From NCBI RefSeq assembly GCF_001647285.1, contig NZ_LRML01000017.1:1-64000 (forward strand): a stretch of DNA of 64,000 bases, written 5' to 3'. This DNA is from Rufibacter roseus. Its GTDB lineage: Bacteria > Bacteroidota > Bacteroidia > Cytophagales > Hymenobacteraceae. The notes beneath the pieces were generated by a model, which was given only the letters and a program-made list of their open reading frames with translations, made no database searches and had not been told where the DNA came from. Position 1 is the first letter of the stretch. Each line of letters starts with the position of its first letter. Positions 1 through 64,000 of the stretch are shown piece by piece. The position numbers and the translations under genes were made by a program.

Positions 1-27
1 CGCGGGAGAGTAGGTAGCCGCCAACCC
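1..27 (+). rRNA. rrf: 5S ribosomal RNA, 3' end only
   Basis: The first bases contain GGGAGAGTAGG followed by a GCCGCC segment, which is the conserved 3' portion of bacterial 5S rRNA (loop E/helix IV side and terminal stem). The rest of the gene, and presumably a 16S-23S-5S operon on the plus strand, lies before the window. The exact 3' end is estimated from where the terminal stem should finish. The terminator immediately downstream supports the end of an rRNA transcript. Confidence 0.8.
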
Positions 28-35
28 CCAACAAG

Positions 36-80
36 GAGGCCCCGACAGCTGGAGACAGCAGCCGGGGCCTCTCCTCTTTT
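36..80 (+). terminator. rRNA operon intrinsic terminator
   Basis: A 9-bp perfect GC-rich stem (GAGGCCCCG at 36-44 with CGGGGCCTC at 63-71) encloses a smaller GCTG/CAGC hairpin and is followed by TCCTCTTTT. It lies directly after the 5S rRNA tail, so it most probably ends the rRNA operon. Confidence 0.8.
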
Positions 81-280
81 CACGCCGCGCCCGAACACAT
101 CATCCAGGTAAGACTGAGCACGGAGTGGGTACAGCCGCCGAAGGAACCAGGGAAGCTAGGCAGGGGGGGAAACTCTTGGGGCACGCAGGGTTCTGTGAAA
201 ATATTTTCAGTGGGACAAGGAGACATTCCAGACGCACTCGCCGAAGGTAAGCTGTAGGACAGGTGAATGGATATGTAACA
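81..280. other. Intergenic stretch without recognisable gene
   Basis: No tRNA cloverleaf or convincing ORF is visible between the rRNA terminator and the long hairpin at 281. The only structure noted is a 14-base perfect palindrome TGAAAATATTTTCA at 196-209, of unknown meaning. Confidence 0.5.
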
Positions 281-335
281 ATCTCACATAAAAAAGGGGA
301 ACAGATTTATACTGTTCCCCTTTTTTATGTGAGAT
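281..335. terminator. Long perfect hairpin, probable bidirectional terminator
   Basis: A 24-bp perfect inverted repeat (281-304 with 312-335) separated by the 7-base loop ATTTATA. The arms contain GGGGAACAG/CTGTTCCCC next to the loop and runs of six A/T further out, so a GC-rich stem is followed by T residues on both strands. It sits 20 bases beyond the stop codon of the minus-strand M16 gene and downstream of the plus-strand rRNA genes, which fits a shared terminator between converging transcripts. Confidence 0.75.
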
Positions 336-355
336 AAATTCTTTTGTTGTTAGAT

Positions 356-1642
356 CTAATGCTCACCTCCAACAACAACTATATAAAGGCTTTCTTCTTT
401 CAAATACTTTTCAGCTATACTCTTTAATTCTGTAGATGTGAGATCTTTTACTGAGTGCTGTAACTGAGAATAAAAATCAGGAGGCAAATTAAAAAAGACA
501 GTGCTCTTATACTTATCCATTTTGTCGAAAATGGTAGACGTATCAGAAATAAATTTACCTGCGATATGTTTTTGTACAGTAAGCAGTTCCTCTTTTGGAA
601 CAAGTTCATGTTGTAAGGCAGAAATTTCTTTAGAAATTTCTGTCAAAGTCTCATTAATCTTATCCCCTTTAATGTCAGTTCCAATAGAAAACAAAGAACC
701 TTTTTCCTTTGAAGAAATTGAAGAATAAATGCCATACGTATAGCCCTTGTCTTCTCTTATATTCTTCATCAGCCTGGCGCCAAAGTATCCACCCAATGTA
801 TGGTTTAATACATAGAAAGCGGCATAATCAGAATGGCCAGGTGGAACAACAGTACACCCTATTCTGATGGACGCTTGCATCTTATTACTGGATGGTTGTA
901 AGATAGTTTGAGGAGTAGTACCAGAATTTAAGATTTGATTCCACTCTGTATTTTGAACAGCTTGTGCAGGTAAGCCATCTAAAACAGCAAAAAGAAGGTT
1001 TTTTGAAGAAGCTGGAATTTCACCAGTAAGAAAAACTTCAGAATTAGTTAACCTATAGCATGAGCTATGAAAATTTTTCAAATCCTGTATAGTTATTGCT
1101 GCAATTTCTTCCTCATTTATCAAGTTTGAATAAGGGTGGTCTTGTCCATAAATAGCCGAAGTGAAGGTTTCACTTGATAAGTAGCTGTTCTTTTGCTTAT
1201 CAACAGCTAGGGTCTGAATGACTCTTTGCTTCATCAGTTCAAACTCTTCTTCTGGAAAAGCAGGTTGTTCAATAAGTTCCAGAGCCAAAGGTAGTAGGGG
1301 CTCTAGATGCTTTGAAAGGCAATATAAAGTAAGAGTAGATCTGTCGAAGCCATGGGAGATTTCTAAGGATGCACCATAGAAATCAATAGAGTCAGCAATT
1401 TGCTTAGCACTTTTTTGAAGAGTTCCTTCCTTCAGCATTTTAGCTGTAAGAGAAGCAACACCAGCCTTAGGTTGGTACCACTTACCAGCCCTAAAAACAA
1501 ATTCAACCCGTGCTATGGGTTGAATGTTGTCTTCTAGTATATGTACTTTGACTCCAGATGAAATAGAAACTACTTCAGGGTGTAGAGCCGTATCGATAAC
1601 AATATCTGCAATAGGGGGAGCTTCTTTTCTGTTTAAATCCAT
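356..1642 (-). CDS. M16 (pitrilysin)-family protein, zinc motif lost
   Basis: The 428-residue protein has the two-lobe layout of short M16 peptidases: N-terminal M16 lobe at about 25-170 and C-terminal lobe at about 180-380. The inverted zinc motif HxxEH that should occur before MLxKGT is missing; the equivalent stretch reads SLTAKMLKEGT (64-74), with no histidines. The C-terminal lobe keeps the conserved segment GARLMKNIREDKGYTYGIYS (288-307) that positions substrate. This is the pattern of the non-catalytic partner in two-subunit M16 peptidases, yet no active partner is adjacent. There is no signal peptide. It starts 6 bases after the porV stop, so it is probably the last gene of a porU-porV operon. 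A role linked to T9SS is inferred from position only. The gene looks more AT-rich than most of the window. Confidence 0.8.
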   Translation of the reverse strand: MDLNRKEAPPIADIVIDTALHPEVVSISSGVKVHILEDNIQPIARVEFVFRAGKWYQPKAGVASLTAKMLKEGTLQKSAKQIADSIDFYGASLEISHGFDRSTLTLYCLSKHLEPLLPLALELIEQPAFPEEEFELMKQRVIQTLAVDKQKNSYLSSETFTSAIYGQDHPYSNLINEEEIAAITIQDLKNFHSSCYRLTNSEVFLTGEIPASSKNLLFAVLDGLPAQAVQNTEWNQILNSGTTPQTILQPSSNKMQASIRIGCTVVPPGHSDYAAFYVLNHTLGGYFGARLMKNIREDKGYTYGIYSSISSKEKGSLFSIGTDIKGDKINETLTEISKEISALQHELVPKEELLTVQKHIAGKFISDTSTIFDKMDKYKSTVFFNLPPDFYSQLQHSVKDLTSTELKSIAEKYLKEESLYIVVVGGEH

Positions 1643-1648
1643 AGAGGG

Positions 1649-2812
1649 TTAGTCATTTTCACTTAATTTGAAATGAAGGGTGAAACGTAAGGTTTGCGCC
1701 AATGGGTTACCTTGCTCGTTTGGAATAAGGTAAGCGGCATCTACACCAAACTTTTGATAACGAATACCAAGACCCATGGTAAAATAGTTACGGCCTCCCT
1801 TTAATTCATTTTCATAGAAATAACCAGCTCTGGCGGCAAACAAGTTGTCATACCAATACTCTAGTCCTGTGGATATATTTACCTCTTTCAGCTCTTCTGA
1901 AGCACCACCTGGGGCATCAGTGAACGATTGGAAAATTCCAGAGAATACACTCGTCTCTTCATAAGCTGAAGCATCGTCTGGCGGAGAATAAGGCACTAAA
2001 AGCTTGTTACCATCAACTGCTAAAGTAATCTTATTGTACGGATCAAGTTCCATGGTAATGGCAGTACCTAATCTAAGGTTGGTAGGTAAGAAGTCTCTTC
2101 TACCAGCGGTCGAATAGGTGATTTTACCACCAATGTTCGATATATTTCCCCCAAGGGCTAGGTTATAATTTCTAGCACCAATGGTTAAGTCTTTGGTATA
2201 GTAGATACCCAAATCAACTGCTGCCGAATTGCCTGGTTGAGATTCAACACTACCTTGGCTAGAACCAGAGATATTTGTGTTACCGGCTAAGTTTGAACGA
2301 ATAAAACGGGCTCCAACACCTAGGCTCAGGTTCTCGCTCAACTTTTGGCCATAAGCAACATTGAAAGTATATTCCTTGGGGTTGAAGTAATCTGTTTGAT
2401 CACCTTGTGAATTGGTAAACCTAATCTCACCTAAATCAAAGTACAGCAATGAAACTGCTAGAGAAGAATTTTCACCAAGCTTTTTATGCCCTGATAAATA
2501 TCCCAGGTGCATGTCACTCACAATATTTCTTAACCAAGGAGTATAAGAAAGGGCGGCTCCAAAATCAGTTTCTAAAAAGCCTAGCTTGGCAGGGTTCCAA
2601 TGAGGAGAGTTCGCATCAGGACTAATGGCTACACCTGCGTCACCCATGGCGGCGGAACGAGCATCTGGAGAAACAGTAAGTACAGGCACGGCAGTTATGA
2701 TTGGCCTATATGAGTCGTTTTGGCCAATAGTATTTTGTGCTAAAGCCGAAATGCTGGCTGCTATAACAAAGAGGCAGCTAAGTGCACTAAATCTAAGCGT
2801 AATAAAGTCCAT
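1649..2812 (-). CDS. porV: Type IX secretion system outer membrane protein PorV
   Basis: 387 residues with an N-terminal signal sequence (cleavage likely after ALA, leaving QNTIGQND). The body has the family hallmarks of PorV/LptO: a segment around VLTVSPDARSAAMGDAGVA, then SPHWNPAKLGF, then many alternating short strands typical of a FadL-like 14-strand barrel, ending with the strand TLRFTLHFKLSEND. In T9SS, PorV is the outer-membrane shuttle that binds the C-terminal sorting domains of substrates and brings them to the sortase PorU. It lies just downstream of porU on the same strand (29-base gap), the arrangement seen across Bacteroidota, and is probably co-transcribed with it. Confidence is high because both sequence and neighbour agree. 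Confidence 0.93.
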   Translation of the reverse strand: MDFITLRFSALSCLFVIAASISALAQNTIGQNDSYRPIITAVPVLTVSPDARSAAMGDAGVAISPDANSPHWNPAKLGFLETDFGAALSYTPWLRNIVSDMHLGYLSGHKKLGENSSLAVSLLYFDLGEIRFTNSQGDQTDYFNPKEYTFNVAYGQKLSENLSLGVGARFIRSNLAGNTNISGSSQGSVESQPGNSAAVDLGIYYTKDLTIGARNYNLALGGNISNIGGKITYSTAGRRDFLPTNLRLGTAITMELDPYNKITLAVDGNKLLVPYSPPDDASAYEETSVFSGIFQSFTDAPGGASEELKEVNISTGLEYWYDNLFAARAGYFYENELKGGRNYFTMGLGIRYQKFGVDAAYLIPNEQGNPLAQTLRFTLHFKLSEND

Positions 2813-2841
2813 GCAGAAGTTTTTGGTGTAATCAGAATACG

Positions 2842-5800
2842 TTATTTAAGTAAAACTAGCTTTTCAAAGCGAGAGGTAGTAGCGCCATCTAGTCTTGAAC
2901 GAACATTAAGTTTATAAATATATACCCCTTTCGCTAAAACATCATAATAATCGTCACGTCCATCCCAAGTAATACCAGAAAAATGTGAGCTGCCGTCACT
3001 AATGCCATGTAATGTCTTAACTAATTTACCAGATACGGTAAAAATCTGAATAAGGACATCAAGCTCTTGGCCAGCTCGGTTATGGTCAAATTGAAAGGTA
3101 GTAGAAGAGACAAAAGGATTAGGTACATTAAAGACATGCTCTAAAGCCAATTGTTCGGTAGACGCTACAATAAATTCAATTTTAGAAGTGCTGGAGTTGT
3201 TGTGGGTGTCCCAAGCTTTCAATTGCAAAGTATGCGGGCCTGGAGCTAAATCTTTAAAAGGATATCTTACTTTTCCTGATTGGTACGAATCTACATCAGC
3301 AGTGTAAAACTCATTTAACAGCAACGGCTCTGAATTCTTATCATCAAGAACGGCTGTAATCTCATGGCCTATGCCTGCGCCGGCAGTATTGATACCATTA
3401 TCATCAAACAAATGCGCTAAGATAATACCGTCTTTCCCTGTTATACCTCCAGAGACAAAAGACTCATCATTTATATACAACTGAATATCTGGAGGAGTGT
3501 TATCAGCAGATACAGTGGCGTCTGCGCTACCAACGGGTGCAACGGCAGCGCCATGTCCGTCTGTAGTGGATGAAAAGGCATATAGATGAATGCTTCCAAA
3601 CCCTACCTGGTAATTTATATCTTTAGGTACCACAAAAGAAATTTTGAATAAGCCATTGTGTACGCTGGCTAAGCCATCATAAAGAACGTTATTCCTGACC
3701 ATCACCTCCCGCTTAGTATCTCTAGGCTCATCACCTAACGTGGTCACAGAAGTGCGCTTATCAAAAACTGTAACATGCACCTGCCCTTGAAAATCATTAA
3801 CGGTTTGCCCATGTGCATTGGTCACCATGCCTTCCATAGTTACTTTTGCTAACGCTTTCAAGGTATCTGTGGTGGCCGCCGTAACAGGTTTTCCATTAAT
3901 GGTGCTAAGGGCAACTTTCAGTTCTGGATATGCCAGAGTCATAGAGGGGTCTCCCAGTAACGCAAAATTTCTGTTGTTGACCCGATAGCCTAAGCTGTTG
4001 TTTTTAGCTTTGGCCAACAGTAAACCTAAGTCTGGCATAGAGCCATCTGCAGTAGGTACAAAAAGAACATTAAAGAACTCGCTATTAAACTTCTTGTTAC
4101 CGTTTGAATAAACCGGGCGGGTGGTGGTCACCATGCCCACGGCCCCACCTCCAGCGTGTAATAAAGCTGTTTCAGCACCTGAGTTGCGACGCGGGTCGTC
4201 ATACCTCCCAAATTCACAGGTAGCGGTCAATAGAAACGTTAACTTATCTGCGTTTTTCCAGCTCTGTATTTCATTTATAGTTAAAATCTGCTCTTCAGCC
4301 AAGCTAACCACGTTGCCATGCCCGGTGTAATTTACCAGTAAGGCGCCTTTCTCAATGGCCTCTCGCAGATTCCGGTTTGTTTCAGGAGAACGTTTGCCAT
4401 TCGGCACTGAGATCTGTGGGTATAAATCTAGATATATCTTTTGGGCAAGATACTCCGGATGCTGCTGTTCTACATTCTTCTCCGCCAAGTTTTCAGCATC
4501 AAGCAAATGCTCATTTCCATCACCGTCATCCGCTAAGAAAACAAGACGCTTGCGCCAGTTACCAAAGGTTTGAGGGCTTTCATACCCAATGATTTTATCT
4601 ACCATCAAATCTGCTTCGGCTGCGGATTTAGCAGGTAAGCGGCCAATGCCGACATCAAGGTAGTGGTTCCTACTTTGAGAAAAATCAGTTTCAGACCACT
4701 CTCCCTCTTCCTCTGCTAAAAAGCCATAATAGTCATCTGATGAATAAGACTCTATAGGGTCAAGGGATTGCCTTGACTCGTAAATAGGAACAAAGTTTGT
4801 ATTCTGCGGTAGTCTGTTCTTGTAATCGAAAGAGGCATCGCCAAACAAGAGAAGTTTGAGTTGCTGCTCGCCCCGCTTGTTGCTGCGGTCATACAGCATT
4901 TTCATGAAATCACGAATGGCAGTAATGTCTTGCCTTCCTGAAGAGAACTCCTCGTAAATCTGAGGCAATGGGACCACCTCTACCTGAAGGCCTGTTTTAG
5001 TGCGGCGGTGATCGGCTAAGCGGCGAGCTTGTGTCAAGAATGCTGGATGAGCAATAATAACCAGATCAATGTTTTCGCCGCTTAGGCTATGCAGATTTTG
5101 GTTGGCTACCTTTTTGACGAAGGTAGGAGCAGGAAAACTGTTGCCTTGAAAGGCAATGTACTCGTGCAATTGACTACTACTAGCGGAAAAGACGGCAGTA
5201 CCGTTATTAACAGAATACTGCTGATTAAGAGGTTCCAGTGGATTTGTGATGTTCCAAATTTTAAAATCACTAGCGGAGGGAACACCGGCAATTTGGAACG
5301 TGCTGAAAGGCTGCTTTAAACTTTCGGTTGATCTGAAGCTTGTGGAGTTGCCAAATAGCTTTAGTTGCCTTTGTGCTACAATAGCCACGTAATTAAGAAA
5401 GCCTGTGGCCGTAGAAAAACTTCCTGGGTGGAAGGTGTAAGATATGTTCAGGCCGTTATTTCCAGAAGGTATTCCATTAAAATGCCTGGTGTCATTTCTG
5501 CCTTGTAAATTGTAGTCGCTGATAACAATGGAGTTTAAGCTGTGTTTACCAACTTCTGCTCCATTTAAAGTAACGGTGAACGGATTAACGTTTACAAAAG
5601 AACCATTGCTCAAGTAGAAACCTAATACCGAAGATGTGATTTTAACAGGAGTATTAGGCACTAAATCTGTAACTGGAAAAGTAAAGGAACGCTCTTTGGT
5701 GAAGTTGTTAAACTCCTCACCGTACCATTCCCGGCCTGAATTAACCCTATTTACCAAGTCCTGTTCATGAAACGCTCTTTCGTCAAAGCTGCTGATGACA

Positions 5801-6735
5801 GGAAATGAACCAGAAACAGAAGAGGCAGGCGCTATTCGTTTACCAGCGGTTGCACCAACATGCAGGTAATAATACGTAGTATCACTGTAAAGATTATAAG
5901 AGTGTGTAAAGGGCGATGGCGCGTTTGGAGTGTGTGACCAAGTGTGTGGCCCCTCTCCGTAAAAAAGAATATAATCACTGTTATCAAATGAGTTGTCACT
6001 CTCGCCCTGAACCCAAATAGCGTTTTCTTTTAAATCATCAATACGGGGAGCTGAATTAGGCTGGGGCAACATACCGCCCCCGTTACCATACAACTTCAGA
6101 TTTTTTGGATTGACAGACTGCGCATTAATGCCCATGGCCTGCAGAGTGGCTCTGTCAATTTTGTAAATGCCGCTTGCCGTCACTCCTATTTTATACCAGT
6201 CGCCGCTGCTTAAAACAGAAGTGGTAGCATAGTTTCTTCGGGCAAACGTTTGGTTAGTAGGTCTTCTTTGGGTATTACCGCCTGTTTGATAACGATAGCT
6301 GAACTTTACCAATTTTTCCGGAGCCCCCGTTTGCGGATTGAGGCGAAGGGCCTTGAAGAAAATGGTGGACATAGGCACTCGGTTGGCAGTACCTGTTGTA
6401 ATGGTGGGGTCAAGTTGGGATTTTAATTCTTTGCTAGGAAAATAACGTGCCTCAGCTGCGGTAAGAGGTGCAAACTCTGCTTGTACAAATTCAAAGGAGG
6501 TAACGGCCGCATTAGAAATAGTCAGCACATAATAAGGTACTCCTTCACCACTATTATAAGCAGCTTCATCAAAAGTAGGGGCAGCAGGAGGGGTAGCAGA
6601 AAGACCAAAAGCCGTAGCAGGTGCATTTCGCCAGTGAATAACACGAGAATCTTCTGACTGAGCCCATGCCGTAGCCACAAATGCCCAAAAGTTTACGGCA
6701 ACAAAAAGAGATTTTCTTAACAAACGCATGTACAC
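2842..6735 (-). CDS. porU: Type IX secretion system sortase PorU
   Basis: 1297 residues. A signal peptide precedes cleavage near ATAWAQ; the second Met (third codon) is an equally good start. The central part (about 550-920) is a gingipain-like C25 cysteine peptidase domain with the catalytic His in VNYTGHGN (near 806) and the catalytic Cys in LLTATCEFGRYD (near 839). The C-terminus has an FlgD-like Ig fold (FNVPNPFVSSTTFQF ... WDGRDDYYDVLAKGVYIYKL) and ends in LVLLK, a type A-like sorting domain. PorU removes the sorting domain from T9SS cargo at the cell surface and attaches it to an anchor. It lies upstream of porV, and the M16-like gene completes the apparent operon. The size is typical for Cytophagales PorU. 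Confidence 0.95.
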   Translation of the reverse strand: MYMRLLRKSLFVAVNFWAFVATAWAQSEDSRVIHWRNAPATAFGLSATPPAAPTFDEAAYNSGEGVPYYVLTISNAAVTSFEFVQAEFAPLTAAEARYFPSKELKSQLDPTITTGTANRVPMSTIFFKALRLNPQTGAPEKLVKFSYRYQTGGNTQRRPTNQTFARRNYATTSVLSSGDWYKIGVTASGIYKIDRATLQAMGINAQSVNPKNLKLYGNGGGMLPQPNSAPRIDDLKENAIWVQGESDNSFDNSDYILFYGEGPHTWSHTPNAPSPFTHSYNLYSDTTYYYLHVGATAGKRIAPASSVSGSFPVISSFDERAFHEQDLVNRVNSGREWYGEEFNNFTKERSFTFPVTDLVPNTPVKITSSVLGFYLSNGSFVNVNPFTVTLNGAEVGKHSLNSIVISDYNLQGRNDTRHFNGIPSGNNGLNISYTFHPGSFSTATGFLNYVAIVAQRQLKLFGNSTSFRSTESLKQPFSTFQIAGVPSASDFKIWNITNPLEPLNQQYSVNNGTAVFSASSSQLHEYIAFQGNSFPAPTFVKKVANQNLHSLSGENIDLVIIAHPAFLTQARRLADHRRTKTGLQVEVVPLPQIYEEFSSGRQDITAIRDFMKMLYDRSNKRGEQQLKLLLFGDASFDYKNRLPQNTNFVPIYESRQSLDPIESYSSDDYYGFLAEEEGEWSETDFSQSRNHYLDVGIGRLPAKSAAEADLMVDKIIGYESPQTFGNWRKRLVFLADDGDGNEHLLDAENLAEKNVEQQHPEYLAQKIYLDLYPQISVPNGKRSPETNRNLREAIEKGALLVNYTGHGNVVSLAEEQILTINEIQSWKNADKLTFLLTATCEFGRYDDPRRNSGAETALLHAGGGAVGMVTTTRPVYSNGNKKFNSEFFNVLFVPTADGSMPDLGLLLAKAKNNSLGYRVNNRNFALLGDPSMTLAYPELKVALSTINGKPVTAATTDTLKALAKVTMEGMVTNAHGQTVNDFQGQVHVTVFDKRTSVTTLGDEPRDTKREVMVRNNVLYDGLASVHNGLFKISFVVPKDINYQVGFGSIHLYAFSSTTDGHGAAVAPVGSADATVSADNTPPDIQLYINDESFVSGGITGKDGIILAHLFDDNGINTAGAGIGHEITAVLDDKNSEPLLLNEFYTADVDSYQSGKVRYPFKDLAPGPHTLQLKAWDTHNNSSTSKIEFIVASTEQLALEHVFNVPNPFVSSTTFQFDHNRAGQELDVLIQIFTVSGKLVKTLHGISDGSSHFSGITWDGRDDYYDVLAKGVYIYKLNVRSRLDGATTSRFEKLVLLK

Positions 6736-7067
6736 TGGTTAAAGTACTTACTCCGCAACACAGCACCCATTCCATAGGTTCAGAGCCAAGTTTTTGGGTC
6801 TATATGCCTATTGAGATGTTTAGATACCTGTAAGGCGGTAAGAAAATAATTCCGTCATTAGGTTAACCAATAGCTTTCTACACGCATCTTCAACTTCATG
6901 GTCCACAGCGGCTTTCTACGCTTCTTAAAGTTGTAAACGAAAACAAAAGCCAATTAGTACATCCATTCTTTTTTCAGATGCACTTGCCTTTATACCAAGT
7001 TTAAGAAGCTTTCCCATTGAAATAAAACAACTTATGTAGTGTGTTTAAGGCTTAACGGGCAGCGAAC
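6736..7067. other. Intergenic region upstream of porU
   Basis: 332 bases between porU and pssA, both on the minus strand. No clear TAnnTTTG/TTTG promoter pair was found for porU. There is an imperfect direct repeat, GCTTTCTACACGCATCTTC at 6873 and GCTTTCTACGCTTCTT at 6911, and the palindrome GGTTAACC at 6861-6868. Either could be a regulatory site, but nothing shows this directly. Confidence 0.4.
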
Positions 7068-7775
7068 TTATGAAACGGAGGGTTTTATGAGAGAAAGTAA
7101 AATATATAAGGCTATAGTTATAGGTATGGCGGCAAAATTTAACGCTAGAAAAAAAATAATGGCTAGCCCCAGGAAGATAAACCTAATCTCATTCCCCTTC
7201 CAGGCAAAGGTTTTGAATTTAAGAGCAAACAGGGGCAGTTCCGCTACCAACAAATAAGAGAACAGTAACGTGATGCCAATGAGAAAGTAAGGGTTCAAAA
7301 TAACTTCTGTCAGCCCAAAAGAGTCATTAGCCATAATGAGCGGGAAAGAAATAATCAACATAGTACAGGCCGGGGTGGGTACACCAATAAAAGAAGTAGT
7401 TTGACGGGTGTCAATATTGAATTTGGCTAAACGCAAGGCTGAAAAAATAGTGATCAAAAAGCCCAGAAACGGTAGCATGGAGGCAACTGGTTCAGTAAAG
7501 CCATTAGACTCAAGGCTGCGCGAAAATAATTGCAGCATGACAGCCCCGGGTACAAAACCAAAAGAAACCATGTCGGCTAGTGAGTCTAATTGTTTGCCTA
7601 TTTCAGAATACACATGCAGCACCCGTGCTACCATGCCATCCATGAAGTCAAGCACGGCGGCAATGACAACCAAGTAAGCAGCCGTCACCAACTCCTGCTG
7701 AAAAATAAAGTAAATGGCTAAACAGCCGCACAGCAGGTTTAGGCAGGTGATAAAATTGGGTATGTTCTTTTTCAT
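7068..7775 (-). CDS. pssA: CDP-diacylglycerol--serine O-phosphatidyltransferase
   Basis: 235 residues, integral membrane protein with about 6-7 hydrophobic segments. The CDP-alcohol phosphatidyltransferase signature D(x)2DG(x)2AR(x)8G(x)3D(x)3D is perfect: D43, D46-G47, A50-R51, G60, D64, D68. The start MKKNIPNFITCLNLLCGCLA is typical of the serine-specific (type II PssA) branch. It makes phosphatidylserine from CDP-diacylglycerol and serine, the precursor of phosphatidylethanolamine. A copy of the dispersed palindromic repeat lies just upstream, between it and the MBL-fold gene. Confidence 0.93.
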   Translation of the reverse strand: MKKNIPNFITCLNLLCGCLAIYFIFQQELVTAAYLVVIAAVLDFMDGMVARVLHVYSEIGKQLDSLADMVSFGFVPGAVMLQLFSRSLESNGFTEPVASMLPFLGFLITIFSALRLAKFNIDTRQTTSFIGVPTPACTMLIISFPLIMANDSFGLTEVILNPYFLIGITLLFSYLLVAELPLFALKFKTFAWKGNEIRFIFLGLAIIFFLALNFAAIPITIALYILLSLIKPSVS

Positions 7776-7788
7776 GAATGGGAAGGTG

Positions 7789-7825
7789 CGTTTTTGCCCT
7801 CTTTTTCTAAAACTAGCTCAAAAAC
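7789..7825. repeat. Dispersed palindromic repeat, copy 1
   Basis: Imperfect palindrome GCGTTTTTG...CTAGCTCAAAAACG with T-rich left and A-rich right arms around the loop. It overlaps the 3' end of the minus-strand MBL-fold gene: it supplies that gene's TAG stop (7813-7815) and its last few codons. See the finding on the 21-copy family. Confidence 0.6.
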
Positions 7826-8463
7826 GGATTGCTGGTTTTTTCTTCGCCAACGGTGGTAGAAGGGCCATGGCCAGGATGAACGGTTACTTCATCTGGTAAA
7901 GTGAACAACTTGGTTCGGATACTTTGAAGTAAAGTTTCATGGTCACCGCCGGGCAAATCAGTGCGGCCAATACTGCGGTGAAATAAAACGTCGCCACCAA
8001 TTACGTTCTGGCTGGGCTCGTGGTAAAAAACCACATGGCCCGGTGCATGGCCAGGGGTAAAAAGCACTTGCAGCTCAGTTTCACCAAAAGAAACGTTCTC
8101 TCCCTCTTTCAGGTATTTCTCCGGTAAAATTTCCTGGTACTGCGGAAAACCATAGGCCGCTGAGTAGGTTGGCACGGCACGTAACACCTCCAGGTCTTTT
8201 TCATGTATCTCCAGCGGAACGTTATAGGTGTCTGCAACAAATTTATTACCCAACACATGGTCTATGTGGCAGTGTGTGTTCAGCAAACGTACCACTTTCA
8301 GTTCTTGCCGCTGAATAAAATCCTTCAGCTGTTGTTGCTCCTGTTGGTTTGAACAACCGGGGTCAATCACCACGCACTCCTTTGTGTCATCAAACAGTAC
8401 ATAAGTATTTTCAGCGAAAGGATTGAACGTGAAGCTCTTTATTTGCAAACCAACAGACATCAT
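7813..8463 (-). CDS. MBL-fold metallo-hydrolase (glyoxalase II-like)
   Basis: 216 residues, metallo-beta-lactamase fold. Metal ligands are visible in THCHIDH (63-69), TPGHAPGH and the late VHPGHG motif. The short length and single domain match the YcbL/GloB-like group of small hydrolases that lack the substrate-binding C-terminal domain of true glyoxalase II, so substrate is uncertain (a thioester such as S-lactoylglutathione or a thiol adduct). No signal peptide, so cytoplasmic. The ATG at 8460 (second Met) is an alternative start. The last codons and stop come from a palindromic repeat. The gene is divergent from the FAD oxidoreductase. Confidence 0.85.
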   Translation of the reverse strand: MMSVGLQIKSFTFNPFAENTYVLFDDTKECVVIDPGCSNQQEQQQLKDFIQRQELKVVRLLNTHCHIDHVLGNKFVADTYNVPLEIHEKDLEVLRAVPTYSAAYGFPQYQEILPEKYLKEGENVSFGETELQVLFTPGHAPGHVVFYHEPSQNVIGGDVLFHRSIGRTDLPGGDHETLLQSIRTKLFTLPDEVTVHPGHGPSTTVGEEKTSNPFLS

Positions 8464-8532
8464 AGGTTCTTACAACGTTATTTTGATGGCTCTAAGTTAC
8501 GCATTTCAGCGGCACAAGCCGTACCTTGCCCT

Positions 8533-9609
8533 ATGATTTATGACTATCTGGTGGTTGGCCATGGCTTAGCCGGCGCTATTTTGACCTGTTTTTTAGAAAA
8601 CAGCGGTAAAACAGTTGTGGTGTATGATGTGCCCAAAAGCAATGCTGCCTCAAGAGTAGCGGCAGGATTGATTAATCCGGTGGCGGGTAAACGGTTTGCC
8701 AAAAGCTGGCAGATTGACGCATTTCTGCCTGTGGCCACCCAGTTTTACCAAGCCCTGGAAAAGCAGTATGGCGAGCAGCTGTTCTTCCAAAAGCCCATTC
8801 TAAAGTTATTCTCCACCCCTGAAGAACAGAACACCTGGATGGGGAAAAGCGCCGATACTTCCTGGCAGGAATATGTGGAAACCACTCATTTGCACCTGCC
8901 TCCCTCAGAGAATGTGTCACAGGAGTTGGGTGGGCTGCTGATAAAGAAAGGAGGCTATGTGGCCCTGCGTTCTTTTCTAAGTCTGCGGGAAAAAGACTTA
9001 GCCGCACGCAATGTCTTGCGCTCTCAACCGTTTGATATAAGCCAGTTGCAGATGGTACCCCATGGAGTACAGTATCAGGATGTGCAGGCCCGGAAAATAA
9101 TTTTCTGCGAAGGTGCCCAGGGGGCTGAGAACCCCTACTTCAATTGGTTGCCTTTCTCTTTGAACAAAGGTGAAATTTTAGATATAAAAGTGCCTGATTT
9201 CAAGGCAGAATATATCTATAACAAAGCAGTTTACGTTGTGCCTTTAGGCGGGGAGAAGTATAGGGTAGGGGCCACGTATAACTGGCGCGACTTAACTGAA
9301 GAAATCTCTGAGGAAAGCAAGGAAGAGCTTTCTGGAAAAATTAAGGAAATTTTAAAGAAACCATTTGATATTACAGAACAGTATGTAGGCATAAGGCCTG
9401 CTGTGCGTGACCGTAAACCGCTTATTGGGGTCCACCCCGAATTATCCCAAGTGGCCATTTTCAATGGCATGGGTTCAAAAGGGGTTTTAATGGCTCCGTT
9501 GTTGGCACAGCAACTAATTGCTGCTTTAGAAGAGGATAAACCTCTTTGGGCAGAGGCTAACATTGCCCGATATTTTTCTTTATATTTAGCATCTAAGTCA
9601 AACAGATGA
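8533..9609 (+). CDS. FAD-dependent oxidoreductase, DAO family
   Basis: 358 residues from the ATG at 8533. An upstream in-frame ATG at 8443 would overlap the divergent MBL gene and put 30 non-conserved residues before the dinucleotide fold, so 8533 is preferred. The N-terminus is the Rossmann signature YDYLVVGHGLAGAIL for FAD binding. GLINPVAGKRFAKSW and the C-terminal YVGIRPAVRDRKPLIGVHP ... FNGMGSKGVL match the D-amino-acid-oxidase/glycine-oxidase-like superfamily. It probably oxidises an amine or amino acid, but no feature fixes the substrate. Its TGA overlaps the ATG of the next gene (ATGA), so the two are translationally coupled. Confidence 0.85.
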   Translation: MIYDYLVVGHGLAGAILTCFLENSGKTVVVYDVPKSNAASRVAAGLINPVAGKRFAKSWQIDAFLPVATQFYQALEKQYGEQLFFQKPILKLFSTPEEQNTWMGKSADTSWQEYVETTHLHLPPSENVSQELGGLLIKKGGYVALRSFLSLREKDLAARNVLRSQPFDISQLQMVPHGVQYQDVQARKIIFCEGAQGAENPYFNWLPFSLNKGEILDIKVPDFKAEYIYNKAVYVVPLGGEKYRVGATYNWRDLTEEISEESKEELSGKIKEILKKPFDITEQYVGIRPAVRDRKPLIGVHPELSQVAIFNGMGSKGVLMAPLLAQQLIAALEEDKPLWAEANIARYFSLYLASKSNR

Positions 9610-12600
9610 GTCAATTCTCTACTCGCTTACTATATATGATGGGCCGTTTAGCGTTGTTGCTCCTGCTGGTAGGAGTACCCGCTGTTACAAAAGGCCAGGT
9701 AGTTGCCCCAGATGATTTCGGCCAGAACCGGATTCAGTACAAACGCTTTGTGTGGCAGTACTACAGCACCCAAAACTTTAATGTGTACTACTCGCAGGGG
9801 GGCATGGAGCATGCTCAGCATGCCGCTGAGTACGCAGAAAAGGAACTGAAGCGTGTCACGTCGCTGATTGGTTACTTCCCCTACTCTAAAATCACGCTAA
9901 TTATCTATAACTCGGTTTCTGACCTGAAGCAGAGTAACATTGGGCTGATTGATGACCCATATAAAGGGGGCAACGATGCGCTCTTTGTGAAAAGTAAAAT
10001 TGAGGTGGCCTATGAGGGGTCACAGACGGAGTTCAAGCGGCAGCTTACCTACAGCATTTCAGAACTGCTGTTGTCAGACATGATGTATGGCGGTAGCCTG
10101 AAAGAAGTGATCCAAAGCAATTACCTGTTGCGTTTGCCTGACTGGTTTGTGACTGGTGCGGCTTCTTACATAGCCGAAGGCTGGAGCGTGGAAATGGATG
10201 ATTACATGCGCGACATGATAGACAAAACCGGTGGCAGGCGCCCTGAACCTCTGTTTGCGCGGAATCAACGCCTGACAGGCCAATCTATCTGGAGCTATAT
10301 TGTAGAACGGCATGGGCCCTCTGCTATTCAAAATATTCTAAACCTTACCCGCATAACCCGTGATATTGAAATTGGTATTGCCAGTAGTTTGAACATGCCC
10401 TACAAGCGGTTCATGCGCGATTGGTTTGCCTATTATGTAACCGCCAACAGTTTTGCCGAAGGGGAGTTGCCAACTGCTGATAAAGCAAATAAAATAAAGC
10501 GCATAAATGCCCGCAGTTACTTATACTCTGAGCCTGTGCTTAGCCCCAGCGGAAAGCAACTAGCCTATGTAATGTACGACAGGGGTAGCTACAAAGTAAT
10601 TGTGCGTAATCTGGAGCGCGATCGTCAGAAAACAATCTACCGCGGCGGGTTTAAAATGCCTAACCAGAAAATGGACACCTCGGTGCCCTTGTTGGCTTGG
10701 CGTTCTGAGTCTGTGTTGGGTATAACAGATTACAAAAAAGGCAAGCTGCAGCTAAGGCAGCAAAATGCAAACAACCGGCATGTTCCGGTGGTAGATGCCA
10801 TAAGAAGGTTATTCGGAGACAATGAACGTGTCATGTCTTTGGCCGCTTACTCCCAAATCACCGGCTTTGATTATTCAGATGACGGGCAACTGATGGTGCT
10901 GAGCGGCGTGAGAGACGGACAAACAGATTTGTTTCTGTACCGAGGTTCGCGTTTGCAGCAACAGCTGACCAAAGACGTGTTTGATGAACTAAACCCATCA
11001 TTTATGCCAGGTGCCGCCAGCCGAATTCTGTTCAGCTCCAACCGTTTTCAAGACTCATTGCAGTCGGCTCAGGCAAAATTTGGGGCTGTTTCAGACAACT
11101 ACAACATTTTTGTCTATGACCCCAATACCACCCCTTCTAAGTTCTGGCAGTTAACGTATTCACCGGCCAATGAGGTGCAGCCTAGAGGTTTATCTGAAGA
11201 TGAGATAGTCTATATTGGGGAAGAAACAGGTATTCGGTCACTTTACCGCCAGAATATTAAAACCGGCACTGTAGAAAGAGTGACAGATTTTCGGCAGAAC
11301 ATCAAAGACTACGACTACAGCAGTAAAAGCGGAAATCTTGCCTTCATAGCCGATGATAGATCAAAGGAGTATGCGTATGTGTACCCTGGGTTTACCTTGG
11401 CGGCAGTAGGTGATAAAAGTTTCAAAACAAAGCGCCAGCAGGTACTGGAGGGTCATTACCAGCGGCGTTTAGAGCAGGAAAGAGCAAGAGTAGCGGCTGC
11501 ATTGGCTGCCAAAGCCGCCGCCGATTCTGTTGCTGCCTTACAGCCAAACACGGCTCCTGCCCAGTCAGATAGTACTACGGTTACTCCGGTAGCTCCGCAA
11601 AAGCCCAGAACAATTTTGTCAGTGGCCCCTACAAACGCCGAGTCTTTAGGCAGACCAAGATCTTATGATTTAAGATTTGGGGTAAACAACATTATTACCT
11701 CCATACACGCAGATCCATTGTTGGGCTTCGGGTTTGTAATGGAGGTAGGCATGGCCGACCTTTTTGAGGACTATCGAATCAGGGGAGGAGTGTTCGCCCT
11801 TACTGATTTACAAACAACGAACTTTTACGCTGAGTACTCAAACCTTAAGAACCGGTACGACTACCGTATTGGTTACCTAAAGCAGAGTGTATTGCAGGTA
11901 ACAAATGGAGGTGCTGTTAGAAGAAGGTTGCACAAGCATGAAGTAATGCCTGCGCTTAGCTATCCGTTAACAAACGCATTAAGTGTAAAGTTGCTGCCAC
12001 GGTATTCTAACATAAGGTACACATTCATTGAAAATTTCTCTGTGCCTGACGTGGTCATGGATTTTGCCGGAGTTGGTGGCGAACTTGTTTTTGATAACTC
12101 AGTGGTTACCGGCATGAACATGCGCGAAGGTACCCGTATGAAAGTGGGTGTTACCCGCATGTATGGCATAGGTGAAAAAGAAATAGGGTTCGGTAAATTC
12201 TACGCTGACCTGCGTCATTATCAGAAAATTCACAAAGAAATCATTTGGGCTAACCGTTTAAGTTACGGGCACTCATTTGGACCATCGCCTAAAAAATACC
12301 TCTTAGGCGGGGTAGATAACTGGATCAATGCCTCTGAAGACGATGTGCCTGTTTACAACAACAACATGACTCCGGCCGATTTCTTCTATCTGGAGTTTGC
12401 CACCCCTTTACGTGGATTCAACTACAATGCCCGCAACGGTACCCGTTATGTGCTCTGGAACTCAGAGTTCCGCTTGCCATTGTTTCAGTACCTGTTTGAG
12501 GGGCCTATCAACTCCGGTTTCTTTAGAAACTTCCAGGGAGTTGGATTCTTTGAGGCAGGAACGGCCTATAACACGGGTAATCCCTTCTCTGAAGACAACT

Positions 12601-12800
12601 CAGTAAACATACAGCCTGTGCCGCAGCCACCGTTTGAGGTGATTGTACGCAACTTCCGGAACCCGTTCATGTATGGCTATGGCTGGGGAGTGAGAACAAC
12701 CTTGTTAGGGGTCTACGGCCGCTTTGATATGGCTTGGGGTGAAAAGGAGCTGATACGTGAAGGACCTAAATACTACTTCTCATTGGGTTACGACTTCTAA
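9606..12800 (+). CDS. Envelope protein: MA-peptidase-like, TolB-like propeller and outer-membrane barrel
   Basis: 1064 residues with a signal peptide (cleavage near VTKG-QVV). Residues about 40-290 resemble a zinc-peptidase MA-like domain (FNVYYSQGG ... LPDWFVTGAASYIAEGW), but the expected HExxH is absent (LTYSISELLL in its place), so it is probably inactive. About 295-640 is a TolB/DPP-IV-type beta propeller (repeats such as LSPSGKQLAYVMYDRGSYKV, FDYSDDGQLMVLSG). After an Ala/Pro-rich linker (about 630-680), the C-terminal third (about 690-1064) reads as an outer-membrane barrel with a surface-antigen/BamA-like end (PKKYLLGGVDNWI, ending YYFSLGYDF). Proteins like this are often annotated 'TolB' in Bacteroidota. 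The barrel suggests an outer-membrane role; function is unknown. Confidence 0.75.
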   Translation: MSQFSTRLLYMMGRLALLLLLVGVPAVTKGQVVAPDDFGQNRIQYKRFVWQYYSTQNFNVYYSQGGMEHAQHAAEYAEKELKRVTSLIGYFPYSKITLIIYNSVSDLKQSNIGLIDDPYKGGNDALFVKSKIEVAYEGSQTEFKRQLTYSISELLLSDMMYGGSLKEVIQSNYLLRLPDWFVTGAASYIAEGWSVEMDDYMRDMIDKTGGRRPEPLFARNQRLTGQSIWSYIVERHGPSAIQNILNLTRITRDIEIGIASSLNMPYKRFMRDWFAYYVTANSFAEGELPTADKANKIKRINARSYLYSEPVLSPSGKQLAYVMYDRGSYKVIVRNLERDRQKTIYRGGFKMPNQKMDTSVPLLAWRSESVLGITDYKKGKLQLRQQNANNRHVPVVDAIRRLFGDNERVMSLAAYSQITGFDYSDDGQLMVLSGVRDGQTDLFLYRGSRLQQQLTKDVFDELNPSFMPGAASRILFSSNRFQDSLQSAQAKFGAVSDNYNIFVYDPNTTPSKFWQLTYSPANEVQPRGLSEDEIVYIGEETGIRSLYRQNIKTGTVERVTDFRQNIKDYDYSSKSGNLAFIADDRSKEYAYVYPGFTLAAVGDKSFKTKRQQVLEGHYQRRLEQERARVAAALAAKAAADSVAALQPNTAPAQSDSTTVTPVAPQKPRTILSVAPTNAESLGRPRSYDLRFGVNNIITSIHADPLLGFGFVMEVGMADLFEDYRIRGGVFALTDLQTTNFYAEYSNLKNRYDYRIGYLKQSVLQVTNGGAVRRRLHKHEVMPALSYPLTNALSVKLLPRYSNIRYTFIENFSVPDVVMDFAGVGGELVFDNSVVTGMNMREGTRMKVGVTRMYGIGEKEIGFGKFYADLRHYQKIHKEIIWANRLSYGHSFGPSPKKYLLGGVDNWINASEDDVPVYNNNMTPADFFYLEFATPLRGFNYNARNGTRYVLWNSEFRLPLFQYLFEGPINSGFFRNFQGVGFFEAGTAYNTGNPFSEDNSVNIQPVPQPPFEVIVRNFRNPFMYGYGWGVRTTLLGVYGRFDMAWGEKELIREGPKYYFSLGYDF

Positions 12801-12821
12801 TATAAACGTTTCTTCAGCATT

Positions 12822-12861
12822 ACGTTTTAAGGCTATTTTACCAAAAACAGCCTTAAAACGT
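12822..12861. repeat. Dispersed palindromic repeat, copy 2
   Basis: Perfect 13-bp outer arms (ACGTTTTAAGGCT at 12822-12834 and AGCCTTAAAACGT at 12849-12861) around ATTTTACCAAAAAC. It lies 21 bases after the TolB-propeller gene and may also act as its terminator. Confidence 0.75.
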
Positions 12862-13032
12862 GAAAGCCTCTGGTGCAGCACACTGGAGGCTTTCTGTTTG
12901 TTAGCACCCGTGATACAAGTAAAAATTTGCCTGTAACACCTGAATATCACCGGCAGCACCGCGCAAGTGCAACATGGGGTGTAAGTGACGCTTTTTCATT
13001 AAATTTACTTTTTATCAACTGACTTCGCCCAT

Positions 13033-13917
13033 ATGCTTCTTTCAATGACAGGTTTTGGTGCGGCTCAATTAGAGACCGACGCCTATACCCTCAGCATCGA
13101 GATAAAATCACTGAACTCTAAATCAATGGACCTGAGCCTGCGGATTCCACGCAGCTTGTCAGACAAAGAACTGGAAATACGTAATCTGGTGAGCCGGAGC
13201 CTGGTGCGGGGCAAAGTGAATTTAAACATAGATTTGGCGCGTAACAAAGGAGTAGGGGCCAAGAATAAAATCAACTCAGAGTTACTGAAAGCCTATTACC
13301 AAGAGCTGGAGCAAGCGGCGCAGTTATTGGGTGCACAATCTCCTGATTTGTTCCGTTTGGCTTTGCAAATGCCCGAAGTGCTGCAGACAGAAGCCGCCGA
13401 AGAAGGAAAAACAGAGGAGGTAAGTTGGGAAACAGTAGCACCACTGCTCCAGCAGGCCATAGACAACCTGAACAGCTTCAGGGCCGATGAAGGGAAAGCG
13501 CTGACCGCAGAAATCGTTTCTTACATAGACCGCATCAGAATTTTGCTGGCCGAGGTAGATAAGCACGACCCTAAGCGGGTAGAGCAGATCAAGCAGCGCA
13601 TTCAGAGCCACTTGCAGGAAATAAGCGCTTCAGAGTCTTTCAACCAGAACCGCTTTGAGCAGGAAATGATCTACTACATTGAGAAGCTGGATATTGCCGA
13701 AGAGAAAGTGCGGTTAATTAACCACTTACACTATTTCACAGAGACCGTGTACCTTCCTGAACCAACCGGTAAAAAGCTTGGTTTTATCTCTCAGGAGATA
13801 GGCCGCGAAATTAACACCATCGGTTCTAAAGCAAATGATTCCACCATTCAGCACTTGGTGGTAGAAATGAAAGAAGAGCTGGAAAAGATTAAAGAGCAGC
13901 TGAACAATATTTTATAA
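13033..13917 (+). CDS. yicC: YicC family endoribonuclease
   Basis: 294 residues with both family halves. YicC_N starts with the family signature MLLSMTGFGAA and continues through SLNSKSMDLSLRIPRSL. The C-terminal DUF1732 region ends with PTGKKLGFISQEIGREINTIGSKAND, followed by a coiled-coil-like tail. Members of this family (E. coli YicC, B. subtilis YloC) are RNases acting on small RNAs. It has no signal peptide. In many bacteria the gene precedes gmk; here a secreted protease follows instead. Confidence 0.9.
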   Translation: MLLSMTGFGAAQLETDAYTLSIEIKSLNSKSMDLSLRIPRSLSDKELEIRNLVSRSLVRGKVNLNIDLARNKGVGAKNKINSELLKAYYQELEQAAQLLGAQSPDLFRLALQMPEVLQTEAAEEGKTEEVSWETVAPLLQQAIDNLNSFRADEGKALTAEIVSYIDRIRILLAEVDKHDPKRVEQIKQRIQSHLQEISASESFNQNRFEQEMIYYIEKLDIAEEKVRLINHLHYFTETVYLPEPTGKKLGFISQEIGREINTIGSKANDSTIQHLVVEMKEELEKIKEQLNNIL

Positions 13918-13924
13918 CAAGAAG

Positions 13925-13963
13925 ATGTTTTTGTGCTGATTTTACAAAAACATGCCCAAAACG
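13925..13963. repeat. Dispersed palindromic repeat, copy 3
   Basis: TGTTTTTGTGCTGATTTT, then ACA, then a right arm ending GCCCAAAACG. It spans the first possible ATG (13952) of the following protease gene and ends 3 bases before the preferred ATG at 13967. It is more diverged than most copies. Confidence 0.55.
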
Positions 13964-13966
13964 CAC

Positions 13967-16078
13967 ATGCTTCAAAAATTACTGGCCATTATCTTGCTCT
14001 TAGGAGCCGGCACCACTACTGCTTGGAGCCAAAGCCGCTCCTGCGGCACCATGGAGCATGTGCAACGTCTTGAAAAGAACCGGCCAAACCTACGGCAGCA
14101 GCTAAAGCAGCAGGCACGTATGGCCAGCTTCACCGGTACTAAAAGATTATCTGGTAACACGCCATTGGCAGATGTCATCACTATTCCGGTTGTAGTGCAT
14201 GTGGTATACAATGAACAAACACAGAATATTTCTGATGCCCAGATAGCGTCGCAGATTGAGGTGCTGAACAAAGACTTCAGGCGCTTGAATACTGATGCCG
14301 GCAAAACCCCTGCCATGTTCAAAGGAGTAGCCGCCGACACAGAAATTGAGTTTGTTCTGGCCAAACGCACCCCAGACGGAGAGACAACCACAGGCATTAC
14401 CCGCACGCAAACCAGCGTAACTGATTTTGCCGTTGATGATAAGATGAAATTTTCTTCTTCTGGCGGAAAAGACGCCTGGAATACTGAAAAGTACCTTAAT
14501 ATTTGGGTGGTGCATTTTGCCGCTTTTGAAGATGTGCTGGGGTACGGGCAGTTTCCTAACTCAGGATCACCCTTAACCGATGGGGTAGTAGTAGACTATC
14601 GGTATTTTGGAACCACTGGTACCGCTACGGCTCCTTTCAACAAAGGCCGCACCACTACCCATGAGGTAGGGCACTGGCTCAACTTGTTCCATATCTGGGG
14701 CGATGAAGATTGCGGAGATGATGCCGTTGCCGATACCCCAACTCAGGAAACAGAGAATGTAGGTTGTCCATCAACTTTTCCGCTGCCGTCTTGTGACAAC
14801 GTGAGTGACATGTACATGAACTACATGGATTACACTGACGATGGCTGCATGAATTTATTTACCGCTGGGCAGAAAGCGGTTATGCGGTCTGCCCTAATCA
14901 ACCTCCGCCCAGGTCTTTTAACTTCAAAAGGCGCTATGGAGGTAGAAGTGCCGGTCTTAGACGCTGCTCTAATTGGAGTAACCGCCCCTGCAAAGGTGTT
15001 GTGCCAGAACAGTTTTGCTCCAGCGATAGTGTTACGTAACAGGGGCAGCCAAACCCTCAGTAATGTGCAGTTACAGTATAGGCTAGACAATGGAACTCCC
15101 CAAACCTACACGTGGACCGGCACCTTGCCCTCTTACCAAAATGTAACGGTTACCTTGCCGGTGCAAACGGCAGGCGCGGGGCAGCGGGTTTTATCAGTTG
15201 CCATTGTGTCTCGGAATAACAGTGCTTCAGACGCCAATGCCGGAAATGATCAGATTAATTATGCGTTTCAGGTGCATGGCAGGACGTTGCCTTTGAATGA
15301 AAGTTTTGAAAGTGCCGCATTCCCGCCTGCGGGTTGGGAATTGCTGAACCCCGATGCTACTGTGACCTGGGCAAACACTACTAAAGCCGCTAAATCTGGG
15401 TCAGCCTCAGTATTCATGGATAACTATAACTATGAATCTGCAGGGCAGGTAGATGAACTAGTGCTGCCTCCGCTGGATTTAACCAGCCGTACCTCACCCA
15501 TTTTAAGCTTTCATTTGGCGTATGCCTTATATTCTCCAAATGGGTATTCAGATACTTTAGAGGTATTGGTTTCAACTGACTGTGGAGCCACTTATCAGCG
15601 GGTTTACCGTAAATTTGACGCCAGCTTATCTACAACTACTCCTGCTTATACAGATGTTCAATTTGTGCCAAAAGCGGGGCAGTGGCGTTTAGAGGCTGTA
15701 GATTTATCTGCTTTCACTGCCGCTACCACCGCCATCATCAAATTCCGCCATATCACTGACTATGAGAACAATCTTTATTTAGATGATATCAAAGTAGACG
15801 GTGGCCCATTGGGCATTGCTGAAGACTTAGCCAAACAGGCGGTAAAAGTATCTCCTAACCCTACCAGTGGTGTAGTGCAGGTAGAATCTCCGGAGGCGCT
15901 GATAACAGAAGTACAAGTGCTCAATGCCATCGGGAAAGTGGTACAAGCAGAAAGCTACGGTCAAAGTAAAAAGAGATCCCTTCAACTTGAATTGCATAAC
16001 CATCCTAACGGAGTGTATTTGGTCAGGCTCCTGACAGATAAAGGAACTGTTGTGCGCCGGATAGTACTTGTGCGGTAG
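13967..16078 (+). CDS. Secreted M43 (pappalysin-like) metalloprotease with T9SS sorting domain
   Basis: 703 residues from the ATG at 13967. The ATG at 13952 lies inside a palindromic repeat and adds only MPKTH before the signal peptide MLQKLLAIILLLGAG...AWSQ, so the later start is preferred. The catalytic domain has the metzincin motif HEVGHWLNLFH (about 232-242), with Asn where many members have Gly, and a Met-turn region MYMNYMDYTDDGCMNLF. After it come a CARDB-like Ig segment and a MAM/cleaved-adhesin-like jelly roll starting LNESFESAAFPPAGWEL. The last ~80 residues are a type A sorting domain (VSPNPTSGVVQVES ... NPNGVYLVRL-like, ending IVLVR). It is therefore expected to be a T9SS substrate processed by PorU. 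Confidence 0.9.
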   Translation: MLQKLLAIILLLGAGTTTAWSQSRSCGTMEHVQRLEKNRPNLRQQLKQQARMASFTGTKRLSGNTPLADVITIPVVVHVVYNEQTQNISDAQIASQIEVLNKDFRRLNTDAGKTPAMFKGVAADTEIEFVLAKRTPDGETTTGITRTQTSVTDFAVDDKMKFSSSGGKDAWNTEKYLNIWVVHFAAFEDVLGYGQFPNSGSPLTDGVVVDYRYFGTTGTATAPFNKGRTTTHEVGHWLNLFHIWGDEDCGDDAVADTPTQETENVGCPSTFPLPSCDNVSDMYMNYMDYTDDGCMNLFTAGQKAVMRSALINLRPGLLTSKGAMEVEVPVLDAALIGVTAPAKVLCQNSFAPAIVLRNRGSQTLSNVQLQYRLDNGTPQTYTWTGTLPSYQNVTVTLPVQTAGAGQRVLSVAIVSRNNSASDANAGNDQINYAFQVHGRTLPLNESFESAAFPPAGWELLNPDATVTWANTTKAAKSGSASVFMDNYNYESAGQVDELVLPPLDLTSRTSPILSFHLAYALYSPNGYSDTLEVLVSTDCGATYQRVYRKFDASLSTTTPAYTDVQFVPKAGQWRLEAVDLSAFTAATTAIIKFRHITDYENNLYLDDIKVDGGPLGIAEDLAKQAVKVSPNPTSGVVQVESPEALITEVQVLNAIGKVVQAESYGQSKKRSLQLELHNHPNGVYLVRLLTDKGTVVRRIVLVR

Positions 16079-16117
16079 CGCATTGACAAGCTAATTTTTT
16101 TCTACTCTCTATAAGTT

Positions 16118-16171
16118 CAAGAGCCTGTTTTAGGCCTGTTTTATGAAAAACGGGTGTAAAACAGGCTCTTG
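16118..16171. repeat. Dispersed palindromic repeat, copy 4
   Basis: The longest arms in the family: 15-bp perfect outer stem CAAGAGCCTGTTTTA (16118-16132) with TAAAACAGGCTCTTG (16157-16171), around GGCCTGTTTTATGAAAAACGGGTG. It lies between the convergent M43 and M28 genes, so it could also terminate transcripts from both sides. The remaining bases 16172-16400 hold no recognisable gene. Confidence 0.8.
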
Positions 16172-16400
16172 TAGTTTTGTATCATTTCACTTGCTGCATT
16201 TGAAAACAGCAGAAGATAGACAAAGCATATTGTGGAGTTATAACAGGAAAAGAACGGCATGCACTATGGCAGTAACTTATAGATACTAAAGTCACGGAAG
16301 AAACTTTCGCGACATAAAAGCCCCTTAAATTTTTCTTTACAAGATGCTAACTTTAGAGGAGAGGGGGGAGTGGCCTTCGCGCAAAAGAAAATCAGCATTG

Positions 16401-17672
16401 CTACAATGCTTTAATAAACGCTTTAATGAGTGTAAATACTTCCTTGAACTTAGTTAAAGGGAGTGTATTGGGGGTGTCTTTGGGGTGATGATACTCAGTG
16501 GTTGTGCCTCCAAGGGTATAAAAGAAGAAAGCGGGAACTCCCTCCTCGGTGAAATAATAATGATCTGAGTTAGCTGCTTTGCCACGGCTTTTGATCTGGG
16601 GCAGTAGCTGGTGCTGCTTGTTCAACTGCTGTAACAAAGTGAACTGCTCAGGGAAAACGGTTCCATTCACCACCATCAAGCCCTCCTCTCCGGTACTTAG
16701 CAAGTCAAGGTTCAACAGAAACTTAATGTTATTCAACGGGAACAGCGGATGCTCGGTGTAGAACTTTGATCCTAACAAGCTAGCTTCTTCTGCTGCAAAA
16801 GCTATAAACGTAATAGAATACTCAGGAGCGTTCTGAGGCTGGGCATACCAATGGGCCAGTTCCAGAAGCATGGCAGTGCCGCTGGCATTGTCGTGGGCAC
16901 CCGGAAAGTACAGGTCTTTCCCCTGGTGGCCTAAATGATCATAATGGGCGGTTATGACCACAAATGAATCAGGCTTTTGGCTGCCTTTGATGTACCCAAT
17001 CACGTTCTGGCTCTGGTACTTTTCTTCCAGACGGGCATCAACGGCAAGCTCTACTTTCTTAGCTTTAGTTGGCCATGACTTCTCCAGCACTTCCAGCACC
17101 GGAAACGGGAACTGCCATCCTAAAACAGTGCCCATGAGTTTTGGGCCGGGCTTTAAAACAATGATTGCTTCGGCCTCCAGTATTTGCTCCTGAAAAATTT
17201 GAGGCAATGAAAGGAGGTCTTTGAAATGCCGGTCCCGCACCACAATGACTCTGTTCTTAAAGTTATAGGAAAGAAAATCCTGCGACTCATCAACGTCTTG
17301 CAGAAGCATAGTGTCAATGGCGTAGACTTTGCCATCGCCTTGCCCGGCACCCGTGGCACCATGTGCTATAAAGTCTACCCCGGCAACTAATGGCTTTCCA
17401 TTCACTCTTAGGAAAAGCCGGTTGTCCAGAATATTGATGGGCAGGGTGAAAGGCTGCTGGTAGTTTGGCGTGAAAGACTGTAAGCCGATGGAGGCAAATT
17501 GCTGTTGTAGGTACCGGGCGGCCAGGCTATCTCCTTTAAATGCATAGCCTCGGCCGTGCAAAGCCGGAGAAGCTAATTCAGCAATGGTTTCCCGCACTCT
17601 GGCCATGTCTTGGGCAAAAGCCGGAAACGTAAAGAGCAATAGGCATAGGCTCTGGAGCAGACGCTGACGCAT
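16401..17672 (-). CDS. Secreted M28 family zinc aminopeptidase
   Basis: 423 residues from the Met at 17672, which begins a clean signal peptide (MRQRLLQSLCLLLFTFPAFAQ). The longer frame from 17765 overlaps the upstream vanZ-like gene and is unlikely. Co-catalytic zinc ligands of M28 are visible: His in ITAHYDHLG, the bridging Asp in PGAHDNASGTAML, Glu pair in FAAEEASLLGS, Asp in LNLDLLSTG and the late His in TTEYHHPKDTPNT. The insertion before the catalytic domain looks like a PA domain. It probably removes N-terminal amino acids from peptides in the periplasm. It is the last gene of the run ruvA-sprA-gcvH-vanZ-M28. Confidence 0.9.
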   Translation of the reverse strand: MRQRLLQSLCLLLFTFPAFAQDMARVRETIAELASPALHGRGYAFKGDSLAARYLQQQFASIGLQSFTPNYQQPFTLPINILDNRLFLRVNGKPLVAGVDFIAHGATGAGQGDGKVYAIDTMLLQDVDESQDFLSYNFKNRVIVVRDRHFKDLLSLPQIFQEQILEAEAIIVLKPGPKLMGTVLGWQFPFPVLEVLEKSWPTKAKKVELAVDARLEEKYQSQNVIGYIKGSQKPDSFVVITAHYDHLGHQGKDLYFPGAHDNASGTAMLLELAHWYAQPQNAPEYSITFIAFAAEEASLLGSKFYTEHPLFPLNNIKFLLNLDLLSTGEEGLMVVNGTVFPEQFTLLQQLNKQHQLLPQIKSRGKAANSDHYYFTEEGVPAFFFYTLGGTTTEYHHPKDTPNTLPLTKFKEVFTLIKAFIKAL

Positions 17673-17697
17673 AGGTAGTAAAGGCAAAGAAGCTGTT

Positions 17698-18090
17698 TTA
17701 CGCTTGATTTCTGAAAAGTAGGCGAGAAACAAAAGGCCAAAGTGCCAGGCCAAGTAAACACCCAATACAATTGCTCAGCACGTCTGACATTTCCGGAGAT
17801 CTACCTAAGGACATGGCGCCCTGCAGTAGTTCTATCACAATTCCGAAGAGTATGGAAAGCAGAAAAATTCCGGTAGCAATGCCCTTGGTTAAAACTATAC
17901 CAGGGTCACGGCGAAACCCATAAAAAGAAAGGAGAATTAAAATTCCAAACAGCAGGGCGTGCGCCAGTGAGTCAAAGGTTAGCAGGTCCAGCTTTGGGGG
18001 AGGGGGTAGCGCTTGCGCAGGCATTAATGTCCCTATCAAGATGACGAATGCCCACGCAAGTGCCGGTATGTAATGAATAAAACGATTCAA
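17698..18090 (-). CDS. VanZ-like family membrane protein
   Basis: 130 residues with four hydrophobic segments (about 8-25, 44-60, 69-92, 104-122). The pattern LIGTLMPAQALPPPP ... DSLAHALLFGILILLSFYG ... IELLQGAMSLGRSPEMSDVLSNCIGCLLG is that of VanZ-like proteins; the conserved polar residues H (SLAHAL) and E/D (ELLQ, MSDVLSN) face the membrane. The molecular function is unknown. It lies 8 bases after gcvH, and the sprA-gcvH-vanZ order recurs in Bacteroidota, suggesting a conserved locus rather than a functional pathway. Confidence 0.85.
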   Translation of the reverse strand: MNRFIHYIPALAWAFVILIGTLMPAQALPPPPKLDLLTFDSLAHALLFGILILLSFYGFRRDPGIVLTKGIATGIFLLSILFGIVIELLQGAMSLGRSPEMSDVLSNCIGCLLGLALWPFVSRLLFRNQA

Positions 18091-18098
18091 AGCGGAAA

Positions 18099-18479
18099 TT
18101 AAGCGCCTACTAGTTCTTTGTAAGCATCCGCTGAAAGCAACTCATCCAGCTCAGCTTTTTCATTGATAGACATTCTTACCATCCAGCCATCACCGTAAGG
18201 GTCAGAGTTTACCAGTTCTGGGCTGCCGTCTAATTTTTCATTCACCTCCAGCACTTCACCGGTAAGGGGGCTGAACAAGTCAGAAACAGTTTTAACGGCT
18301 TCAACAGTACCAAATACTTCTTCTTTGGCAACAGTTTTATTAAGGGTGTCAATGTCTACATAAACAATGTCACCTAACTCACGCTGGGCAAAGTCTGTGA
18401 TACCTACAAAGGCTACATCACCCTCAATGCGCACCCACTCATGGTCTTTTGTGTATTTAAGCTCCGCTGGGAAGTTCAT
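18099..18479 (-). CDS. gcvH: Glycine cleavage system H protein
   Basis: 126 residues, full length. The lipoylation site is Lys63 in [19 protein letters not shown], followed by the conserved [10 protein letters not shown] and [13 protein letters not shown] segments. GcvH carries the aminomethyl group between the P, T and L proteins while glycine is broken down to CO2, ammonia and methylene-THF. The other gcv genes are not in this window. It follows sprA on the same strand, with a palindromic repeat in the 108-base gap. Confidence 0.95.
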
Positions 18480-18548
18480 AATATATTCGTTTAAGTTATG
18501 ATGTCAAAAATACATTCTTTTTACGTGGCAGCACAAGCCTGAATAGGA

Positions 18549-18584
18549 GTTTTAGAGCTGTTTTTCAGAAAACAGGCTAAAAAC
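18549..18584. repeat. Dispersed palindromic repeat, copy 5
   Basis: GTTTTAGAGCTGTTTT, loop, AAAACAGGCTAAAAAC. It ends 3 bases before the sprA stop codon (TAG at 18588-18590 on the minus strand). The pairing includes several G-U positions. Confidence 0.75.
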
Positions 18585-18587
18585 AGC

Positions 18588-21500
18588 CTAATCAGATAAA
18601 CTGAACCGAAGCTGGATACCGCCTTCTGTCACCGTATTACGGAATGAGTTGGCCACTTTAGGGTCAGTGATGTTCTGCGTAAAGTAGAACTGCAGGTTCA
18701 GGCGTTGGCTCACCACATAGTCAATGGTAGGGCGTAGCTGCATCTGAAGGCTTCCGGCAGTGGTCAGGTTGTTCTGGTACTCGTTGCCATCTGTGTCTAC
18801 TGCTATGGTGCGCTGTACGGTCTCATTGTCTCTGATGGTCAGGTCAAGGCGCATGGTCAGTTCATTTGGCAAAGTACGCGAGCCGCCAATCGGGAACGGA
18901 AGTTTAAAGTTGGTGGCGCTGTAGCCAATACCTACCACAAAATCTTTCACCCCGTTTTCGGTTACCTGCGCGTTGGTCATGTTCAGGAGTAGGTTCCGCT
19001 GGGTCTTATATTCAACGCGGCCGGAAATCTGTTTCTTCGTCCGGAAGTTGACGCCTATCAACGGCGACATAGTTTCGGTTATAGCCACCTGGTTGATGAT
19101 GTAATACGGAATGATTTCCCCCTGATTGTTCACCTGATCTGGGAAGCCAGATGGTTCAAACTGATAATCTAATGAAGTACTGAAGTTGGCAACCGCCAGA
19201 TTAGACTGGTACGCGTGGTTCAGTGTAAACGAGCTGAAGTACTGCTGGAAAAATGGCAATGTAGAAAGCCCGTTATACACAATGTTCCAGTTTGGCAGCG
19301 GAATAGCATCGAAAGGTCCTGTAGGTTTTACCTTGAAGCCGTCAATGTCTTTGCCTTGGTAGGCATGAATAAACGCTGGAATCAGCACGTCCTGTGAGTT
19401 TAAGGCATATTGGCCGTTGGCTGGGTTGGCAGCATTCATACGGCCGGCTACGGAAGCCCTGTACCGTATGAAATTCTCAAACGCAGGAGAGTTAGTGCCA
19501 GACCCACTCTCAAACAACGTGCTGATCGCTATGAACGACACTCGGTAAGCTCCAGTATTGAATGGGTTCTGCCGTTGCACATTCATAGCTGAATCGCGGC
19601 GGTAGAATACTTCTTCAATTTCAGAGCGATTCATGGCCCCGTCTAGCGTGATAATGAAGTTCCGGAAAGGCTCTATGGTGGCCCGCGCCGTAAGGTTCAC
19701 CGATTTTAATGAGCTTAGCGGCGTGTTCAGGTATTGGCTGCTGTCAGTGTACCAGCCTTCGCGGTTGGCGCGCTCGTACAGGTCATGCAGATCAAACTGT
19801 TTCCCCAGCACAAAGTCCAGCCCTGGAGCGCCAAAGCCATCGGCTAGGCCAAAGTTCTGAGCAGTTGGCAAGAAGCCAGGGAGAAGTGTTCCTTCTGTGC
19901 GGGCATAGGTAAAGTTAACCGATCTGGCAGACATTAGCCCCCGTAAAATGGTTTTTAGAACCTTCAACTCCCTTTTCTTGGTGGTGTCTGCCGCAGCGGC
20001 GGCATTAGGCCTACCGGCAGTGGCTCCGGCGCCTGCACGGGTATTTTGGGGTCTTAAACCTGGTTTAGGGCTGGCCGTATTTATTTCTTTCAGAATCTTT
20101 ACCTTGTTGTAAAGCCGCACCAAATCAATTTTACCGCTCAGGCTAGACTCAGCTTTGTTTTCAATAGTGTTACCTAACCGCAGTGTGTCATTGTTGCTGA
20201 GAGCGGTAGAGGCAGATGTCCAGGTGAAACCAGCCTCATAACGGGCATCGGCAGACACAAAGTCAGTGAGCGGGAATTTATCAAGCGGCAGCCGGTATGT
20301 AAAGGCTACTAACTGGTTAAAGTTGGTGTTACGACCAAAGCGCCGCAGGTTGTGCCAGATTTCCTCATTCTTCCAACGCAGCGAGTCTACTTCGTCATTA
20401 ATACGACCGTCTGGCTCATCTACTACGGCGCGGTTGGTAGCGGTATAGTCCAGGGTAAGGCTTTTGGTCAGATCCCATTTTACATCGTAAATCCGGTTAA
20501 AGAAGAACGATTTCTGGAACGTAGGCATAATGCCGGCCGTGTCTGGTAGGGCATACGGTGAGCTACGGCCTTGTAAGTAGGTTTCGTTGTACCTACGGTC
20601 TAAATCGGCCCGCACGGCTATGCGGCTAGGTACCAAAGAAAAGTTGAACTCTTTGATCCAGCGTAGGTACGGCGATTGGAAAGCTTTGGCCTCAGAAAAC
20701 GGGGTGTAATTTTTTGGCGTGTTGTTGAACGTATATGCTACGCCTCCAGTGTAAGACTTAGAGAAATTACGATCAGTGGTTATGTCTGTGTGCAGTATCT
20801 CGCTGTAGGCATAAGACACTGAAAGGTTCTCCACGTCGTAAATCCTGCTTTTGGCCTCAGGGTTCGTTTTTTCTTTCCGGACGTTTAGCAGGTTTATACT
20901 TTTAGTGGTGGTCTGACTGACGACTTCCTGTCGGTAATTTTCCCGCTCCTCATCATTGTCACCAAACTTCTGCAATGATAAATCTAGTTCTGTGTCTCGG
21001 TCAAGAGGGTCAAACCTAGGCTCGGCAACGGTAGTACCATATTGAACCGACACCGGAACTACCAAACCTAACTGAGAAGGTAATAGTTTTTCAGCGGCAA
21101 TATTGGCAGTTACGTCCATTTGCGCTGCATTCTCACGTGCCCGCAGTGCGGCTCGCTCCTGAATTCCTCCAAAACCTACGGCTGTATAAGAACCAGTAGC
21201 GGTAATGTTGGCAAAATCAGCGAGCTTTACGTTGGCACGGGCGGTGGCAGCCCAGCCAGCGGTACGGTCAAAATCAGACACTCTTAATTCGTTTACCCAC
21301 ATACAAAGGGAATGAGACGCCTGGTCTGGCGACGCAGGATTCTGCAATCCAATCATAATACTTTGCACGTCACTAAAGTCGGGGTTACCTTTTACACTGA
21401 TAACTTTGCCGTTAATGGTACTGGTGTACACCTGGTTTAGCGGGAATTGCTCGCGGTTCCGCTGGGCCTTCAGGCGCACAAATTCTTCAAAAGCTACGTC

Positions 21501-24500
21501 AATGGCATTCTCATCAAACCAGATTTGCTGCGGATCACGGCTGCCCGGTGGGGTAATCTTTAACGGAATAGAATACTCATAGTAGTTCTGCGTGTAGTCA
21601 GTACCAATTCTGATGAAGGCATTCATTTCACCGTCTTGGGTGCCACTGGCGCTCTGAGCGTGAACGTACATTTTCAGGCGCTTGTAAATGAGCATGTCCT
21701 GCGTTACGTTTTTGTACACCGCCTTGCTGAACGAATCTCTCAGGTTCTCTACACACAACTGCAGAGACTGCTCATTCTGTCTACGGTTATTGGCAGAAGA
21801 AAAATCTCTTTGTCTTTCTACCCCCGGAGGCAACAGATAAGGGATAGTTCCTGGGTCTGCCTCGCCGTTTTCTTCCACACTTACAGTTGAAACAAAGAAG
21901 TTGTCAACGTCACGGTCACAGCTTAGGCAAGGCTCTCCTTCTCTAATAATAGAGTTGTACGTACGCCATTGGTTGGCCACAAATTGCATCTGCACAAAAC
22001 GCAGCACCACCGGTTGTTGGAACTGAGTCAGGTACATACGCATAAACCTGATAGACTTGAAGCCAGACATGCCGTTCACAGTGCCAGTAGGCTTGCGGAT
22101 CGGAATCCGGAACTGGTACCAGTTCACCTGATTACCGGCGGCGTCAACAGTATCTACTTTGTCTACAATGTAATTACGACCCACTTCCAACTGATGAGGC
22201 CTCAAGTTGATCTTGTATTCATAATACTGCTCCGTATCACTGATGACGTTGTCGCGGTTGAGGTCTTCTTTGTCTGGGAAAGCGTATGAAGATAAGTTGC
22301 TGTTCACCGGGGAGTTACCTTCCATGCCGTTGAAGTGCTTGTAGCGGCCCAAGATGCCCACATTAGCATCATCATAGCTGCCGTCTAAGTGGTGACGGAA
22401 GTTATCAGCTGAAGGGTCACCGAAGGTGCCGTACAGCGGGTGGTGCTGCTGAAAGAATACTCTTTCAGCGTCATCATTCAACCCTTCTAAACCTATGTCT
22501 TGAAAAGGCCTGGAACCTGGGTTGTTGTCAAACGCATCTGTCAGGTATTGGGTGCGCGCCACTCTGCCCCAAATGGTTTCATCTGTGGCCTGCGGGTTTC
22601 CGTCGGCTGGTAAACCATTTTCAAACTCATAGCGCTGGTCTTTTAACAAATCTTCAGAAACATTACCCAAGTTGATCACAAACTCACCCCCTGTGGTATT
22701 GTTCACGCTGGTACCGTCTGGATTTCTAACCACGCCCCGCTCGCCTTGAATGAAAGGATCCAGCAACCAGAACTCCAGATATTCTATGTTGGCATTGTCG
22801 AAGTTGTTGTCAAAAGAAATGCCTCTACTAATACCGGCCCACTTGTTTCTTGGGTTGTTGTCTGTAAAGAACTTGCCATCTTGGCTTACATCTGGAGTAT
22901 AGTTATACTGACCCCGCTCTTCAGGGTAGTAAGCCAAATCAAAGGTATATTCAAAGGTGTTATTGGTCTCAGGGTCGCGGTTAGGGAAAATCTCACGGCG
23001 CTGTACCCCCCGCACGTAATGGTTCTCCAGCTCTTCGCGGGTTATGTTAGAAGGGCGAAGGTTGTTAGCGGAGTAATAAATCTGGTCTATTGTATACCAC
23101 GCCAGTTTTGCGCGGTTATACGCATACGCCAGTCCGGTAGTACCATTGATGAGCGGTTGAGGAGTAGCTGCTAAACGCCAGGCATTGGTGTTGAAACCGC
23201 CTAAGGTGTAAGGGGTTCGGGCATTTTCGAAGTCATCTATGTAAGACACTCCGTTTTCACCCACAAATTCTGTTTTCTTTGGTACCAGCTGTGCCACTTC
23301 TGCCCCTAACGTAACAGTAGAGGGTGCTTTTGTATCTAAAAACGGCAGCTTATCGGTGAGGCGGGTGAGGAATCTTGAATCACGGCGGTAGTTGACGTCC
23401 ATGCCGTAGATGGTGTTGTTGCTGGGCTCATCACCAATGGCTACACGCTGTATGAAAGGGCGCTCCCCCTGGTGTAGAACCGTGGCTCCCAAAATAAGAT
23501 CATCATCTACACGGTAATCAAAACGCGCGCCCATTAAGGTACGGGGCTGAATGTTCAGGATGTCTGCTTTCTCAAACGTTACTTTCAGGTTTGACGCGCT
23601 GTTCAGATACGCTGGGTTCAAGATCTTTACCCGTCCCAAATCATAAAACACCTGGTAGTCCTGACCTTCTACTAAGCGAGTACCTCCAGAGTAAACGGCC
23701 ACTGATCCTTCCGCAATCCGGATACCGGGTAGGGTAATTTCATCAGTGCTGGAGGCTTGGTATCTACCGGTTATAAAGAACTTGTTTTTCTGGGCAAACT
23801 GTTGGGCATCAGTCTGAATAGAGTCATATAGCTCCTGAAACACATATTTGTCTATGTACTGATCTTCGGTGCCGGGCGTAAATCTGGAGCGGAGGTAAGA
23901 GCCAAACGGTTCCACCTGAGGGAAATAAATTCGGCCGGTTTCCGGGTCAATGGTAATGCCCGGAATAAAGTCAAAGTTTCCGTCGCGGGGGCGGTCATTG
24001 TTGGTATTCACGTTGTCCAAGTTAAAAACCTGCACCAGCGGAATACCTTTTAACCTGTTTTCATCTTGCAGGCTGGTAAGGTCTCCGCCTGACTCATCGT
24101 CTTTGTAAACTACGTTCAACTGAAAGTTCTGCCGTTCAATTTGATTCGCATTCAGGGCGTAGACGTTTTTCATCATCAGGTCCCAGGTAGGCAAACTCAA
24201 GGCAGGGTTAGTGGCCCGCAGCAACTTCATGAAAATAACCTGATCTTCGGCTATGTTCTGATAATCATCTTGCAACTCACCAACTTTATAAGTACGGCCA
24301 TTAAGGGTATATTCAAACGCGACACCTAATACCTGTTCTGGTAATAAAGCAGAGTTCAGGGAGATATAGCCTAACTGGGGGTTAAATTTAAATTCTGTAG
24401 GCTCCAGGCGTCTGGCTCTTACGTGTTCAAAGTCAACGGTTTTGCGCAGTCCCAAAGACTCCAAATAATTGTCTACCCCAGTGTTGCTTCTATTGTTGGA

Positions 24501-25748
24501 AATGGTGCTATACAAAGAATTTTGGCCGTTGCCTGCCCCTGATCCGGCGGGTACGTTGTTGTTATATTGGTCGCGGTACGGGTTGGACTCTCCCAAATCC
24601 ATCAATGCCACCATGTTGCGCAGGTTTTGGGTAGTGCGGTTGTCGTTGGTGATGTACACCTCTACCCGCCGGATAACAATGCCGGAATTTACCAAGGGTA
24701 AGTTTCGAAGCGCTTGGTCGTAGCGGCCCCGGAAGAACTGGGCCAGAAAGAAGTGGCGGTTGGCGTCATACTCATCGGCACGGATGGCAAAGCGGCGGTT
24801 CTGTGCTCCGTTCTGTATGTCTACCTGATCTATGCTCCCGCGCTGGTTGGCTGCAATACCTGTAACCGACAAACGGCCCAGTTGTAACTGCGCCTTTAAA
24901 CCAAATAAATTCTGCCCACCGGTAATAAGTGAGTTGTTAAGTGGTAAGCTTACGTTACCGGCCTCTATTTTTTGAATGATTTCCTCTGGGTAGCCGGTAT
25001 ATTCCAGCTTAAGGTTGTTTTCGAAATCAAAGTTCGCCTTCGTGTCCCAGTTGGCCGTGATGCGCATTTTTTCCCCAATGCGGCCATCAATGTTAAGGGC
25101 TATGCTTTGGTCAAACTCAAAGTCGCCAATGCTTTGCTGGCGCAGCGGAATGGATGGGTTCTCATTGCGGTTAAAAAGTGCTCCAAACTTTAAGGTAGCC
25201 AAACCATTAGGTCTGATATCAACGGTGTTGCCCCCAAAAAGGCGGTCAAAGGTGCGGCCCCCCACGTCAATGGTTGGAATTAAGCGGCGGCTGGTGGCGG
25301 CTGGATTCTGTTCGTCTAAGCTTAAAGATTTTGCACGCCAATAGTCCCTGATGGCTTTGCGTTGCTGGTACCGTGAGTACTCCTCAAAGGACATGGTACT
25401 AGGAGCCCGGTAATCGAAATCTCCTATCTGCTCGGTTATTTCGTAATTTTTCAGGCTGTCATCTGGCTCTACCTTCAGCTCAATGTTAGAAGGTAAAGGC
25501 AAAATGAGTGGTGAAAAGGTTCTGCGGTTAGAAAATGGGTCTCCCCAACGGTCTTTTACTTCAAGTTTTGGCCTTCTTGAAGGAATATAGCCCTTGATGG
25601 TGTCTTGTGCGTTTTCTGATGAAGCCTGCAAAAGGGCACCCACGTCAGCCATAGAAAAACTATTTGGCTTGGCCTGTGAAAACCATGCCATCAACGACAC
25701 CAACCCTACCGCGGCTGCAAGAATGTGAGGCTTACTATTTTTAAACAC
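18588..25748 (-). CDS. sprA: T9SS outer membrane translocon protein SprA
   Basis: 2386 residues, the usual size for SprA/Sov. A signal sequence (HILAAAVGLVSLMAWFSQAKP) is at the N-terminus. The body shows the two SprA N-terminal-type regions (for example TIDVGGRTFDRLFGGNTVDIRPNG, and RRDSRFLTRLTDKLPFLDTKAPST) and a very long run of amphipathic strands that form the 36-strand barrel, ending VTEGGIQLRFSLSD. An Ala-rich loop occurs near residue 1900. SprA is the outer-membrane pore of T9SS through which PorV-bound cargo passes, and in gliding species it is needed for motility. It is directly downstream of ruvA (12 bases) and upstream of gcvH. Together with porU and porV this shows a functional T9SS. 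Confidence 0.95.
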   Translation of the reverse strand: MFKNSKPHILAAAVGLVSLMAWFSQAKPNSFSMADVGALLQASSENAQDTIKGYIPSRRPKLEVKDRWGDPFSNRRTFSPLILPLPSNIELKVEPDDSLKNYEITEQIGDFDYRAPSTMSFEEYSRYQQRKAIRDYWRAKSLSLDEQNPAATSRRLIPTIDVGGRTFDRLFGGNTVDIRPNGLATLKFGALFNRNENPSIPLRQQSIGDFEFDQSIALNIDGRIGEKMRITANWDTKANFDFENNLKLEYTGYPEEIIQKIEAGNVSLPLNNSLITGGQNLFGLKAQLQLGRLSVTGIAANQRGSIDQVDIQNGAQNRRFAIRADEYDANRHFFLAQFFRGRYDQALRNLPLVNSGIVIRRVEVYITNDNRTTQNLRNMVALMDLGESNPYRDQYNNNVPAGSGAGNGQNSLYSTISNNRSNTGVDNYLESLGLRKTVDFEHVRARRLEPTEFKFNPQLGYISLNSALLPEQVLGVAFEYTLNGRTYKVGELQDDYQNIAEDQVIFMKLLRATNPALSLPTWDLMMKNVYALNANQIERQNFQLNVVYKDDESGGDLTSLQDENRLKGIPLVQVFNLDNVNTNNDRPRDGNFDFIPGITIDPETGRIYFPQVEPFGSYLRSRFTPGTEDQYIDKYVFQELYDSIQTDAQQFAQKNKFFITGRYQASSTDEITLPGIRIAEGSVAVYSGGTRLVEGQDYQVFYDLGRVKILNPAYLNSASNLKVTFEKADILNIQPRTLMGARFDYRVDDDLILGATVLHQGERPFIQRVAIGDEPSNNTIYGMDVNYRRDSRFLTRLTDKLPFLDTKAPSTVTLGAEVAQLVPKKTEFVGENGVSYIDDFENARTPYTLGGFNTNAWRLAATPQPLINGTTGLAYAYNRAKLAWYTIDQIYYSANNLRPSNITREELENHYVRGVQRREIFPNRDPETNNTFEYTFDLAYYPEERGQYNYTPDVSQDGKFFTDNNPRNKWAGISRGISFDNNFDNANIEYLEFWLLDPFIQGERGVVRNPDGTSVNNTTGGEFVINLGNVSEDLLKDQRYEFENGLPADGNPQATDETIWGRVARTQYLTDAFDNNPGSRPFQDIGLEGLNDDAERVFFQQHHPLYGTFGDPSADNFRHHLDGSYDDANVGILGRYKHFNGMEGNSPVNSNLSSYAFPDKEDLNRDNVISDTEQYYEYKINLRPHQLEVGRNYIVDKVDTVDAAGNQVNWYQFRIPIRKPTGTVNGMSGFKSIRFMRMYLTQFQQPVVLRFVQMQFVANQWRTYNSIIREGEPCLSCDRDVDNFFVSTVSVEENGEADPGTIPYLLPPGVERQRDFSSANNRRQNEQSLQLCVENLRDSFSKAVYKNVTQDMLIYKRLKMYVHAQSASGTQDGEMNAFIRIGTDYTQNYYEYSIPLKITPPGSRDPQQIWFDENAIDVAFEEFVRLKAQRNREQFPLNQVYTSTINGKVISVKGNPDFSDVQSIMIGLQNPASPDQASHSLCMWVNELRVSDFDRTAGWAATARANVKLADFANITATGSYTAVGFGGIQERAALRARENAAQMDVTANIAAEKLLPSQLGLVVPVSVQYGTTVAEPRFDPLDRDTELDLSLQKFGDNDEERENYRQEVVSQTTTKSINLLNVRKEKTNPEAKSRIYDVENLSVSYAYSEILHTDITTDRNFSKSYTGGVAYTFNNTPKNYTPFSEAKAFQSPYLRWIKEFNFSLVPSRIAVRADLDRRYNETYLQGRSSPYALPDTAGIMPTFQKSFFFNRIYDVKWDLTKSLTLDYTATNRAVVDEPDGRINDEVDSLRWKNEEIWHNLRRFGRNTNFNQLVAFTYRLPLDKFPLTDFVSADARYEAGFTWTSASTALSNNDTLRLGNTIENKAESSLSGKIDLVRLYNKVKILKEINTASPKPGLRPQNTRAGAGATAGRPNAAAAADTTKKRELKVLKTILRGLMSARSVNFTYARTEGTLLPGFLPTAQNFGLADGFGAPGLDFVLGKQFDLHDLYERANREGWYTDSSQYLNTPLSSLKSVNLTARATIEPFRNFIITLDGAMNRSEIEEVFYRRDSAMNVQRQNPFNTGAYRVSFIAISTLFESGSGTNSPAFENFIRYRASVAGRMNAANPANGQYALNSQDVLIPAFIHAYQGKDIDGFKVKPTGPFDAIPLPNWNIVYNGLSTLPFFQQYFSSFTLNHAYQSNLAVANFSTSLDYQFEPSGFPDQVNNQGEIIPYYIINQVAITETMSPLIGVNFRTKKQISGRVEYKTQRNLLLNMTNAQVTENGVKDFVVGIGYSATNFKLPFPIGGSRTLPNELTMRLDLTIRDNETVQRTIAVDTDGNEYQNNLTTAGSLQMQLRPTIDYVVSQRLNLQFYFTQNITDPKVANSFRNTVTEGGIQLRFSLSD

Positions 25749-25760
25749 AAAAGGGGTTAC

Positions 25761-26351
25761 TTACGATGACTTCAGGGCAAATTTTATCAACTCCTCTACG
25801 CTTAGCCCGGTGCCTTCGCGTTTGATAATGGAATCAAGTGTTTTTTCGGCAACGTTTTTGGCGAAGCCCAAGGTTACCAATGCAGATAACGCTTCCTCAC
25901 GTGAGGTATTGTGCGCTTCAAAGCTGACCTGAACGGCGTCGGCTCCCAGCCCTTTTCTAAATTTATCTCTGAGTTCCAGAATGATGCGCTGGGCGGTTTT
26001 GGCGCCTATGCCTTTCACTTGCTGAATGGTGCGCACATCTTCTCGTACAATAGCCTGCTGCACCTCTGGTACCGTTAAGGAAGACAGAATCATGAGACCA
26101 GTATTTGGCCCCACCCCTGAAATGGAAATAAGGTGCAGAAAAGCGCTTTTCTCAGCCGGCGTAGCAAAGCCGTAGAGGGTATGGGCATCCTCTTTTATGT
26201 GCAGGTATGTGTAAAGCTTGCAACGTTCACCTTCGGGCAGGGCAGTATACGTGTTAAGTGAAATACGTAATTCATAGCCTACGCCCCCTACATCTATAAT
26301 TACAAAAGTAGGGTCTTTATGAGCCAGCCGGCCGTCTAAATAAGCAATCAT
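25761..26351 (-). CDS. ruvA: Holliday junction branch migration protein RuvA
   Basis: 196 residues with the three expected domains: N-terminal OB fold (MIAYLDGRLAHKDPTFVIIDVGGVGYELRIS), two helix-hairpin-helix motifs (LISISGVGPNTGLMIL and IQQVKGIGAKTAQRIILELRDK), and the short C-terminal domain (REEALSALVTLGFAKNVAEKTL) that contacts RuvB. It binds four-way junctions and loads the RuvB motor during recombination and repair. It precedes sprA by 12 bases and is probably co-transcribed with it. Confidence 0.96.
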   Translation of the reverse strand: MIAYLDGRLAHKDPTFVIIDVGGVGYELRISLNTYTALPEGERCKLYTYLHIKEDAHTLYGFATPAEKSAFLHLISISGVGPNTGLMILSSLTVPEVQQAIVREDVRTIQQVKGIGAKTAQRIILELRDKFRKGLGADAVQVSFEAHNTSREEALSALVTLGFAKNVAEKTLDSIIKREGTGLSVEELIKFALKSS

Positions 26352-26394
26352 GTATGTGTGTTCTAGACCGAAGGAATTTAGGTTGTTTTTTGAT

Positions 26395-26440
26395 TTCCTG
26401 TTTTAGATCTGTTTCAAGAAAAACAGGCCTAAAACAGGAA
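26395..26440. repeat. Dispersed palindromic repeat, copy 6
   Basis: 12-bp perfect outer arms (TTCCTGTTTTAG 26395-26406, CTAAAACAGGAA 26429-26440) and an inner CTGTTT/AAACAG stem, with an AT/GC mismatch between. It lies between the malic enzyme gene and ruvA, both minus strand. Confidence 0.8.
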
Positions 26441-26505
26441 TTCTATCAATATGACTTATTTAGGGATTTATTGCACGATGCTCATCTCCCTACGCAGTTA
26501 ACTGG

Positions 26506-28776
26506 CTATTGTTTTGCTCTGCAGGTTTGAGCATCTACCACGGCTATAGCCACCATGTTAATGATCTCCCGCACCGATGATCCCAGCTGCAGAATATGCA
26601 CCGGCTTACGCATGCCCATGAGTACAGGGCCAATAGTTTCAGCGCCGCCCATTTCCTGCAATAGTTTATAGGCAATGTTACCTGCCGCCAAACTTGGGAA
26701 GATTAAGGTATTGGCTCCCTGATTCGCCAGTTCACTGAACGGATAGTGCTCGCGCAGCAAATCTGTGTTCAAGGCGGTATTGGCTTGCATCTCTCCGTCT
26801 ATGAGCAGGTCGGGGTACCGTTGTTTCGCCAGACGGGTAGCCTCACGGGTTTTTGTAGGTATTTGCCCTGAACTAGATCCAAAGTTAGAATAAGACAACA
26901 CTGCAATTCTAGGCTCACGGTCAAAGAACTTTACATAACGGGCAGTTAAGCCAATTATATCCACCAGTTCTTCAGCGGTAGGCATCAGGTTCACAGTGGT
27001 GTCCGCAAAGAAGTACGGTTCCTTTTTATTCTGGATGATGTACATGCCCGCTACTTTGTTCAACCCTTCTTCCACGCCTATTACCTGTAGAGCTGGTTTG
27101 ATGGTAGAAGAATAATCGCGGGTAAGGCCGGAGATAAGGGCATCGGCTTCGCCGGTTTCTACCATCATGCAGCCAAAGTAGTTCCGCACCCGTACCAGTT
27201 TGCGTGAGTCAAACAAGGTCAAACCTTTGCGCTTGCGCTTTTCATACAGCAGGTGTGCATATTTCTCGCACTTGGCCTCTTCTTCGCGCGGATCTATGAT
27301 TTTAGCACCTTCCAGCTCTAAGTTAAATTCTTCAATGAGCTCCTGAATGCGGGCACGCTCACCTAACAATACCGGATAGGCCAGCTTTTGCTCTAGTACC
27401 GTTTCAGCGGCTTTCAAAATTTTGTAGTTATCCGCCTCGGCAAAGACTACCGTTTTAGGGTTGTTGCGCGCCTGCGTGAGCACACGGTTCATCAGCTTCT
27501 GGTCAATGCCTATGCGGGCTTGTAGTTCGTGATGGTACCGATCCCAGTTCTGAATTGGGTAACGGGCCACGCCAGAATCCATAGCAGCTTTAGCCACGGC
27601 TGGGCTGATGGTGGTGATCAAGCGCGGGTCTAATGGCTTAGGAATAAGATAGGTGCGGCCGAACGCAATGGTATTGTCTCCGTAAGCTTTGTGTACAATG
27701 TCCGGCACCGGTTCTTTAGCCAGTTCTGCCAAGGCATACACAGCGGCCACTTTCATGGCTTCATTTATCTCTGTGGCGCGCACATCTAGTGCACCTCTGA
27801 AAATGTAAGGGAAACCCAACACGTTGTTCACCTGGTTAGGATGATCGGACCGGCCGGTGGCCATAATCAAATCTTCACGGGTGGCCATGGCGGTCTCATA
27901 AGCAATTTCCGGATCTGGGTTGGCCAGCGCAAAAATGATAGGGTCTGGCGCCATGAGTTTCACCAGTTCCGGGGCGAGTACATTGCCGGCACTTAAGCCT
28001 ACAAATACGTCTGCGCCCTCCATAGCTTCGGCCAAGGTGGTGATTTTGCGGGTGGTTACAAACTGGGCACGGTAAATATCTAGGTCATCACGCTCGGGGT
28101 TAATGATGCCGTCTTTGTCAAACATCACAATGTTTTCGATGTTTACACCAAGTGCCAGATATAACTTGGTGCAAGCAATGGCGGCGGCCCCGGCACCGTT
28201 GATCACCATTTTAACTTCGTCAATTTTCTTTCCTACCAACTCAAGGGCGTTGAGTAAGGCGGCGCTGGAGATAATGGCGGTGCCGTGCTGGTCATCGTGC
28301 ATGAGCGGAATGTTCATTTGCTCACGCAAGGCGTTTTCAATTTTGAAGCTTTCCGGAGCCTTGATGTCTTCCAGATTAATACCGCCAAACGTTGGCTCCA
28401 GAGACTTTACAATCCGGATGAATTCATCAGGATCAGTGCAGTCAATTTCTATGTCGAAAACATCTATACCGGCAAACTTCTTAAATAATACTCCTTTCCC
28501 TTCCATTACTGGCTTTGAAGCCTCAGGTCCAATATTACCTAGGCCCAAAACAGCAGTACCGTTTGAAATTACACCTACCAGGTTGCCTTTAGCGGTGTAC
28601 TTGTACACATCTTCTTTGTTGGCGGCAATCTCTTTACAGGGTTCGGCTACGCCCGGTGAATAGGCCAAAGCCAAGTCTAGCTGTGTACTGACAAGCTTAG
28701 TGGGTACTACCTCAATTTTGCCGGGTTGGCCTTGGCTGTGGTAGTTGAGCGCGTCTTGCTTGTTTATTTTGATCAT
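26506..28776 (-). CDS. maeB: NADP-dependent malic enzyme with phosphotransacetylase-like domain
   Basis: 756 residues from the ATG at 28776, chosen because an AGGAG sequence lies just upstream and the family starts at this point; the frame open to 28833 adds a basic, non-conserved leader. Residues 1-420 are the malic enzyme part (LDLALAYSPGVAEPC, MEGKGVLFKKFAGIDVFDIE, then VINGAGAAAIACTKLYLALG for NADP binding). Residues about 430-756 form a phosphotransacetylase-like domain (GLTRDYSSTIKPALQVIG, YSNFGSSSGQIPTKTREA, MGMRKPVHILQLGSSV) that in MaeB is regulatory. It converts malate to pyruvate, CO2 and NADPH. Confidence 0.95.
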   Translation of the reverse strand: MIKINKQDALNYHSQGQPGKIEVVPTKLVSTQLDLALAYSPGVAEPCKEIAANKEDVYKYTAKGNLVGVISNGTAVLGLGNIGPEASKPVMEGKGVLFKKFAGIDVFDIEIDCTDPDEFIRIVKSLEPTFGGINLEDIKAPESFKIENALREQMNIPLMHDDQHGTAIISSAALLNALELVGKKIDEVKMVINGAGAAAIACTKLYLALGVNIENIVMFDKDGIINPERDDLDIYRAQFVTTRKITTLAEAMEGADVFVGLSAGNVLAPELVKLMAPDPIIFALANPDPEIAYETAMATREDLIMATGRSDHPNQVNNVLGFPYIFRGALDVRATEINEAMKVAAVYALAELAKEPVPDIVHKAYGDNTIAFGRTYLIPKPLDPRLITTISPAVAKAAMDSGVARYPIQNWDRYHHELQARIGIDQKLMNRVLTQARNNPKTVVFAEADNYKILKAAETVLEQKLAYPVLLGERARIQELIEEFNLELEGAKIIDPREEEAKCEKYAHLLYEKRKRKGLTLFDSRKLVRVRNYFGCMMVETGEADALISGLTRDYSSTIKPALQVIGVEEGLNKVAGMYIIQNKKEPYFFADTTVNLMPTAEELVDIIGLTARYVKFFDREPRIAVLSYSNFGSSSGQIPTKTREATRLAKQRYPDLLIDGEMQANTALNTDLLREHYPFSELANQGANTLIFPSLAAGNIAYKLLQEMGGAETIGPVLMGMRKPVHILQLGSSVREIINMVAIAVVDAQTCRAKQ

Positions 28777-28870
28777 AGTCTCTCTTCTCCTGTGGTTGTC
28801 ACTTTTGCGGCTGCTTAACAGAGCGGCCGGCAAGTTAAGTTTACAAAATGATAAGATTTTTCCGATTCAG

Positions 28871-28878
28871 CAAAGATA
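28871..28878 (-). promoter_or_regulatory. Candidate -7 element for the malic enzyme gene
   Basis: On the minus strand this reads TATCTTTG, a match to the Bacteroidota -7 consensus TAnnTTTG, about 95 bases before the preferred maeB ATG. No good -33 TTTG was found at the proper distance, so this is a weak call. Confidence 0.35.
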
Positions 28879-28896
28879 CTGTAACCGAAATTGCCT

Positions 28897-28934
28897 CTGT
28901 TTTGGGCTTGTTTTGCCCAAAACAGCTCTAAAAG
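28897..28934. repeat. Dispersed palindromic repeat, copy 7
   Basis: TTTTGGGCTTGTTTT, GCCC, AAAACAGCTCTAAAA (28900-28933), with an alternative perfect 11-bp pairing CTGTTTTGGGC (28897-28907) / GCCCAAAACAG (28915-28925). It lies between the transglycosylase and malic enzyme genes. Confidence 0.65.
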
Positions 28935-28998
28935 GCCTTAAAAATAAAAAGCACCTCAAGCCTGAACCTGAGATGCTATGTTCTTTGGAAGGGGTATA

Positions 28999-30561
28999 TC
29001 AGCCTACAATTAGTTTCATGCCAGGCTTCAAATCATCTCCCTTTAATTTATTTTTCTTTTTTAGTTGGTCTACGCTAATGTTGTTGTAACGCCTTGAAAT
29101 GTTCCATAACGTATCACCAGGTTGTACATGATGAATGGTTTGTGGATTCTCAATTTCGGCTCTTTTAGTAGGTGCTTTCTTAGAAGTCTTACTAGTTGCT
29201 GCTGTAGAAGCGGCAGCTCCGTCAGTTGGCTGGTTATCGGCATTAGGTCCAGCTTGCTTGGCAGAACCGGCAGGCTCATCGGCAGAGGCCAGCAAAGTGT
29301 TTTCTGCCGCAGGCTCTGTAGTTTGTTTGCTGTCTTCCTTCTCTTTGTTAGCTGGGTTCATGACAAGCAGTTTCTGGTTAGCCATGATTGTAGAGCCAGT
29401 TATTTGGTTCCAAGCTTTCAGCTCTTCAACTGTTACATCATTTTCACGAGCTATCTTGATGAGAGAATCACCACGGCGCACGACATAGGTAGCTTTGTCA
29501 GAATCTTCAGAATGGACAGTAGCCTTAGCTTTGGCTACCATGGTGGAAGAGGCCGGAGCCGTAATTCTTACTGGAGCCACGTAGCGGGCTGAGTCTAAGA
29601 TAGCCATGTGGTTCTGTGCCAGGAACGGGTATGAATCAGCGGGTATGCGCAACGGGAAATTCTTTACCTCTTCCGGCAGGTACTTATGCTTTACCGCCGG
29701 ATTAAGATCTGCAATATATTCTTCTGAAAGGTTCAGCTGCAGGGCCAGACGTTTCAAGTCTAGCGGCTGGTTCACCAGAATAGTATCTACCGCAATTGGT
29801 TGGCGTAAAGTATCGGCTTTCAGATTGTGTTCTGGCGCATAGTTCATGGCGTACACAATGGCCGTAAAAGAGGGGACGTAGCTGCGGGTCTCGCGGGGCA
29901 GGTACGGGTAAATTTCCCAGAACGTATTTTTTCCGCCGGAACGTTTTATGGCTTTCCGCACATTACCCGGACCGCAGTTATAGGCAGCCAGCGCCATTTC
30001 CCAGCTCCCGAACATGCGGTACAGCTGCTTCAGGAACAAACAGGCCGCCTCCGTTGATTTCTCCGGGTCCATGCGCTCGTCTAAATATGAGTTCTGTACT
30101 AGCCTGAAATCATTGGCGGTGGGTGTCATGAACTGCCATAAACCTACTGCCTTAGCCGAGGATACCGCTTTAGGAAGAAGCGCCGACTCCACCACAGCCA
30201 GGTACTTCAACTCATCAGGCATGTTGTGCTTGGCCAGGTGTTTCTCAAACATAGGAAAGTACACCGGCTGCCGACCCAATACCCTCCGGGTGTAGTTACG
30301 GTTCCGGATGGTGAAGTAATCGATCAGCCCTCTTACCTGCTTGTTAAACTCCAGCGGAATCTCATTCTCCAAACAGCTAAGGCGGTCCTGGATGAGTTCA
30401 TCAGTTTCCACGGGAATGTATTCTACCGTATCAGTCAGTACCTTGGTGGTGTCTTTGACTTCAACGGTGGGTAAATCTTGCACGGTGGCTTGGCGGGCCT
30501 GCACAACAGTGCCCAGACCCAGCGTAAGAACAAGGCCAGTTAAGAGAGTAAAAATGCGCAT
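28999..30561 (-). CDS. MltD-like lytic transglycosylase with LysM domains
   Basis: 520 residues with a signal peptide (cleavage near VVQARQ). The SLT catalytic domain (about 100-260) has the catalytic Glu125 in LAVVESALLPKAVSSAKAVG, then GLWQFMTPTA and ALAAYNCGPGNVRKAIKR. After a low-complexity linker rich in Ala, Ser and Lys, two LysM repeats bind peptidoglycan: about 357-400 (TYVVRRGDSLIKIARENDVT) and 474-520 (IHHVQPGDTLWNISRRYNNI). It cleaves the glycan strand of peptidoglycan to 1,6-anhydro-MurNAc ends. Its ATG overlaps the gatA stop by one base (TAATG), so expression is coupled to gatA. Confidence 0.92.
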   Translation of the reverse strand: MRIFTLLTGLVLTLGLGTVVQARQATVQDLPTVEVKDTTKVLTDTVEYIPVETDELIQDRLSCLENEIPLEFNKQVRGLIDYFTIRNRNYTRRVLGRQPVYFPMFEKHLAKHNMPDELKYLAVVESALLPKAVSSAKAVGLWQFMTPTANDFRLVQNSYLDERMDPEKSTEAACLFLKQLYRMFGSWEMALAAYNCGPGNVRKAIKRSGGKNTFWEIYPYLPRETRSYVPSFTAIVYAMNYAPEHNLKADTLRQPIAVDTILVNQPLDLKRLALQLNLSEEYIADLNPAVKHKYLPEEVKNFPLRIPADSYPFLAQNHMAILDSARYVAPVRITAPASSTMVAKAKATVHSEDSDKATYVVRRGDSLIKIARENDVTVEELKAWNQITGSTIMANQKLLVMNPANKEKEDSKQTTEPAAENTLLASADEPAGSAKQAGPNADNQPTDGAAASTAATSKTSKKAPTKRAEIENPQTIHHVQPGDTLWNISRRYNNISVDQLKKKNKLKGDDLKPGMKLIVG

Positions 30562-31997
30562 TAGGCGATTACTTGTGTTTGATGGTCCATCATCTTTTTA
30601 GAGAAGGCGAACAATTGCTCTTCCCCAAATGCTTTTGTCATCAGTTGCACCCCAATTGGAAGCCCCGCAGAGTCATGCCCAATTGGTAACGAAATAGCCG
30701 GAACGCCTGCTAAATTTGCCTGTACCGTGTAGATATCTTCCAGGTACATGGCCAGCGGGTCTTTGGTGTTCTCGCCAATTTTGAAAGCCGTGGTAGGCGT
30801 GGTAGGCAGAATCAGAAAATCGAACTGCTGTAAAAGCTCGTCTGTCTTCTCTTTGATTAGCCGCCGAACCTGCTGGGCTTTGGTATAATAAGCATCATAA
30901 TAATCGGCGCTCAAAACGAAGGTACCCAGCATGATGCGGCGTTGTACTTCTTTCCCGAACCCTTCGGCGCGGGTCTTCTTGTACATAGACGTCAGGTCGG
31001 TGGCGTTTTCGCTCCGGTACCCGTACTTCACCCCATCGTAACGGCCTAAGTTAGAACTTGCTTCGGCAGTTGTCAAGATGTAGTAGGTTGGTACAATGTA
31101 ATCGAGGAAGTGGAAGTCAGCGGCCTCTACGCTATGCCCTTGCTCTTGCAGGCTGTCCAGCACGCCTTGCACCGCTTTTTTTACCTCAGGGTTCAGGCCG
31201 GGGCTCTCAAAAGAGTCACGGATGAAACCAATGCGGGCAGGGCGGTCAAAAGTAAGGTTCTGGCTGTAAGCAGGCACCGGACGTTGGCTTACGGTAGCGT
31301 CAAAGTCATCGGCTCCGGCCATTACTTCTAACAACAAGGCAGCGTCTTCCACACTTTGCGTGATAACACCAATCTGGTCAAAAGAAGAGGCATAGGCAAT
31401 AAGCCCATACCGTGAGATGCGGGAATAGGTAGGTTTCATGCCCACAACGCCGCAATATGCCGCCGGCTGACGCACCGATCCACCTGTGTCAGAACCGATT
31501 GACGCCAGGCACAAATCGGCTTGGACGGCTACCGCCGAACCACCTGAAGAGCCGCCTGGTACGCGGGTATTGTCTGCCTCGTTCAAAGACGGGCCGAAGG
31601 CTGAGTTCTCATTAGAGCCGCCCATGGCAAACTCATCACAGTTCTGGCGCCCAATAATGATAGCGTCGGCAGCGCGCAGGCGCTGCACCGCTGTGGCAGT
31701 GTACAGTGATTTGAAGCCGTCCAGAATTTTGCTGGAAGCCTGCAACGCGTGACCTTCATAAGCCAACACGTCTTTAATGCCAATGACCATACCCGCCAGT
31801 TTACCGGCGGTTCCGGCCTGTAATTTAGCGTCTACCTCATCGGCTTGCCGAAGGGCTTCTTCTTCAAACACTTCTAAAAACGCATTGAGGTGACGTTTCT
31901 CGGTTATGTTTTGCAGATAACGCTCCGTCAGCTGACGACAGGTAAGCGTACCTTGGCTTATCTCCTGGCGGATAGCGTCAAGGGATGTGTAGCGCAT
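30561..31997 (-). CDS. gatA: Asp/Glu-tRNA amidotransferase subunit A
   Basis: 478 residues, amidase-signature family. The catalytic triad is visible: Lys75 in GMVIGIKDVLAYEGH, cis-Ser150 in VPGGSSGGSAVA and nucleophile Ser174 in IGSDTGGSVRQPAAYCG. The order and spacing match GatA: it makes ammonia from glutamine, which GatB uses to convert Glu-tRNA(Gln) or Asp-tRNA(Asn) to the correct amide form. gatB and gatC are not in the window. It is the middle gene of an apparent tatA-gatA-mltD operon, starting 3 bases after tatA. Confidence 0.95.
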   Translation of the reverse strand: MRYTSLDAIRQEISQGTLTCRQLTERYLQNITEKRHLNAFLEVFEEEALRQADEVDAKLQAGTAGKLAGMVIGIKDVLAYEGHALQASSKILDGFKSLYTATAVQRLRAADAIIIGRQNCDEFAMGGSNENSAFGPSLNEADNTRVPGGSSGGSAVAVQADLCLASIGSDTGGSVRQPAAYCGVVGMKPTYSRISRYGLIAYASSFDQIGVITQSVEDAALLLEVMAGADDFDATVSQRPVPAYSQNLTFDRPARIGFIRDSFESPGLNPEVKKAVQGVLDSLQEQGHSVEAADFHFLDYIVPTYYILTTAEASSNLGRYDGVKYGYRSENATDLTSMYKKTRAEGFGKEVQRRIMLGTFVLSADYYDAYYTKAQQVRRLIKEKTDELLQQFDFLILPTTPTTAFKIGENTKDPLAMYLEDIYTVQANLAGVPAISLPIGHDSAGLPIGVQLMTKAFGEEQLFAFSKKMMDHQTQVIA

Positions 31998-32000
31998 GAA

Positions 32001-32258
32001 TTAGGCGTTGGTGTTGTTGGTAGTATTGTTGGTTGTGGTTCTGTTAGCAGTATTGGACGGACGGTCTTCATTGGCCGCGTTCTCAATATCATGCTTTATT
32101 TCTTTGGTAGCGTCTTTAAACTCCCGTATACCTCTGCCCATGCCGCGCGCCAGTTCCGGTATTTTTTTAGCTCCAAAAAGAAGAACAACTATCAAGACTA
32201 AAGCTATAATCTCGCCGGTGCCCAGGTTTCCGATAAATAATAAAGTGTTTGACAACAT
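32001..32258 (-). CDS. tatA: Twin-arginine translocase subunit TatA/TatE
   Basis: 85 residues: one N-terminal membrane segment (about 9-27, [20 protein letters not shown]), the FGxKKIPEL hinge, an amphipathic helix ([18 protein letters not shown]), then a polar Asn/Thr-rich tail. This is the TatA architecture; TatA oligomers form the pore that passes folded proteins across the inner membrane. tatC is not in the window. It is the first gene of the tatA-gatA-mltD run. Confidence 0.93.
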
Positions 32259-32283
32259 AGCTGTACAAGTAAAATGTTAAGTG

Positions 32284-32291
32284 CAAAATTA
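32284..32291 (-). promoter_or_regulatory. Candidate -7 element for the tatA operon
   Basis: Reads TAATTTTG on the minus strand (TAnnTTTG consensus), which would give a short leader of about 20 bases before the tatA ATG. A matching -33 TTTG was not found, so only the -7 part is supported. Confidence 0.4.
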
Positions 32292-32521
32292 AGGTTTAAT
32301 TCCCAAATACCTGAAACATTGGAGTAAGTGGTGGTTTAAATTTCATATTTAATGATAAAACAATGTTTATGGCTTGCTTACAGCGTTTCTAAAATAATGA
32401 ATTAAACTCTACCTATTTCCATAGCAATATTGCTGCCCATGGGCGGGTACAGCTAAAACTGATATCATCTTAATGAAACAAGCGTTGGGAGTAGATAGAA
32501 CATTTGTAAGCCTGTAAGGTT
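32292..32521. other. Divergent intergenic region between tatA and the phosphatase pseudogene
   Basis: AT-rich stretch between divergently transcribed genes. Apart from the promoter elements and repeat copy 8 listed separately, no ORF or RNA structure was recognised. Confidence 0.4.
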
Positions 32522-32558
32522 CGTTTTAAAGCTGATTTTTGTAAAACAGGTCAAAAAC
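32522..32558. repeat. Dispersed palindromic repeat, copy 8
   Basis: CGTTTTAAAGCTGATTTT, loop, AAAACAGGTCAAAAAC. It lies between divergent genes, upstream of both, so it cannot serve as terminator for either neighbour. Confidence 0.7.
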
Positions 32559-32576
32559 ACCTGGGGCTGAGATGTA

Positions 32577-32605
32577 TTGGGGCTGCGGTTTTTTATGTAG
32601 GTTTG
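32577..32605 (+). promoter_or_regulatory. Candidate promoter of the endonuclease/phosphatase gene
   Basis: TTG (32577-32579), 18 bases, then TAGGTTTG (32598-32605), matching the Bacteroidota pattern TTTG-N19-TAnnTTTG. Transcription would start about 15 bases before the GTG at 32628. Confidence 0.45.
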
Positions 32606-32627
32606 TTTTGCGCTATATCTGAATTCT

Positions 32628-33718
32628 GTGCTGAGGAAAATTCTTTCTTTTTTTACCGCGCTAGCTACGGCCTGGCTTCTTCTGGGGGTGCTGTGCCAGT
32701 ATGTGCCGCCCCATGTTTTCTGGCCTGCGGGTTTTGTAGCCATGTCGTTGCCCGGGGCGCTGCTCTTGAATTTGCTGCTCCTGTTTCTGTGGCTGTGGAA
32801 GAAACCCCTGTGGGCACTGTGGCCGCTGGGGCTAATTATTTTGTTCTGGGGGCAACACAACCGCTACTTCGCGCTTAGTGGCTCCAGCGAGGTGCCGCAG
32901 GAAACTACGGAGCAGCTGGTCAATGTGCTTAGTTATAATGTGCGGGTCTTTAATTCATACAAGCACCTGCACAAAGATGACCCAGACTTGCCCGAGCGAG
33001 AGATGAAGTGGGTAGCCGAGCATCCAGCAGATATTCTGTGCCTGCAGGAATTCTACCATTACAAGGGAGAGGCGCCTTATAACAGCCGCAAACGCATAGG
33101 GAAAGACCAGGGACGGCAAGTTTTTGTAGACAACTTCTGGTGAATCGGGTAGGGGCGGAGTTTGGGTTGGCTATTTTCTCCCGTTTTCCTATTGTCAACA
33201 AAGGCCGTGTAAAGTTTGATAGGCCCACTAAAAACCAAGTGATTTTTGTAGACGTGCGCATGCCCAACAAAGACACCCTGCGGGTATACAACATGCATTT
33301 AGAGTCAATGGCCATTGAAGAGAAAGAAGTAGGGGAGGCGGTGGAAAGTAAAATTGCCCTTGAAACCAAAGGCCGAAGCATTGCCCGTAGACTAAAAGGT
33401 GGCTTTGTAGCCAGAAGCCACCAGGTGAGAAAACTGCTAGAGCATATTGAAGCTAGTCCGTACCCGGTTTTGCTGTGTGGTGATTTAAATGATTTGCCAA
33501 GTTCCTATACCTACCAGACCCTGCGCAGTCAACTAGAGAATGCCTTTGAGGAAGGTGGCAACGGCTTTGGGTTTACTTATAATGGCAAGCTCCCTATTCG
33601 GATAGACAATCAATTTTACAGCCCTGAACTGGAGCTGCTAAGTTTTGAGGTGTTGGATCAAATAAAATTCTCAGACCATTTCCCGTTGCAGGCTACGTAT
33701 GTTCTGGAGCAGGACTAA
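32628..33718 (+). pseudogene. Endonuclease/exonuclease/phosphatase family protein, broken by one frameshift
   Basis: Two overlapping frames encode successive parts of one protein. The first (32628-33143, GTG start) has three membrane segments, then the EEP opening LVNVLSYNVRVFN and catalytic Glu in ADILCLQEFYHYK, ending VFVDNFW-stop. The second (open from 33140) continues VNRVGAEFGLAIFSRFPIVNKG and carries LLCGDLNDLPSSYTYQ and the terminal FSDHFPLQATYV. All catalytic residues survive across the two halves. Inserting a single C after TTC at 33135-33137 restores DNFLVNRVGAEFG in one frame, so a 1-base deletion (or assembly error) explains the break. The intact protein would be a membrane-anchored phosphodiesterase or nuclease of about 363 residues. 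Confidence 0.85.
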
Positions 33719-33740
33719 ATCAGACTTAGATAACTGCTTC

Positions 33741-33777
33741 TGTTTTAGAACTGATTTTCAGAAAATAAACCGAAAAC
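33741..33777. repeat. Dispersed palindromic repeat, copy 9
   Basis: GTTTTAGAACTGATTTTCA, GAAAATAAACCGAAAAC. One of the more diverged copies; it lies between the EEP pseudogene and cysS on the plus strand. Confidence 0.6.
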
Positions 33778-33873
33778 GCACCTTCTCGCCAGTAATGCAA
33801 ATAAAAAGCCTACTGCCTTGGTAGTATACCGTACTTCTGCAACAAGTACCGTTTTGTTTTATAATTTTGCCGC

Positions 33874-35364
33874 ATGAATCACCCACTGTCTTTATATAAT
33901 ACGCTCACCCGTACCAAAGAAAAATTTGAGCCCTTGCAGCCGCCCTTTGTGGGCTTGTATGTCTGCGGGCCAACCGTATATGGGCATGCTCACCTAGGCC
34001 ACGCCCGCCCTTATATCACCTTTGACGTACTCCGCCGGTACCTGCAGCACGTGGGTTATAAAGTGCGTTATGTGCGCAACATAACTGATGTGGGGCACCT
34101 GCAAAACGATGCCGACCACGGCGAAGACAAAATCCAGAAGCTGGCCAAGGCGTCTCAGTTGGAGCCGATGGAGGTGGTGCAGCAGTTCACCAACAGCTTT
34201 CACCAAGACATGGCCAGGCTGAATGTGACGCCGCCAGATATTGAGCCCCGCGCCTCAGGCCACATCATTGAACAGATTGAGATGATCCAGGAGATCTTGG
34301 ACAATGGCCTAGCTTACGAGTCTAATGGTTCAGTATATTTTGATGTACCTGCTTATAACCAAGGCCACAATTACGGCAAGCTGTCTGGCAGAGTCATTGA
34401 AGATTTGCTGGCCAATACCCGCGAGCTGGAAGGGCAGGAGGAAAAGCGTTCGCCATTGGATTTTGCCCTTTGGAAAAAAGCCTCGCCAACGCACATTATG
34501 CGTTGGAGCTCACCTTGGTCTGAAGGTTTTCCGGGCTGGCACTTAGAGTGCTCGGCCATGAGCCGAAAGTACTTAGGCCAGCAGTTTGACATTCACGGCG
34601 GTGGTTTAGATTTGATGTTCCCGCACCACGAGTGCGAGATTGCCCAAAGCCAGGCCAGTCACAACCATACCGATGCCGCCCGTTTCTGGGTGCACAACAA
34701 CCTTATTACCATCAACGGCAAGAAGATGGGTAAGTCGCTAGGCAATTTTATCACCTTAGGTGAGTTATTTACAGGAAAACATGAGCTGCTGCAGCAGGCT
34801 TATTCGCCTATGACCGTGCGCTTCTTCATTCTGCAGGCGCACTACCGCAGCACTCTTGACTTCAGTAATGAAGGGCTGCAGGCGGCGCGCAAAGGCTACC
34901 TGAAAGTGATGAACGGCCTCCGTATTTTAGACCAGCTGCAATACCCAACCGGTGCTACTGCGGTAGACGCCAAAGCCGAAGAGGAAATAAAGAAGCTGAC
35001 CGCAGAGTTATTTGCCCCGTTAGCCGATGATCTGAATACTGCCAAAGCAATTGCCAATCTGTTCAACCTGCTCAAGAAAATTAACAGCATGCACACCGGC
35101 GGCTTTAAGCTGGAGACTATTTCAGAAGAAACCTTTAAGCAGATGCGGACTGAGTTCCGTACTTTGGTGCAAGGCGTGCTTGGGCTGAAAGAAGAACAAA
35201 CCACCGATGCCCAAGCGCTGCTAAACGTGGTTCTCGGGTTCTACAAAGAAGCCAAAGAGGTCAAAGACTACGCCAAAGTAGATGTTATTCGGGCGCAGTT
35301 AAAAGGCCAAGGCATCGTGATAAAAGATATGAAAACCGGAATAGACTGGGCTTATGAAGAATAA
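33874..35364 (+). CDS. cysS: Cysteinyl-tRNA synthetase
   Basis: 496 residues, class I synthetase. The first zinc ligand Cys31 ([10 protein letters not shown]), the HIGH motif as HLGH (40-43), a zinc-binding [10 protein letters not shown] and [15 protein letters not shown] segment, and the KMSKS loop as [10 protein letters not shown] (about 281-290) are all in place. The C-terminal anticodon-binding domain is complete. It charges tRNA(Cys). TAATTTTG (33862-33869) lies only 4 bases before the ATG; it resembles a -7 element, which would imply a nearly leaderless message, but no -33 element is clear. The end overlaps the next gene by 11 bases. Confidence 0.96.
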
Positions 35365-36370
35365 CATGTTATCTCTGGTCTGCGGATGGCTATTGATAGT
35401 GGGTCTTTCGGCCTGCGATAAAAATGGAAAGACAGAAACGTCTACCACAGCGCCATCTGCCGCCACCGAGGCTCCGGCCGTAAACGTGCCCTCCTTTAAC
35501 GCTGACTCTGCCTTCCAGTTTGTGGTGAAGCAGGTAGAGTTCGGCCCTAGGGTACCCAACACCCAGGCCCACCGCGCTGCCGGCGATTACCTGATAGAAA
35601 AGCTAAAGAGCTACGGCGGAAATGTATTGGTGCAGAGCTTTAAGGCGAAGGCGTACAACGGTACCATGCTCAACCTGCGCAACATCATGGGGCAGTTCAA
35701 CCCCAAAGCCAGCAAGCGTATACTGCTAGCTGCCCACTGGGACACCCGCCACGTAGCCGATAAAGACGAGCAAAACCCGAATCAACCAATAGACGGCGCC
35801 AACGACGGCGCCAGCGGGGTGGCGGTATTGCTGGAGATTGCCCGCCAGCTGCAAGCGGACCCACTACAGGGTGATGTAGGAGTAGATATTATGTTCTTCG
35901 ACGGTGAAGATTATGGCCAGCCAGACAGTAGTGAAGATCCTTACCAACCAGACAGCTGGTGCCTGGGGTCGCAGTACTGGGGGCAAAACCTGATGCCGCA
36001 AGGCTACCGCGCCAACTACGGCATCTTGCTGGATATGGTAGGTGCAAAGAACTCACGCTTCTTTAGAGAAGAAACCAGCCGCATGTACGCACGTGATGTA
36101 GTAGATAAGGTGTGGCGTGCCGCCAATCAGCTGGGGTACTCAGACTATTTTGTGCCGCAAAACAGCCCTGGCATTACCGATGACCACACCTACGTCATTC
36201 AGCACACCAACATCCGCATGATTGACATCATTGCCCATGACCCTTCCAGCCCAGATGGCTATTTCGGACCGTACCATCACCGGCACACAGATAATATAGA
36301 CATTATTGACAAGAACACCTTAAAAGCCGTAGGCCAAACCGTGCTGCGGGTGGTGTATTCAGAGCAGTAA
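35354..36370 (+). CDS. Glutaminyl-peptide cyclotransferase-like M28 lipoprotein
   Basis: 338 residues. The N-terminus is a lipoprotein signal (IVGLSAC, lipidated Cys21), followed by a Thr/Ala/Pro linker. The M28-fold domain begins near 50: [11 protein letters not shown], metal-binding Asp151 in [15 protein letters not shown] and Glu185 in FFDGEDYGQ, and a late metal His in [10 protein letters not shown]. The DGED pattern and SWCLGSQYW resemble glutaminyl cyclases (bacterial type II QC, as in Porphyromonas and Tannerella) rather than ordinary aminopeptidases. Such enzymes cyclise N-terminal Gln of exported proteins to pyroglutamate. Many predicted mature proteins here begin with Gln after AxA cleavage, so substrates are plentiful. 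It overlaps cysS by 11 bases, so it is co-expressed. Confidence 0.82.
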
Positions 36371-36388
36371 ACTTTGAGCTAACGAATC

Positions 36389-36434
36389 TGTTTTAGAGCC
36401 GTTTTCTGGAAATCAGCCGGAAAACGGCTTTTTA
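36389..36434 (+). repeat. Dispersed palindromic repeat, copy 10, doubling as a terminator
   Basis: The family fold is CTGTTTTAGAGCCGTTTT, CTGG, AAATCAGCCGGAAAAC (36389-36425). A competing and stronger fold pairs AGCCGTTTTC (36397-36406) with GAAAACGGCT (36420-36429), followed by TTTTTAATTT, which is an intrinsic terminator for the cysS/QC transcript. It sits between converging genes. Confidence 0.75.
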
Positions 36435-36451
36435 ATTTGGAGGAAGGTTGG

Positions 36452-37357
36452 CTAAAATTTCAAATACTCCAGCGTCACCTCTTTCACGTCTACTTTAAGC
36501 TTAGCCTCACGGCCTACTACCATGGCTAAGTTATGCGGCACGTGTCCCACAGGAAAATCAAAACAGATAGGGTAGCCATAACCGGCGCAGTGTTCCAGTA
36601 CAATCTCATTTACCGTCTTCCCAAATGGGATCTGGTTGTCCTTCATTTCGGTGAATTGGCCTATGATTAAACCCGCTAAATTGCGTAATCGGCCCATGCG
36701 GCGCATGTGCACCAGTACCCGGTCAATGTTGTAGTAGTATTCGCCTACGTCTTCCAGAAACAAGATCTTGCCGTCATAGTCAATGTCTGAAGGCGTGTTG
36801 ACAATGGTGTCCAGAAGAATTAAGTTACCGCCCACTACCAGTCCTTGGGCTATGCCAATTTGGTTGTAGGTATGGCTAGGGATGCTGTAGGAGAGCGTTT
36901 CGCCAAACAGCGCGCGGCGCAGGCTCTCGTCAGCTTCCTGTGTGTCTGGCTGCGCCATGAGTTTGGGCATAGTGGCGTGCAAACATTCAATGCCCATGCG
37001 GTGCAGGTGACAAAGAAGCGCGGTAACATCGCTAAAGCCCACCACCCACTTAGGCTGAGTATAGAATCCGGCAAAGTCAATCTGATCTAGAATGCGGGTA
37101 GTACCGTAGCCGCCTCGGGCTGAAATAACAGCTTTTATTTCCGGATCATCCAGCATGCGCTGAAAATCAGCGGTCCTTACCTCGTCAGAACCACCCATTT
37201 GATTATACTCCGCGCCCACACTTTCCCCAAGAACTACACGCAAGCCCCAACTCTCCAGCAGCTTGATACCAGGCTGAATATCTTGTAAAGCAATTTTATT
37301 AGCCAGGCAAACAATGCCTACGGTATCTCCTTTTTGTAAAGCGGCGGGTATGGTCAC
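36452..37357 (-). CDS. LD-carboxypeptidase (S66 family)
   Basis: 301 residues, cytoplasmic. S66 landmarks: opening LQKGDTVGIVCLANKI, the glycine-rich ISARGGYGTTRILDQID, the catalytic Ser109 in VVGFSDVTALL, a Glu in LFLEDVGEYYYNIDRVL and the catalytic His in FPVGHVPHN near the C-terminus. The enzyme removes the terminal D-Ala from tetrapeptides during murein recycling (LdcA), although MccF-type self-immunity peptidases have the same fold. Length is typical. It stands alone on the minus strand. Confidence 0.9.
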   Translation of the reverse strand: MTIPAALQKGDTVGIVCLANKIALQDIQPGIKLLESWGLRVVLGESVGAEYNQMGGSDEVRTADFQRMLDDPEIKAVISARGGYGTTRILDQIDFAGFYTQPKWVVGFSDVTALLCHLHRMGIECLHATMPKLMAQPDTQEADESLRRALFGETLSYSIPSHTYNQIGIAQGLVVGGNLILLDTIVNTPSDIDYDGKILFLEDVGEYYYNIDRVLVHMRRMGRLRNLAGLIIGQFTEMKDNQIPFGKTVNEIVLEHCAGYGYPICFDFPVGHVPHNLAMVVGREAKLKVDVKEVTLEYLKF

Positions 37358-37778
37358 GGGTAAAAATGTTTGTAGAGGTTCACAAAATAGGTAAAAAATT
37401 AATGTTAAGGGTCATCAACCTGAGGTGGCGCTGCCAATAGTATGCTTACATTTATTTTGCACACTGCAAAATGCCACAAAAAAGCCTGTTTCATCGCTTT
37501 TCTCGCCCCGTACCGGTGCTTGTCCCTTCAGCAACCGCTTCCGCAGACCTTTCTCTGATGTCTTTTGACACTAAATAAAATATTAAAGCAAGCACTTACT
37601 GGAGGATTAATTTTGGATATGACGAAGTTGTTATTGCAAAATACTTACAATTAGGTATTGGACTAGGTAATTCAGTTATAGATTTTTACAATTCAATCCA
37701 GTACTAGTATTCCAGAATATCTGGATCTACAGCAAAGCCACAGAATTCTATAAACTATTAATTACTAAATAATACACT
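37358..37778. other. 421-base intergenic region with one short ORF candidate
   Basis: Divergent spacer between the LD-carboxypeptidase and the T9SS cargo gene. It is AT-rich apart from the short ORF at 37471-37578 listed separately. No palindromic repeat copy and no perfect promoter pair were found here. Confidence 0.4.
37471..37578 (+). CDS. Possible 35-residue small protein
   Basis: ATG at 37471 to TAA at 37576-37578, encoding MPQKSLFHRFSRPVPV followed by LVPSATASADLSLMSFDTK. It is clearly more GC-rich than the AT-rich DNA on both sides, and TTATTTTG lies 18 bases upstream, one base off the -7 consensus. No known family was recognised. It may be a real small protein, a leader peptide for the cargo gene, or chance. 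Confidence 0.25.
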   Translation: MPQKSLFHRFSRPVPVLVPSATASADLSLMSFDTK

Positions 37779-39167
37779 ATGATGAAAACTTACGCTTTCC
37801 CCCAAGTAATGAAGGTAAGTAAAGCCAGTTTATTGCTGGTAACTTTAATTCTCACCACCATTGTTTCTGGTGCAGCTCAAGGCCAGAAGAGTAAGCCACA
37901 TGTAGAAAAAGCTGTCTCTGCCTTAAAGAAGACTAAGAACCCTTCAGCCCGTCGTGGGCATGAAAGTGGAATGCGGCCTGGAAATGCCCAGTTTTTTGAC
38001 TATGACGACAACCAGTGGGAACATACAGAAAACATTACCTATGAATATTACCCTAACGGTTTGCTAAAAGAACAGATTATAACGGAGGCTGGCACAAATA
38101 CGAACAGTGAACGGTGGACCTACGCTTATAATGCCGAGGGAGAAGAAATTGAAAGTGCGCGTTATATGTGGCAAAATGGAGCCTGGGCTCAAAATATTGG
38201 TGAGAAGACTCTAGAAACCTATGAAAACGGCAAGCTGGTAGAAGAAGTCGAGCAAACTTGGAGAACGTCAGGTGAGGGTAGTGGGCAGTGGGAGAACACA
38301 GCAAGATCTACTTATTCATTTGATGCTGAAGGAAGACCTACTGGTGAGACAGCCTATGGCTGGGATGGCGAAAGCTGGGTGGCTGAGAGAAAGTTTGTGT
38401 ATGAATACACTACTGGCAATGCCCCTTCAACCATTCTGATGCAACGTCAAGAAGATAACAATTGGGTAAGTTTTGCGAGGTTGGTAGAGTTAGGTTGGCA
38501 TGAAGATGCAGAACAAGATGGATTGGCAGATTACACCATGCAGGCCCTGCAAGATGGTAACTGGGTAAACATGGAGCGCCAGGAAACAAGATTTACTGGA
38601 AACGGAGGTTATGTTGAAACAACCCAAACCTTTGAAGAAAACAATTGGGTGAACGATTTCAGAATAACGGTGCAGTATGATGCCCACCACAATAAAACTC
38701 TTGATCAATATGAAGAGTGGGTAGATCAAAATGGAGACGGAATGCCACAGGATGATGAATGGCTAATTGAAGATGCCTTAAAATATGTGAACACGTACGA
38801 CAGCAATGATAATTTAACAGAAATTATTAGCCAAAGCTGGGAATTAAATGGAGGACCGGGAGCCTTTCAAAACAGAGAACGCTGGGTGTTCAGCAATTTC
38901 CAAAATGTACTGTCAGCTAAAGAAGAGCAGCAACTGGCGCTGCACGTATATCCAAACCCAGCCGTTGGGCAGTTATCGGTAAAAATGGAAAAAGGTGCTG
39001 GCGCATCAGTAAGGCTGGTAAGCCTTACGGGTCAAACTATGCTTAATACCTCTCTGGCATCGGCTGAGGCCCAAGAATTAGATTTGTCTGCCGTGCCTGC
39101 CGGAACGTACATTCTGCAAATACAGTCAAAAGCTGGGCTACGCACCCAAAAGATTGTGAAGCTGTAA
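37779..39167 (+). CDS. Secreted repeat protein with T9SS type A sorting domain
   Basis: 462 residues; a signal peptide runs to about AAQGQ, and the Met at the second codon is an equal start. The mature part (about 70-370) is built from loosely repeated units of 35-45 residues alternating aromatic strands with Asn/Gly turns (TYEYYPNGLLKEQI, TYAYNAEGEEIES, TYSFDAEGRPTGE, QYDAHHNKTLDQY), each pair joined by W-rich segments such as YMWQNGAWAQN and YGWDGESWVAE. This resembles YD/Rhs-like beta-hairpin repeats but is not a canonical Rhs protein. The last ~75 residues are a type A sorting domain (LHVYPNPAVGQLSVKM ... AVPAGTYILQIQSK ... TQKIVKL). It is therefore a likely T9SS-exported surface protein of unknown function. 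Confidence 0.8.
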   Translation: MMKTYAFPQVMKVSKASLLLVTLILTTIVSGAAQGQKSKPHVEKAVSALKKTKNPSARRGHESGMRPGNAQFFDYDDNQWEHTENITYEYYPNGLLKEQIITEAGTNTNSERWTYAYNAEGEEIESARYMWQNGAWAQNIGEKTLETYENGKLVEEVEQTWRTSGEGSGQWENTARSTYSFDAEGRPTGETAYGWDGESWVAERKFVYEYTTGNAPSTILMQRQEDNNWVSFARLVELGWHEDAEQDGLADYTMQALQDGNWVNMERQETRFTGNGGYVETTQTFEENNWVNDFRITVQYDAHHNKTLDQYEEWVDQNGDGMPQDDEWLIEDALKYVNTYDSNDNLTEIISQSWELNGGPGAFQNRERWVFSNFQNVLSAKEEQQLALHVYPNPAVGQLSVKMEKGAGASVRLVSLTGQTMLNTSLASAEAQELDLSAVPAGTYILQIQSKAGLRTQKIVKL

Positions 39168-39195
39168 TTTAAGCGTCTTTCTTTTAAATGAAAAT

Positions 39196-39230
39196 AGCCC
39201 CGACTCTGCCAGGAGCCGGGGCTGTTTTTT
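39196..39230 (+). terminator. Intrinsic terminator of the T9SS cargo gene
   Basis: AGCCCCG (39196-39202) pairs with CGGGGCT (39217-39223), with an inner CTC/GAG stem, followed by GTTTTTT. It lies 28 bases after the stop codon. Confidence 0.85.
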
Positions 39231-39259
39231 GCCCGCTTTCTAAAAATCGGCTCCAAAAC
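39224..39259. repeat. Dispersed palindromic repeat, copy 11
   Basis: GTTTTTTGCCCGCTTTCT, AAAAATCGGCTCCAAAAC. Its left arm begins within the T-run of the preceding terminator. A diverged copy. Downstream, 39290-39325 is a low-complexity run of AATTC/AATTA-type units just before the thioesterase start. Confidence 0.55.
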
Positions 39260-39328
39260 ACCAAGCTTTGCCCCTGAAGCCCTATCTTTCATTCATAATT
39301 CTCAATTCCTAATTCTTAATTATAAAGA

Positions 39329-39757
39329 GTGGCTCGCATCAAAATAGACTTACCCGCAAATTTCTCCTTCAAGACTCAACTGCCCATCAGAATCACCGAT
39401 CTTAACTACGGCGGCCATTTAGGTAACGATGCGCTGCTGAGCTTGCTGCACGAGGCGCGGGTACGGTTCCTGAAAAGCCATGGTTACTCTGAACTTGACT
39501 TCGGCGGGGCCGGATTGATTATGTCTGATGTGGGCATTGTGTACAAAGGCGAAGGCTTCTACGGCGATGTATTGACAGTAGAGGTGCAGGCGCATGAGTT
39601 CAGCAAGTACGGCTTTGATTTAGTGTACCGCCTCACAAACCAGAACGGCAAAGAAGTAGCTCACGCCAAAACCGGCATGCTCTGTTTTGACTATACCGCC
39701 CGTAAATTACAGACTGTGCCGCCAGAAGCCCGTGAGCAACTGGAAACTAAAGCGTAA
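39329..39757 (+). CDS. Hotdog-fold acyl-CoA thioesterase
   Basis: 142 residues from a GTG start. The 4HBT/YbgC-type hotdog pattern is clear: PIRITDLNYGGHLGNDALLSLLHEARVRFL (the Asp/Asn-helix region) then GIVYKGEGFYGDVLTVEV and CFDYTARKLQTVP. It has no signal peptide and presumably hydrolyses acyl-CoA or acyl-ACP thioesters; the natural substrate cannot be told. No Shine-Dalgarno is present. It is followed closely by rlmN (22 bases). Confidence 0.85.
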   Translation: MARIKIDLPANFSFKTQLPIRITDLNYGGHLGNDALLSLLHEARVRFLKSHGYSELDFGGAGLIMSDVGIVYKGEGFYGDVLTVEVQAHEFSKYGFDLVYRLTNQNGKEVAHAKTGMLCFDYTARKLQTVPPEAREQLETKA

Positions 39758-39778
39758 GATATTTTGTACCTTTGTGGT

Positions 39779-40864
39779 ATGAGTACCACTGTTATCCCAG
39801 ATATCGAAATTCTGAACCGGCAAGACATCCGGAAGCTGTCTTTGGACCAACTAAAGGCTTGGATGACGGAGCAGGGCGAAAAGCCCTTCCGTGCCAAGCA
39901 AGTGTATGAGTGGGTCTGGAAACTCACGGCTACCTCCTTTGCCGAAATGAACAATATTAGCCTTCCTCTGCGGGAGAAGCTGGAGCGTCATTTCACCATC
40001 AACACGGTAGAGGTGAATTCCAGCCAGTTCAGTTCAGACTATACTATAAAATCCACGTTCCGGCTCTATGACGGCAATATTGTGGAGGGTGTGCTGATTC
40101 CGCACCCCAAGCGCATGACCGCCTGCGTGAGTAGCCAGGTTGGGTGCTCCTTGACCTGTTCATTCTGCGCCACCGGCAAAATGGATCGTATCCGCAACCT
40201 CAATGCCGATGAAATTTACGACCAGGTGGTGCGTATAAAAGAGCAGACGGAGCAGAACTATAACCGCCCGCTGACCAACATCGTGTACATGGGCATGGGT
40301 GAACCGCTCCTGAACTACGCCAACGTGATGAAGAGCATTGAGCGCATCACTGCGCCCGACGGCTTGAACATGGCCGCCCGCCGCATCACTGTCAGCACTG
40401 CCGGTATTGCCAAGATGATCAAGAAAATGGCCGATGACGGTATTAAAGCCAATCTGGCACTGAGCTTGCACGCCGCCAACGATAAAAAGCGCAACGAGAT
40501 CATGCCTATCAACGAGAGTAACTCGCTGGAGGCACTGAAGGAGGCGCTGGTGTATTACCATGAAAAAACGGGTCGTAAAGTGACCTATGAGTATATTCTG
40601 TTGAGCCACTTCAATGATAATTTGGAAGATGCGCAGGAACTGCTGCAGTTTTCCAAAATTATTCCGTGCAAGGTGAACATCATTGAGTATAACCCAATAG
40701 GTGACGGACTTTTCCAGAAGTCTGGAGATGATCGCCTGGAGCCATTTATGCGTTACCTGGCTGATAGAGGCGTGCAGGTAAATGTGCGCCGTAGCCGCGG
40801 CAAAGACATTGACGCCGCCTGTGGGCAGCTAGCCAATAAAGAGAAAGCCGGAGAAGAAGCGTAA
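39779..40864 (+). CDS. rlmN: 23S rRNA (adenine2503-C2)-methyltransferase
   Basis: 361 residues from the ATG at 39779; an in-frame TTG at 39764 would add MYLCG only, and a TACCTTTG promoter-like sequence overlaps it. The radical SAM motif CxxxCxxC is in VGCSLTCSFCATGKMDR, and the family segments YMGMGEPLLNYANVMKSI, TVSTAGI and LALSLHAANDKKR follow. The second catalytic Cys is in the C-terminal DIDAACGQLA. It methylates A2503 of 23S rRNA and A37 of some tRNAs, using two SAM per turn. Confidence 0.96.
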   Translation: MSTTVIPDIEILNRQDIRKLSLDQLKAWMTEQGEKPFRAKQVYEWVWKLTATSFAEMNNISLPLREKLERHFTINTVEVNSSQFSSDYTIKSTFRLYDGNIVEGVLIPHPKRMTACVSSQVGCSLTCSFCATGKMDRIRNLNADEIYDQVVRIKEQTEQNYNRPLTNIVYMGMGEPLLNYANVMKSIERITAPDGLNMAARRITVSTAGIAKMIKKMADDGIKANLALSLHAANDKKRNEIMPINESNSLEALKEALVYYHEKTGRKVTYEYILLSHFNDNLEDAQELLQFSKIIPCKVNIIEYNPIGDGLFQKSGDDRLEPFMRYLADRGVQVNVRRSRGKDIDAACGQLANKEKAGEEA

Positions 40865-40885
40865 GCTATCTCAGTAATATCTTTT

Positions 40886-40924
40886 AAACAGAAAGAGCCA
40901 CTCAATGAGTGGCTCTTTCTGTTT
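40886..40924. terminator. Perfect hairpin terminator after rlmN
   Basis: An 18-bp perfect inverted repeat (40886-40903 with 40907-40924) and a 3-base loop AAT, arms centred on GAAAGAGCCACTC. It is flanked by A-runs and T-runs and lies between convergent rlmN and mscL, so it can act in both directions. It abuts repeat copy 12 directly. Confidence 0.85.
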
Positions 40925-40956
40925 TCAGCCTGTTTTTCTGAAAACAGGCTGAAAAC
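40921..40956. repeat. Dispersed palindromic repeat, copy 12 (perfect member)
   Basis: 16-bp perfect arms GTTTTCAGCCTGTTTT (40921-40936) and AAAACAGGCTGAAAAC (40941-40956) with the 4-base loop TCTG. This copy best represents the family consensus. Confidence 0.85.
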
Positions 40957-40977
40957 ACGATCAGAATGACAGTTTAC

Positions 40978-41397
40978 TTACGGGTTCTTCGCTCTTAGGG
41001 CATCTCTGATCTCTGTAAGCAGCACTTCTTCTTTGGTTGGGGCTGGAGGGGACTTGGGTGCCTCTACTTTCTTGCGCTTAAGTTTGTTGATGAATTTCAC
41101 CAGCAGAAAAATAGCAAACGCTATGATAATAAAGTCAAGCACATTCTGTAGAAAGGCTCCGTAGTTTAAAGTGACATCGGCTATCTTACCATCTGGCCCA
41201 ATCACGTCTTTTTTGAGAATGAGCTTTAGGTTCTTGAAATGGTCACCGCCCACGGCAAGACCAAGCGGTGGCATGATTAAATCATTGACCAAGGAAGTAA
41301 CAATTTTCCCGAAGGCACCGCCAATGACCACCCCAACGGCAAGATCAATGACGTTGCCACGCATGGCAAACTCTTTAAATTCTTTTAAAACTGGCAT
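40978..41397 (-). CDS. mscL: Large-conductance mechanosensitive channel MscL
   Basis: 139 residues. The N-terminal helix and TM1 signature [22 protein letters not shown] is textbook MscL, followed by the periplasmic loop, TM2 ([20 protein letters not shown]) and a basic cytoplasmic bundle ([10 protein letters not shown]). The pentameric channel opens under membrane tension to release solutes in hypo-osmotic shock. It is convergent with rlmN and follows the RDD gene. Confidence 0.96.
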
Positions 41398-41423
41398 ATA
41401 AAGTGATAAAGACTATAAAAAGA

Positions 41424-41456
41424 AACTACTCTTAAGCAAACAGCCCAAGAGTAGTT
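41424..41456 (-). terminator. Terminator of the RDD gene
   Basis: 10-bp perfect stem AACTACTCTT (41424-41433) / AAGAGTAGTT (41447-41456); on the minus strand the stem is followed by TCTTTTTATAG. It lies between the RDD gene stop and the mscL start. Confidence 0.65.
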
Positions 41457-41511
41457 AAGTTGTAAAAAATACGTTTTAGTTTGGCACTGGTTATACAGGT
41501 TATGAAACCAA

Positions 41512-42009
41512 TTATCGGGTTTTTACAACTAGGGTGCTGGCAATTTTATCATGCAGGGCCTGCTTCCGAGAGGAAAAAGCTGCCATGATATAGCCAATGA
41601 ACAGGATAAAAGTAGACAAGTACTTAGAAAGCGTTCTGCCTAGGGCCCGGCCAAAAGAAATGCGCTGGCCATTTTCATCAGTTACTTTCATGTCCAAGGC
41701 TCTTTTGCCCAAGGTGGCCTGCCAGGAAGAGCTTTCCATGATGGAGGAGTACAGAATGGTAAGAACTGCCGTCAACATCATAGAGGTAGACATAGCCGCT
41801 AGAATGGCGAAAGGGTTGTCTGGGTTGAACTCAGTTGTAGCCATGGTGCCCCCAATGATAAATGTGGTAATAATCCAGTTCGGAATCCCGATGACGAAAG
41901 AGTCGATAACGGCTGCCACAAAGCGTCTCCAGAAGCCAGCATAAGACACAGGGGCTAATTCTCCCTGAAATTCGTCCATGAAGGTGTACGTGTTGGTAGA
42001 TGTTTCCAT
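41512..42009 (-). CDS. RDD family membrane protein
   Basis: 165 residues with three to four membrane segments. The RDD domain starts SYAGFWRRFVAAVIDSFVIGIPN (Arg-Asp pair), with the second motif ATLGKRALDMKVTDENGQRISFGRALGRTLSKYLS and the final KQALHDKIASTLVV. RDD proteins are found in many transport contexts and some act as Na+/H+ antiporters; nothing here fixes the role. Confidence 0.88.
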   Translation of the reverse strand: METSTNTYTFMDEFQGELAPVSYAGFWRRFVAAVIDSFVIGIPNWIITTFIIGGTMATTEFNPDNPFAILAAMSTSMMLTAVLTILYSSIMESSSWQATLGKRALDMKVTDENGQRISFGRALGRTLSKYLSTFILFIGYIMAAFSSRKQALHDKIASTLVVKTR

Positions 42010-42081
42010 GAGTTTGTTTTTAGTTGATGAAAGGGTTTGGTTTATTGGCAGTTAAGTTATGAATATTCCAGTAACTTTCTA

Positions 42082-43605
42082 CTACTTCCTCTTTTTTGTC
42101 TCTTTTAGAAAGCGTTCTATTCCCTTTCTTATCTGCTCAGCCATATCTTCCTGAAACTCTGGGTTAATTAGCTTTTGTTCATCTTCCGGGTTTGAGGCGA
42201 AGGCAGTTTCTACTAAGGCATTAGGGAACTCTGTTGGGGCGTTCAAAGCAAAATTGAAGCCGCCAATGTTACCGAACTCTTTCAGGTCAAGTTTTAAAAC
42301 CTCTTCATATAATGCCTGAGAAAGCGGCCGGAATGCCAAATGGCGGTAATAGGTGCTGGCGCCTTGTACTTCTGGCCGCCCAGCTGAATTAACGTGCACG
42401 CTTACCAGCAAATCAGGCTGGGCCTGTTTCAGGATCCGGACGCGCTCAGAATTATCAACGGTCACATCTGCCTCTCGGGTCATGATTACGTTTGCCCCTT
42501 TCTTCTCCAACTCTTTTTTAAGGTGCTGCGCAATCTTAAGGGTAATTTCTTTCTCCGGTATACCGGTTTTGCCTTTGGTGCCCGTGTTGGTGCCCCCGTG
42601 GCCGGCGTCTACGGCAATAGTCAGGTGCTTGAGCTTCAGTTTTTCGGGCTGGCGCTTTACTTTAATCACTAGCGAATTGCCCTGATAACCTATGCCGTAG
42701 CCCCAGGCTTGGGGGTGCTTCAGGTCAATGATCACCCTAAACACATCTGAGGTCAGTTGCTGGTACTGCACATTCTTTACTTCGCGCAGGGTGCGGTGCA
42801 AGGTAATCCAGTTAGAATTGGAAACGGCGCCGTAAATGTCTACTACAATGCGGCTGGGGTCAACATCCATATAAGATGTGTAGGGCAGGCGCTGACCAAC
42901 GGCTACCCGCACAAAATCATACTTTCCTTTCTCATCTTCGCCAGTGACACTCCAGGAACTTGTCAGGCTTTCACCGGTAAAGGAGCTGGGACCCTCCAGC
43001 TGCACTTGCCGCACAGGTATGTATGCGTTTAAGGTGTTAGAGAGCTTAATCCGGTAGTCACGGCCTACGCGTCCGTTAATCTGTACCCGAACCAGTGAAT
43101 CTAAGAATCCCATTTTAGCGCCGCCCAATCTGTCCTCGCCCAAACCATAGTTCATGTAAGCGTCGCTGGTAGTAGTTAAGCCGTACAGCGGCTGCGCCGG
43201 GTTGAGAATAGTAATTTTAGTTTTAGTAAAGAAAACCGTGTGAGGCTGGGTGTCAGTGGTGTCGTCTACTATAATGGGGAGGTGCTGGTCTGAAAGTTTA
43301 TCACTGGGTTGAATAATATAGCCGCCTACGTACAAACCAGCTTCTCCCTTGTTCTGCGCTGCCGGTATTTCATGCAGGGGGTGCTGGTTCCACAAGTTAA
43401 CCTTAAGCCCCGGCTTGGCTTTTACCCGCACGTTTAGTCGGTCGCCCGGCTGTAGCCACAGTTCAGCGTTAGGTTCTGTGCGGACGTATTCTACCTGTAG
43501 GTCTGCTGGAGTAGGGGAGGTTGCTGTTGCAGAGGTGCTGTTGCTTTGGGCATTAGCCTGAAAAGTAATGGTAAAGCAGAGCAGTAAGAAATACTGGAAC
43601 TTCAT
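42082..43605 (-). CDS. Secreted N-acetylmuramoyl-L-alanine amidase
   Basis: 507 residues with a signal peptide (MKFQYFLLLCFTITFQANAQ). Residues about 30-310 contain AMIN-like and SH3-like beta-rich segments (for example VQYQQLTSDVFRVIIDLKHPQAWGY), which probably position the enzyme on the envelope. The Amidase_3 domain starts near 330 with zinc ligands His in VDAGHGGTNTG, Glu in IPEKEITLKIA, His in LLVSVHVNSAG, and catalytic Glu in ALVETAFASNPEDE. It cleaves the MurNAc-L-Ala bond during cell separation or remodelling. It is divergent from the M48 gene. Confidence 0.93.
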   Translation of the reverse strand: MKFQYFLLLCFTITFQANAQSNSTSATATSPTPADLQVEYVRTEPNAELWLQPGDRLNVRVKAKPGLKVNLWNQHPLHEIPAAQNKGEAGLYVGGYIIQPSDKLSDQHLPIIVDDTTDTQPHTVFFTKTKITILNPAQPLYGLTTTSDAYMNYGLGEDRLGGAKMGFLDSLVRVQINGRVGRDYRIKLSNTLNAYIPVRQVQLEGPSSFTGESLTSSWSVTGEDEKGKYDFVRVAVGQRLPYTSYMDVDPSRIVVDIYGAVSNSNWITLHRTLREVKNVQYQQLTSDVFRVIIDLKHPQAWGYGIGYQGNSLVIKVKRQPEKLKLKHLTIAVDAGHGGTNTGTKGKTGIPEKEITLKIAQHLKKELEKKGANVIMTREADVTVDNSERVRILKQAQPDLLVSVHVNSAGRPEVQGASTYYRHLAFRPLSQALYEEVLKLDLKEFGNIGGFNFALNAPTEFPNALVETAFASNPEDEQKLINPEFQEDMAEQIRKGIERFLKETKKRK

Positions 43606-43687
43606 CTTTGTGATAAATTTTAAGAAGCTGAGGAGGCAATATAGGTTTTCTGGTAGAACGGCACCAGTGCATGAAACAGTTTACCTG

Positions 43688-43727
43688 CTGTTTATGAGCA
43701 GTTTTTCAAAAATCAGCCTCAAAACAG
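43688..43727. repeat. Dispersed palindromic repeat, copy 13
   Basis: CTGTTTATGAGCAGTTTTTC, AAAAATCAGCCTCAAAACAG. It is located between the divergent amidase and M48 genes, upstream of both. Close to the M48 start there is also a 12-base palindrome TTACTTAAGTAA. Confidence 0.7.
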
Positions 43728-43851
43728 GGGGAAGGCTTAGTCCAGAGCAAAAGCTATTACATTTCTGTCTTTGTCTGTGCTATAGAAAATTGACGGTGTC
43801 TTTTCAAGAATTAAAGGTTCTTCTTATCTTACTTAAGTAAAAGCTAAGTTC

Positions 43852-45987
43852 ATGAAAAGAACCTTTCCGTACCCAGCCATGCCGCAGGGCGTTGATGAAC
43901 GCATAATAGCCCCCTCGGCGGCATTCAAGCGCGAAGTGGCAAAAGTAGCGGCCGCCATTGCTTTTTTTGCGGTAGTATATGTAGCCCTCATGGCTGCCGC
44001 GTTGGCGCTGGCCGTTTTATGCGGGTTGGGTGGTTATTTTCTGGTGGTTTTAAAACCGGCCTTTTTCACGTTTATGTTAGGTTTAGGCTTGGCGGGGCTG
44101 GGGCTTATGGTCATTTTCTTCTTGCTGAAATTCATGTTCAAGCGCAGCAAGACCGACCGTTCTGACATGGTGGAAATTCAGGAAGAGGAGCAGCCGGAGC
44201 TTTTTGCCTTCATCAGAAACATCACGCAGGAAACGCAGACACCCTTCCCGAAGAAGATTTACCTTTCTGCCGAGGTAAACGCCGCCGTTTTCTATGATTC
44301 CAGTTTCTGGAGCATGTTCTTGCCCGTGAAGAAAAATCTGGTTATTGGACTGGGGTTGGTGAACTCCGTGAACGTAACTGAATTTAAAGCAATTCTGGCG
44401 CACGAGTTCGGCCATTTTTCGCAGCGAAGCATGAAGTTAGGCTCTTACGTGTACAACGTGAACCGCGCCATTTACAACATGCTCTATGACAACCAAGGCT
44501 ATGGAAAAGCTTTGGAGAAGTGGGCCGACATAAGTGGCTACTTCGCCTTGTTTGCTGGGCTCACCGCCAAAATTGTACAGGCCATTCAATGGGTATTGAA
44601 AAAAGCCTATGTGGTGGTGAACAAGCCGTACATGTGCCTCTCGCGCCAAATGGAATTCCACGCTGACTCGGTAGCAGCTTATGTCACCGGCTCAGAACCC
44701 CTGATTACAAGCCTGCGGAGAATTGAGGCTGCCGATGCCTGCTACTCCCGATTATTCAATCATTATAATGCTTGGCTGAGCGAGAACCTGAAAGCAGACA
44801 ATATGTACCCTCAGCACCGTGCGCTCATGCATCTGTTCTCAGAAGATTTCCACATACCCATGGCGCATGGCCTGCTGCAGGTAAATGCCCAGACGCTGTC
44901 TATGTTTAACCAAAGCCGGCTGATGATGAAAGACCAGTGGGCATCGCACCCCAGCACCGATGATCGCGCCGCCCATTTGCTGTCGCTCAACATTCCTGCA
45001 GAGGTGCTGCATGATTCGCCTTGGGTGCTGTTTAGAAAAGTAGAGCAGGTACAGCAATTGATGACCCAAAAAGTGTATGAAAAAGCTGAGTTTGCCCAAG
45101 CACCACAAGCTCTATCGTTGCCTGCTTTCTCTCAGAAGCTGGCCTCAGAAATGCAAGAGCGCTCTTTTGATAAAGCCTACAAAGGCTTCTATGACAACCG
45201 CAATATCAAAACATTTGACGTTGAAACTGTTGCTGCCACTGCTGAGCTATTGCCTGCTATCACCTTCGATGACCTCTTTACTGATGCCAATTGCAAACTT
45301 CCCCAGAAAATCAGTAGCCTAGAGGCTGACTTGGAAACGGTACAGCAAATAGTGCAGGGAGCTATTGATATTAAGTCGTTCGATTTTGATGGCCGGAAGT
45401 ACAGTGCCAAAGACGCAGTTGCCGTGCAGCAAATACTGGAGAATGAAATCAAGGAAGCGCAGGAACAACTAGACCTGTTAGACCAGAAGGCTTTCGGGTT
45501 CTTCTATCAAAAGGCACATGAACAAGACCGCACCGCTGCATTAGTGGCTGCTTACCAGTCGGTTTTTACAGCCACTAAAGAAGCAGAGGAAGACACGCAG
45601 TTATTTACTGCTCTTTGGGATACCCTGCATTTCATCTTCAACAATGAAATGACCTTGGAGGGAGCAAAGACCGTTTGCCAAGAATTGGAGGGGCGGGAAA
45701 CGCCTGTGAAGAAGCGCCTGCAGCACCTGCTGCAAGACGAACTTTACACCCGCTGCATTACCCCTCACCAGCTGCCTAAGCTCGAAAAGCTAGCGTCGCA
45801 AACAAGGGTTTATGTAACAGAATATGGTTTTGATTCGGTGTCTCTTGATGAATTAGCCGAAGGTTCCCATCTGTTTGTGCAAATGAGCTGGGAGAAAGTT
45901 TTCCATCTCAAAAAAGAGACACTGGCTTTGCAAATGGCGGTTGTACAGCAACAGCAAGAAGAAAACCTGACAATGGAAGAGGTGTAG
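43852..45987 (+). CDS. M48 family membrane metalloprotease
   Basis: 711 residues. Two membrane helices (about 34-60 and 68-95) precede the peptidase domain. HEFGH (184-188) holds two zinc His, and the third ligand is the Glu (near 268) in RQMEFHADSVAAYVTG, the usual ExxxD of M48. Topology resembles HtpX/Ste24-type enzymes, which handle misfolded membrane proteins. The C-terminal half (about 400-711) is unusually long, mostly helical and charged, with no domain recognised; this makes the protein more than twice HtpX size. Promoter and partners are unclear. Confidence 0.85.
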   Translation: MKRTFPYPAMPQGVDERIIAPSAAFKREVAKVAAAIAFFAVVYVALMAAALALAVLCGLGGYFLVVLKPAFFTFMLGLGLAGLGLMVIFFLLKFMFKRSKTDRSDMVEIQEEEQPELFAFIRNITQETQTPFPKKIYLSAEVNAAVFYDSSFWSMFLPVKKNLVIGLGLVNSVNVTEFKAILAHEFGHFSQRSMKLGSYVYNVNRAIYNMLYDNQGYGKALEKWADISGYFALFAGLTAKIVQAIQWVLKKAYVVVNKPYMCLSRQMEFHADSVAAYVTGSEPLITSLRRIEAADACYSRLFNHYNAWLSENLKADNMYPQHRALMHLFSEDFHIPMAHGLLQVNAQTLSMFNQSRLMMKDQWASHPSTDDRAAHLLSLNIPAEVLHDSPWVLFRKVEQVQQLMTQKVYEKAEFAQAPQALSLPAFSQKLASEMQERSFDKAYKGFYDNRNIKTFDVETVAATAELLPAITFDDLFTDANCKLPQKISSLEADLETVQQIVQGAIDIKSFDFDGRKYSAKDAVAVQQILENEIKEAQEQLDLLDQKAFGFFYQKAHEQDRTAALVAAYQSVFTATKEAEEDTQLFTALWDTLHFIFNNEMTLEGAKTVCQELEGRETPVKKRLQHLLQDELYTRCITPHQLPKLEKLASQTRVYVTEYGFDSVSLDELAEGSHLFVQMSWEKVFHLKKETLALQMAVVQQQQEENLTMEEV

Positions 45988-46037
45988 CCTCAACTCTAAT
46001 AAGAGATATAAAATGCCTGTAAGCCCTAAATCAAAAA

Positions 46038-46075
46038 GCATTTTTAGCCTGTTTTTCTAAAAGCAGGCCGAAAAC
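46038..46075. repeat. Dispersed palindromic repeat, copy 14
   Basis: CATTTTTAGCCTGTTTTTCT, AAAAGCAGGCCGAAAACG. It is located between the convergent M48 and DUF3999 genes. Confidence 0.75.
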
Positions 46076-46087
46076 GCACGAGAATGG

Positions 46088-47341
46088 TCACTTCTCCTTC
46101 TTCTGGTTCATGTCCCGCAGCAACTGACGGGTCATAAAACCTAGTCCAACGGCTACAATGGCAATGGCAGCCCAAATAAGATAAGTAGAACCTTTAGCGC
46201 TTTTCTTTTTCTCAGGTGTTTGAATGGTAGTGATGTTGCTGACCGTCACCACCGGCGGATTTGCCGGAATACTGTCTTTAAAATAGGCTAGGTCGTACTC
46301 CGGTGCCGGACTGTCTTCATCGCCAAATCGGAGAGTGTAGGGTTTGTTTGCCTCCAATTGAGCCACGAGGTACTGGTTCAGGTGCAGTACTTTTACAGAG
46401 TCAATGTCCAGCGGCGGGTTATCGGCGTTGTCAATCTGGATTTTTAATTCCTCTACTTTCTGTCTGGGTAAATCTACTACGGCTGGGGAATTTGAATGAA
46501 GCACCAGCGGTACAGAGATTTCCTCTAGGTGTGACCGGCGGCGGCGTTTTCTCCGGCGGCGCTCGTGCACTCTCCTTTCACCCAAAATCACCTTTCCTGT
46601 TCTATGGTAGAGTTGGGGGCCGGAGATATGAAAAACCACCTGCTCTGGGTACATCGGCTGCCCGAAGTTCAGGTGCAGATAGGTTGTTTTAGCGCTGTCG
46701 GTGCGGGTGAAAGCTTTTACTGGAATGGTGGTGTACTTTCCTGTTTCTGATTGGGTATCATAATAACCGGCCCTTAAAATGTTCAGCGGAGCGCTGGTAG
46801 AGTCATTGAGTTGTAACCGGAAATATTTGTAGTTGCTCAGCGGGAAGTCAAGCAGTTTCACCTCATTTGTGCTTTGGGCGCTCCGAATAGAATACAGCAC
46901 GTCCTGCGCCTTGAGAACGTACCAATCCTGCTGATTATCGCTGCCGCTCAGGGACACTTCTTGGCGTACGTCGGCATTGCCAATAACCAAGCTGATGTTG
47001 TTGATGGTGCGCCGGTCTGGGTTATGGATGATAAGCTCAGACGTACCGCCTTGACGGCGGGTGTAATTCAGAATCTGATAAGGCTTGAAGAGCGTACGGT
47101 ACTGCACCGGCTTTTCGGCGCGGAGCACGTACGGCACCTCCTGCCCGTCGGGGCGGTACAGTCTTATATCAGTTGCATCGGGCTGGAGCCGCCCAACTAC
47201 CGGCGCTGGCAGCAGCACGCGGTAATACCCAGTCTCAGAAACTGGGTCTACCTGTGCTTGCCACCTAAAATCCTGCGCTTGCACCCAATGCTGGAAGAGC
47301 GTAAAGAGGCAGAAAGTTAACAGGAAAAGACTTTTAGGCAT
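46088..47341 (-). CDS. DUF3999 family protein
   Basis: 417 residues from the Met at 47341, which starts a clean signal peptide (MPKSLFLLTFCLFTLF..VQAQ); Mets at 47353 and 47371 are possible. The mature part is beta-rich (galactose-binding-like strands, RLYRPDGQEVPYVL, NYKYFRLQLND), includes a striking Arg-rich patch VHERRRRKRRRRSHLEE near 265-280, and ends with a single membrane helix (YLIWAAIAIVAVGLGFM) and a KKEK tail. It is thus anchored in the inner membrane with a large periplasmic domain. It overlaps the end of the DUF2339 gene by 8 bases; the two families occur together widely, so they probably form one complex. Function unknown. Confidence 0.78.
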   Translation of the reverse strand: MPKSLFLLTFCLFTLFQHWVQAQDFRWQAQVDPVSETGYYRVLLPAPVVGRLQPDATDIRLYRPDGQEVPYVLRAEKPVQYRTLFKPYQILNYTRRQGGTSELIIHNPDRRTINNISLVIGNADVRQEVSLSGSDNQQDWYVLKAQDVLYSIRSAQSTNEVKLLDFPLSNYKYFRLQLNDSTSAPLNILRAGYYDTQSETGKYTTIPVKAFTRTDSAKTTYLHLNFGQPMYPEQVVFHISGPQLYHRTGKVILGERRVHERRRRKRRRRSHLEEISVPLVLHSNSPAVVDLPRQKVEELKIQIDNADNPPLDIDSVKVLHLNQYLVAQLEANKPYTLRFGDEDSPAPEYDLAYFKDSIPANPPVVTVSNITTIQTPEKKKSAKGSTYLIWAAIAIVAVGLGFMTRQLLRDMNQKKEK

Positions 47342-49925
47342 CAGGGGAAGAAACATGCGCCGAGCGGTCATCTACTAAAATAAGGTTTTTCAGTTTCTGG
47401 TACAGGAACGAAACAATCAGCAACAGCATGCCTAAACAGATAAAAGCCGCTATTTTTCCGCCCTCAGACATGTCCCACACATCTATCAGGAACAACTTCG
47501 CCAAGGTGACAAAGAAAACAGTGAGGGAAATAATGCGGAGGGTTTTGAGTTTGTGGCGCATGCCCAACATCATGAGCATAAACGAACAGATGCCCCACAA
47601 GATAGGCCAGCCAATTTTGCGCACCTGCCGCAGCGTAAGTTCCAGTTCATTGCCTCTCTCGTACACAGCCAGCGCCCACAGGTGCTCCAGTTCGGCGCTC
47701 ACCAGAAAAATGGCGACCAGACTAGCTATCCAAAGGGCTGCTTTTCCGGCACCTTGGTTAAACCCGAAGTGGTGGTACACCAAACGCAACATCATGCCCG
47801 CAATGGCCAAAACCGTTGCCAGCGGAAGGTAGTGCAGAAGAAAGGCTTCAGATGATGTTTCTTTGCCGATTAAAATAGCATCCCTAATTTCCACGGTGGC
47901 CGGATGTACCACCACAAAATACACCAACAGCCCCACCGCAGCAAAGGTCAGCGGAATCTGCCGCAACACATAAGAGCTGAGGGAAAGGCTTCGCCAGAGC
48001 AGCCCCAGCAGGAACAAGTAATGGTAGAAACTGAGCAGGATAACGCGGACTGGCTCGCTCCAAGTAGTATGCTGTAGCTGGTACACAAACTCCAGCAGGA
48101 AAACCAAGTACAGGAAAATAACGCCCAACACACCCACACCGGTGCGGTAAAAATGCCAAGAACTCTCCTCGGGGTAATTCTTTTCATCGCGGCCCAGCAA
48201 AATCCAAACGGCGGCCAAGGCTGTCAGAGAAAACAATCCTGTCAGGAAATAACGGTTCAGCAGAAAGCGTAGTGGTTCTTCCGGCGCAGAAGTGTAGCCA
48301 AACCAATCCATGAACAGGCTCACCAGCATGAGGCCCAGCACCAGACAAGACGCCACCTTAATGATAGGCAGGCCCGCCCTCTGCGCCAGCCAAAGCAGCA
48401 CCACCGACTCCAGCGCCCAAAACAGCGTAATGTGGTTGCCCTCTAGCTGTACTGGGGCAGTCAAACTCAAAAACGTAAGAACTAGCCCAATGAGAAGGTA
48501 GACCAGATTTCGGTCGGCACGTTGGCTGCGGTACAAGGTATAGGCAAACCCGAAGTTAAAGATGGCTAACCCCAGCGTAAACAAACCTTGGTAGGCACCT
48601 CCGTCCACGTTGGCTAAAATATACATGCCCGCGGCATAATACATAGCGGAGTTGCTGAGCAAGGATACCATTTCGCGGGCGTTAAAGGCCTGCCGCTCCT
48701 TCACGTTGTAAATAATGTTCATGAGAAAGAACACCAGATAAAACAGCGTGGCAAACACCAGCGCCCCCACGTACGGCGGACTGGGTGTATCTACCACCCG
48801 CGTCATCAACCAACCTCCGTATAAAACAATGGTAAAGAAGTAGGCTATGAAGTTGAGCAGCGGCCATTTTTTATAATACGCCAGCACCAGAATACCCAAG
48901 TTCAGAATCAGAATGAAGACAAACAGCACCACGTAATTTCCCTCGCCGGTGCTTACCATAAACGGACTGCCAAAGCCGCCTATTAAGGCCACTACGGCCA
49001 ATTCCAGCCGGTCATAGGCAATGGACAGGAAAATGGTGAAGCCCGTTATAGCTACCATGAGCAAAAACGCCACCGTTTGCCCAAACAGCTGGTACTCATG
49101 AAACGCAATGGCAATGGTGAAATACAACACTGCCATGCCGCCGCCTACCAGTACTGAGCTGAAAGCGCTGTACTGCAAACGCAGCCGGTGCGCTACGCCC
49201 AATAAGGCTCCGCCCGCCAGTAAACCAATGGCCACTCGACCAATTTCGCTAATCCAGTCTTTGTCAATGGCAAACTTCACGAAGAACCCAATCCCCAGCA
49301 CCAGAATGACAATACCCAGCTTGTTGATGAGGTTTTCCCCAATAAATTTCTCCCAGTCCTTCGGTTCTTTTACCTTTTCCTCTTCTTCTAAAACTGATAC
49401 CGGAGCAGTAGCGGTAGACTCCTGAAGGGCTGCCATTCGCCGATGTGAGGTCGTGAGCAACGGCTCTATAGGCTCTTCTTTGGGTGGCTGTACGGGTGGC
49501 GGAGGAGTGGCTGGTGCTGCAGGAGGAACAGTAGGCGGAGTTGCCCGAGGTATAGCTGTTTCTGGTTGGGGTGGTGCCTGAGGCGCGGGTGTTTCCTTTG
49601 GTGGTACGGGAGTAGAAGCGGGTGCTGCCGGCGGAGTCATTGGAGCAGGTGCAACTACTGGTGGAGGAGGAGTTACAGTAGGGCTTGGCGTTTGAACAGG
49701 AGGAGCGGAAGCAGGTGCAGCGGCCACGTTTGGTGCACGGCGCTCCGCCAGAGGAGTTGCCTCACGTGGGGGTGAAGCCGTTGACTTACCAATTGATTGC
49801 CGGAGCCGCTCCAGTTCTTCTCTTATGGCTTCCATCTGTCCATTGAAAGAGTCGAACTGTCTGGAGAGCATGGTGCCAATCCAAGCGAGCAGCAAGACAA
49901 TGAACAGTAGTAACGCAGATTCCAT
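47334..49925 (-). CDS. DUF2339 polytopic membrane protein
   Basis: 863 residues. An N-terminal membrane segment is followed by a short coiled coil (FNGQMEAIREELERLRQSI) and a long Pro/Ala/Thr-rich stretch (about 55-150). The rest is more than twenty hydrophobic helices in pairs (from KLGIVILVLGIGFFVKFAIDKDWISE onward), ending in SFLYQKLKNLIL. This is the DUF2339 layout. The function is not known; the size and helix number suggest a transporter- or scaffold-like role in the inner membrane, and its partner is the DUF3999 protein that follows. Confidence 0.82.
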   Translation of the reverse strand: MESALLLFIVLLLAWIGTMLSRQFDSFNGQMEAIREELERLRQSIGKSTASPPREATPLAERRAPNVAAAPASAPPVQTPSPTVTPPPPVVAPAPMTPPAAPASTPVPPKETPAPQAPPQPETAIPRATPPTVPPAAPATPPPPVQPPKEEPIEPLLTTSHRRMAALQESTATAPVSVLEEEEKVKEPKDWEKFIGENLINKLGIVILVLGIGFFVKFAIDKDWISEIGRVAIGLLAGGALLGVAHRLRLQYSAFSSVLVGGGMAVLYFTIAIAFHEYQLFGQTVAFLLMVAITGFTIFLSIAYDRLELAVVALIGGFGSPFMVSTGEGNYVVLFVFILILNLGILVLAYYKKWPLLNFIAYFFTIVLYGGWLMTRVVDTPSPPYVGALVFATLFYLVFFLMNIIYNVKERQAFNAREMVSLLSNSAMYYAAGMYILANVDGGAYQGLFTLGLAIFNFGFAYTLYRSQRADRNLVYLLIGLVLTFLSLTAPVQLEGNHITLFWALESVVLLWLAQRAGLPIIKVASCLVLGLMLVSLFMDWFGYTSAPEEPLRFLLNRYFLTGLFSLTALAAVWILLGRDEKNYPEESSWHFYRTGVGVLGVIFLYLVFLLEFVYQLQHTTWSEPVRVILLSFYHYLFLLGLLWRSLSLSSYVLRQIPLTFAAVGLLVYFVVVHPATVEIRDAILIGKETSSEAFLLHYLPLATVLAIAGMMLRLVYHHFGFNQGAGKAALWIASLVAIFLVSAELEHLWALAVYERGNELELTLRQVRKIGWPILWGICSFMLMMLGMRHKLKTLRIISLTVFFVTLAKLFLIDVWDMSEGGKIAAFICLGMLLLIVSFLYQKLKNLILVDDRSAHVSSPDA

Positions 49926-50021
49926 AAGAGCCCAATAGAAATGTAAGATACTATATTACAATTTTATCTGGAAAAACGGGCGGGGCTGCCTCTGGAAGTG
50001 CAATAGGTTGGTGGCGTTTAA

Positions 50022-50061
50022 GTGTTTTCGGCCTCATTTTTAGAAAATGAGCCAAAAACGC
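50022..50061. repeat. Dispersed palindromic repeat, copy 15 (covarying inner stem)
   Basis: GTTTTCGGCCTCATTTT, TAG, AAAATGAGCCAAAAAC. The inner stem is CTCATTTT/AAAATGAG rather than the usual CTGTTTT/AAAACAG: both arms changed together and pairing is kept. It lies 15 bases downstream of the thioredoxin-reductase-like gene stop. Confidence 0.75.
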
Positions 50062-50075
50062 ATGAAGGAAATGTG

Positions 50076-50987
50076 TCATTTAAATCGCTCCTCTATCAAG
50101 GCTTTGTTCAAAGCGGCGCCCGCAAAAGTACCAGAGGCCACACTGTTAGAAACTGCTCTCATAGGAGAGGTCGCATCGCCGGCGGCGTAAATTCCAAGCA
50201 CCGAAGTTTGCTGAAATCCGTCTATTTTTAACAGACCTGCCTCGGTTAATTCACAACCCAGTTGTTCTGGAATTGGACAATGTTGGGTAAAAGGGAGTCG
50301 GGCGAAGAGAGCGGTAAGCGGCAAAGAAGAGCCATCAGAAAATTCCACTTGTTGTAAATACCCCTTTTGGTGCACTAGTTCGTGTACTTCTTTCTCCACG
50401 AGACTAACCCCGTGCTGTTGCAATACCTGTCGCTGCTCAGGCTTTAAATTAGATTTTCCATTTGTGAGTAAGGTGAGATTGGGTGACCAGTTCAGAATCA
50501 GTTTCACAAATTCAAAAGCCATATCGCCATCGGCTAGAATTCCCAGCGGTTGGTGGTGTACCTCATACCCATGACAGTAAGGGCAGTGAAGAGCTGAAAT
50601 ACCCCAGCTTTCGGCAAAGCCTTTTATAGGCGGCATTTTATCCGCCACGCCGGTGGCGAAGAGCAGTTTGCTTCCGGTGTAGGAATTGCCTGTGTCAGTA
50701 ATTACCTCAAACGCCTTGTTTTGGCCAGATGCCTTGATGGCTTTCTCTGACTGAAAAGATACGGTTGGATAGGCCAGAACTTGTTCGCGAGCTTTCTGGG
50801 CTATGGCGGCGGGTGTTTCGCCGTCTTGGGTCAGGAAGTTGTGCGAGTGCGGTGTTTGGCGGTTGCAGGGTTTCCCGCTGTCTAAAATCAACACATTCCG
50901 GAGCGACCGCCCCAGCGCCATGGCCGCCGACAAGCCGGCGTAGCTGCCCCCAATGATAAGGACATCAAATTCTGTTCTGTTTTGCAT
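50076..50987 (-). CDS. Thioredoxin reductase-like NAD(P)/FAD oxidoreductase
   Basis: 303 residues. FAD-binding Rossmann motif FDVLIIGGSYAGLSAAMALG (8-27), redox-active Cys pair in LHCPYCHGYEVH (about 133-144), an NAD(P)-binding segment near LGILADGDMAFEF, and the terminal FAD motif LGIYAAGDATSPM. This is the layout of low-molecular-weight thioredoxin-reductase-like enzymes, but the CPYC pair differs from the CATC of true TrxB, so the partner is uncertain. It is divergent from the Fur-family gene, and the operator between them may regulate both. Confidence 0.87.
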   Translation of the reverse strand: MQNRTEFDVLIIGGSYAGLSAAMALGRSLRNVLILDSGKPCNRQTPHSHNFLTQDGETPAAIAQKAREQVLAYPTVSFQSEKAIKASGQNKAFEVITDTGNSYTGSKLLFATGVADKMPPIKGFAESWGISALHCPYCHGYEVHHQPLGILADGDMAFEFVKLILNWSPNLTLLTNGKSNLKPEQRQVLQQHGVSLVEKEVHELVHQKGYLQQVEFSDGSSLPLTALFARLPFTQHCPIPEQLGCELTEAGLLKIDGFQQTSVLGIYAAGDATSPMRAVSNSVASGTFAGAALNKALIEERFK

Positions 50988-51097
50988 ACAGTAAATTGGT
51001 TAGGAGCCGTCACAGCAGAGAGGGAAACCAGCTATTCGCTTTGCCCAGCGCCTCGCATAAGAAAATCTCTTTTGGACATGCCCATGTTGGTAATTCA

Positions 51098-51129
51098 TTT
51101 GGGAAATAAGCCGCAGTTTTCTATTATTG
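51098..51129 (+). promoter_or_regulatory. Candidate promoter of the Fur-family regulator
   Basis: TTTG (51098-51101), 20 bases, then TATTATTG (51122-51129), one mismatch from TAnnTTTG. Its -7 part lies within the left arm of the operator, so repressor binding would block it. Confidence 0.45.
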
Positions 51130-51153
51130 CAACTGTGTTGCAATAATAGAAAA
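51117..51153. promoter_or_regulatory. Palindromic operator at the Fur-family regulator start
   Basis: 17-bp perfect arms TTTTCTATTATTGCAAC (51117-51133) and GTTGCAATAATAGAAAA (51137-51153) around TGT. The length and dyad symmetry are those of a Fur/Zur-type box, and the last base is the A of the ATG of the regulator gene. Repression by its own product is the simplest reading. Confidence 0.75.
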
Positions 51154-51530
51154 TGAAGAGAAGGAATACACCAACCCAGCAAGCTATTTTGACTATCCTA
51201 AAAGATACCGGCACCGCATTAAGCCAAGATGTGCTGGTGCAGAGACTCAAAGGAGAGGCCGATAGGGTGACCATTTACCGCGTGCTCAACCGCTTCTGCG
51301 AAGATGGCATTACCCACCGCATAGTCTCCGATGAGGGCAAATCCTACTTCGCCCTCTGCCGGAATTGCCAGCAGCACCAGCATACCCATGACCATTTCCA
51401 TTTCAGGTGCCTCAGCTGCCAACGGGTAGAATGCCTGCCTGAGCAGGTGGAGGTAAACCTACCCAAAGGATATAAAGCCGAGAATGTGAACTACTGGGTA
51501 TCTGGGTACTGTGCGGGGTGCAGTGCGTGA
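51153..51530 (+). CDS. Fur-family transcriptional repressor
   Basis: 125 residues. The N-terminal winged helix includes LSQDVLVQRLKGEADRVTIYRVLNRFCEDGITHRI; the C-terminal dimer and metal-binding part has the His cluster QHQHTHDHFHFRC and Cys pairs in CRNC, CLSC and CAGC, which hold structural zinc. It is shorter than E. coli Fur. The paired CxxC motifs favour a Zur-like or Fur/PerR-like role, but the metal cannot be decided. It starts inside a perfect 17-bp dyad and is divergent from the thioredoxin-reductase-like gene. Confidence 0.9.
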   Translation: MKRRNTPTQQAILTILKDTGTALSQDVLVQRLKGEADRVTIYRVLNRFCEDGITHRIVSDEGKSYFALCRNCQQHQHTHDHFHFRCLSCQRVECLPEQVEVNLPKGYKAENVNYWVSGYCAGCSA

Positions 51531-51538
51531 GAGGAAGT

Positions 51539-51576
51539 CGTTTTAAAGCTGTTTTCAGAAAAGGAGGCGGAAAACG
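51539..51576. repeat. Dispersed palindromic repeat, copy 16
   Basis: CGTTTTAAAGCTGTTTTC, AGAAAAGGAGGCGGAAAACG. It lies 8 bases after the Fur-family gene. Confidence 0.7.
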
Positions 51577-51587
51577 GCTGCTCAAAA

Positions 51588-51621
51588 GACCTAGCAGTGT
51601 CTCCCAGACCTGCTAGTGTCT
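51588..51621. repeat. Short tandem-like repeat pair
   Basis: GACCTAGCAGTGTCT (51588-51602) and GACCTGCTAGTGTCT (51607-51621) are two near-identical 15-base units 19 bases apart; each is also AGAC...GTCT symmetric. Unknown role. The pair lies within a 350-base repeat-rich convergent spacer. Confidence 0.5.
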
Positions 51622-51693
51622 GCGCCAGTAGCCTTGGCTAACATCTTCTGCTATTATAGTAACGCCAATCAGGAAATTGGCTATCTGGCAAGT

Positions 51694-51720
51694 GCGAAGA
51701 ACGCTACGCTAACTCTTCGC
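51694..51720. repeat. Short inverted repeat before the AAC run
   Basis: GCGAAGA (51694-51700) and TCTTCGC (51714-51720) form a 7-bp stem with a 13-base loop directly before the microsatellite. It could be the remains of a small mobile element. Confidence 0.4.
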
Positions 51721-51766
<46 letters not shown>

Positions 51767-51802
51767 GTTTTTGCCCTGTTTTCGCCAAAGCAGGGCAAAA
51801 AC
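51767..51802. repeat. Dispersed palindromic repeat, copy 17
   Basis: 12-bp perfect outer arms GTTTTTGCCCTG (51767-51778) and CAGGGCAAAAAC (51791-51802) around TTTTCGCCAAAG. It begins directly at the end of the AAC microsatellite. Confidence 0.8.
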
Positions 51803-51823
51803 GCCCAAGTTAAAGCAAAAATA

Positions 51824-51857
51824 AAAAGGGCCTCACCTTTGATAGTGAGACCCTTTT
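51824..51857 (-). terminator. Terminator of superoxide dismutase gene
   Basis: 13-bp stem with one mismatch (51824-51836 with 51845-51857, built on AAAAGGG/CCCTTTT and CTCAC/GTGAG); on the minus strand it is followed by TATTTTTG. It lies 26 bases beyond the gene. Confidence 0.75.
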
Positions 51858-51883
51858 AGGCAGATTTAAAATCTTAAAACAGC

Positions 51884-52495
51884 TTAGCCGTTGGCTTGTG
51901 CGTAACGACGGTTTACTTCGTCCCAGTTAATCAGGTTGAAGAAAGAAGCAATATAGTCTGGTCTGCGGTTCTGGTATTTCAGGTAGTACGCGTGCTCCCA
52001 CACGTCTAAGCCTAAAATTGGAACGCCGCCGCAAGAATCAACGCCTTCCATCAAAGGGTTGTCTTGGTTAGCGGTAGAGCAGATTTGCACGCCTCCGCCT
52101 TCTACAGCGCAAAGCCAGGCCCAGCCAGAACCGAAACGGGTAGCAGCGGCTTTGCTAAACTCTTCTTTGAACGCATCATAAGAACCGAATGCTTTGTCAA
52201 TTGCCTCAGCAACAGCTCCGGTAGGGTTGCCACCGCCGTTCGGGCTCAAGATTGTCCAGAACAGGTTGTGGTTGTAATACCCGCCGCCGTTGTTACGGAT
52301 AGCCGGGGTTTTAGCGGCATCACGCAGGATTTCCTCGATTGACTGGTTCTCCTTCTCAGTGCCTTGTATGGCGTTGTTCAGGTTGGTCGTATACGCCTGG
52401 TGGTGCTTGGTATGGTGGATTTCCATGGTCTGACGGTCGAAGTGCGGCTCGAGCGCATCGTACGCATACGGAAGTTGTGGAAGTTCAAATGCCAT
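51884..52495 (-). CDS. sodA: Superoxide dismutase, Mn-type
   Basis: 203 residues, complete Fe/Mn SOD. Metal ligands are His27 ([10 protein letters not shown]), His76 ([10 protein letters not shown]), Asp164 and His168 ([11 protein letters not shown]). The second-sphere position is Gly in GGGYYNH, and the Gln is instead in STANQDNP, the arrangement usual for Mn-dependent enzymes; a cambialistic enzyme cannot be excluded. There is no signal peptide, so it is cytoplasmic. It converts superoxide to peroxide and oxygen. Confidence 0.95.
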
Positions 52496-52554
52496 AGTTT
52501 TATGTGTTTATGGTTAGTGAAACAATATGTTCTGTTCTATAATACGGAACGGGC

Positions 52555-52562
52555 CAAAGTTA
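52555..52562 (-). promoter_or_regulatory. Candidate -7 element of sodA
   Basis: TAACTTTG on the minus strand, matching TAnnTTTG, about 60 bases before the ATG. A degenerate TTTCG sits near the -33 position. Between the element and the ATG is a small inverted repeat GTTC...GAAC at 52534-52550. Confidence 0.45.
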
Positions 52563-52564
52563 AA

Positions 52565-53011
52565 CTAAATTCTTTTGGCTCGAAAAAACTCAGTCATCAA
52601 TTGCGCGCATTCATGCGCTAACACACCGGAAACCAATTCGGTTTTTGGGTGTAGCAGATTTACGCCTGTTCTGCGGTAGCCACGCTTTTCGTCGCCGGTG
52701 GCGTATACCACCCGCTTTAGTTGGCTCCAAAAGCTGGCGCCGGCGCACATCACGCAAGGTTCTACGGTCACGTACAAGGTGCAGTCGTGCAGGTATTTAT
52801 TTCCTAAGTGGTTGGCGGCGGCGGTAAAGGCCAGCATTTCAGCGTGGGCGGTTACATCATTCAGCTTCTCGGTTTGGTTGTAGGCGCGGGCAATGATTTT
52901 ATTCTGGCAGACAATAACTGCCCCAATTGGAATTTCGCCCTCTTCCAGGGCATATTGCGCCTGTTTGTAGGCCTCGCGCATAAAATGTTCGTCTGAGTGA
53001 ATACTGAGCAC
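52565..53011 (-). CDS. tadA: tRNA adenosine(34) deaminase TadA
   Basis: 148 residues from a GTG at 53011 (reading LSIHSDEHFMREAYKQA). The longer frame from 53074 begins inside a probable promoter and adds non-conserved residues; the ATG at 52981 is another option. Zinc-dependent deaminase motifs are HAE in DVTAHAEMLAF and PCxxC in VEPCVMCAGA. The enzyme converts A34 to inosine in tRNA(Arg) anticodons. The length agrees with other TadA proteins. Confidence 0.92.
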   Translation of the reverse strand: MLSIHSDEHFMREAYKQAQYALEEGEIPIGAVIVCQNKIIARAYNQTEKLNDVTAHAEMLAFTAAANHLGNKYLHDCTLYVTVEPCVMCAGASFWSQLKRVVYATGDEKRGYRRTGVNLLHPKTELVSGVLAHECAQLMTEFFRAKRI

Positions 53012-53071
53012 AATAAGTAATTTAAGCTGTGTTTGAACAGTAGCCCGTGTAGCTACACCAATTGGTACGGG

Positions 53072-53079
53072 CAAAGGTA
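53072..53079 (-). promoter_or_regulatory. Candidate -7 element of tadA
   Basis: TACCTTTG on the minus strand, a full match to TAnnTTTG, 60 bases before the GTG start of tadA. It supports the short tadA start because the long frame's ATG (53074) would lie within this element. Confidence 0.45.
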
Positions 53080-53152
53080 CAGTTTGGTACAGGAAACCTT
53101 AAAATTTTTAATACTGCAAGCAACAGCCGGCAAGTTACGGGAGAAAAAATAA

Positions 53153-53196
53153 AGCCGTTTTCGGCCTGCTTTTCATAAAACAGACCGAAAACGGCT
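53153..53196. repeat. Dispersed palindromic repeat, copy 18
   Basis: 12-bp perfect outer arms AGCCGTTTTCGG (53153-53164) and CCGAAAACGGCT (53185-53196) around CCTGCTTTTCATAAAACAGA. It lies between the secreted hypothetical gene and tadA. Confidence 0.8.
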
Positions 53197-53239
53197 AGTG
53201 AAAACTCTCTCCTCACCTGTAGGCGAGGGGCTGAGGGAA

Positions 53240-53788
53240 TTACTTTACTTTAGCGGTGGCCATAATAGCACGGGCTGTTTCCTGCCACTCTCTCTGCATC
53301 TGAGCTGGCGCATTCAAACTAAATATGTACATCTGGTCATTAATGAAGGTGTACTGAATGATGGTATACTTGCGCACCGGTGCCAGATTGCCTGAGCTGC
53401 GCTCATCCCGCACGGTAGACACAAACTCAAAAACCAGAAATTTGCGGCCGTTTATCTCTTGAATCTCTTCCCGTAAAAATTCCACTTCAGTAAACATCCG
53501 CTGAATAGAAGCCTTGTAAAAAGGTTGAACCATGGCTAAGTCGCCGGCCGGGAACGTGCTCACACGCTGGTTCACACTGATATCAATTTGACCGCTGGGG
53601 CTGGTAAATACACCCAATGGTTTACGGGCCGCCGGATACTCACGCGCAATACCCTCGTCTGGCATCACCACAAAATCTTGCGGAATGGAGAGTGTGATTT
53701 CCTTGGTCACATTCACCTTCTTCAGCTTTGGCGGCGTGAAAGAAACTAAAAATGGGAGGATAAGGGCAACTAAATACTTGGCTTTCAT
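53240..53788 (-). CDS. Secreted hypothetical protein
   Basis: 182 residues with an N-terminal signal sequence (MKAKYLVALILPFLVSF). The mature part alternates strands and one long helix (GDLAMVQPFYKASIQRMFTEVEFLREEI) and ends with REWQETARAIMATAKVK, a layout seen in small periplasmic DUF-type proteins related to PsbP/DcrB folds. I do not recognise the family firmly. No catalytic motif is visible. It stands alone on the minus strand with its own promoter candidate and is divergent from the nuo operon. Confidence 0.75.
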   Translation of the reverse strand: MKAKYLVALILPFLVSFTPPKLKKVNVTKEITLSIPQDFVVMPDEGIAREYPAARKPLGVFTSPSGQIDISVNQRVSTFPAGDLAMVQPFYKASIQRMFTEVEFLREEIQEINGRKFLVFEFVSTVRDERSSGNLAPVRKYTIIQYTFINDQMYIFSLNAPAQMQREWQETARAIMATAKVK

Positions 53789-53870
53789 GCTGTCTGTTAA
53801 AGGGTACTTTATAATATGGAGATGATTCTGAAAAGCAAATTCCGGGCCGGAAGTTCCCGCAAAGAGCAGG

Positions 53871-53902
53871 CAAAGGTAATTTATAAATCAATTGGAGGGC
53901 AA
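53871..53902 (-). promoter_or_regulatory. Candidate promoter of the secreted hypothetical gene
   Basis: On the minus strand: TTG (53900-53902), 21 bases, then TACCTTTG (53871-53878), fitting TTTG-N19-21-TAnnTTTG. The leader would be about 75 bases. Confidence 0.45.
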
Positions 53903-53933
53903 TGCTACGTTGGCGCAAGCCTGAAAGCCATAC

Positions 53934-53963
53934 AAAAAGCCCAGCTAATATAGCTGGGCTTTT
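53934..53963. terminator. Orphan hairpin terminator between divergent genes
   Basis: 13-bp perfect stem AAAAGCCCAGCTA (53935-53947) / TAGCTGGGCTTTT (53951-53963), 3-base loop. The T-run is five long on the minus strand and four on the plus. Neither neighbouring gene ends here: the hypothetical protein gene (minus) and nuoA (plus) point away from it. Confidence 0.75.
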
Positions 53964-54215
53964 ATCTTGGGTATGAAGAAAGCTTACTATTTAAGACTTA
54001 AGTCTGGAAGAGGGATTTCCATTAGTGACTAGCCTCAAATATTAATGCTTTCCACATTAGTCTAAATCTTTTTCATTTTATTACAGATTTAGGCAGATTA
54101 TTTTTAATTTATTGAAAGAAAGTAATTTATACCAACGCAATTAATAATAATATATGAACGTTAGTTAGTTTGTCTCAATCTGCATTTGCTGTGGTTAAGG
54201 CAATCTTCTTTTTAC
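53964..54215. other. AT-rich region upstream of the nuo operon
   Basis: About 250 AT-rich bases with no convincing ORF. One weak inverted repeat, CTAAATCT ... AGATTTAG, is seen near 54062-54093. A small RNA ending at the orphan terminator is possible on the minus strand. Confidence 0.35.
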
Positions 54216-54246
54216 TTTGAATCTAAGGTAGAGTTATCTAATTTTG
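54216..54246 (+). promoter_or_regulatory. Promoter of the nuo operon
   Basis: TTTG (54216-54219), exactly 19 bases, then TAATTTTG (54239-54246): a full match to the Bacteroidota vegetative promoter TTTG-N19-TAnnTTTG. Transcription would start a few bases downstream, leaving a leader of roughly 10-15 bases before the nuoA ATG at 54265. Confidence 0.75.
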
Positions 54247-54264
54247 CACCAAATTGTTTATGCT

Positions 54265-54651
54265 ATGGAACCTGAAGTATCCAATCCACAATATTTGCCG
54301 GGCGATTACCTGCCCATTATCATACAGTTTGCTGCTGCGTTAGGCTTTGTAGTTTTTGCCATGGTGGTGACGCACCTGATCGGGCCGAAGCGGAAAAGTG
54401 CCGTGAAGAACGCGTCATGGGAATGTGGTATTGAAAGCCAGGGCGATGCCCGTACCCCAATTTCCATCAAGTACTTCCTGATAGCCATCTTGTTTGTACT
54501 TTTTGATGTTGAGATAATCTTTCTTTATCCGTGGGCAGTGAACTTCCGCGCCTTGGGCGTGAACGGCTTTGTCTGGATGCTTCTCTTCATGGGCCTGCTT
54601 TTGACCGGATTCTACTATGTGATCCGCAAGGGCGTGCTGAAGTGGGAATAA
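54265..54651 (+). CDS. nuoA: NADH-quinone oxidoreductase subunit A
   Basis: 128 residues from the ATG at 54265; an in-frame TTG at 54244 lies within the promoter and is rejected. Three membrane helices (about 13-35, 69-88, 97-120). The conserved loop KNASWECGIESQGDARTPISIKYFLIA and the following LFDVEIIFLYPWA are typical NuoA. The subunit sits at the junction of the membrane and peripheral arms of complex I near the quinone site. First gene of the operon. Confidence 0.95.
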   Translation: MEPEVSNPQYLPGDYLPIIIQFAAALGFVVFAMVVTHLIGPKRKSAVKNASWECGIESQGDARTPISIKYFLIAILFVLFDVEIIFLYPWAVNFRALGVNGFVWMLLFMGLLLTGFYYVIRKGVLKWE

Positions 54652-54716
54652 AATTGTGTTTATCCGCTGACCGCGGCAAACTTTTATAAGCGTGTTTGTG
54701 TTGAAGAAATAGGACC

Positions 54717-54753
54717 ATTTATGGCCTGTTTTTCTTAAAACAAAGCGAAAACG
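54717..54753. repeat. Dispersed palindromic repeat, copy 19
   Basis: ATTTATGGCCTGTTTTTCT, AAAACAAAGCGAAAACG. A diverged copy lying in the nuoA-nuoB gap and ending 3 bases before the nuoB ATG. Confidence 0.55.
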
Positions 54754-54755
54754 AC

Positions 54756-55310
54756 ATGAGCGATAACAAAACTGATATAACCATGGTGAATGCCCCTGAA
54801 GGGGTAGAGGGTTCTGGTTTTTTTGCCACCTCACTTGAAAAGGTAGTAGGCATGGCCCGTAAACACTCTTTGTGGCCACTGCCATTTGCCACTTCTTGCT
54901 GCGGTATTGAGTACATGGCTACCATGGGAGCTCATTATGATATTTCCCGTTTCGGGTCTGAGCGCCCTAGCTTCTCGCCTCGCCAGGCTGACCTTTTAAT
55001 GGTAATGGGTACCATTGCCAAGAAAATGGGTCCGGTGGTGAAGCAGGTGTACGAGCAGATGGCCGAGCCGCGTTGGGTAATTGCCGTAGGCGCCTGCGCT
55101 ACCAGCGGTGGTATCTTTGACTCTTACAGCGTGCTGCAAGGCATTGACCGCATTGTGCCCGTTGACGTGTACGTGCCCGGTTGTCCGCCACGTCCTGAGC
55201 AGATTCTTGATGGCTTGATGCGTATTCAGGATTTGGCCGAGAACGAATCACTGCGCCGCCGTAACTCACCAGAATATCAAGAACTTTTAGCCTCTTACAA
55301 TATTAAATAA
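54756..55310 (+). CDS. nuoB: NADH-quinone oxidoreductase subunit B
   Basis: 184 residues. Ligands of the N2 [4Fe-4S] cluster are visible: adjacent Cys pair in FATSCCGIEYMA, Cys in AVGACATSGGIFDS and Cys in VPGCPPRPEQIL. N2 passes electrons to quinone. The Met ten codons downstream (MVNAPEGVEGSG) could also start the protein. It follows a repeat copy directly and precedes nuoC by 3 bases. Confidence 0.96.
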   Translation: MSDNKTDITMVNAPEGVEGSGFFATSLEKVVGMARKHSLWPLPFATSCCGIEYMATMGAHYDISRFGSERPSFSPRQADLLMVMGTIAKKMGPVVKQVYEQMAEPRWVIAVGACATSGGIFDSYSVLQGIDRIVPVDVYVPGCPPRPEQILDGLMRIQDLAENESLRRRNSPEYQELLASYNIK

Positions 55311-55313
55311 GGC

Positions 55314-55820
55314 ATGGCCGACATCACGAACGAACAGCTGATTCAGCGACTTCAAGAGAAGTTCGGTGAGCAGGTGTTCGATATCCAGGAGCCTTACGGG
55401 CTTGTAACCGTTACCACCACCCGGGAAAACATTATTCCCATGCTGCAGGCCCTCTATGACGATGAGGTGCTGCAGATGCAGTTCCTGACCACTATGTGCG
55501 GCATGCACTTCCCTGATAATAAGGGGCAGGAGCTAGGCGTGGTGTACCATGTACACAGTCTGCAGAACAACATCAGGCTGCGCATCAAAATCTTCTTTCC
55601 GGAAGATGATGCCGTGGTGCCAACGGCTACGAACTTGTACCTCACCGCCAACTGGATGGAGCGCGAAGCCTGGGATTTCTACGGTATCCGCTTCGAGGGT
55701 CACCCTAACCTTATCCGCATTCTGAATGTGGAGGAGATGGAAGTGTTCCCGATGCGTAAGGAGTTCCCGCTGGAAGACCAAACCCGCGAAGACAAGATTA
55801 ATACCTTCTTCGGAAGATAA
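55314..55820 (+). CDS. nuoC: NADH-quinone oxidoreductase subunit C
   Basis: 168 residues, separate from nuoD (not fused as in E. coli). The 30-kDa subunit signature is present: WMEREAWDFYGIRFEGHPNL then the PLRKDYP-like segment MRKEFPLEDQTRED. It is part of the peripheral arm that bridges NuoB and NuoD. It starts 3 bases after nuoB. Confidence 0.95.
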   Translation: MADITNEQLIQRLQEKFGEQVFDIQEPYGLVTVTTTRENIIPMLQALYDDEVLQMQFLTTMCGMHFPDNKGQELGVVYHVHSLQNNIRLRIKIFFPEDDAVVPTATNLYLTANWMEREAWDFYGIRFEGHPNLIRILNVEEMEVFPMRKEFPLEDQTREDKINTFFGR

Positions 55821-55830
55821 AACAAGAGAG

Positions 55831-55868
55831 ACCCCAACGGCTTTTTTACCAGAGAAAGCCGCCGGGGT
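55831..55868 (+). other. Hairpin between nuoC and nuoD
   Basis: ACCCC-AA-CGGCTTT (55831-55844) pairs with AAAGCCG-CC-GGGGT (55855-55868): 12 of 14 positions pair, with a central AA/CC mismatch, loop TTTTACCAGA. It is not followed by a proper T-run, so it is more likely a processing or attenuation structure inside the operon than a full terminator. Confidence 0.55.
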
Positions 55869-55892
55869 TTCTGCTTACTACTAAGTGCCAAC

Positions 55893-57107
55893 ATGGAGTT
55901 AGCCAAACAAAATACACAAATAGTTACCCCGGATTCCTACATGCAGGAGTTAACCACTCTGAACTTAGGACCTACGCACCCCGCCACGCACGGTATCTTC
56001 CAGAACATCCTGAAAATGGATGGCGAGAAGATAGTTTCGGGCGTGCCCACTATTGGGTACATACACCGTGCGTTCGAGAAAATAGCCGAGCGCCGCAACT
56101 TTTACCAGATTACCCCGCTTACCGACCGCATGAACTACTGCTCCTCGCCTATTAACAACATGGGCTGGTGGATGACCGTGGAGAAGCTGTTGGGGGTGAC
56201 TGTGCCAAAACGTGCCGAGTACATTCGTGTAATCGTGATGGAGTTGGCTCGTATTGCTGACCACTTGATCTGTAACTCCATTCTTGGGGTGGATACCGGA
56301 GCCTTCTCAGGCTTCTTGTATGTATTCCAGGAGCGTGAGAAAATATACGAGATCTACGAGGAAATCTGCGGTGCCCGCTTAACTACCAACATGGGTAGAG
56401 TGGGTGGCATGGAGCGCGATTTGTCTCCGGTAGCTATTCAGAAAATCAGAGATTTCCTGCGTGACTTCCCGAAGGTAATGACGGAGTTCGAAACCATGTT
56501 CAACCGCAACCGCATCTTTGTGGACCGCGTGGAAGGTGTGGGCCCAATCACGGCTGAAAAAGCCTTGAACTACGGCTTTACTGGTCCTAATTTAAGAGCT
56601 GCTGGGGTTGATTATGACGTGCGCGTGATGAATCCATACTCTTCTTACCAAGATTTCGACTTTGAAGTTCCGGTAGGTACCAAAGGCGACACCTATGACC
56701 GCTTCATGGTCCGCAACGAAGAGATTTGGCAGAGCTTGCGCATTATTCAGCAGGCCATGGACAATCTCCCTGAAGGTCCTTTCCACGCCGATGCGCCAGA
56801 ATTCTACCTGCCGCCAAAGCAGGAGGTATACCGCAACATGGAAGCGCTTATCTACCACTTCAAAATTGTGATGGGTGAGATTGACGCTCCTGCCGGTGAG
56901 GTATATCACTCTGTAGAGGGTGGTAACGGAGAGCTTGGTTTTTATCTTGTGTCTGACGGAGGCCGTACGCCATACCGTTTGCATTTCCGCAGACCTTGCT
57001 TTATTTACTACCAAGCTTATCCAGAAATGGTGGTGGGCACGCAGCTGTCAGATGCCATTGTAATTCTGTCAAGCATGAACGTGATTGCCGGCGAGCTTGA
57101 CGCTTAA
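55893..57107 (+). CDS. nuoD: NADH-quinone oxidoreductase subunit D
   Basis: 404 residues, 49-kDa subunit. Conserved LGPTHPATHGIFQ near the N-terminus (quinone-site His), GYIHRAFEKIAE, YCSSPINNMGWWMTVEKLLG, and the C-terminal DAIVILSSMNVIAGELDA. It forms the quinone-binding cavity together with NuoB. Located 72 bases after nuoC, behind the hairpin at 55831. Confidence 0.96.
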   Translation: MELAKQNTQIVTPDSYMQELTTLNLGPTHPATHGIFQNILKMDGEKIVSGVPTIGYIHRAFEKIAERRNFYQITPLTDRMNYCSSPINNMGWWMTVEKLLGVTVPKRAEYIRVIVMELARIADHLICNSILGVDTGAFSGFLYVFQEREKIYEIYEEICGARLTTNMGRVGGMERDLSPVAIQKIRDFLRDFPKVMTEFETMFNRNRIFVDRVEGVGPITAEKALNYGFTGPNLRAAGVDYDVRVMNPYSSYQDFDFEVPVGTKGDTYDRFMVRNEEIWQSLRIIQQAMDNLPEGPFHADAPEFYLPPKQEVYRNMEALIYHFKIVMGEIDAPAGEVYHSVEGGNGELGFYLVSDGGRTPYRLHFRRPCFIYYQAYPEMVVGTQLSDAIVILSSMNVIAGELDA

Positions 57108-57180
57108 CCGGAAGCATTAACTGAAACGATTTATCCCAAGCCTGCCGCAGGGCAGCTTTTATATACCTGCCATTGACCAG

Positions 57181-57720
57181 ATGGATCAAACAGTAGAAAA
57201 TAAAAAAGTAGAGTTTTCGGAGGGGGCCATGGCCGAAATCCGGCGCTACATTTCCCACTATCCAGAGGGACGTCAAAAGTCAGCCATTCTGCCTATCCTG
57301 CACATCGCGCAAGCGGAGTTCGGGGGCTGGGTAAGCCCAGAGGTAATGGACAAGGTGGCCGAGATACTGGATATCCAGCCAATTGAGGTGTATGAGGTAG
57401 CTACCTTCTATACCATGTTCAACCTGAAGCCGGTAGGCAAGCACGTGCTGGAAGTATGCCGCACGGGTCCTTGCATGCTGCGTGGGTCTGACCAACTGAT
57501 TGAGCACTTGGAGAACCGTCTGGGCTGCAAAGTAGGCGAGACCTCAGCTGACGGAAACTTCACTTTAAAAACGGTAGAATGCTTAGCCTCTTGCGGAACC
57601 GGCCCAATGCTGCAGGTACGTGAGAAATTCTACGAGAATCTAGACGCGGCCAGTGCTAACCAAATGCTGGAAGACCTGAAAGCCTCAACCGTAAGGAAAC
57701 CATGGGAAGAAAATTATTAA
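57181..57720 (+). CDS. nuoE: NADH-quinone oxidoreductase subunit E
   Basis: 179 residues, thioredoxin-like fold with a [2Fe-2S] cluster (N1a). Ligand Cys are in VCRTGPCMLRGS (C-x4-C) and in ECLASCGTGPML (C-x3-C). Helical N-terminus with SAILPILHIAQAEFGGWVSPEVMDKVAEIL. It works with NuoF in the NADH dehydrogenase module. A small hairpin (GCCTGCC-GCA-GGGCAGC type, 57138-57158) precedes it. Its end overlaps nuoF by 19 bases. Confidence 0.95.
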   Translation: MDQTVENKKVEFSEGAMAEIRRYISHYPEGRQKSAILPILHIAQAEFGGWVSPEVMDKVAEILDIQPIEVYEVATFYTMFNLKPVGKHVLEVCRTGPCMLRGSDQLIEHLENRLGCKVGETSADGNFTLKTVECLASCGTGPMLQVREKFYENLDAASANQMLEDLKASTVRKPWEENY

Positions 57721-59045
57721 CTGAACATATTAACGTTGAAGGCATCCAAACCTTTGACGTGTACCGCAAGCATGGCGGCTACGCCTCGGTAGAGAAAGCC
57801 CTGAAAACCATGACCCCTGAGGAAGTGGTGGAAGAGGTAAAAGCCTCTGGCTTAAGAGGCCGTGGTGGTGCTGGTTTCCCTACCGGTATGAAGTGGAGCT
57901 TTTTGGCCAAGCCAGAAGGCAAACCGCGTTACCTGGTGTGCAACGCCGATGAATCAGAGCCGGGTACTTTCAAAGACCGGTACCTAATGGAGAAATTGCC
58001 GCACCTCTTGATTGAGGGCATGATTACTTCTTCTTTCGCACTTGGTGCCCGCACTTCTTATATCTACATAAGAGGCGAGTTGTTGTACGTGCTGCGCATT
58101 CTGGAGAAAGCCATTGCTGAGGCATACGCCAACGGCTTCTTAGGTGAAAACATCTTGGGCAGCGGTTATTCTCTGGATTTACATGTTCACCCAGGTGGTG
58201 GCGCGTACATCTGCGGTGAAGAAACAGCTTTGCTAGAGTCTTTGGAAGGCAAGCGTGGTAACCCACGTAACAAGCCTCCATTCCCAGCGGTTTGGGGCCT
58301 TTACGGTTGCCCAACTGTGGTAAACAACGTGGAGTCCATTGCAACTGTGCCTTGGATTGTCACCAATGGTGCTGCGGAATACGCTAAGATTGGTGTTGGC
58401 CGGAGTACTGGTACCAAGTTGATATCTGCTGGTGGTAACATCAACAAGCCAGGTGTGTACGAAATTGAGTTAGGTGTTCCGGTTGAGGAATTCATTTACT
58501 CTGATGAGTACTGCGGTGGTATCTGGAAAGGCCGTGACATGAAGGCAGTGATTGCCGGAGGTTCTTCCGTTCCGATTCTTCCGAAAGAGTTGATTCTAAA
58601 AACTGCTGCCGGTGAAGACAGATTGATGACCTACGAGTCTTTGTCAGACGGAGGTTTTGCCACAGGTACCATGCTGGGATCCGGCGGATTCTTCGTGATG
58701 GATGACCAGACCTGTATTGTACGCCATACCTGGACTCTAGCCCGCTTCTATCACCATGAGTCTTGTGGCCAATGCAGCCCGTGCCGTGAAGGTACCGGCT
58801 GGATGGAGAAAGTACTGCACCGCATTGAGTACGGCCACGGCCAAATGCACGACATCGACTTATTGGTAAGTGTAGCCAAGCAGATAGAAGGAAACACCAT
58901 CTGTCCGTTAGGTGATGCCGCTGCCTGGCCAGTGGCTGCTGCCATCCGTCACTTCCGTGATGAGTTTGAATGGCACGTGAAGCATCCTGAAAGAGCTACT
59001 GCTCCGGGAGCCGTGTACAACAAAGCAGATTCTGTTTTAGCTTAA
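57702..59045 (+). CDS. nuoF: NADH-quinone oxidoreductase subunit F
   Basis: 447 residues. The NADH/FMN site has SGLRGRGGAGFPTGMKW and CNADESEPGTFKDR; the [4Fe-4S] N3 cluster ligands are in ESCGQCSPCREGTGW and NTICPLGDAAAWP. It oxidises NADH and feeds electrons through FMN into the cluster chain. Translationally coupled to nuoE (19-base overlap). Confidence 0.96.
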   Translation: MGRKLLTEHINVEGIQTFDVYRKHGGYASVEKALKTMTPEEVVEEVKASGLRGRGGAGFPTGMKWSFLAKPEGKPRYLVCNADESEPGTFKDRYLMEKLPHLLIEGMITSSFALGARTSYIYIRGELLYVLRILEKAIAEAYANGFLGENILGSGYSLDLHVHPGGGAYICGEETALLESLEGKRGNPRNKPPFPAVWGLYGCPTVVNNVESIATVPWIVTNGAAEYAKIGVGRSTGTKLISAGGNINKPGVYEIELGVPVEEFIYSDEYCGGIWKGRDMKAVIAGGSSVPILPKELILKTAAGEDRLMTYESLSDGGFATGTMLGSGGFFVMDDQTCIVRHTWTLARFYHHESCGQCSPCREGTGWMEKVLHRIEYGHGQMHDIDLLVSVAKQIEGNTICPLGDAAAWPVAAAIRHFRDEFEWHVKHPERATAPGAVYNKADSVLA

Positions 59046-59049
59046 TTAC

Positions 59050-59089
59050 CTGTTTTCGGCCTGTTTTCTGAAAAAGAGGCCGAAAACAG
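59050..59089. repeat. Dispersed palindromic repeat, copy 20
   Basis: 12-bp perfect outer arms CTGTTTTCGGCC (59050-59061) and GGCCGAAAACAG (59078-59089) around TGTTTTCTGAAAAAGA. It lies 4 bases after the nuoF stop, within the operon. Confidence 0.8.
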
Positions 59090-59159
59090 ACTTTTAAATA
59101 TATATGCCATTGTTGCGCGTCAATAACAATTGACCACCAACAATCAACAATAATTTGAA

Positions 59160-60164
59160 ATGGTAAAAATAACTTTTGATGGCATAGAGGTGGAGGTAGA
59201 GGAAGGAACTACCATCCTCAACGCTGCCCGTAAAATCGGCGGCGAGGTGGTGCCCCCGGCCATGTGCTACTATACTCCTTTAAAAGGAAGCGGCGGTAAA
59301 TGCCGTGCTTGCTTGGTGAAGGTGGCGGCTGGTTCTGCCAAAGACCCACGCCCGATGCCTAAACTGGTGGCAAGCTGTATTACTCCGGTACAAGATGGCA
59401 TGGTGGTGGAAAACACTACTAACCCAGATGTGCTGGCTACCCGCAAAGGCGTGGTGGAAATGCTGTTAATAAACCACCCGCTCGATTGCCCAATCTGTGA
59501 CCAGGCCGGCGAGTGTGATTTGCAGAACTTCTCTTACGAGCACGGCACCTCTGGTACCCGCTACGAAGAAGAGCGCCGCACCTTTGAGAAAATTGACATC
59601 GGGCCACTCATTCAGCTGCACATGACACGTTGTATCTTGTGCTACCGCTGCGTGTACACCGCCGACCAAATAACCGAGAAGCGCGTGCATGGTGTTTTAG
59701 GCCGTGGAGATGCTGCCGAGATTGGAACCTACATTGAGAACGTCATCGACAACGATTTCTCCGGAAACGTGATTGACGTGTGTCCAGTAGGTGCTCTGAC
59801 TGACAAAACCTTCCGCTTTAAGAACCGTGTGTGGTTTACCAAACCAATGGATGCACACCGCGACTGCCCTAAATGCTCTGGTAAAGTAGTATTGTGGATG
59901 CGCGGTAACGATGTGATGCGTGTTACTGCTCGCAAAGACAAGTATAACGAAGTGCAGGAGTTTATCTGTAACGAATGCCGCTTTGACCATAAAGACCCGA
60001 ATGATTGGACAATTGAAGGTGCCCGCAAAATTGACCGCGGCTCTGTAATTTCAGCCAACCATTACGAGTTGCCTGTACTGAATGTGCCGGTGGTGCCTAA
60101 CCTGCCAGGCTCAACCGAAGATGATTTGAAAGACACCCCTTTTAACTTAGGAAGATCTGTATAA
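59160..60164 (+). CDS. nuoG: NADH-quinone oxidoreductase subunit G, short form
   Basis: 334 residues, compared with 700-900 for classical NuoG. Cluster ligands: [2Fe-2S] C36, C48, C51, C73; the His-coordinated N5 set H106, C110, C113, C119 (HPLDCPICDQAGEC); [4Fe-4S] C158, C161, C164 and C208. A final CPKC/CNEC pair set (C236, C239, C270, C273) is the start of a molybdopterin-oxidoreductase-type domain, after which the protein stops. The large non-catalytic MGD-like domain is thus missing. Short NuoG proteins are usual in Cytophagales, and the TAATG junction with nuoH shows the end is genuine, not a frameshift. Confidence 0.93.
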   Translation: MVKITFDGIEVEVEEGTTILNAARKIGGEVVPPAMCYYTPLKGSGGKCRACLVKVAAGSAKDPRPMPKLVASCITPVQDGMVVENTTNPDVLATRKGVVEMLLINHPLDCPICDQAGECDLQNFSYEHGTSGTRYEEERRTFEKIDIGPLIQLHMTRCILCYRCVYTADQITEKRVHGVLGRGDAAEIGTYIENVIDNDFSGNVIDVCPVGALTDKTFRFKNRVWFTKPMDAHRDCPKCSGKVVLWMRGNDVMRVTARKDKYNEVQEFICNECRFDHKDPNDWTIEGARKIDRGSVISANHYELPVLNVPVVPNLPGSTEDDLKDTPFNLGRSV

Positions 60165-61225
60165 TGGAGTCAACCGAATTTTTAGTAAGAAGCGCAGTCA
60201 TCTTGGCGGTGTTTGGGATTACCCTACTCATTGCCACCTACTCCACCTATGCCGAGCGCAAAATTGCGGCCTTCATTCAAGACAGAGTGGGGCCAAACCG
60301 AGCTGGGCCGATGGGCTTGCTTCAGCCATTGGCAGATGCGGTAAAGCTTTTCTTCAAAGAAGAGTTTGTGCCAGCCAATGCCAATAAGTTCCTGTTCATT
60401 GCTGGGCCATCATTGGCTATGTTAACCGCTTGTATGGCCAGTGCGGTAATTCCTTTTGGTAATACAATTCTAATTGATGGTCAGTATATTAACGTGCAGG
60501 CCATTGAGGTGAATATTGGTATTCTGTACATCTTCGGCGTTGTGGCTTTAGGCGTGTACGGTATCATGATTGGTGGCTGGGCCTCAAATAACAAGTTCTC
60601 GTTGTTGGGTGCTATTCGGGCGGCTTCTCAGAATATCAGCTACGAGCTGGCCATGGGTATGTCTATCATTGCCCTGTTGCTGGTGTCTTCTTCGCTGTCT
60701 CTGCGCGTAATTGCGCAACAGCAGGGCGAAACATTGTTCGGTATCTCGGGCATGAACTGGAATATTTTCTATCAGCCGCTGGGCTTCCTGATTTTCATTA
60801 TCTGTGCCTTCGCAGAGACCAACCGCGTGCCTTTTGACTTACCTGAGTGCGAGACCGAGCTAATAGGCGGGTACCACACTGAGTACAGCTCTATGGGTAT
60901 GGGTCTGTATCTTTTTGCGGAGTACGTGAACATCTTTGTAGCTTCGGCTGTGATGGCAACGCTTTATTTTGGCGGCTATAACTTCCCGTTCATGTATGAT
61001 TTAGGCTTGCCACATAACCTGGTGACTTTGATTGGTACAGGCGTGCTGTTCATTAAAATTCTGATGTTCATTTTCTTCTTTATGTGGGTACGCTGGACTT
61101 TGCCGCGCTTCCGCTATGATCAGTTAATGAACCTGGGCTGGAAAGTGTTGATTCCATTGTCCATTGCCAACGTGATCATTACCGCCGCAGTTATTTTGAT
61201 AAGTGAGCAAGGATTGCCTTGGTAG
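60164..61225 (+). CDS. nuoH: NADH-quinone oxidoreductase subunit H
   Basis: 353 residues, about eight membrane helices. Signatures: YAERKIAAFIQDRVGPNRAGP in the first loop, the acidic EVNIGILYIFG and the loop ETNRVPFDLPECETELIGGYHTEYS. NuoH anchors the peripheral arm and forms part of the quinone channel. Its ATG overlaps the nuoG TAA by one base. Confidence 0.96.
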   Translation: MESTEFLVRSAVILAVFGITLLIATYSTYAERKIAAFIQDRVGPNRAGPMGLLQPLADAVKLFFKEEFVPANANKFLFIAGPSLAMLTACMASAVIPFGNTILIDGQYINVQAIEVNIGILYIFGVVALGVYGIMIGGWASNNKFSLLGAIRAASQNISYELAMGMSIIALLLVSSSLSLRVIAQQQGETLFGISGMNWNIFYQPLGFLIFIICAFAETNRVPFDLPECETELIGGYHTEYSSMGMGLYLFAEYVNIFVASAVMATLYFGGYNFPFMYDLGLPHNLVTLIGTGVLFIKILMFIFFFMWVRWTLPRFRYDQLMNLGWKVLIPLSIANVIITAAVILISEQGLPW

Positions 61226-61291
61226 AACTACTGACGTGAATCTTCTTTCTGAACAGAGGAATATTTACCGATTTTTAAAGACTAGAATGAT

Positions 61292-61798
61292 ATGCAATCA
61301 TTAAGTAATAGAGCAAAGAAACTAGAGAAAAAGCCGATGAATTTCTCGGAGAGAATGTATCTCCCGGCAATTTTTCAAGGTTTGAGTATCACCATGCGTC
61401 ACTTCTTCAAGAAGAAAGCGACCATAAAATACCCAGAGGAAACCAGACCGATGAGTGCCGTTTGGCGTGGTCTGCACGTGCTGAAGCGTGATGAGAAGGG
61501 GAGAGAGCGTTGCACCGCCTGCGGACTTTGCGCCGTGGCTTGTCCTGCTGAAGCCATTACTATGGTAGCAGGTGAGCGCAAGCGGGGCGAGGAACACCTG
61601 TACCGTGAGGAGAAATACGCGGTGAGCTACGAGATAAACATGCTGCGCTGCATCTTTTGTGGTCTGTGCGAGGAAGCTTGCCCGAAAGCAGCTATCTTCC
61701 TGCAGAACGACAAAGTGGCTCCGGCCCGCTACGAGCGCGATGAGTTCATCTACGGCAAAGACCGTTTGGTGGAGCCCATGCCTATTCAAAACCAGTAA
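61292..61798 (+). CDS. nuoI: NADH-quinone oxidoreductase subunit I
   Basis: 168 residues with two [4Fe-4S] ferredoxin motifs: CTACGLCAVACPAEAI and CIFCGLCEEACPKAAI (clusters N6a and N6b), preceded by an amphipathic N-terminal helix region. It carries electrons between NuoG and NuoB. Located 66 bases after nuoH. Confidence 0.96.
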   Translation: MQSLSNRAKKLEKKPMNFSERMYLPAIFQGLSITMRHFFKKKATIKYPEETRPMSAVWRGLHVLKRDEKGRERCTACGLCAVACPAEAITMVAGERKRGEEHLYREEKYAVSYEINMLRCIFCGLCEEACPKAAIFLQNDKVAPARYERDEFIYGKDRLVEPMPIQNQ

Positions 61799-61831
61799 TT
61801 CCGCCGCAACGCGTTTATCATCCCTATAACT

Positions 61832-62347
61832 ATGACGGGTAATATCTTTTACTTCCTCGCTTTCTTGACCCTTTTCGCTGCCATTGGGGTAGTGGCTTCT
61901 AAAAACCCTGTGTACAGCGTGCTGTTCATGATTTTGACGTTCTTCGCCTTAACTGGGCAGTACATTCTGTTGAATGCTCAATTTGTGGCCGCGGTAAACT
62001 TTATCGTGTACATGGGTGCCATCATGGTGTTGTTCCTGTTCGTGATCATGTTCCTGAACATGCGCGAAGACACTGAGCAGCACAAGCCGCTCATGAGCAA
62101 GATTGCCGCCGCTATTTCAGGGGGTATTTTGCTAGTGATTATGGTGGCCGCCTTGAAAGACGTAGATGCCGGTGGGTATAACGCAGAGAATTTCAACTCG
62201 CAGATCGGATTGGTAGAGCACCTGGGGCAAGTACTGTTTAGAGATTACCTGTTGCCGTTTGAACTGGCGTCAGTGTTGTTTTTAGCGGCTATGGCCGGTG
62301 CCGTCATGCTAGGGAAACGCGAACCAGGCGAGCAAAATAGATTTTAA
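61832..62347 (+). CDS. nuoJ: NADH-quinone oxidoreductase subunit J
   Basis: 171 residues with five membrane helices. The conserved third helix region FIVYMGAIMVLFLFVIMFLNM, including the pi-bulge glycine/tyrosine, is NuoJ. It is involved in coupling electron transfer to proton pumping. Confidence 0.94.
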   Translation: MTGNIFYFLAFLTLFAAIGVVASKNPVYSVLFMILTFFALTGQYILLNAQFVAAVNFIVYMGAIMVLFLFVIMFLNMREDTEQHKPLMSKIAAAISGGILLVIMVAALKDVDAGGYNAENFNSQIGLVEHLGQVLFRDYLLPFELASVLFLAAMAGAVMLGKREPGEQNRF

Positions 62348-62414
62348 GGCTGGCGTGAAGCCGGTGAAAGGACAGCTGTTCATTGGTTGTCCTTTTACTT
62401 TGACTGGCAGTTTT

Positions 62415-62450
62415 GTTTTGGAGCTGATTTTCAGAAAACAGGCCCAAAAC
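62415..62450. repeat. Dispersed palindromic repeat, copy 21
   Basis: GTTTTGGAGCTGATTTT, CAG, AAAACAGGCCCAAAAC. It is located in the 237-base nuoJ-nuoK gap. Confidence 0.75.
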
Positions 62451-62477
62451 AGATTCTTTAGATAATAGATAGAGTGG

Positions 62478-62503
62478 AGGCACTACGTAAGAAGGTGCCT
62501 TTT
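62478..62503 (+). terminator. Weak terminator-like hairpin in the nuoJ-nuoK gap
   Basis: AGGCAC (62478-62483) with GTGCCT (62495-62500), loop of 11, followed by TTTATTG. A short stem, so perhaps partial termination or attenuation. Confidence 0.45.
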
Positions 62504-62504
62504 A

Positions 62505-62537
62505 TTGTGGATTTACCAAAAAATGGGAATAACTTTG
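62505..62537 (+). promoter_or_regulatory. Possible internal promoter before nuoK
   Basis: TTG (62505-62507), 22 bases, TAACTTTG (62530-62537). The -7 match is perfect; the spacing is 1-3 bases longer than usual. Placed just after a terminator-like hairpin, it suggests the nuoKL... part has its own transcript. Confidence 0.45.
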
Positions 62538-62584
62538 AGCACCGCAACAAATAGCGGCTCACTTGTTCTCGCGACGTTTTAACC

Positions 62585-62914
62585 ATGAACGAAATTCCTG
62601 AGGTTATCAGAACCATTCCTCTGAATTACTATTTGTACTTCAGCACTGCTTTGTTTGTGATTGGGATAATTGGAGTACTGACCCGCCGCAACGCCATCAT
62701 TATTTTCATGTGCATAGAGTTGATGCTGAACTCTGTCAACTTGTTGCTTACCGCTTTCTCTGCCTACCGTTCAGACCCGAACGGGCAGATTTTTGTGTTT
62801 TTCATTATGGCGGTGGCTGCCGCCGAAGTAGCCGTGGGTTTGGCCATTATTGTAATGATATACCGCAACCTGCGCTCCACCGATGTCAATATCCTGAACC
62901 GATTGAAATGGTAA
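62585..62914 (+). CDS. nuoK: NADH-quinone oxidoreductase subunit K
   Basis: 109 residues, three membrane helices. The family pattern IPLNYYLYFSTALFVIGIIGVLTRRNAI and IFMCIELMLNSVNLLLTAF contains the conserved membrane glutamates needed for proton translocation; the second is in AVAAAEVAVGLAIIV. Complete. Confidence 0.95.
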   Translation: MNEIPEVIRTIPLNYYLYFSTALFVIGIIGVLTRRNAIIIFMCIELMLNSVNLLLTAFSAYRSDPNGQIFVFFIMAVAAAEVAVGLAIIVMIYRNLRSTDVNILNRLKW

Positions 62915-62972
62915 ACGGAAGCTCCGTCTAGCCAATATCTGTTAAGAATACCGTCCATTTACGCTTTAACCA

Positions 62973-64000
62973 ATGCAAGAATTAACCATAGCAACTAACA
63001 CCGATATGATGTGGGTGTGTTTGCTTATTCCGCTCCTGCCGCTAATCGGGTTTCTGATTAACGGGTTGGGCTTCCGGAGAATACCGAAAGGGCTGGCAAG
63101 TGTGGTAGGCTGTGCCGCTGTCATCGGGTCTTTCGTGTTGTCTTTGTACCTGTTCCTGAGTTTTGAGGAGCAAGGCAACCGTGCCTACGTTACTCCGCTG
63201 TTTGACTGGATTTACGTGGTGGCGCTGAGCATTCCGTTCTCTTTCCAGATTGACCAGCTGTCGTTGATTATGCTGTTGCTCGTAACGGGAGTGGGTTCTG
63301 TTATTCATATTTACTCAGCAGGCTACATGAGCCACGACGAGGGTTTTGGGAAGTTCTTTGCGTTCCTGAACCTGTTCGTTTTCTCCATGCTGCTGCTGGT
63401 CATGGGCTCTAACTACGTGATGATGTTCATTGGCTGGGAAGGAGTGGGACTTTGCTCCTACCTGCTCATCGGTTTCTGGAACAAGGTTACGCCATATAAC
63501 AACGCCGCCAAGAAAGCCTTTATCATGAACCGTATCGGGGACTTGGGCTTCTTGTTGGGTATCTTTTTAATCTTCATCACTTTCGGGAGTGTGAGCTACG
63601 GCGAAGTGTTCAACCAAGCTTCTCAAAACCTGAGCGATGTTAGCCACGGCACCATTGTCGCGATTACCTTGCTGCTGTTTGTGGGTGCCATGGGTAAATC
63701 AGCTCAGATTCCGTTGTTTACTTGGTTGCCAGACGCGATGGCTGGCCCTACTCCTGTATCGGCGCTTATCCACGCCGCTACCATGGTGACCGCTGGTATT
63801 TACATGGTAATTCGGTCTAACGTGCTCTACACGCTGGCCCCTGAGACGTTGGAAGTGGTGGCAATTATAGGTTTAGCGACGGCATTATTTGCCGCTACCA
63901 TTGGCTTATTCCAGAACGACATCAAAAAAGTATTGGCTTACTCAACCGTGAGTCAATTGGGTTATATGTTCCTAGCGCTGGGAGTGATGGCGTATTCTTC
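62973..64000 (+). CDS. nuoL: NADH-quinone oxidoreductase subunit L, N-terminal part
   Basis: Starts with MQELTIATNTDMMWVCLLIPLLPLIGFL at 62973 and runs off the window after about 342 codons (normal length about 600 or more). Membrane-embedded antiporter-like subunit: GWEGVGLCSYLLIGFW, the conserved loop AMGKSAQIPLFTWLPDAMAGPTPVSALIHAATMVTAG and the start of the next helices IKKVLAYSTVSQLGYMFLALG are visible. It forms the distal proton-pumping module of complex I. Confidence 0.95.
   Translation, partial: MQELTIATNTDMMWVCLLIPLLPLIGFLINGLGFRRIPKGLASVVGCAAVIGSFVLSLYLFLSFEEQGNRAYVTPLFDWIYVVALSIPFSFQIDQLSLIMLLLVTGVGSVIHIYSAGYMSHDEGFGKFFAFLNLFVFSMLLLVMGSNYVMMFIGWEGVGLCSYLLIGFWNKVTPYNNAAKKAFIMNRIGDLGFLLGIFLIFITFGSVSYGEVFNQASQNLSDVSHGTIVAITLLLFVGAMGKSAQIPLFTWLPDAMAGPTPVSALIHAATMVTAGIYMVIRSNVLYTLAPETLEVVAIIGLATALFAATIGLFQNDIKKVLAYSTVSQLGYMFLALGVMAYS

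Follow-up and report, generated by a model that had tools for sequence, protein, structure and literature searches.

The HIP1 element of cyanobacteria is a very abundant palindrome of 8 bp that is kept across species and is common in coding DNA; the Rufibacter repeats described here share its abundance and its retention across species, but they are 36-bp dyads and intergenic. REPs are likewise intergenic palindromes, of 20-40 bp and high copy number, located chiefly in convergent and co-directional spacers as far as the available portion of PMC3733652 describes them, and the available text of PMC1525189 names gyrase and IHF as proteins that bind REPs in E. coli. The Rufibacter dyads are REP/BIME-like in these same respects, being high-copy intergenic palindromes of 20-40 bp with that convergent and co-directional preference. 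They differ from RAYT-associated REP/BIME elements, which carry GTAG or CGTC tags, in being untagged and without a tie to RAYT genes, and also in keeping their position across 15 congeners (in the tested stretches) under a constraint specific to their T/A tracts. A further counterpart, in the accessible part of PMC5217627, is the uptake signal of H. influenzae, with ~1300 motif copies that are often dyad-paired at gene ends. The signal pairs at terminators of Haemophilus and Actinobacillus, in the same accessible text, form the terminator stems, whereas each Rufibacter copy is a whole dyad and the predicted terminators are separate. A description of this family was not found in the open-licence literature on palindromes of Rufibacter, Hymenobacteraceae or Bacteroidetes, on REP/RAYT in Bacteroidetes, on whether REPs keep their positions, or on BIME and gyrase.

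The window, a 64-kb stretch of Rufibacter roseus DNA analysed at its full length, had been reported in a preliminary description to contain 21 dispersed palindromic copies. Our scan with a consensus of 30 scored positions, with loops of 2-7 permitted, recovered all 21 at scores of 23-30 together with two extra ones, raising the total to 23 (Table 1), whereas a single match scoring at least 23 arose across ten dinucleotide-shuffled versions of the window. The repeat is built as a dyad of 36 bp, GTTTTnRGCCTGTTTT-n4-AAAACAGGCYnAAAAC (16-4-16). Of the hairpin lengths originally given (36-46 nt, 54 once), the 36 bp stands as the constant unit, and the longer forms proved to be outer extensions. The perfect 16-bp member at 40921-40956 was borne out, with a loop of 4 bases, as was the placement between divergent genes of two copies that begin at 32523 and 43690 (listed as 32522 and 43688). 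By contrast, the proposed core string GGCCTGTTTT...AAAACAGGCC had zero exact matches in the window, because the T/A tracts are near-invariant only in parts. The first 7.7 kb indeed hold no copy, this stretch consisting mostly of a compact cluster of genes (M16 peptidase, PorV and peptidase C25, with spacers of 6 and 29 bp) and one copy-free spacer of 332 bp. Some copies resemble a 36-nt CRISPR repeat of GTTTT...AAAAC form, a likeness that was dropped because the copies are dispersed.

Table 1. Dyad copies and adjoining hairpins in the 64-kb window, with their presence in the orthologous spacers of congeners where compared.
Feature	Positions	Basis
Copy, loop 3, co-directional spacer	7790..7824	score 25/30
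Extra copy, within the first part of called gene 8443-9609 (real start perhaps further in)	8577..8612	score 24/30
Copy, co-directional spacer	12824..12859	score 27/30
Distinct hairpin adjoining the 12824 copy	12862..12894	inverted repeat I16
Copy, co-directional spacer	13927..13962	score 26/30
Copy, convergent spacer	16127..16162	score 27/30
Extra copy, absent from the earlier list	17695..17730	score 23/30
Copy, co-directional spacer	18549..18584	score 28/30
Copy, co-directional spacer	26400..26435	score 27/30
Copy, co-directional spacer	28899..28934	score 26/30
Copy, divergent spacer; present in 12/15 congeners (score at least 21)	32523..32558	scan, orthologous spacers
Copy; at least one in the orthologous spacer of 15/15 congeners (many spacers longer there)	33742..33777	scan, orthologous spacers
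Copy, convergent; 14/15 congeners	36390..36425	scan, orthologous spacers
Copy; 7/7 congeners with gene pair found	39224..39259	scan, orthologous spacers
Distinct terminator-like hairpin abutting the 40921 copy; congeners similar (by eye)	40886..40924	inverted repeat I2
Perfect copy, convergent; 13/15 congeners	40921..40956	inverted-repeat list, scan, orthologous spacers
Copy, divergent; 1/1 congener with gene pair found	43690..43725	scan, orthologous spacers
Copy, convergent; 3/3 congeners	46040..46075	scan, orthologous spacers
Copy; 6/7 congeners	50024..50059	scan, orthologous spacers
Copy; spacer 51423-51883 with at least one copy in 7/7 congeners	51540..51575	scan, orthologous spacers
Second copy of spacer 51423-51883	51767..51802	scan, orthologous spacers
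Copy; 15/15 congeners; outer-arm changes paired	53157..53192	scan, orthologous spacers, alignment
Copy immediately before start codon; 15/15 congeners	54717..54752	scan, orthologous spacers, alignment
Copy; 15/15 congeners	59052..59087	scan, orthologous spacers
Copy; 15/15 congeners	62415..62450	scan, orthologous spacers

The four arm tracts form the set TTT-N9-TTT-N4-AAA-N9-AAA, symmetric about the dyad, and this exact pattern occurs 1292 times in the window's genome (G000; control 19) and 531-1710 times in all 16 genomes of the genus. It yielded 0-39 matches in 134 genomes from five other genera of the family (controls 0-38), and 0-15 in 237 genomes of other genera in the wider order, where the top value of 15 had a control of 8; four Rufibacter genomes gave 186-1134 in that comparison, and a wider spread through the order is not supported. 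Two genomes of one sister genus stood at about twice the control (38 vs 18 and 39 vs 17), which we regard as noise because other genomes there show no such surplus (26 vs 36 and 21 vs 32). The search of the genome and its relatives revealed a large excess over control, contrary to the absence of excess over shuffled sequence that would have spoken against the family, and a chance origin is rejected by the window shuffles, this whole-genome control and the counts in four species.

Comparison of orthologous spacers in 15 congeners revealed that position is retained as well: where the window spacer has a copy, so do 138 of 145 orthologous spacers, against 4 of 152 where it has none and 2 of 297 shuffled spacers, with the proviso that some relatives' spacers reach 1.9 kb and may contain an unlisted gene. 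At a threshold of 23 the values were 112/145, 3/152 and 0/297, respectively. Selection, suspected from the outset, is supported. Among five species pairs of 88-92% identity, 124 of 141 copies aligned to partner sequence and 17 fell in gaps, presence here meaning partner sequence over at least 40% of the copy rather than a scored copy, and some copies being counted doubly through partly overlapping stretches (A/B) of a genome. At this between-species distance no clear gain or loss of copies emerged: one of the 17 was flagged as a clean absence, but in a poorly aligned stretch.

Genes were called with our own codon model in G000 and in four species, and the spacer counts omit copies beyond the outermost called genes (6/149 in G000, 28/603 in the four species). 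Only 31 of the 575 copies placed in the four species (with a threshold of 22 for G012, here and in the covariation tests) lay inside called genes, in agreement with the near-absence from coding DNA noted previously. Convergent, co-directional and divergent spacers all hold copies, convergent ones being richest: among spacers of 80-180 bp, a copy was present in 60/74, 108/214 and 8/50, respectively. Divergent copies were depleted near starts, 19 of 75 lying no more than 60 bp away vs 32.5 expected, and in co-directional spacers of at least 100 bp (283 copies) the mean relative position was 0.34, with 38% of copies no more than 30 bp from the stop codon.

Spacing and letters are constrained alike. 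The loop is 4 in 22 of the 23 window copies and in 557 of 586 copies from four species, and GTTT..AAAC at spacing 9-4-9 gave 82 matches in 464 kb, compared with 0-6 at each of 12 other spacings. In orthologous copy pairs (n=57, with the same double counting), positions 2-4, 14-15, 22-23 and 33-34 changed at 0.00-0.07, an apparent conservation that is raised at all scored positions because both copies had to pass the score; the middle changed at 0.29 and the flanks at 0.45-0.50, the latter including misalignment. Such tract-specific constraint favours present function over decay. The tract edges vary, positions 5, 21 and 32 having changed in 26-30% of pairs, which counts against a protein-site reading. 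The consensus itself is species-specific (e.g., a CATTT/AAATG form in G012), and the copy at 54717 has an off-consensus right arm, AAGCG, in 16/16 aligned sequences.

We consider it somewhat probable that selection maintains the repeat as a genus-specific boundary element, set between transcription units and bound by a putative factor. The dyads would be double-stranded DNA sites for an abundant sequence-specific protein or complex of the genus, placed between adjacent transcription units: beside terminators in convergent spacers, mainly past the stop codon in co-directional ones, and in roomy spacers distant from starts where genes diverge. Judged from gene arrangement in the sequence, the copies would mark transcription-unit borders, and their recurrence at the same gene borders across species, in the tested stretches, suggests boundary markers of the putative protein rather than leftover mobile DNA. 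The bound protein may form a two-way boundary that stops read-through, or that keeps the supercoiling driven by transcription confined between neighbours, and may also fold the nucleoid; because the four T/A tracts are symmetric about the dyad, a site would be expected to act alike on the genes on either side. This boundary function would be the benefit of the element, possibly exerted as a roadblock, through topoisomerase recruitment or through architecture. HU/IHF-type genes (PF00216) show no expansion in the genus, and an expanded binder of this type was rejected. A bolder version, in which ~500-1700 dyads per genome would act as genome-wide insulators at inter-unit sites fixed across the genus and read by a co-evolving genus-specific protein, is plausible but falls short of probable. 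The spacer preference of REPs, in the available text of PMC3733652, is identical in kind and counts against the boundary reading.

It is rather unlikely, in our estimation, that the copies are domesticated REP- or MITE-like repeats which spread in an ancestor, lost their mobiliser and were kept as useful or harmless sequences at gene ends. Their genus-restricted, high-copy distribution, REP-like spacer preference, species-specific consensus and the 17 of 141 copies in partner-genome gaps would suit such an origin, as would the RAYT genes of most genus genomes, a few of them with a copy close by, and G012, where 50 of up to 147 copies have one common left arm; these near-identical copies look like recent copying or homogenisation and count against the boundary reading. 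However, among loop-4 copies sampled in G000, G006 and G007 no two were alike, the only flagged clean absence sits in poor alignment, and the tract-specific constraint points to current function. The kinship to REP/BIME elements or a tiny MITE that was first suggested is not supported. At the ends of 149 copies, GTAG occurred 5 times (11 in the control 51-60 nt away), GTGG 3 (9) and CGTC 4 (3). A MITE with target-site duplication is weakened, since in four species the flanking k-mers matched about as often as in shuffles and gave no clear duplication, with a weak 4-mer excess at offset 3 (5 vs 1.3 in G006, 9 vs 3.4 in G012). As regards a parent insertion sequence with the same terminal repeats, solo arms in the samples were close to the shuffled level, at 5, 8 and 5 in G000, G006 and G007 (9, 4 and 12 in shuffles), of which 0 (464 kb), 3 and 1, respectively, were intergenic. 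RAYT genes are present in 15/16 genus genomes, but the anticipated RAYT flanked by the repeat did not emerge: a copy lies within 60 bp upstream of 4/29 RAYT loci vs 81/947 genes, within 60 bp downstream of 1/29 vs 294/947, and within 250 bp up- and downstream of 13 and 15 of 29 vs 281 and 428 of 947, three duplicate and three truncated or fragment loci being omitted. Eight RAYT loci viewed by eye showed other short palindromes, few of which an arm-12 search lists. A REP/RAYT link was rejected, since RAYTs are no closer to copies than ordinary genes and congener G007 gave no RAYT match, yet has the repeats.

Less probable still is an action as RNA-level 3' hairpins, which would either serve as intrinsic terminators or shield mRNA ends from exonucleases. 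The skew toward stop codons, the terminator-like hairpins that frequently adjoin copies and the covariation of some pairs would agree with it, but of 483 gene ends that carry a copy, 7 have a predicted terminator overlapping it, and separate predicted terminators are present both with and without copies, confirming that these are not ordinary terminators. The arms also start with T and finish with A, the opposite of a U-tract terminator, and the divergent copy at 32523 is widely kept among congeners (Table 1). Along the direction of transcription, 302 co-directional copies showed 246 G-T vs 304 A-C mismatches and hence no G-U excess; the A-C surplus on the sense strand (p 0.015) counts against the protein-site reading. 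In none of four species did inner pairs 10-16 covary (|z| <=1.8 across 28 tests), although a threshold on the two-arm sum can mask positive covariation, and Rfam gave zero matches in the window at the gathering score. The lack of G-U excess and of inner-arm covariation, along with the single-bp spacing, speaks for a protein site on double-stranded DNA rather than for an RNA hairpin. Outer pairs covaried within all four species (z 3.3-4.9 for 6/31, 3.7-4.8 for -2/39), with z higher still at some nearly invariant pairs; 38 cells were changed on both sides in window copies vs 24.7 in shuffles, orthologous pairs had 67 double-changed pairs vs 48.3 expected, and the orthologues of the 53157 copy retain symmetry via paired changes. 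Outer-arm covariation is not required by a plain protein site and counts against that reading. It would, with the paired changes, suit a cruciform or quasipalindrome effect in which template-switch mutation rather than selection keeps the symmetry, but such an effect fails to predict the invariant T/A letters, the spared inner arms and the fixed spacers, and is very improbable.

Intergenic palindromes in bacteria are commonly taken as mobile DNA or mRNA hairpins. Because the Rufibacter copies keep orthologous positions, are constrained at the level of single letters and are strictly spaced, they can be treated as functional sites. Whether bacteria use dedicated DNA boundaries between neighbouring transcription units is now a testable question in an environmental genus, and the sites may aid the prediction of transcription-unit borders.

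All 21 palindromic copies listed for the window in the preliminary description were recovered by our consensus scan, with scores of 23-30 out of 30, together with two further copies; ten shuffles of the window gave one match at such scores in total. In 464 kb of the same genome (the window plus twenty 20-kb stretches), 149 copies scored at least 23 and none did in one shuffled set, an excess over shuffled sequence at a density of about one per 3.1 kb, close to the one per 3 kb first estimated. The whole genome held 1292 matches to TTT-N9-TTT-N4-AAA-N9-AAA versus 19 with the reversed control. The GTTT..AAAC anchors were found 82 times at the 9-4-9 spacing and 0-6 times at each of 12 other spacings in the 464 kb. 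Loops of 2 to 7 were permitted, yet 557 of the 586 copies from four species had one of precisely 4. A logo of 134 loop-4 copies revealed the dyad CY-GTTTT-n-RRSCTG-TTTT-YNNR-AAAA-CAGSYY-n-AAAAC-RG, which spans roughly -1 to 38 between almost flat flanks; positions 6 and 31 were low in information, and positions 3 and 15 (both T) and 23 (A) were the same in 134/134 copies. The CTGTTTT starts (-1, 10) and the AAAACAG starts (21, 32) kept an 11-bp pitch throughout.

Features of the window by coordinate (copies by start position)
Position	Feature	Observation
1-80	Sequence similar to a 5S rRNA gene 3' end, then a terminator	No Rfam match at gathering score
First 7.7 kb	Copy-free, as first described	Mostly taken up by the closely packed M16-PorV-C25 cluster; also contains one spacer of 332 bp
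8577	Copy	Additional to the 21
17695	Copy	Additional to the 21
32523	Copy, divergent spacer	Present in 12/15 congeners
32559-32700	Conserved hairpin-like AACCTACG...CGTAGGTT block, between copy 32523 and the gene on the plus strand	Shared by most of the aligned congeners; possible RNA leader
40886-40924	Terminator-like hairpin beside mscL	Similar hairpin in congeners, seemingly with compensating changes
53157	Copy	
54717	Copy	Off-consensus letters common to all congeners aligned

The repeat is a genus-specific element of Rufibacter (Hymenobacteraceae). The covariance model built on the window copies, a search that the preliminary description had proposed, matched 16/16 genomes of the genus, 0/3 from other genera of the family, and 0/10 from other families. 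The tract pattern occurred 531-1710 times per genome in 16/16 genomes of the genus (controls 6-21) and 0-39 times in 134 Hymenobacteraceae genomes belonging to five other genera (controls 0-38), while a stricter pattern searched through the order gave 186-1134 matches in four of the genus versus 0-15 in 237 other-genus genomes. Among 80 named loci bearing a REP-associated Y1 transposase (RAYT; 3-9 kb each), only six had matches of at least 23, four of them from Rufibacter and two others with one marginal match apiece; none was found at the RAYT loci of Pontibacter (four), Hymenobacter (two), or Adhaeribacter (one).

Copies were also retained at orthologous positions, as assessed for the window genes from 30561 onward, about half of one window, in two 20-kb stretches from each of 15 congeners. 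Orthologues of copy-bearing spacers carried a copy in 138/145 cases, against 4/152 for copy-free spacers (4/107 for spacers of at least 60 bp) and 2/297 after shuffling; at the stricter threshold of 23, the values were 112/145, 3/152, and 0/297. The shared off-consensus letters of copy 54717 point to one ancestral site. In five species pairs (88-92% identity), 124/141 copies aligned to partner sequence and 17 fell in gaps, and the sole flagged clean absence lay in a poorly aligned stretch. Across 57 orthologous copy pairs from five species pairs, some counted twice, substitution was 0.00-0.07 at dyad positions 2-4, 14-15, 22-23, and 33-34, versus 0.26-0.30 at tract edges 5, 21, and 32. The middle changed at a rate of 0.29, the loop at 0.31, and the flanks at 0.45-0.50. 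Because the score threshold inflates conservation equally at every scored position, this contrast within the dyad is evidence of constraint, and the kept positions and tract sites bear out an early suspicion of selection.

The consensus varied from species to species. All loop-4 copies (42-bp strings) were distinct in the window's genome (134), G006 (132), and G007 (144), as were 154/162 in G012, three further genomes of the genus. The G012 inner site is CATTT/AAATG, with one left arm common to 50 of up to 147 copies; an altered, partly near-clonal version predominated in its sample (L229-L248). These copies nonetheless sit in orthologous spacers, and the turnover is compatible with either homogenisation of the copies or their co-evolution with a binder that is itself changing.

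With gene calls made within the analysis (four species, 1.66 Mb), 544 of 603 copies were intergenic, 28 lay beyond the outermost calls, and 31 were inside called genes, in keeping with the rarity in coding DNA described earlier. Spacers of 80-180 bp held a copy in 60/74 convergent, 108/214 co-directional, and 8/50 divergent cases, as did 26/45 divergent spacers of at least 400 bp. The 283 copies in co-directional spacers of at least 100 bp tended to lie on the side of the upstream gene's stop codon (mean relative position 0.34).

In an RNA hairpin, G-T mismatches should outnumber A-C ones; in 302 co-directional copies read in the sense of transcription they did not (246 versus 304, the opposite direction, p 0.015), which counts toward DNA. 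Inner pairs 10-16 showed no covariation in any of the four species. The main fact left unexplained by reading the repeat as a DNA site is covariation of the outer arms (pairs 6/31 and -2/39, four of four species), with changes on both arm sides among window copies and orthologous pairs, including paired changes in orthologues of copy 53157. This covariation could stem from template switching, or from several binding proteins that differ in outer specificity. Nor are the copies ordinary terminators, as predicted terminators overlapped a copy at 7/483 copy-bearing gene ends. Non-overlapping ones within the end region accompanied 57/261 co-directional ends with a copy versus 65/289 without, and 92/222 versus 27/106 convergent ends; the T tract started 0-9 bp ahead of the copy in 36/171 terminator-copy distances.

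The REP/BIME kinship first proposed was not sustained, as REP tags were not enriched at copies and RAYT distances were at background: a copy lay within 60 bp upstream of 4/29 RAYT loci versus 81/947 ordinary genes, and downstream of 1/29 versus 294/947. G007 had no RAYT match, yet carried repeats (752 tract matches). A tiny MITE fared no better, with target-site duplications not seen, bar a weak excess that two species showed at a single setting, and solo arms numbering 5, 8, and 5 in three samples versus 9, 4, and 12 in shuffles. The window's genome encodes five full-length RAYT-like genes, whose motifs resemble those described for TnpA subclass 2.6 of Bacteroidetes (PMC6006769). By eye, eight RAYT loci from several genomes (L002-L006, L053, L061, L072) had other short palindromes beside the gene, for example of GGAAGTTTATAAACTTCC or GGAGTCTTCAGACTCC types, so the genus may hold several independent RAYT-palindrome families. 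The RAYT at L079 in Pontibacter beigongshangensis is 81% identical to the query family, well above the next matches (66% and below), and may reflect horizontal transfer.

By these tests, the element is outside the REP family. The repeat is a real DNA element between genes, apparently selected; it most likely sits at transcription-unit boundaries and, by analogy, may work like a BIME-type boundary.
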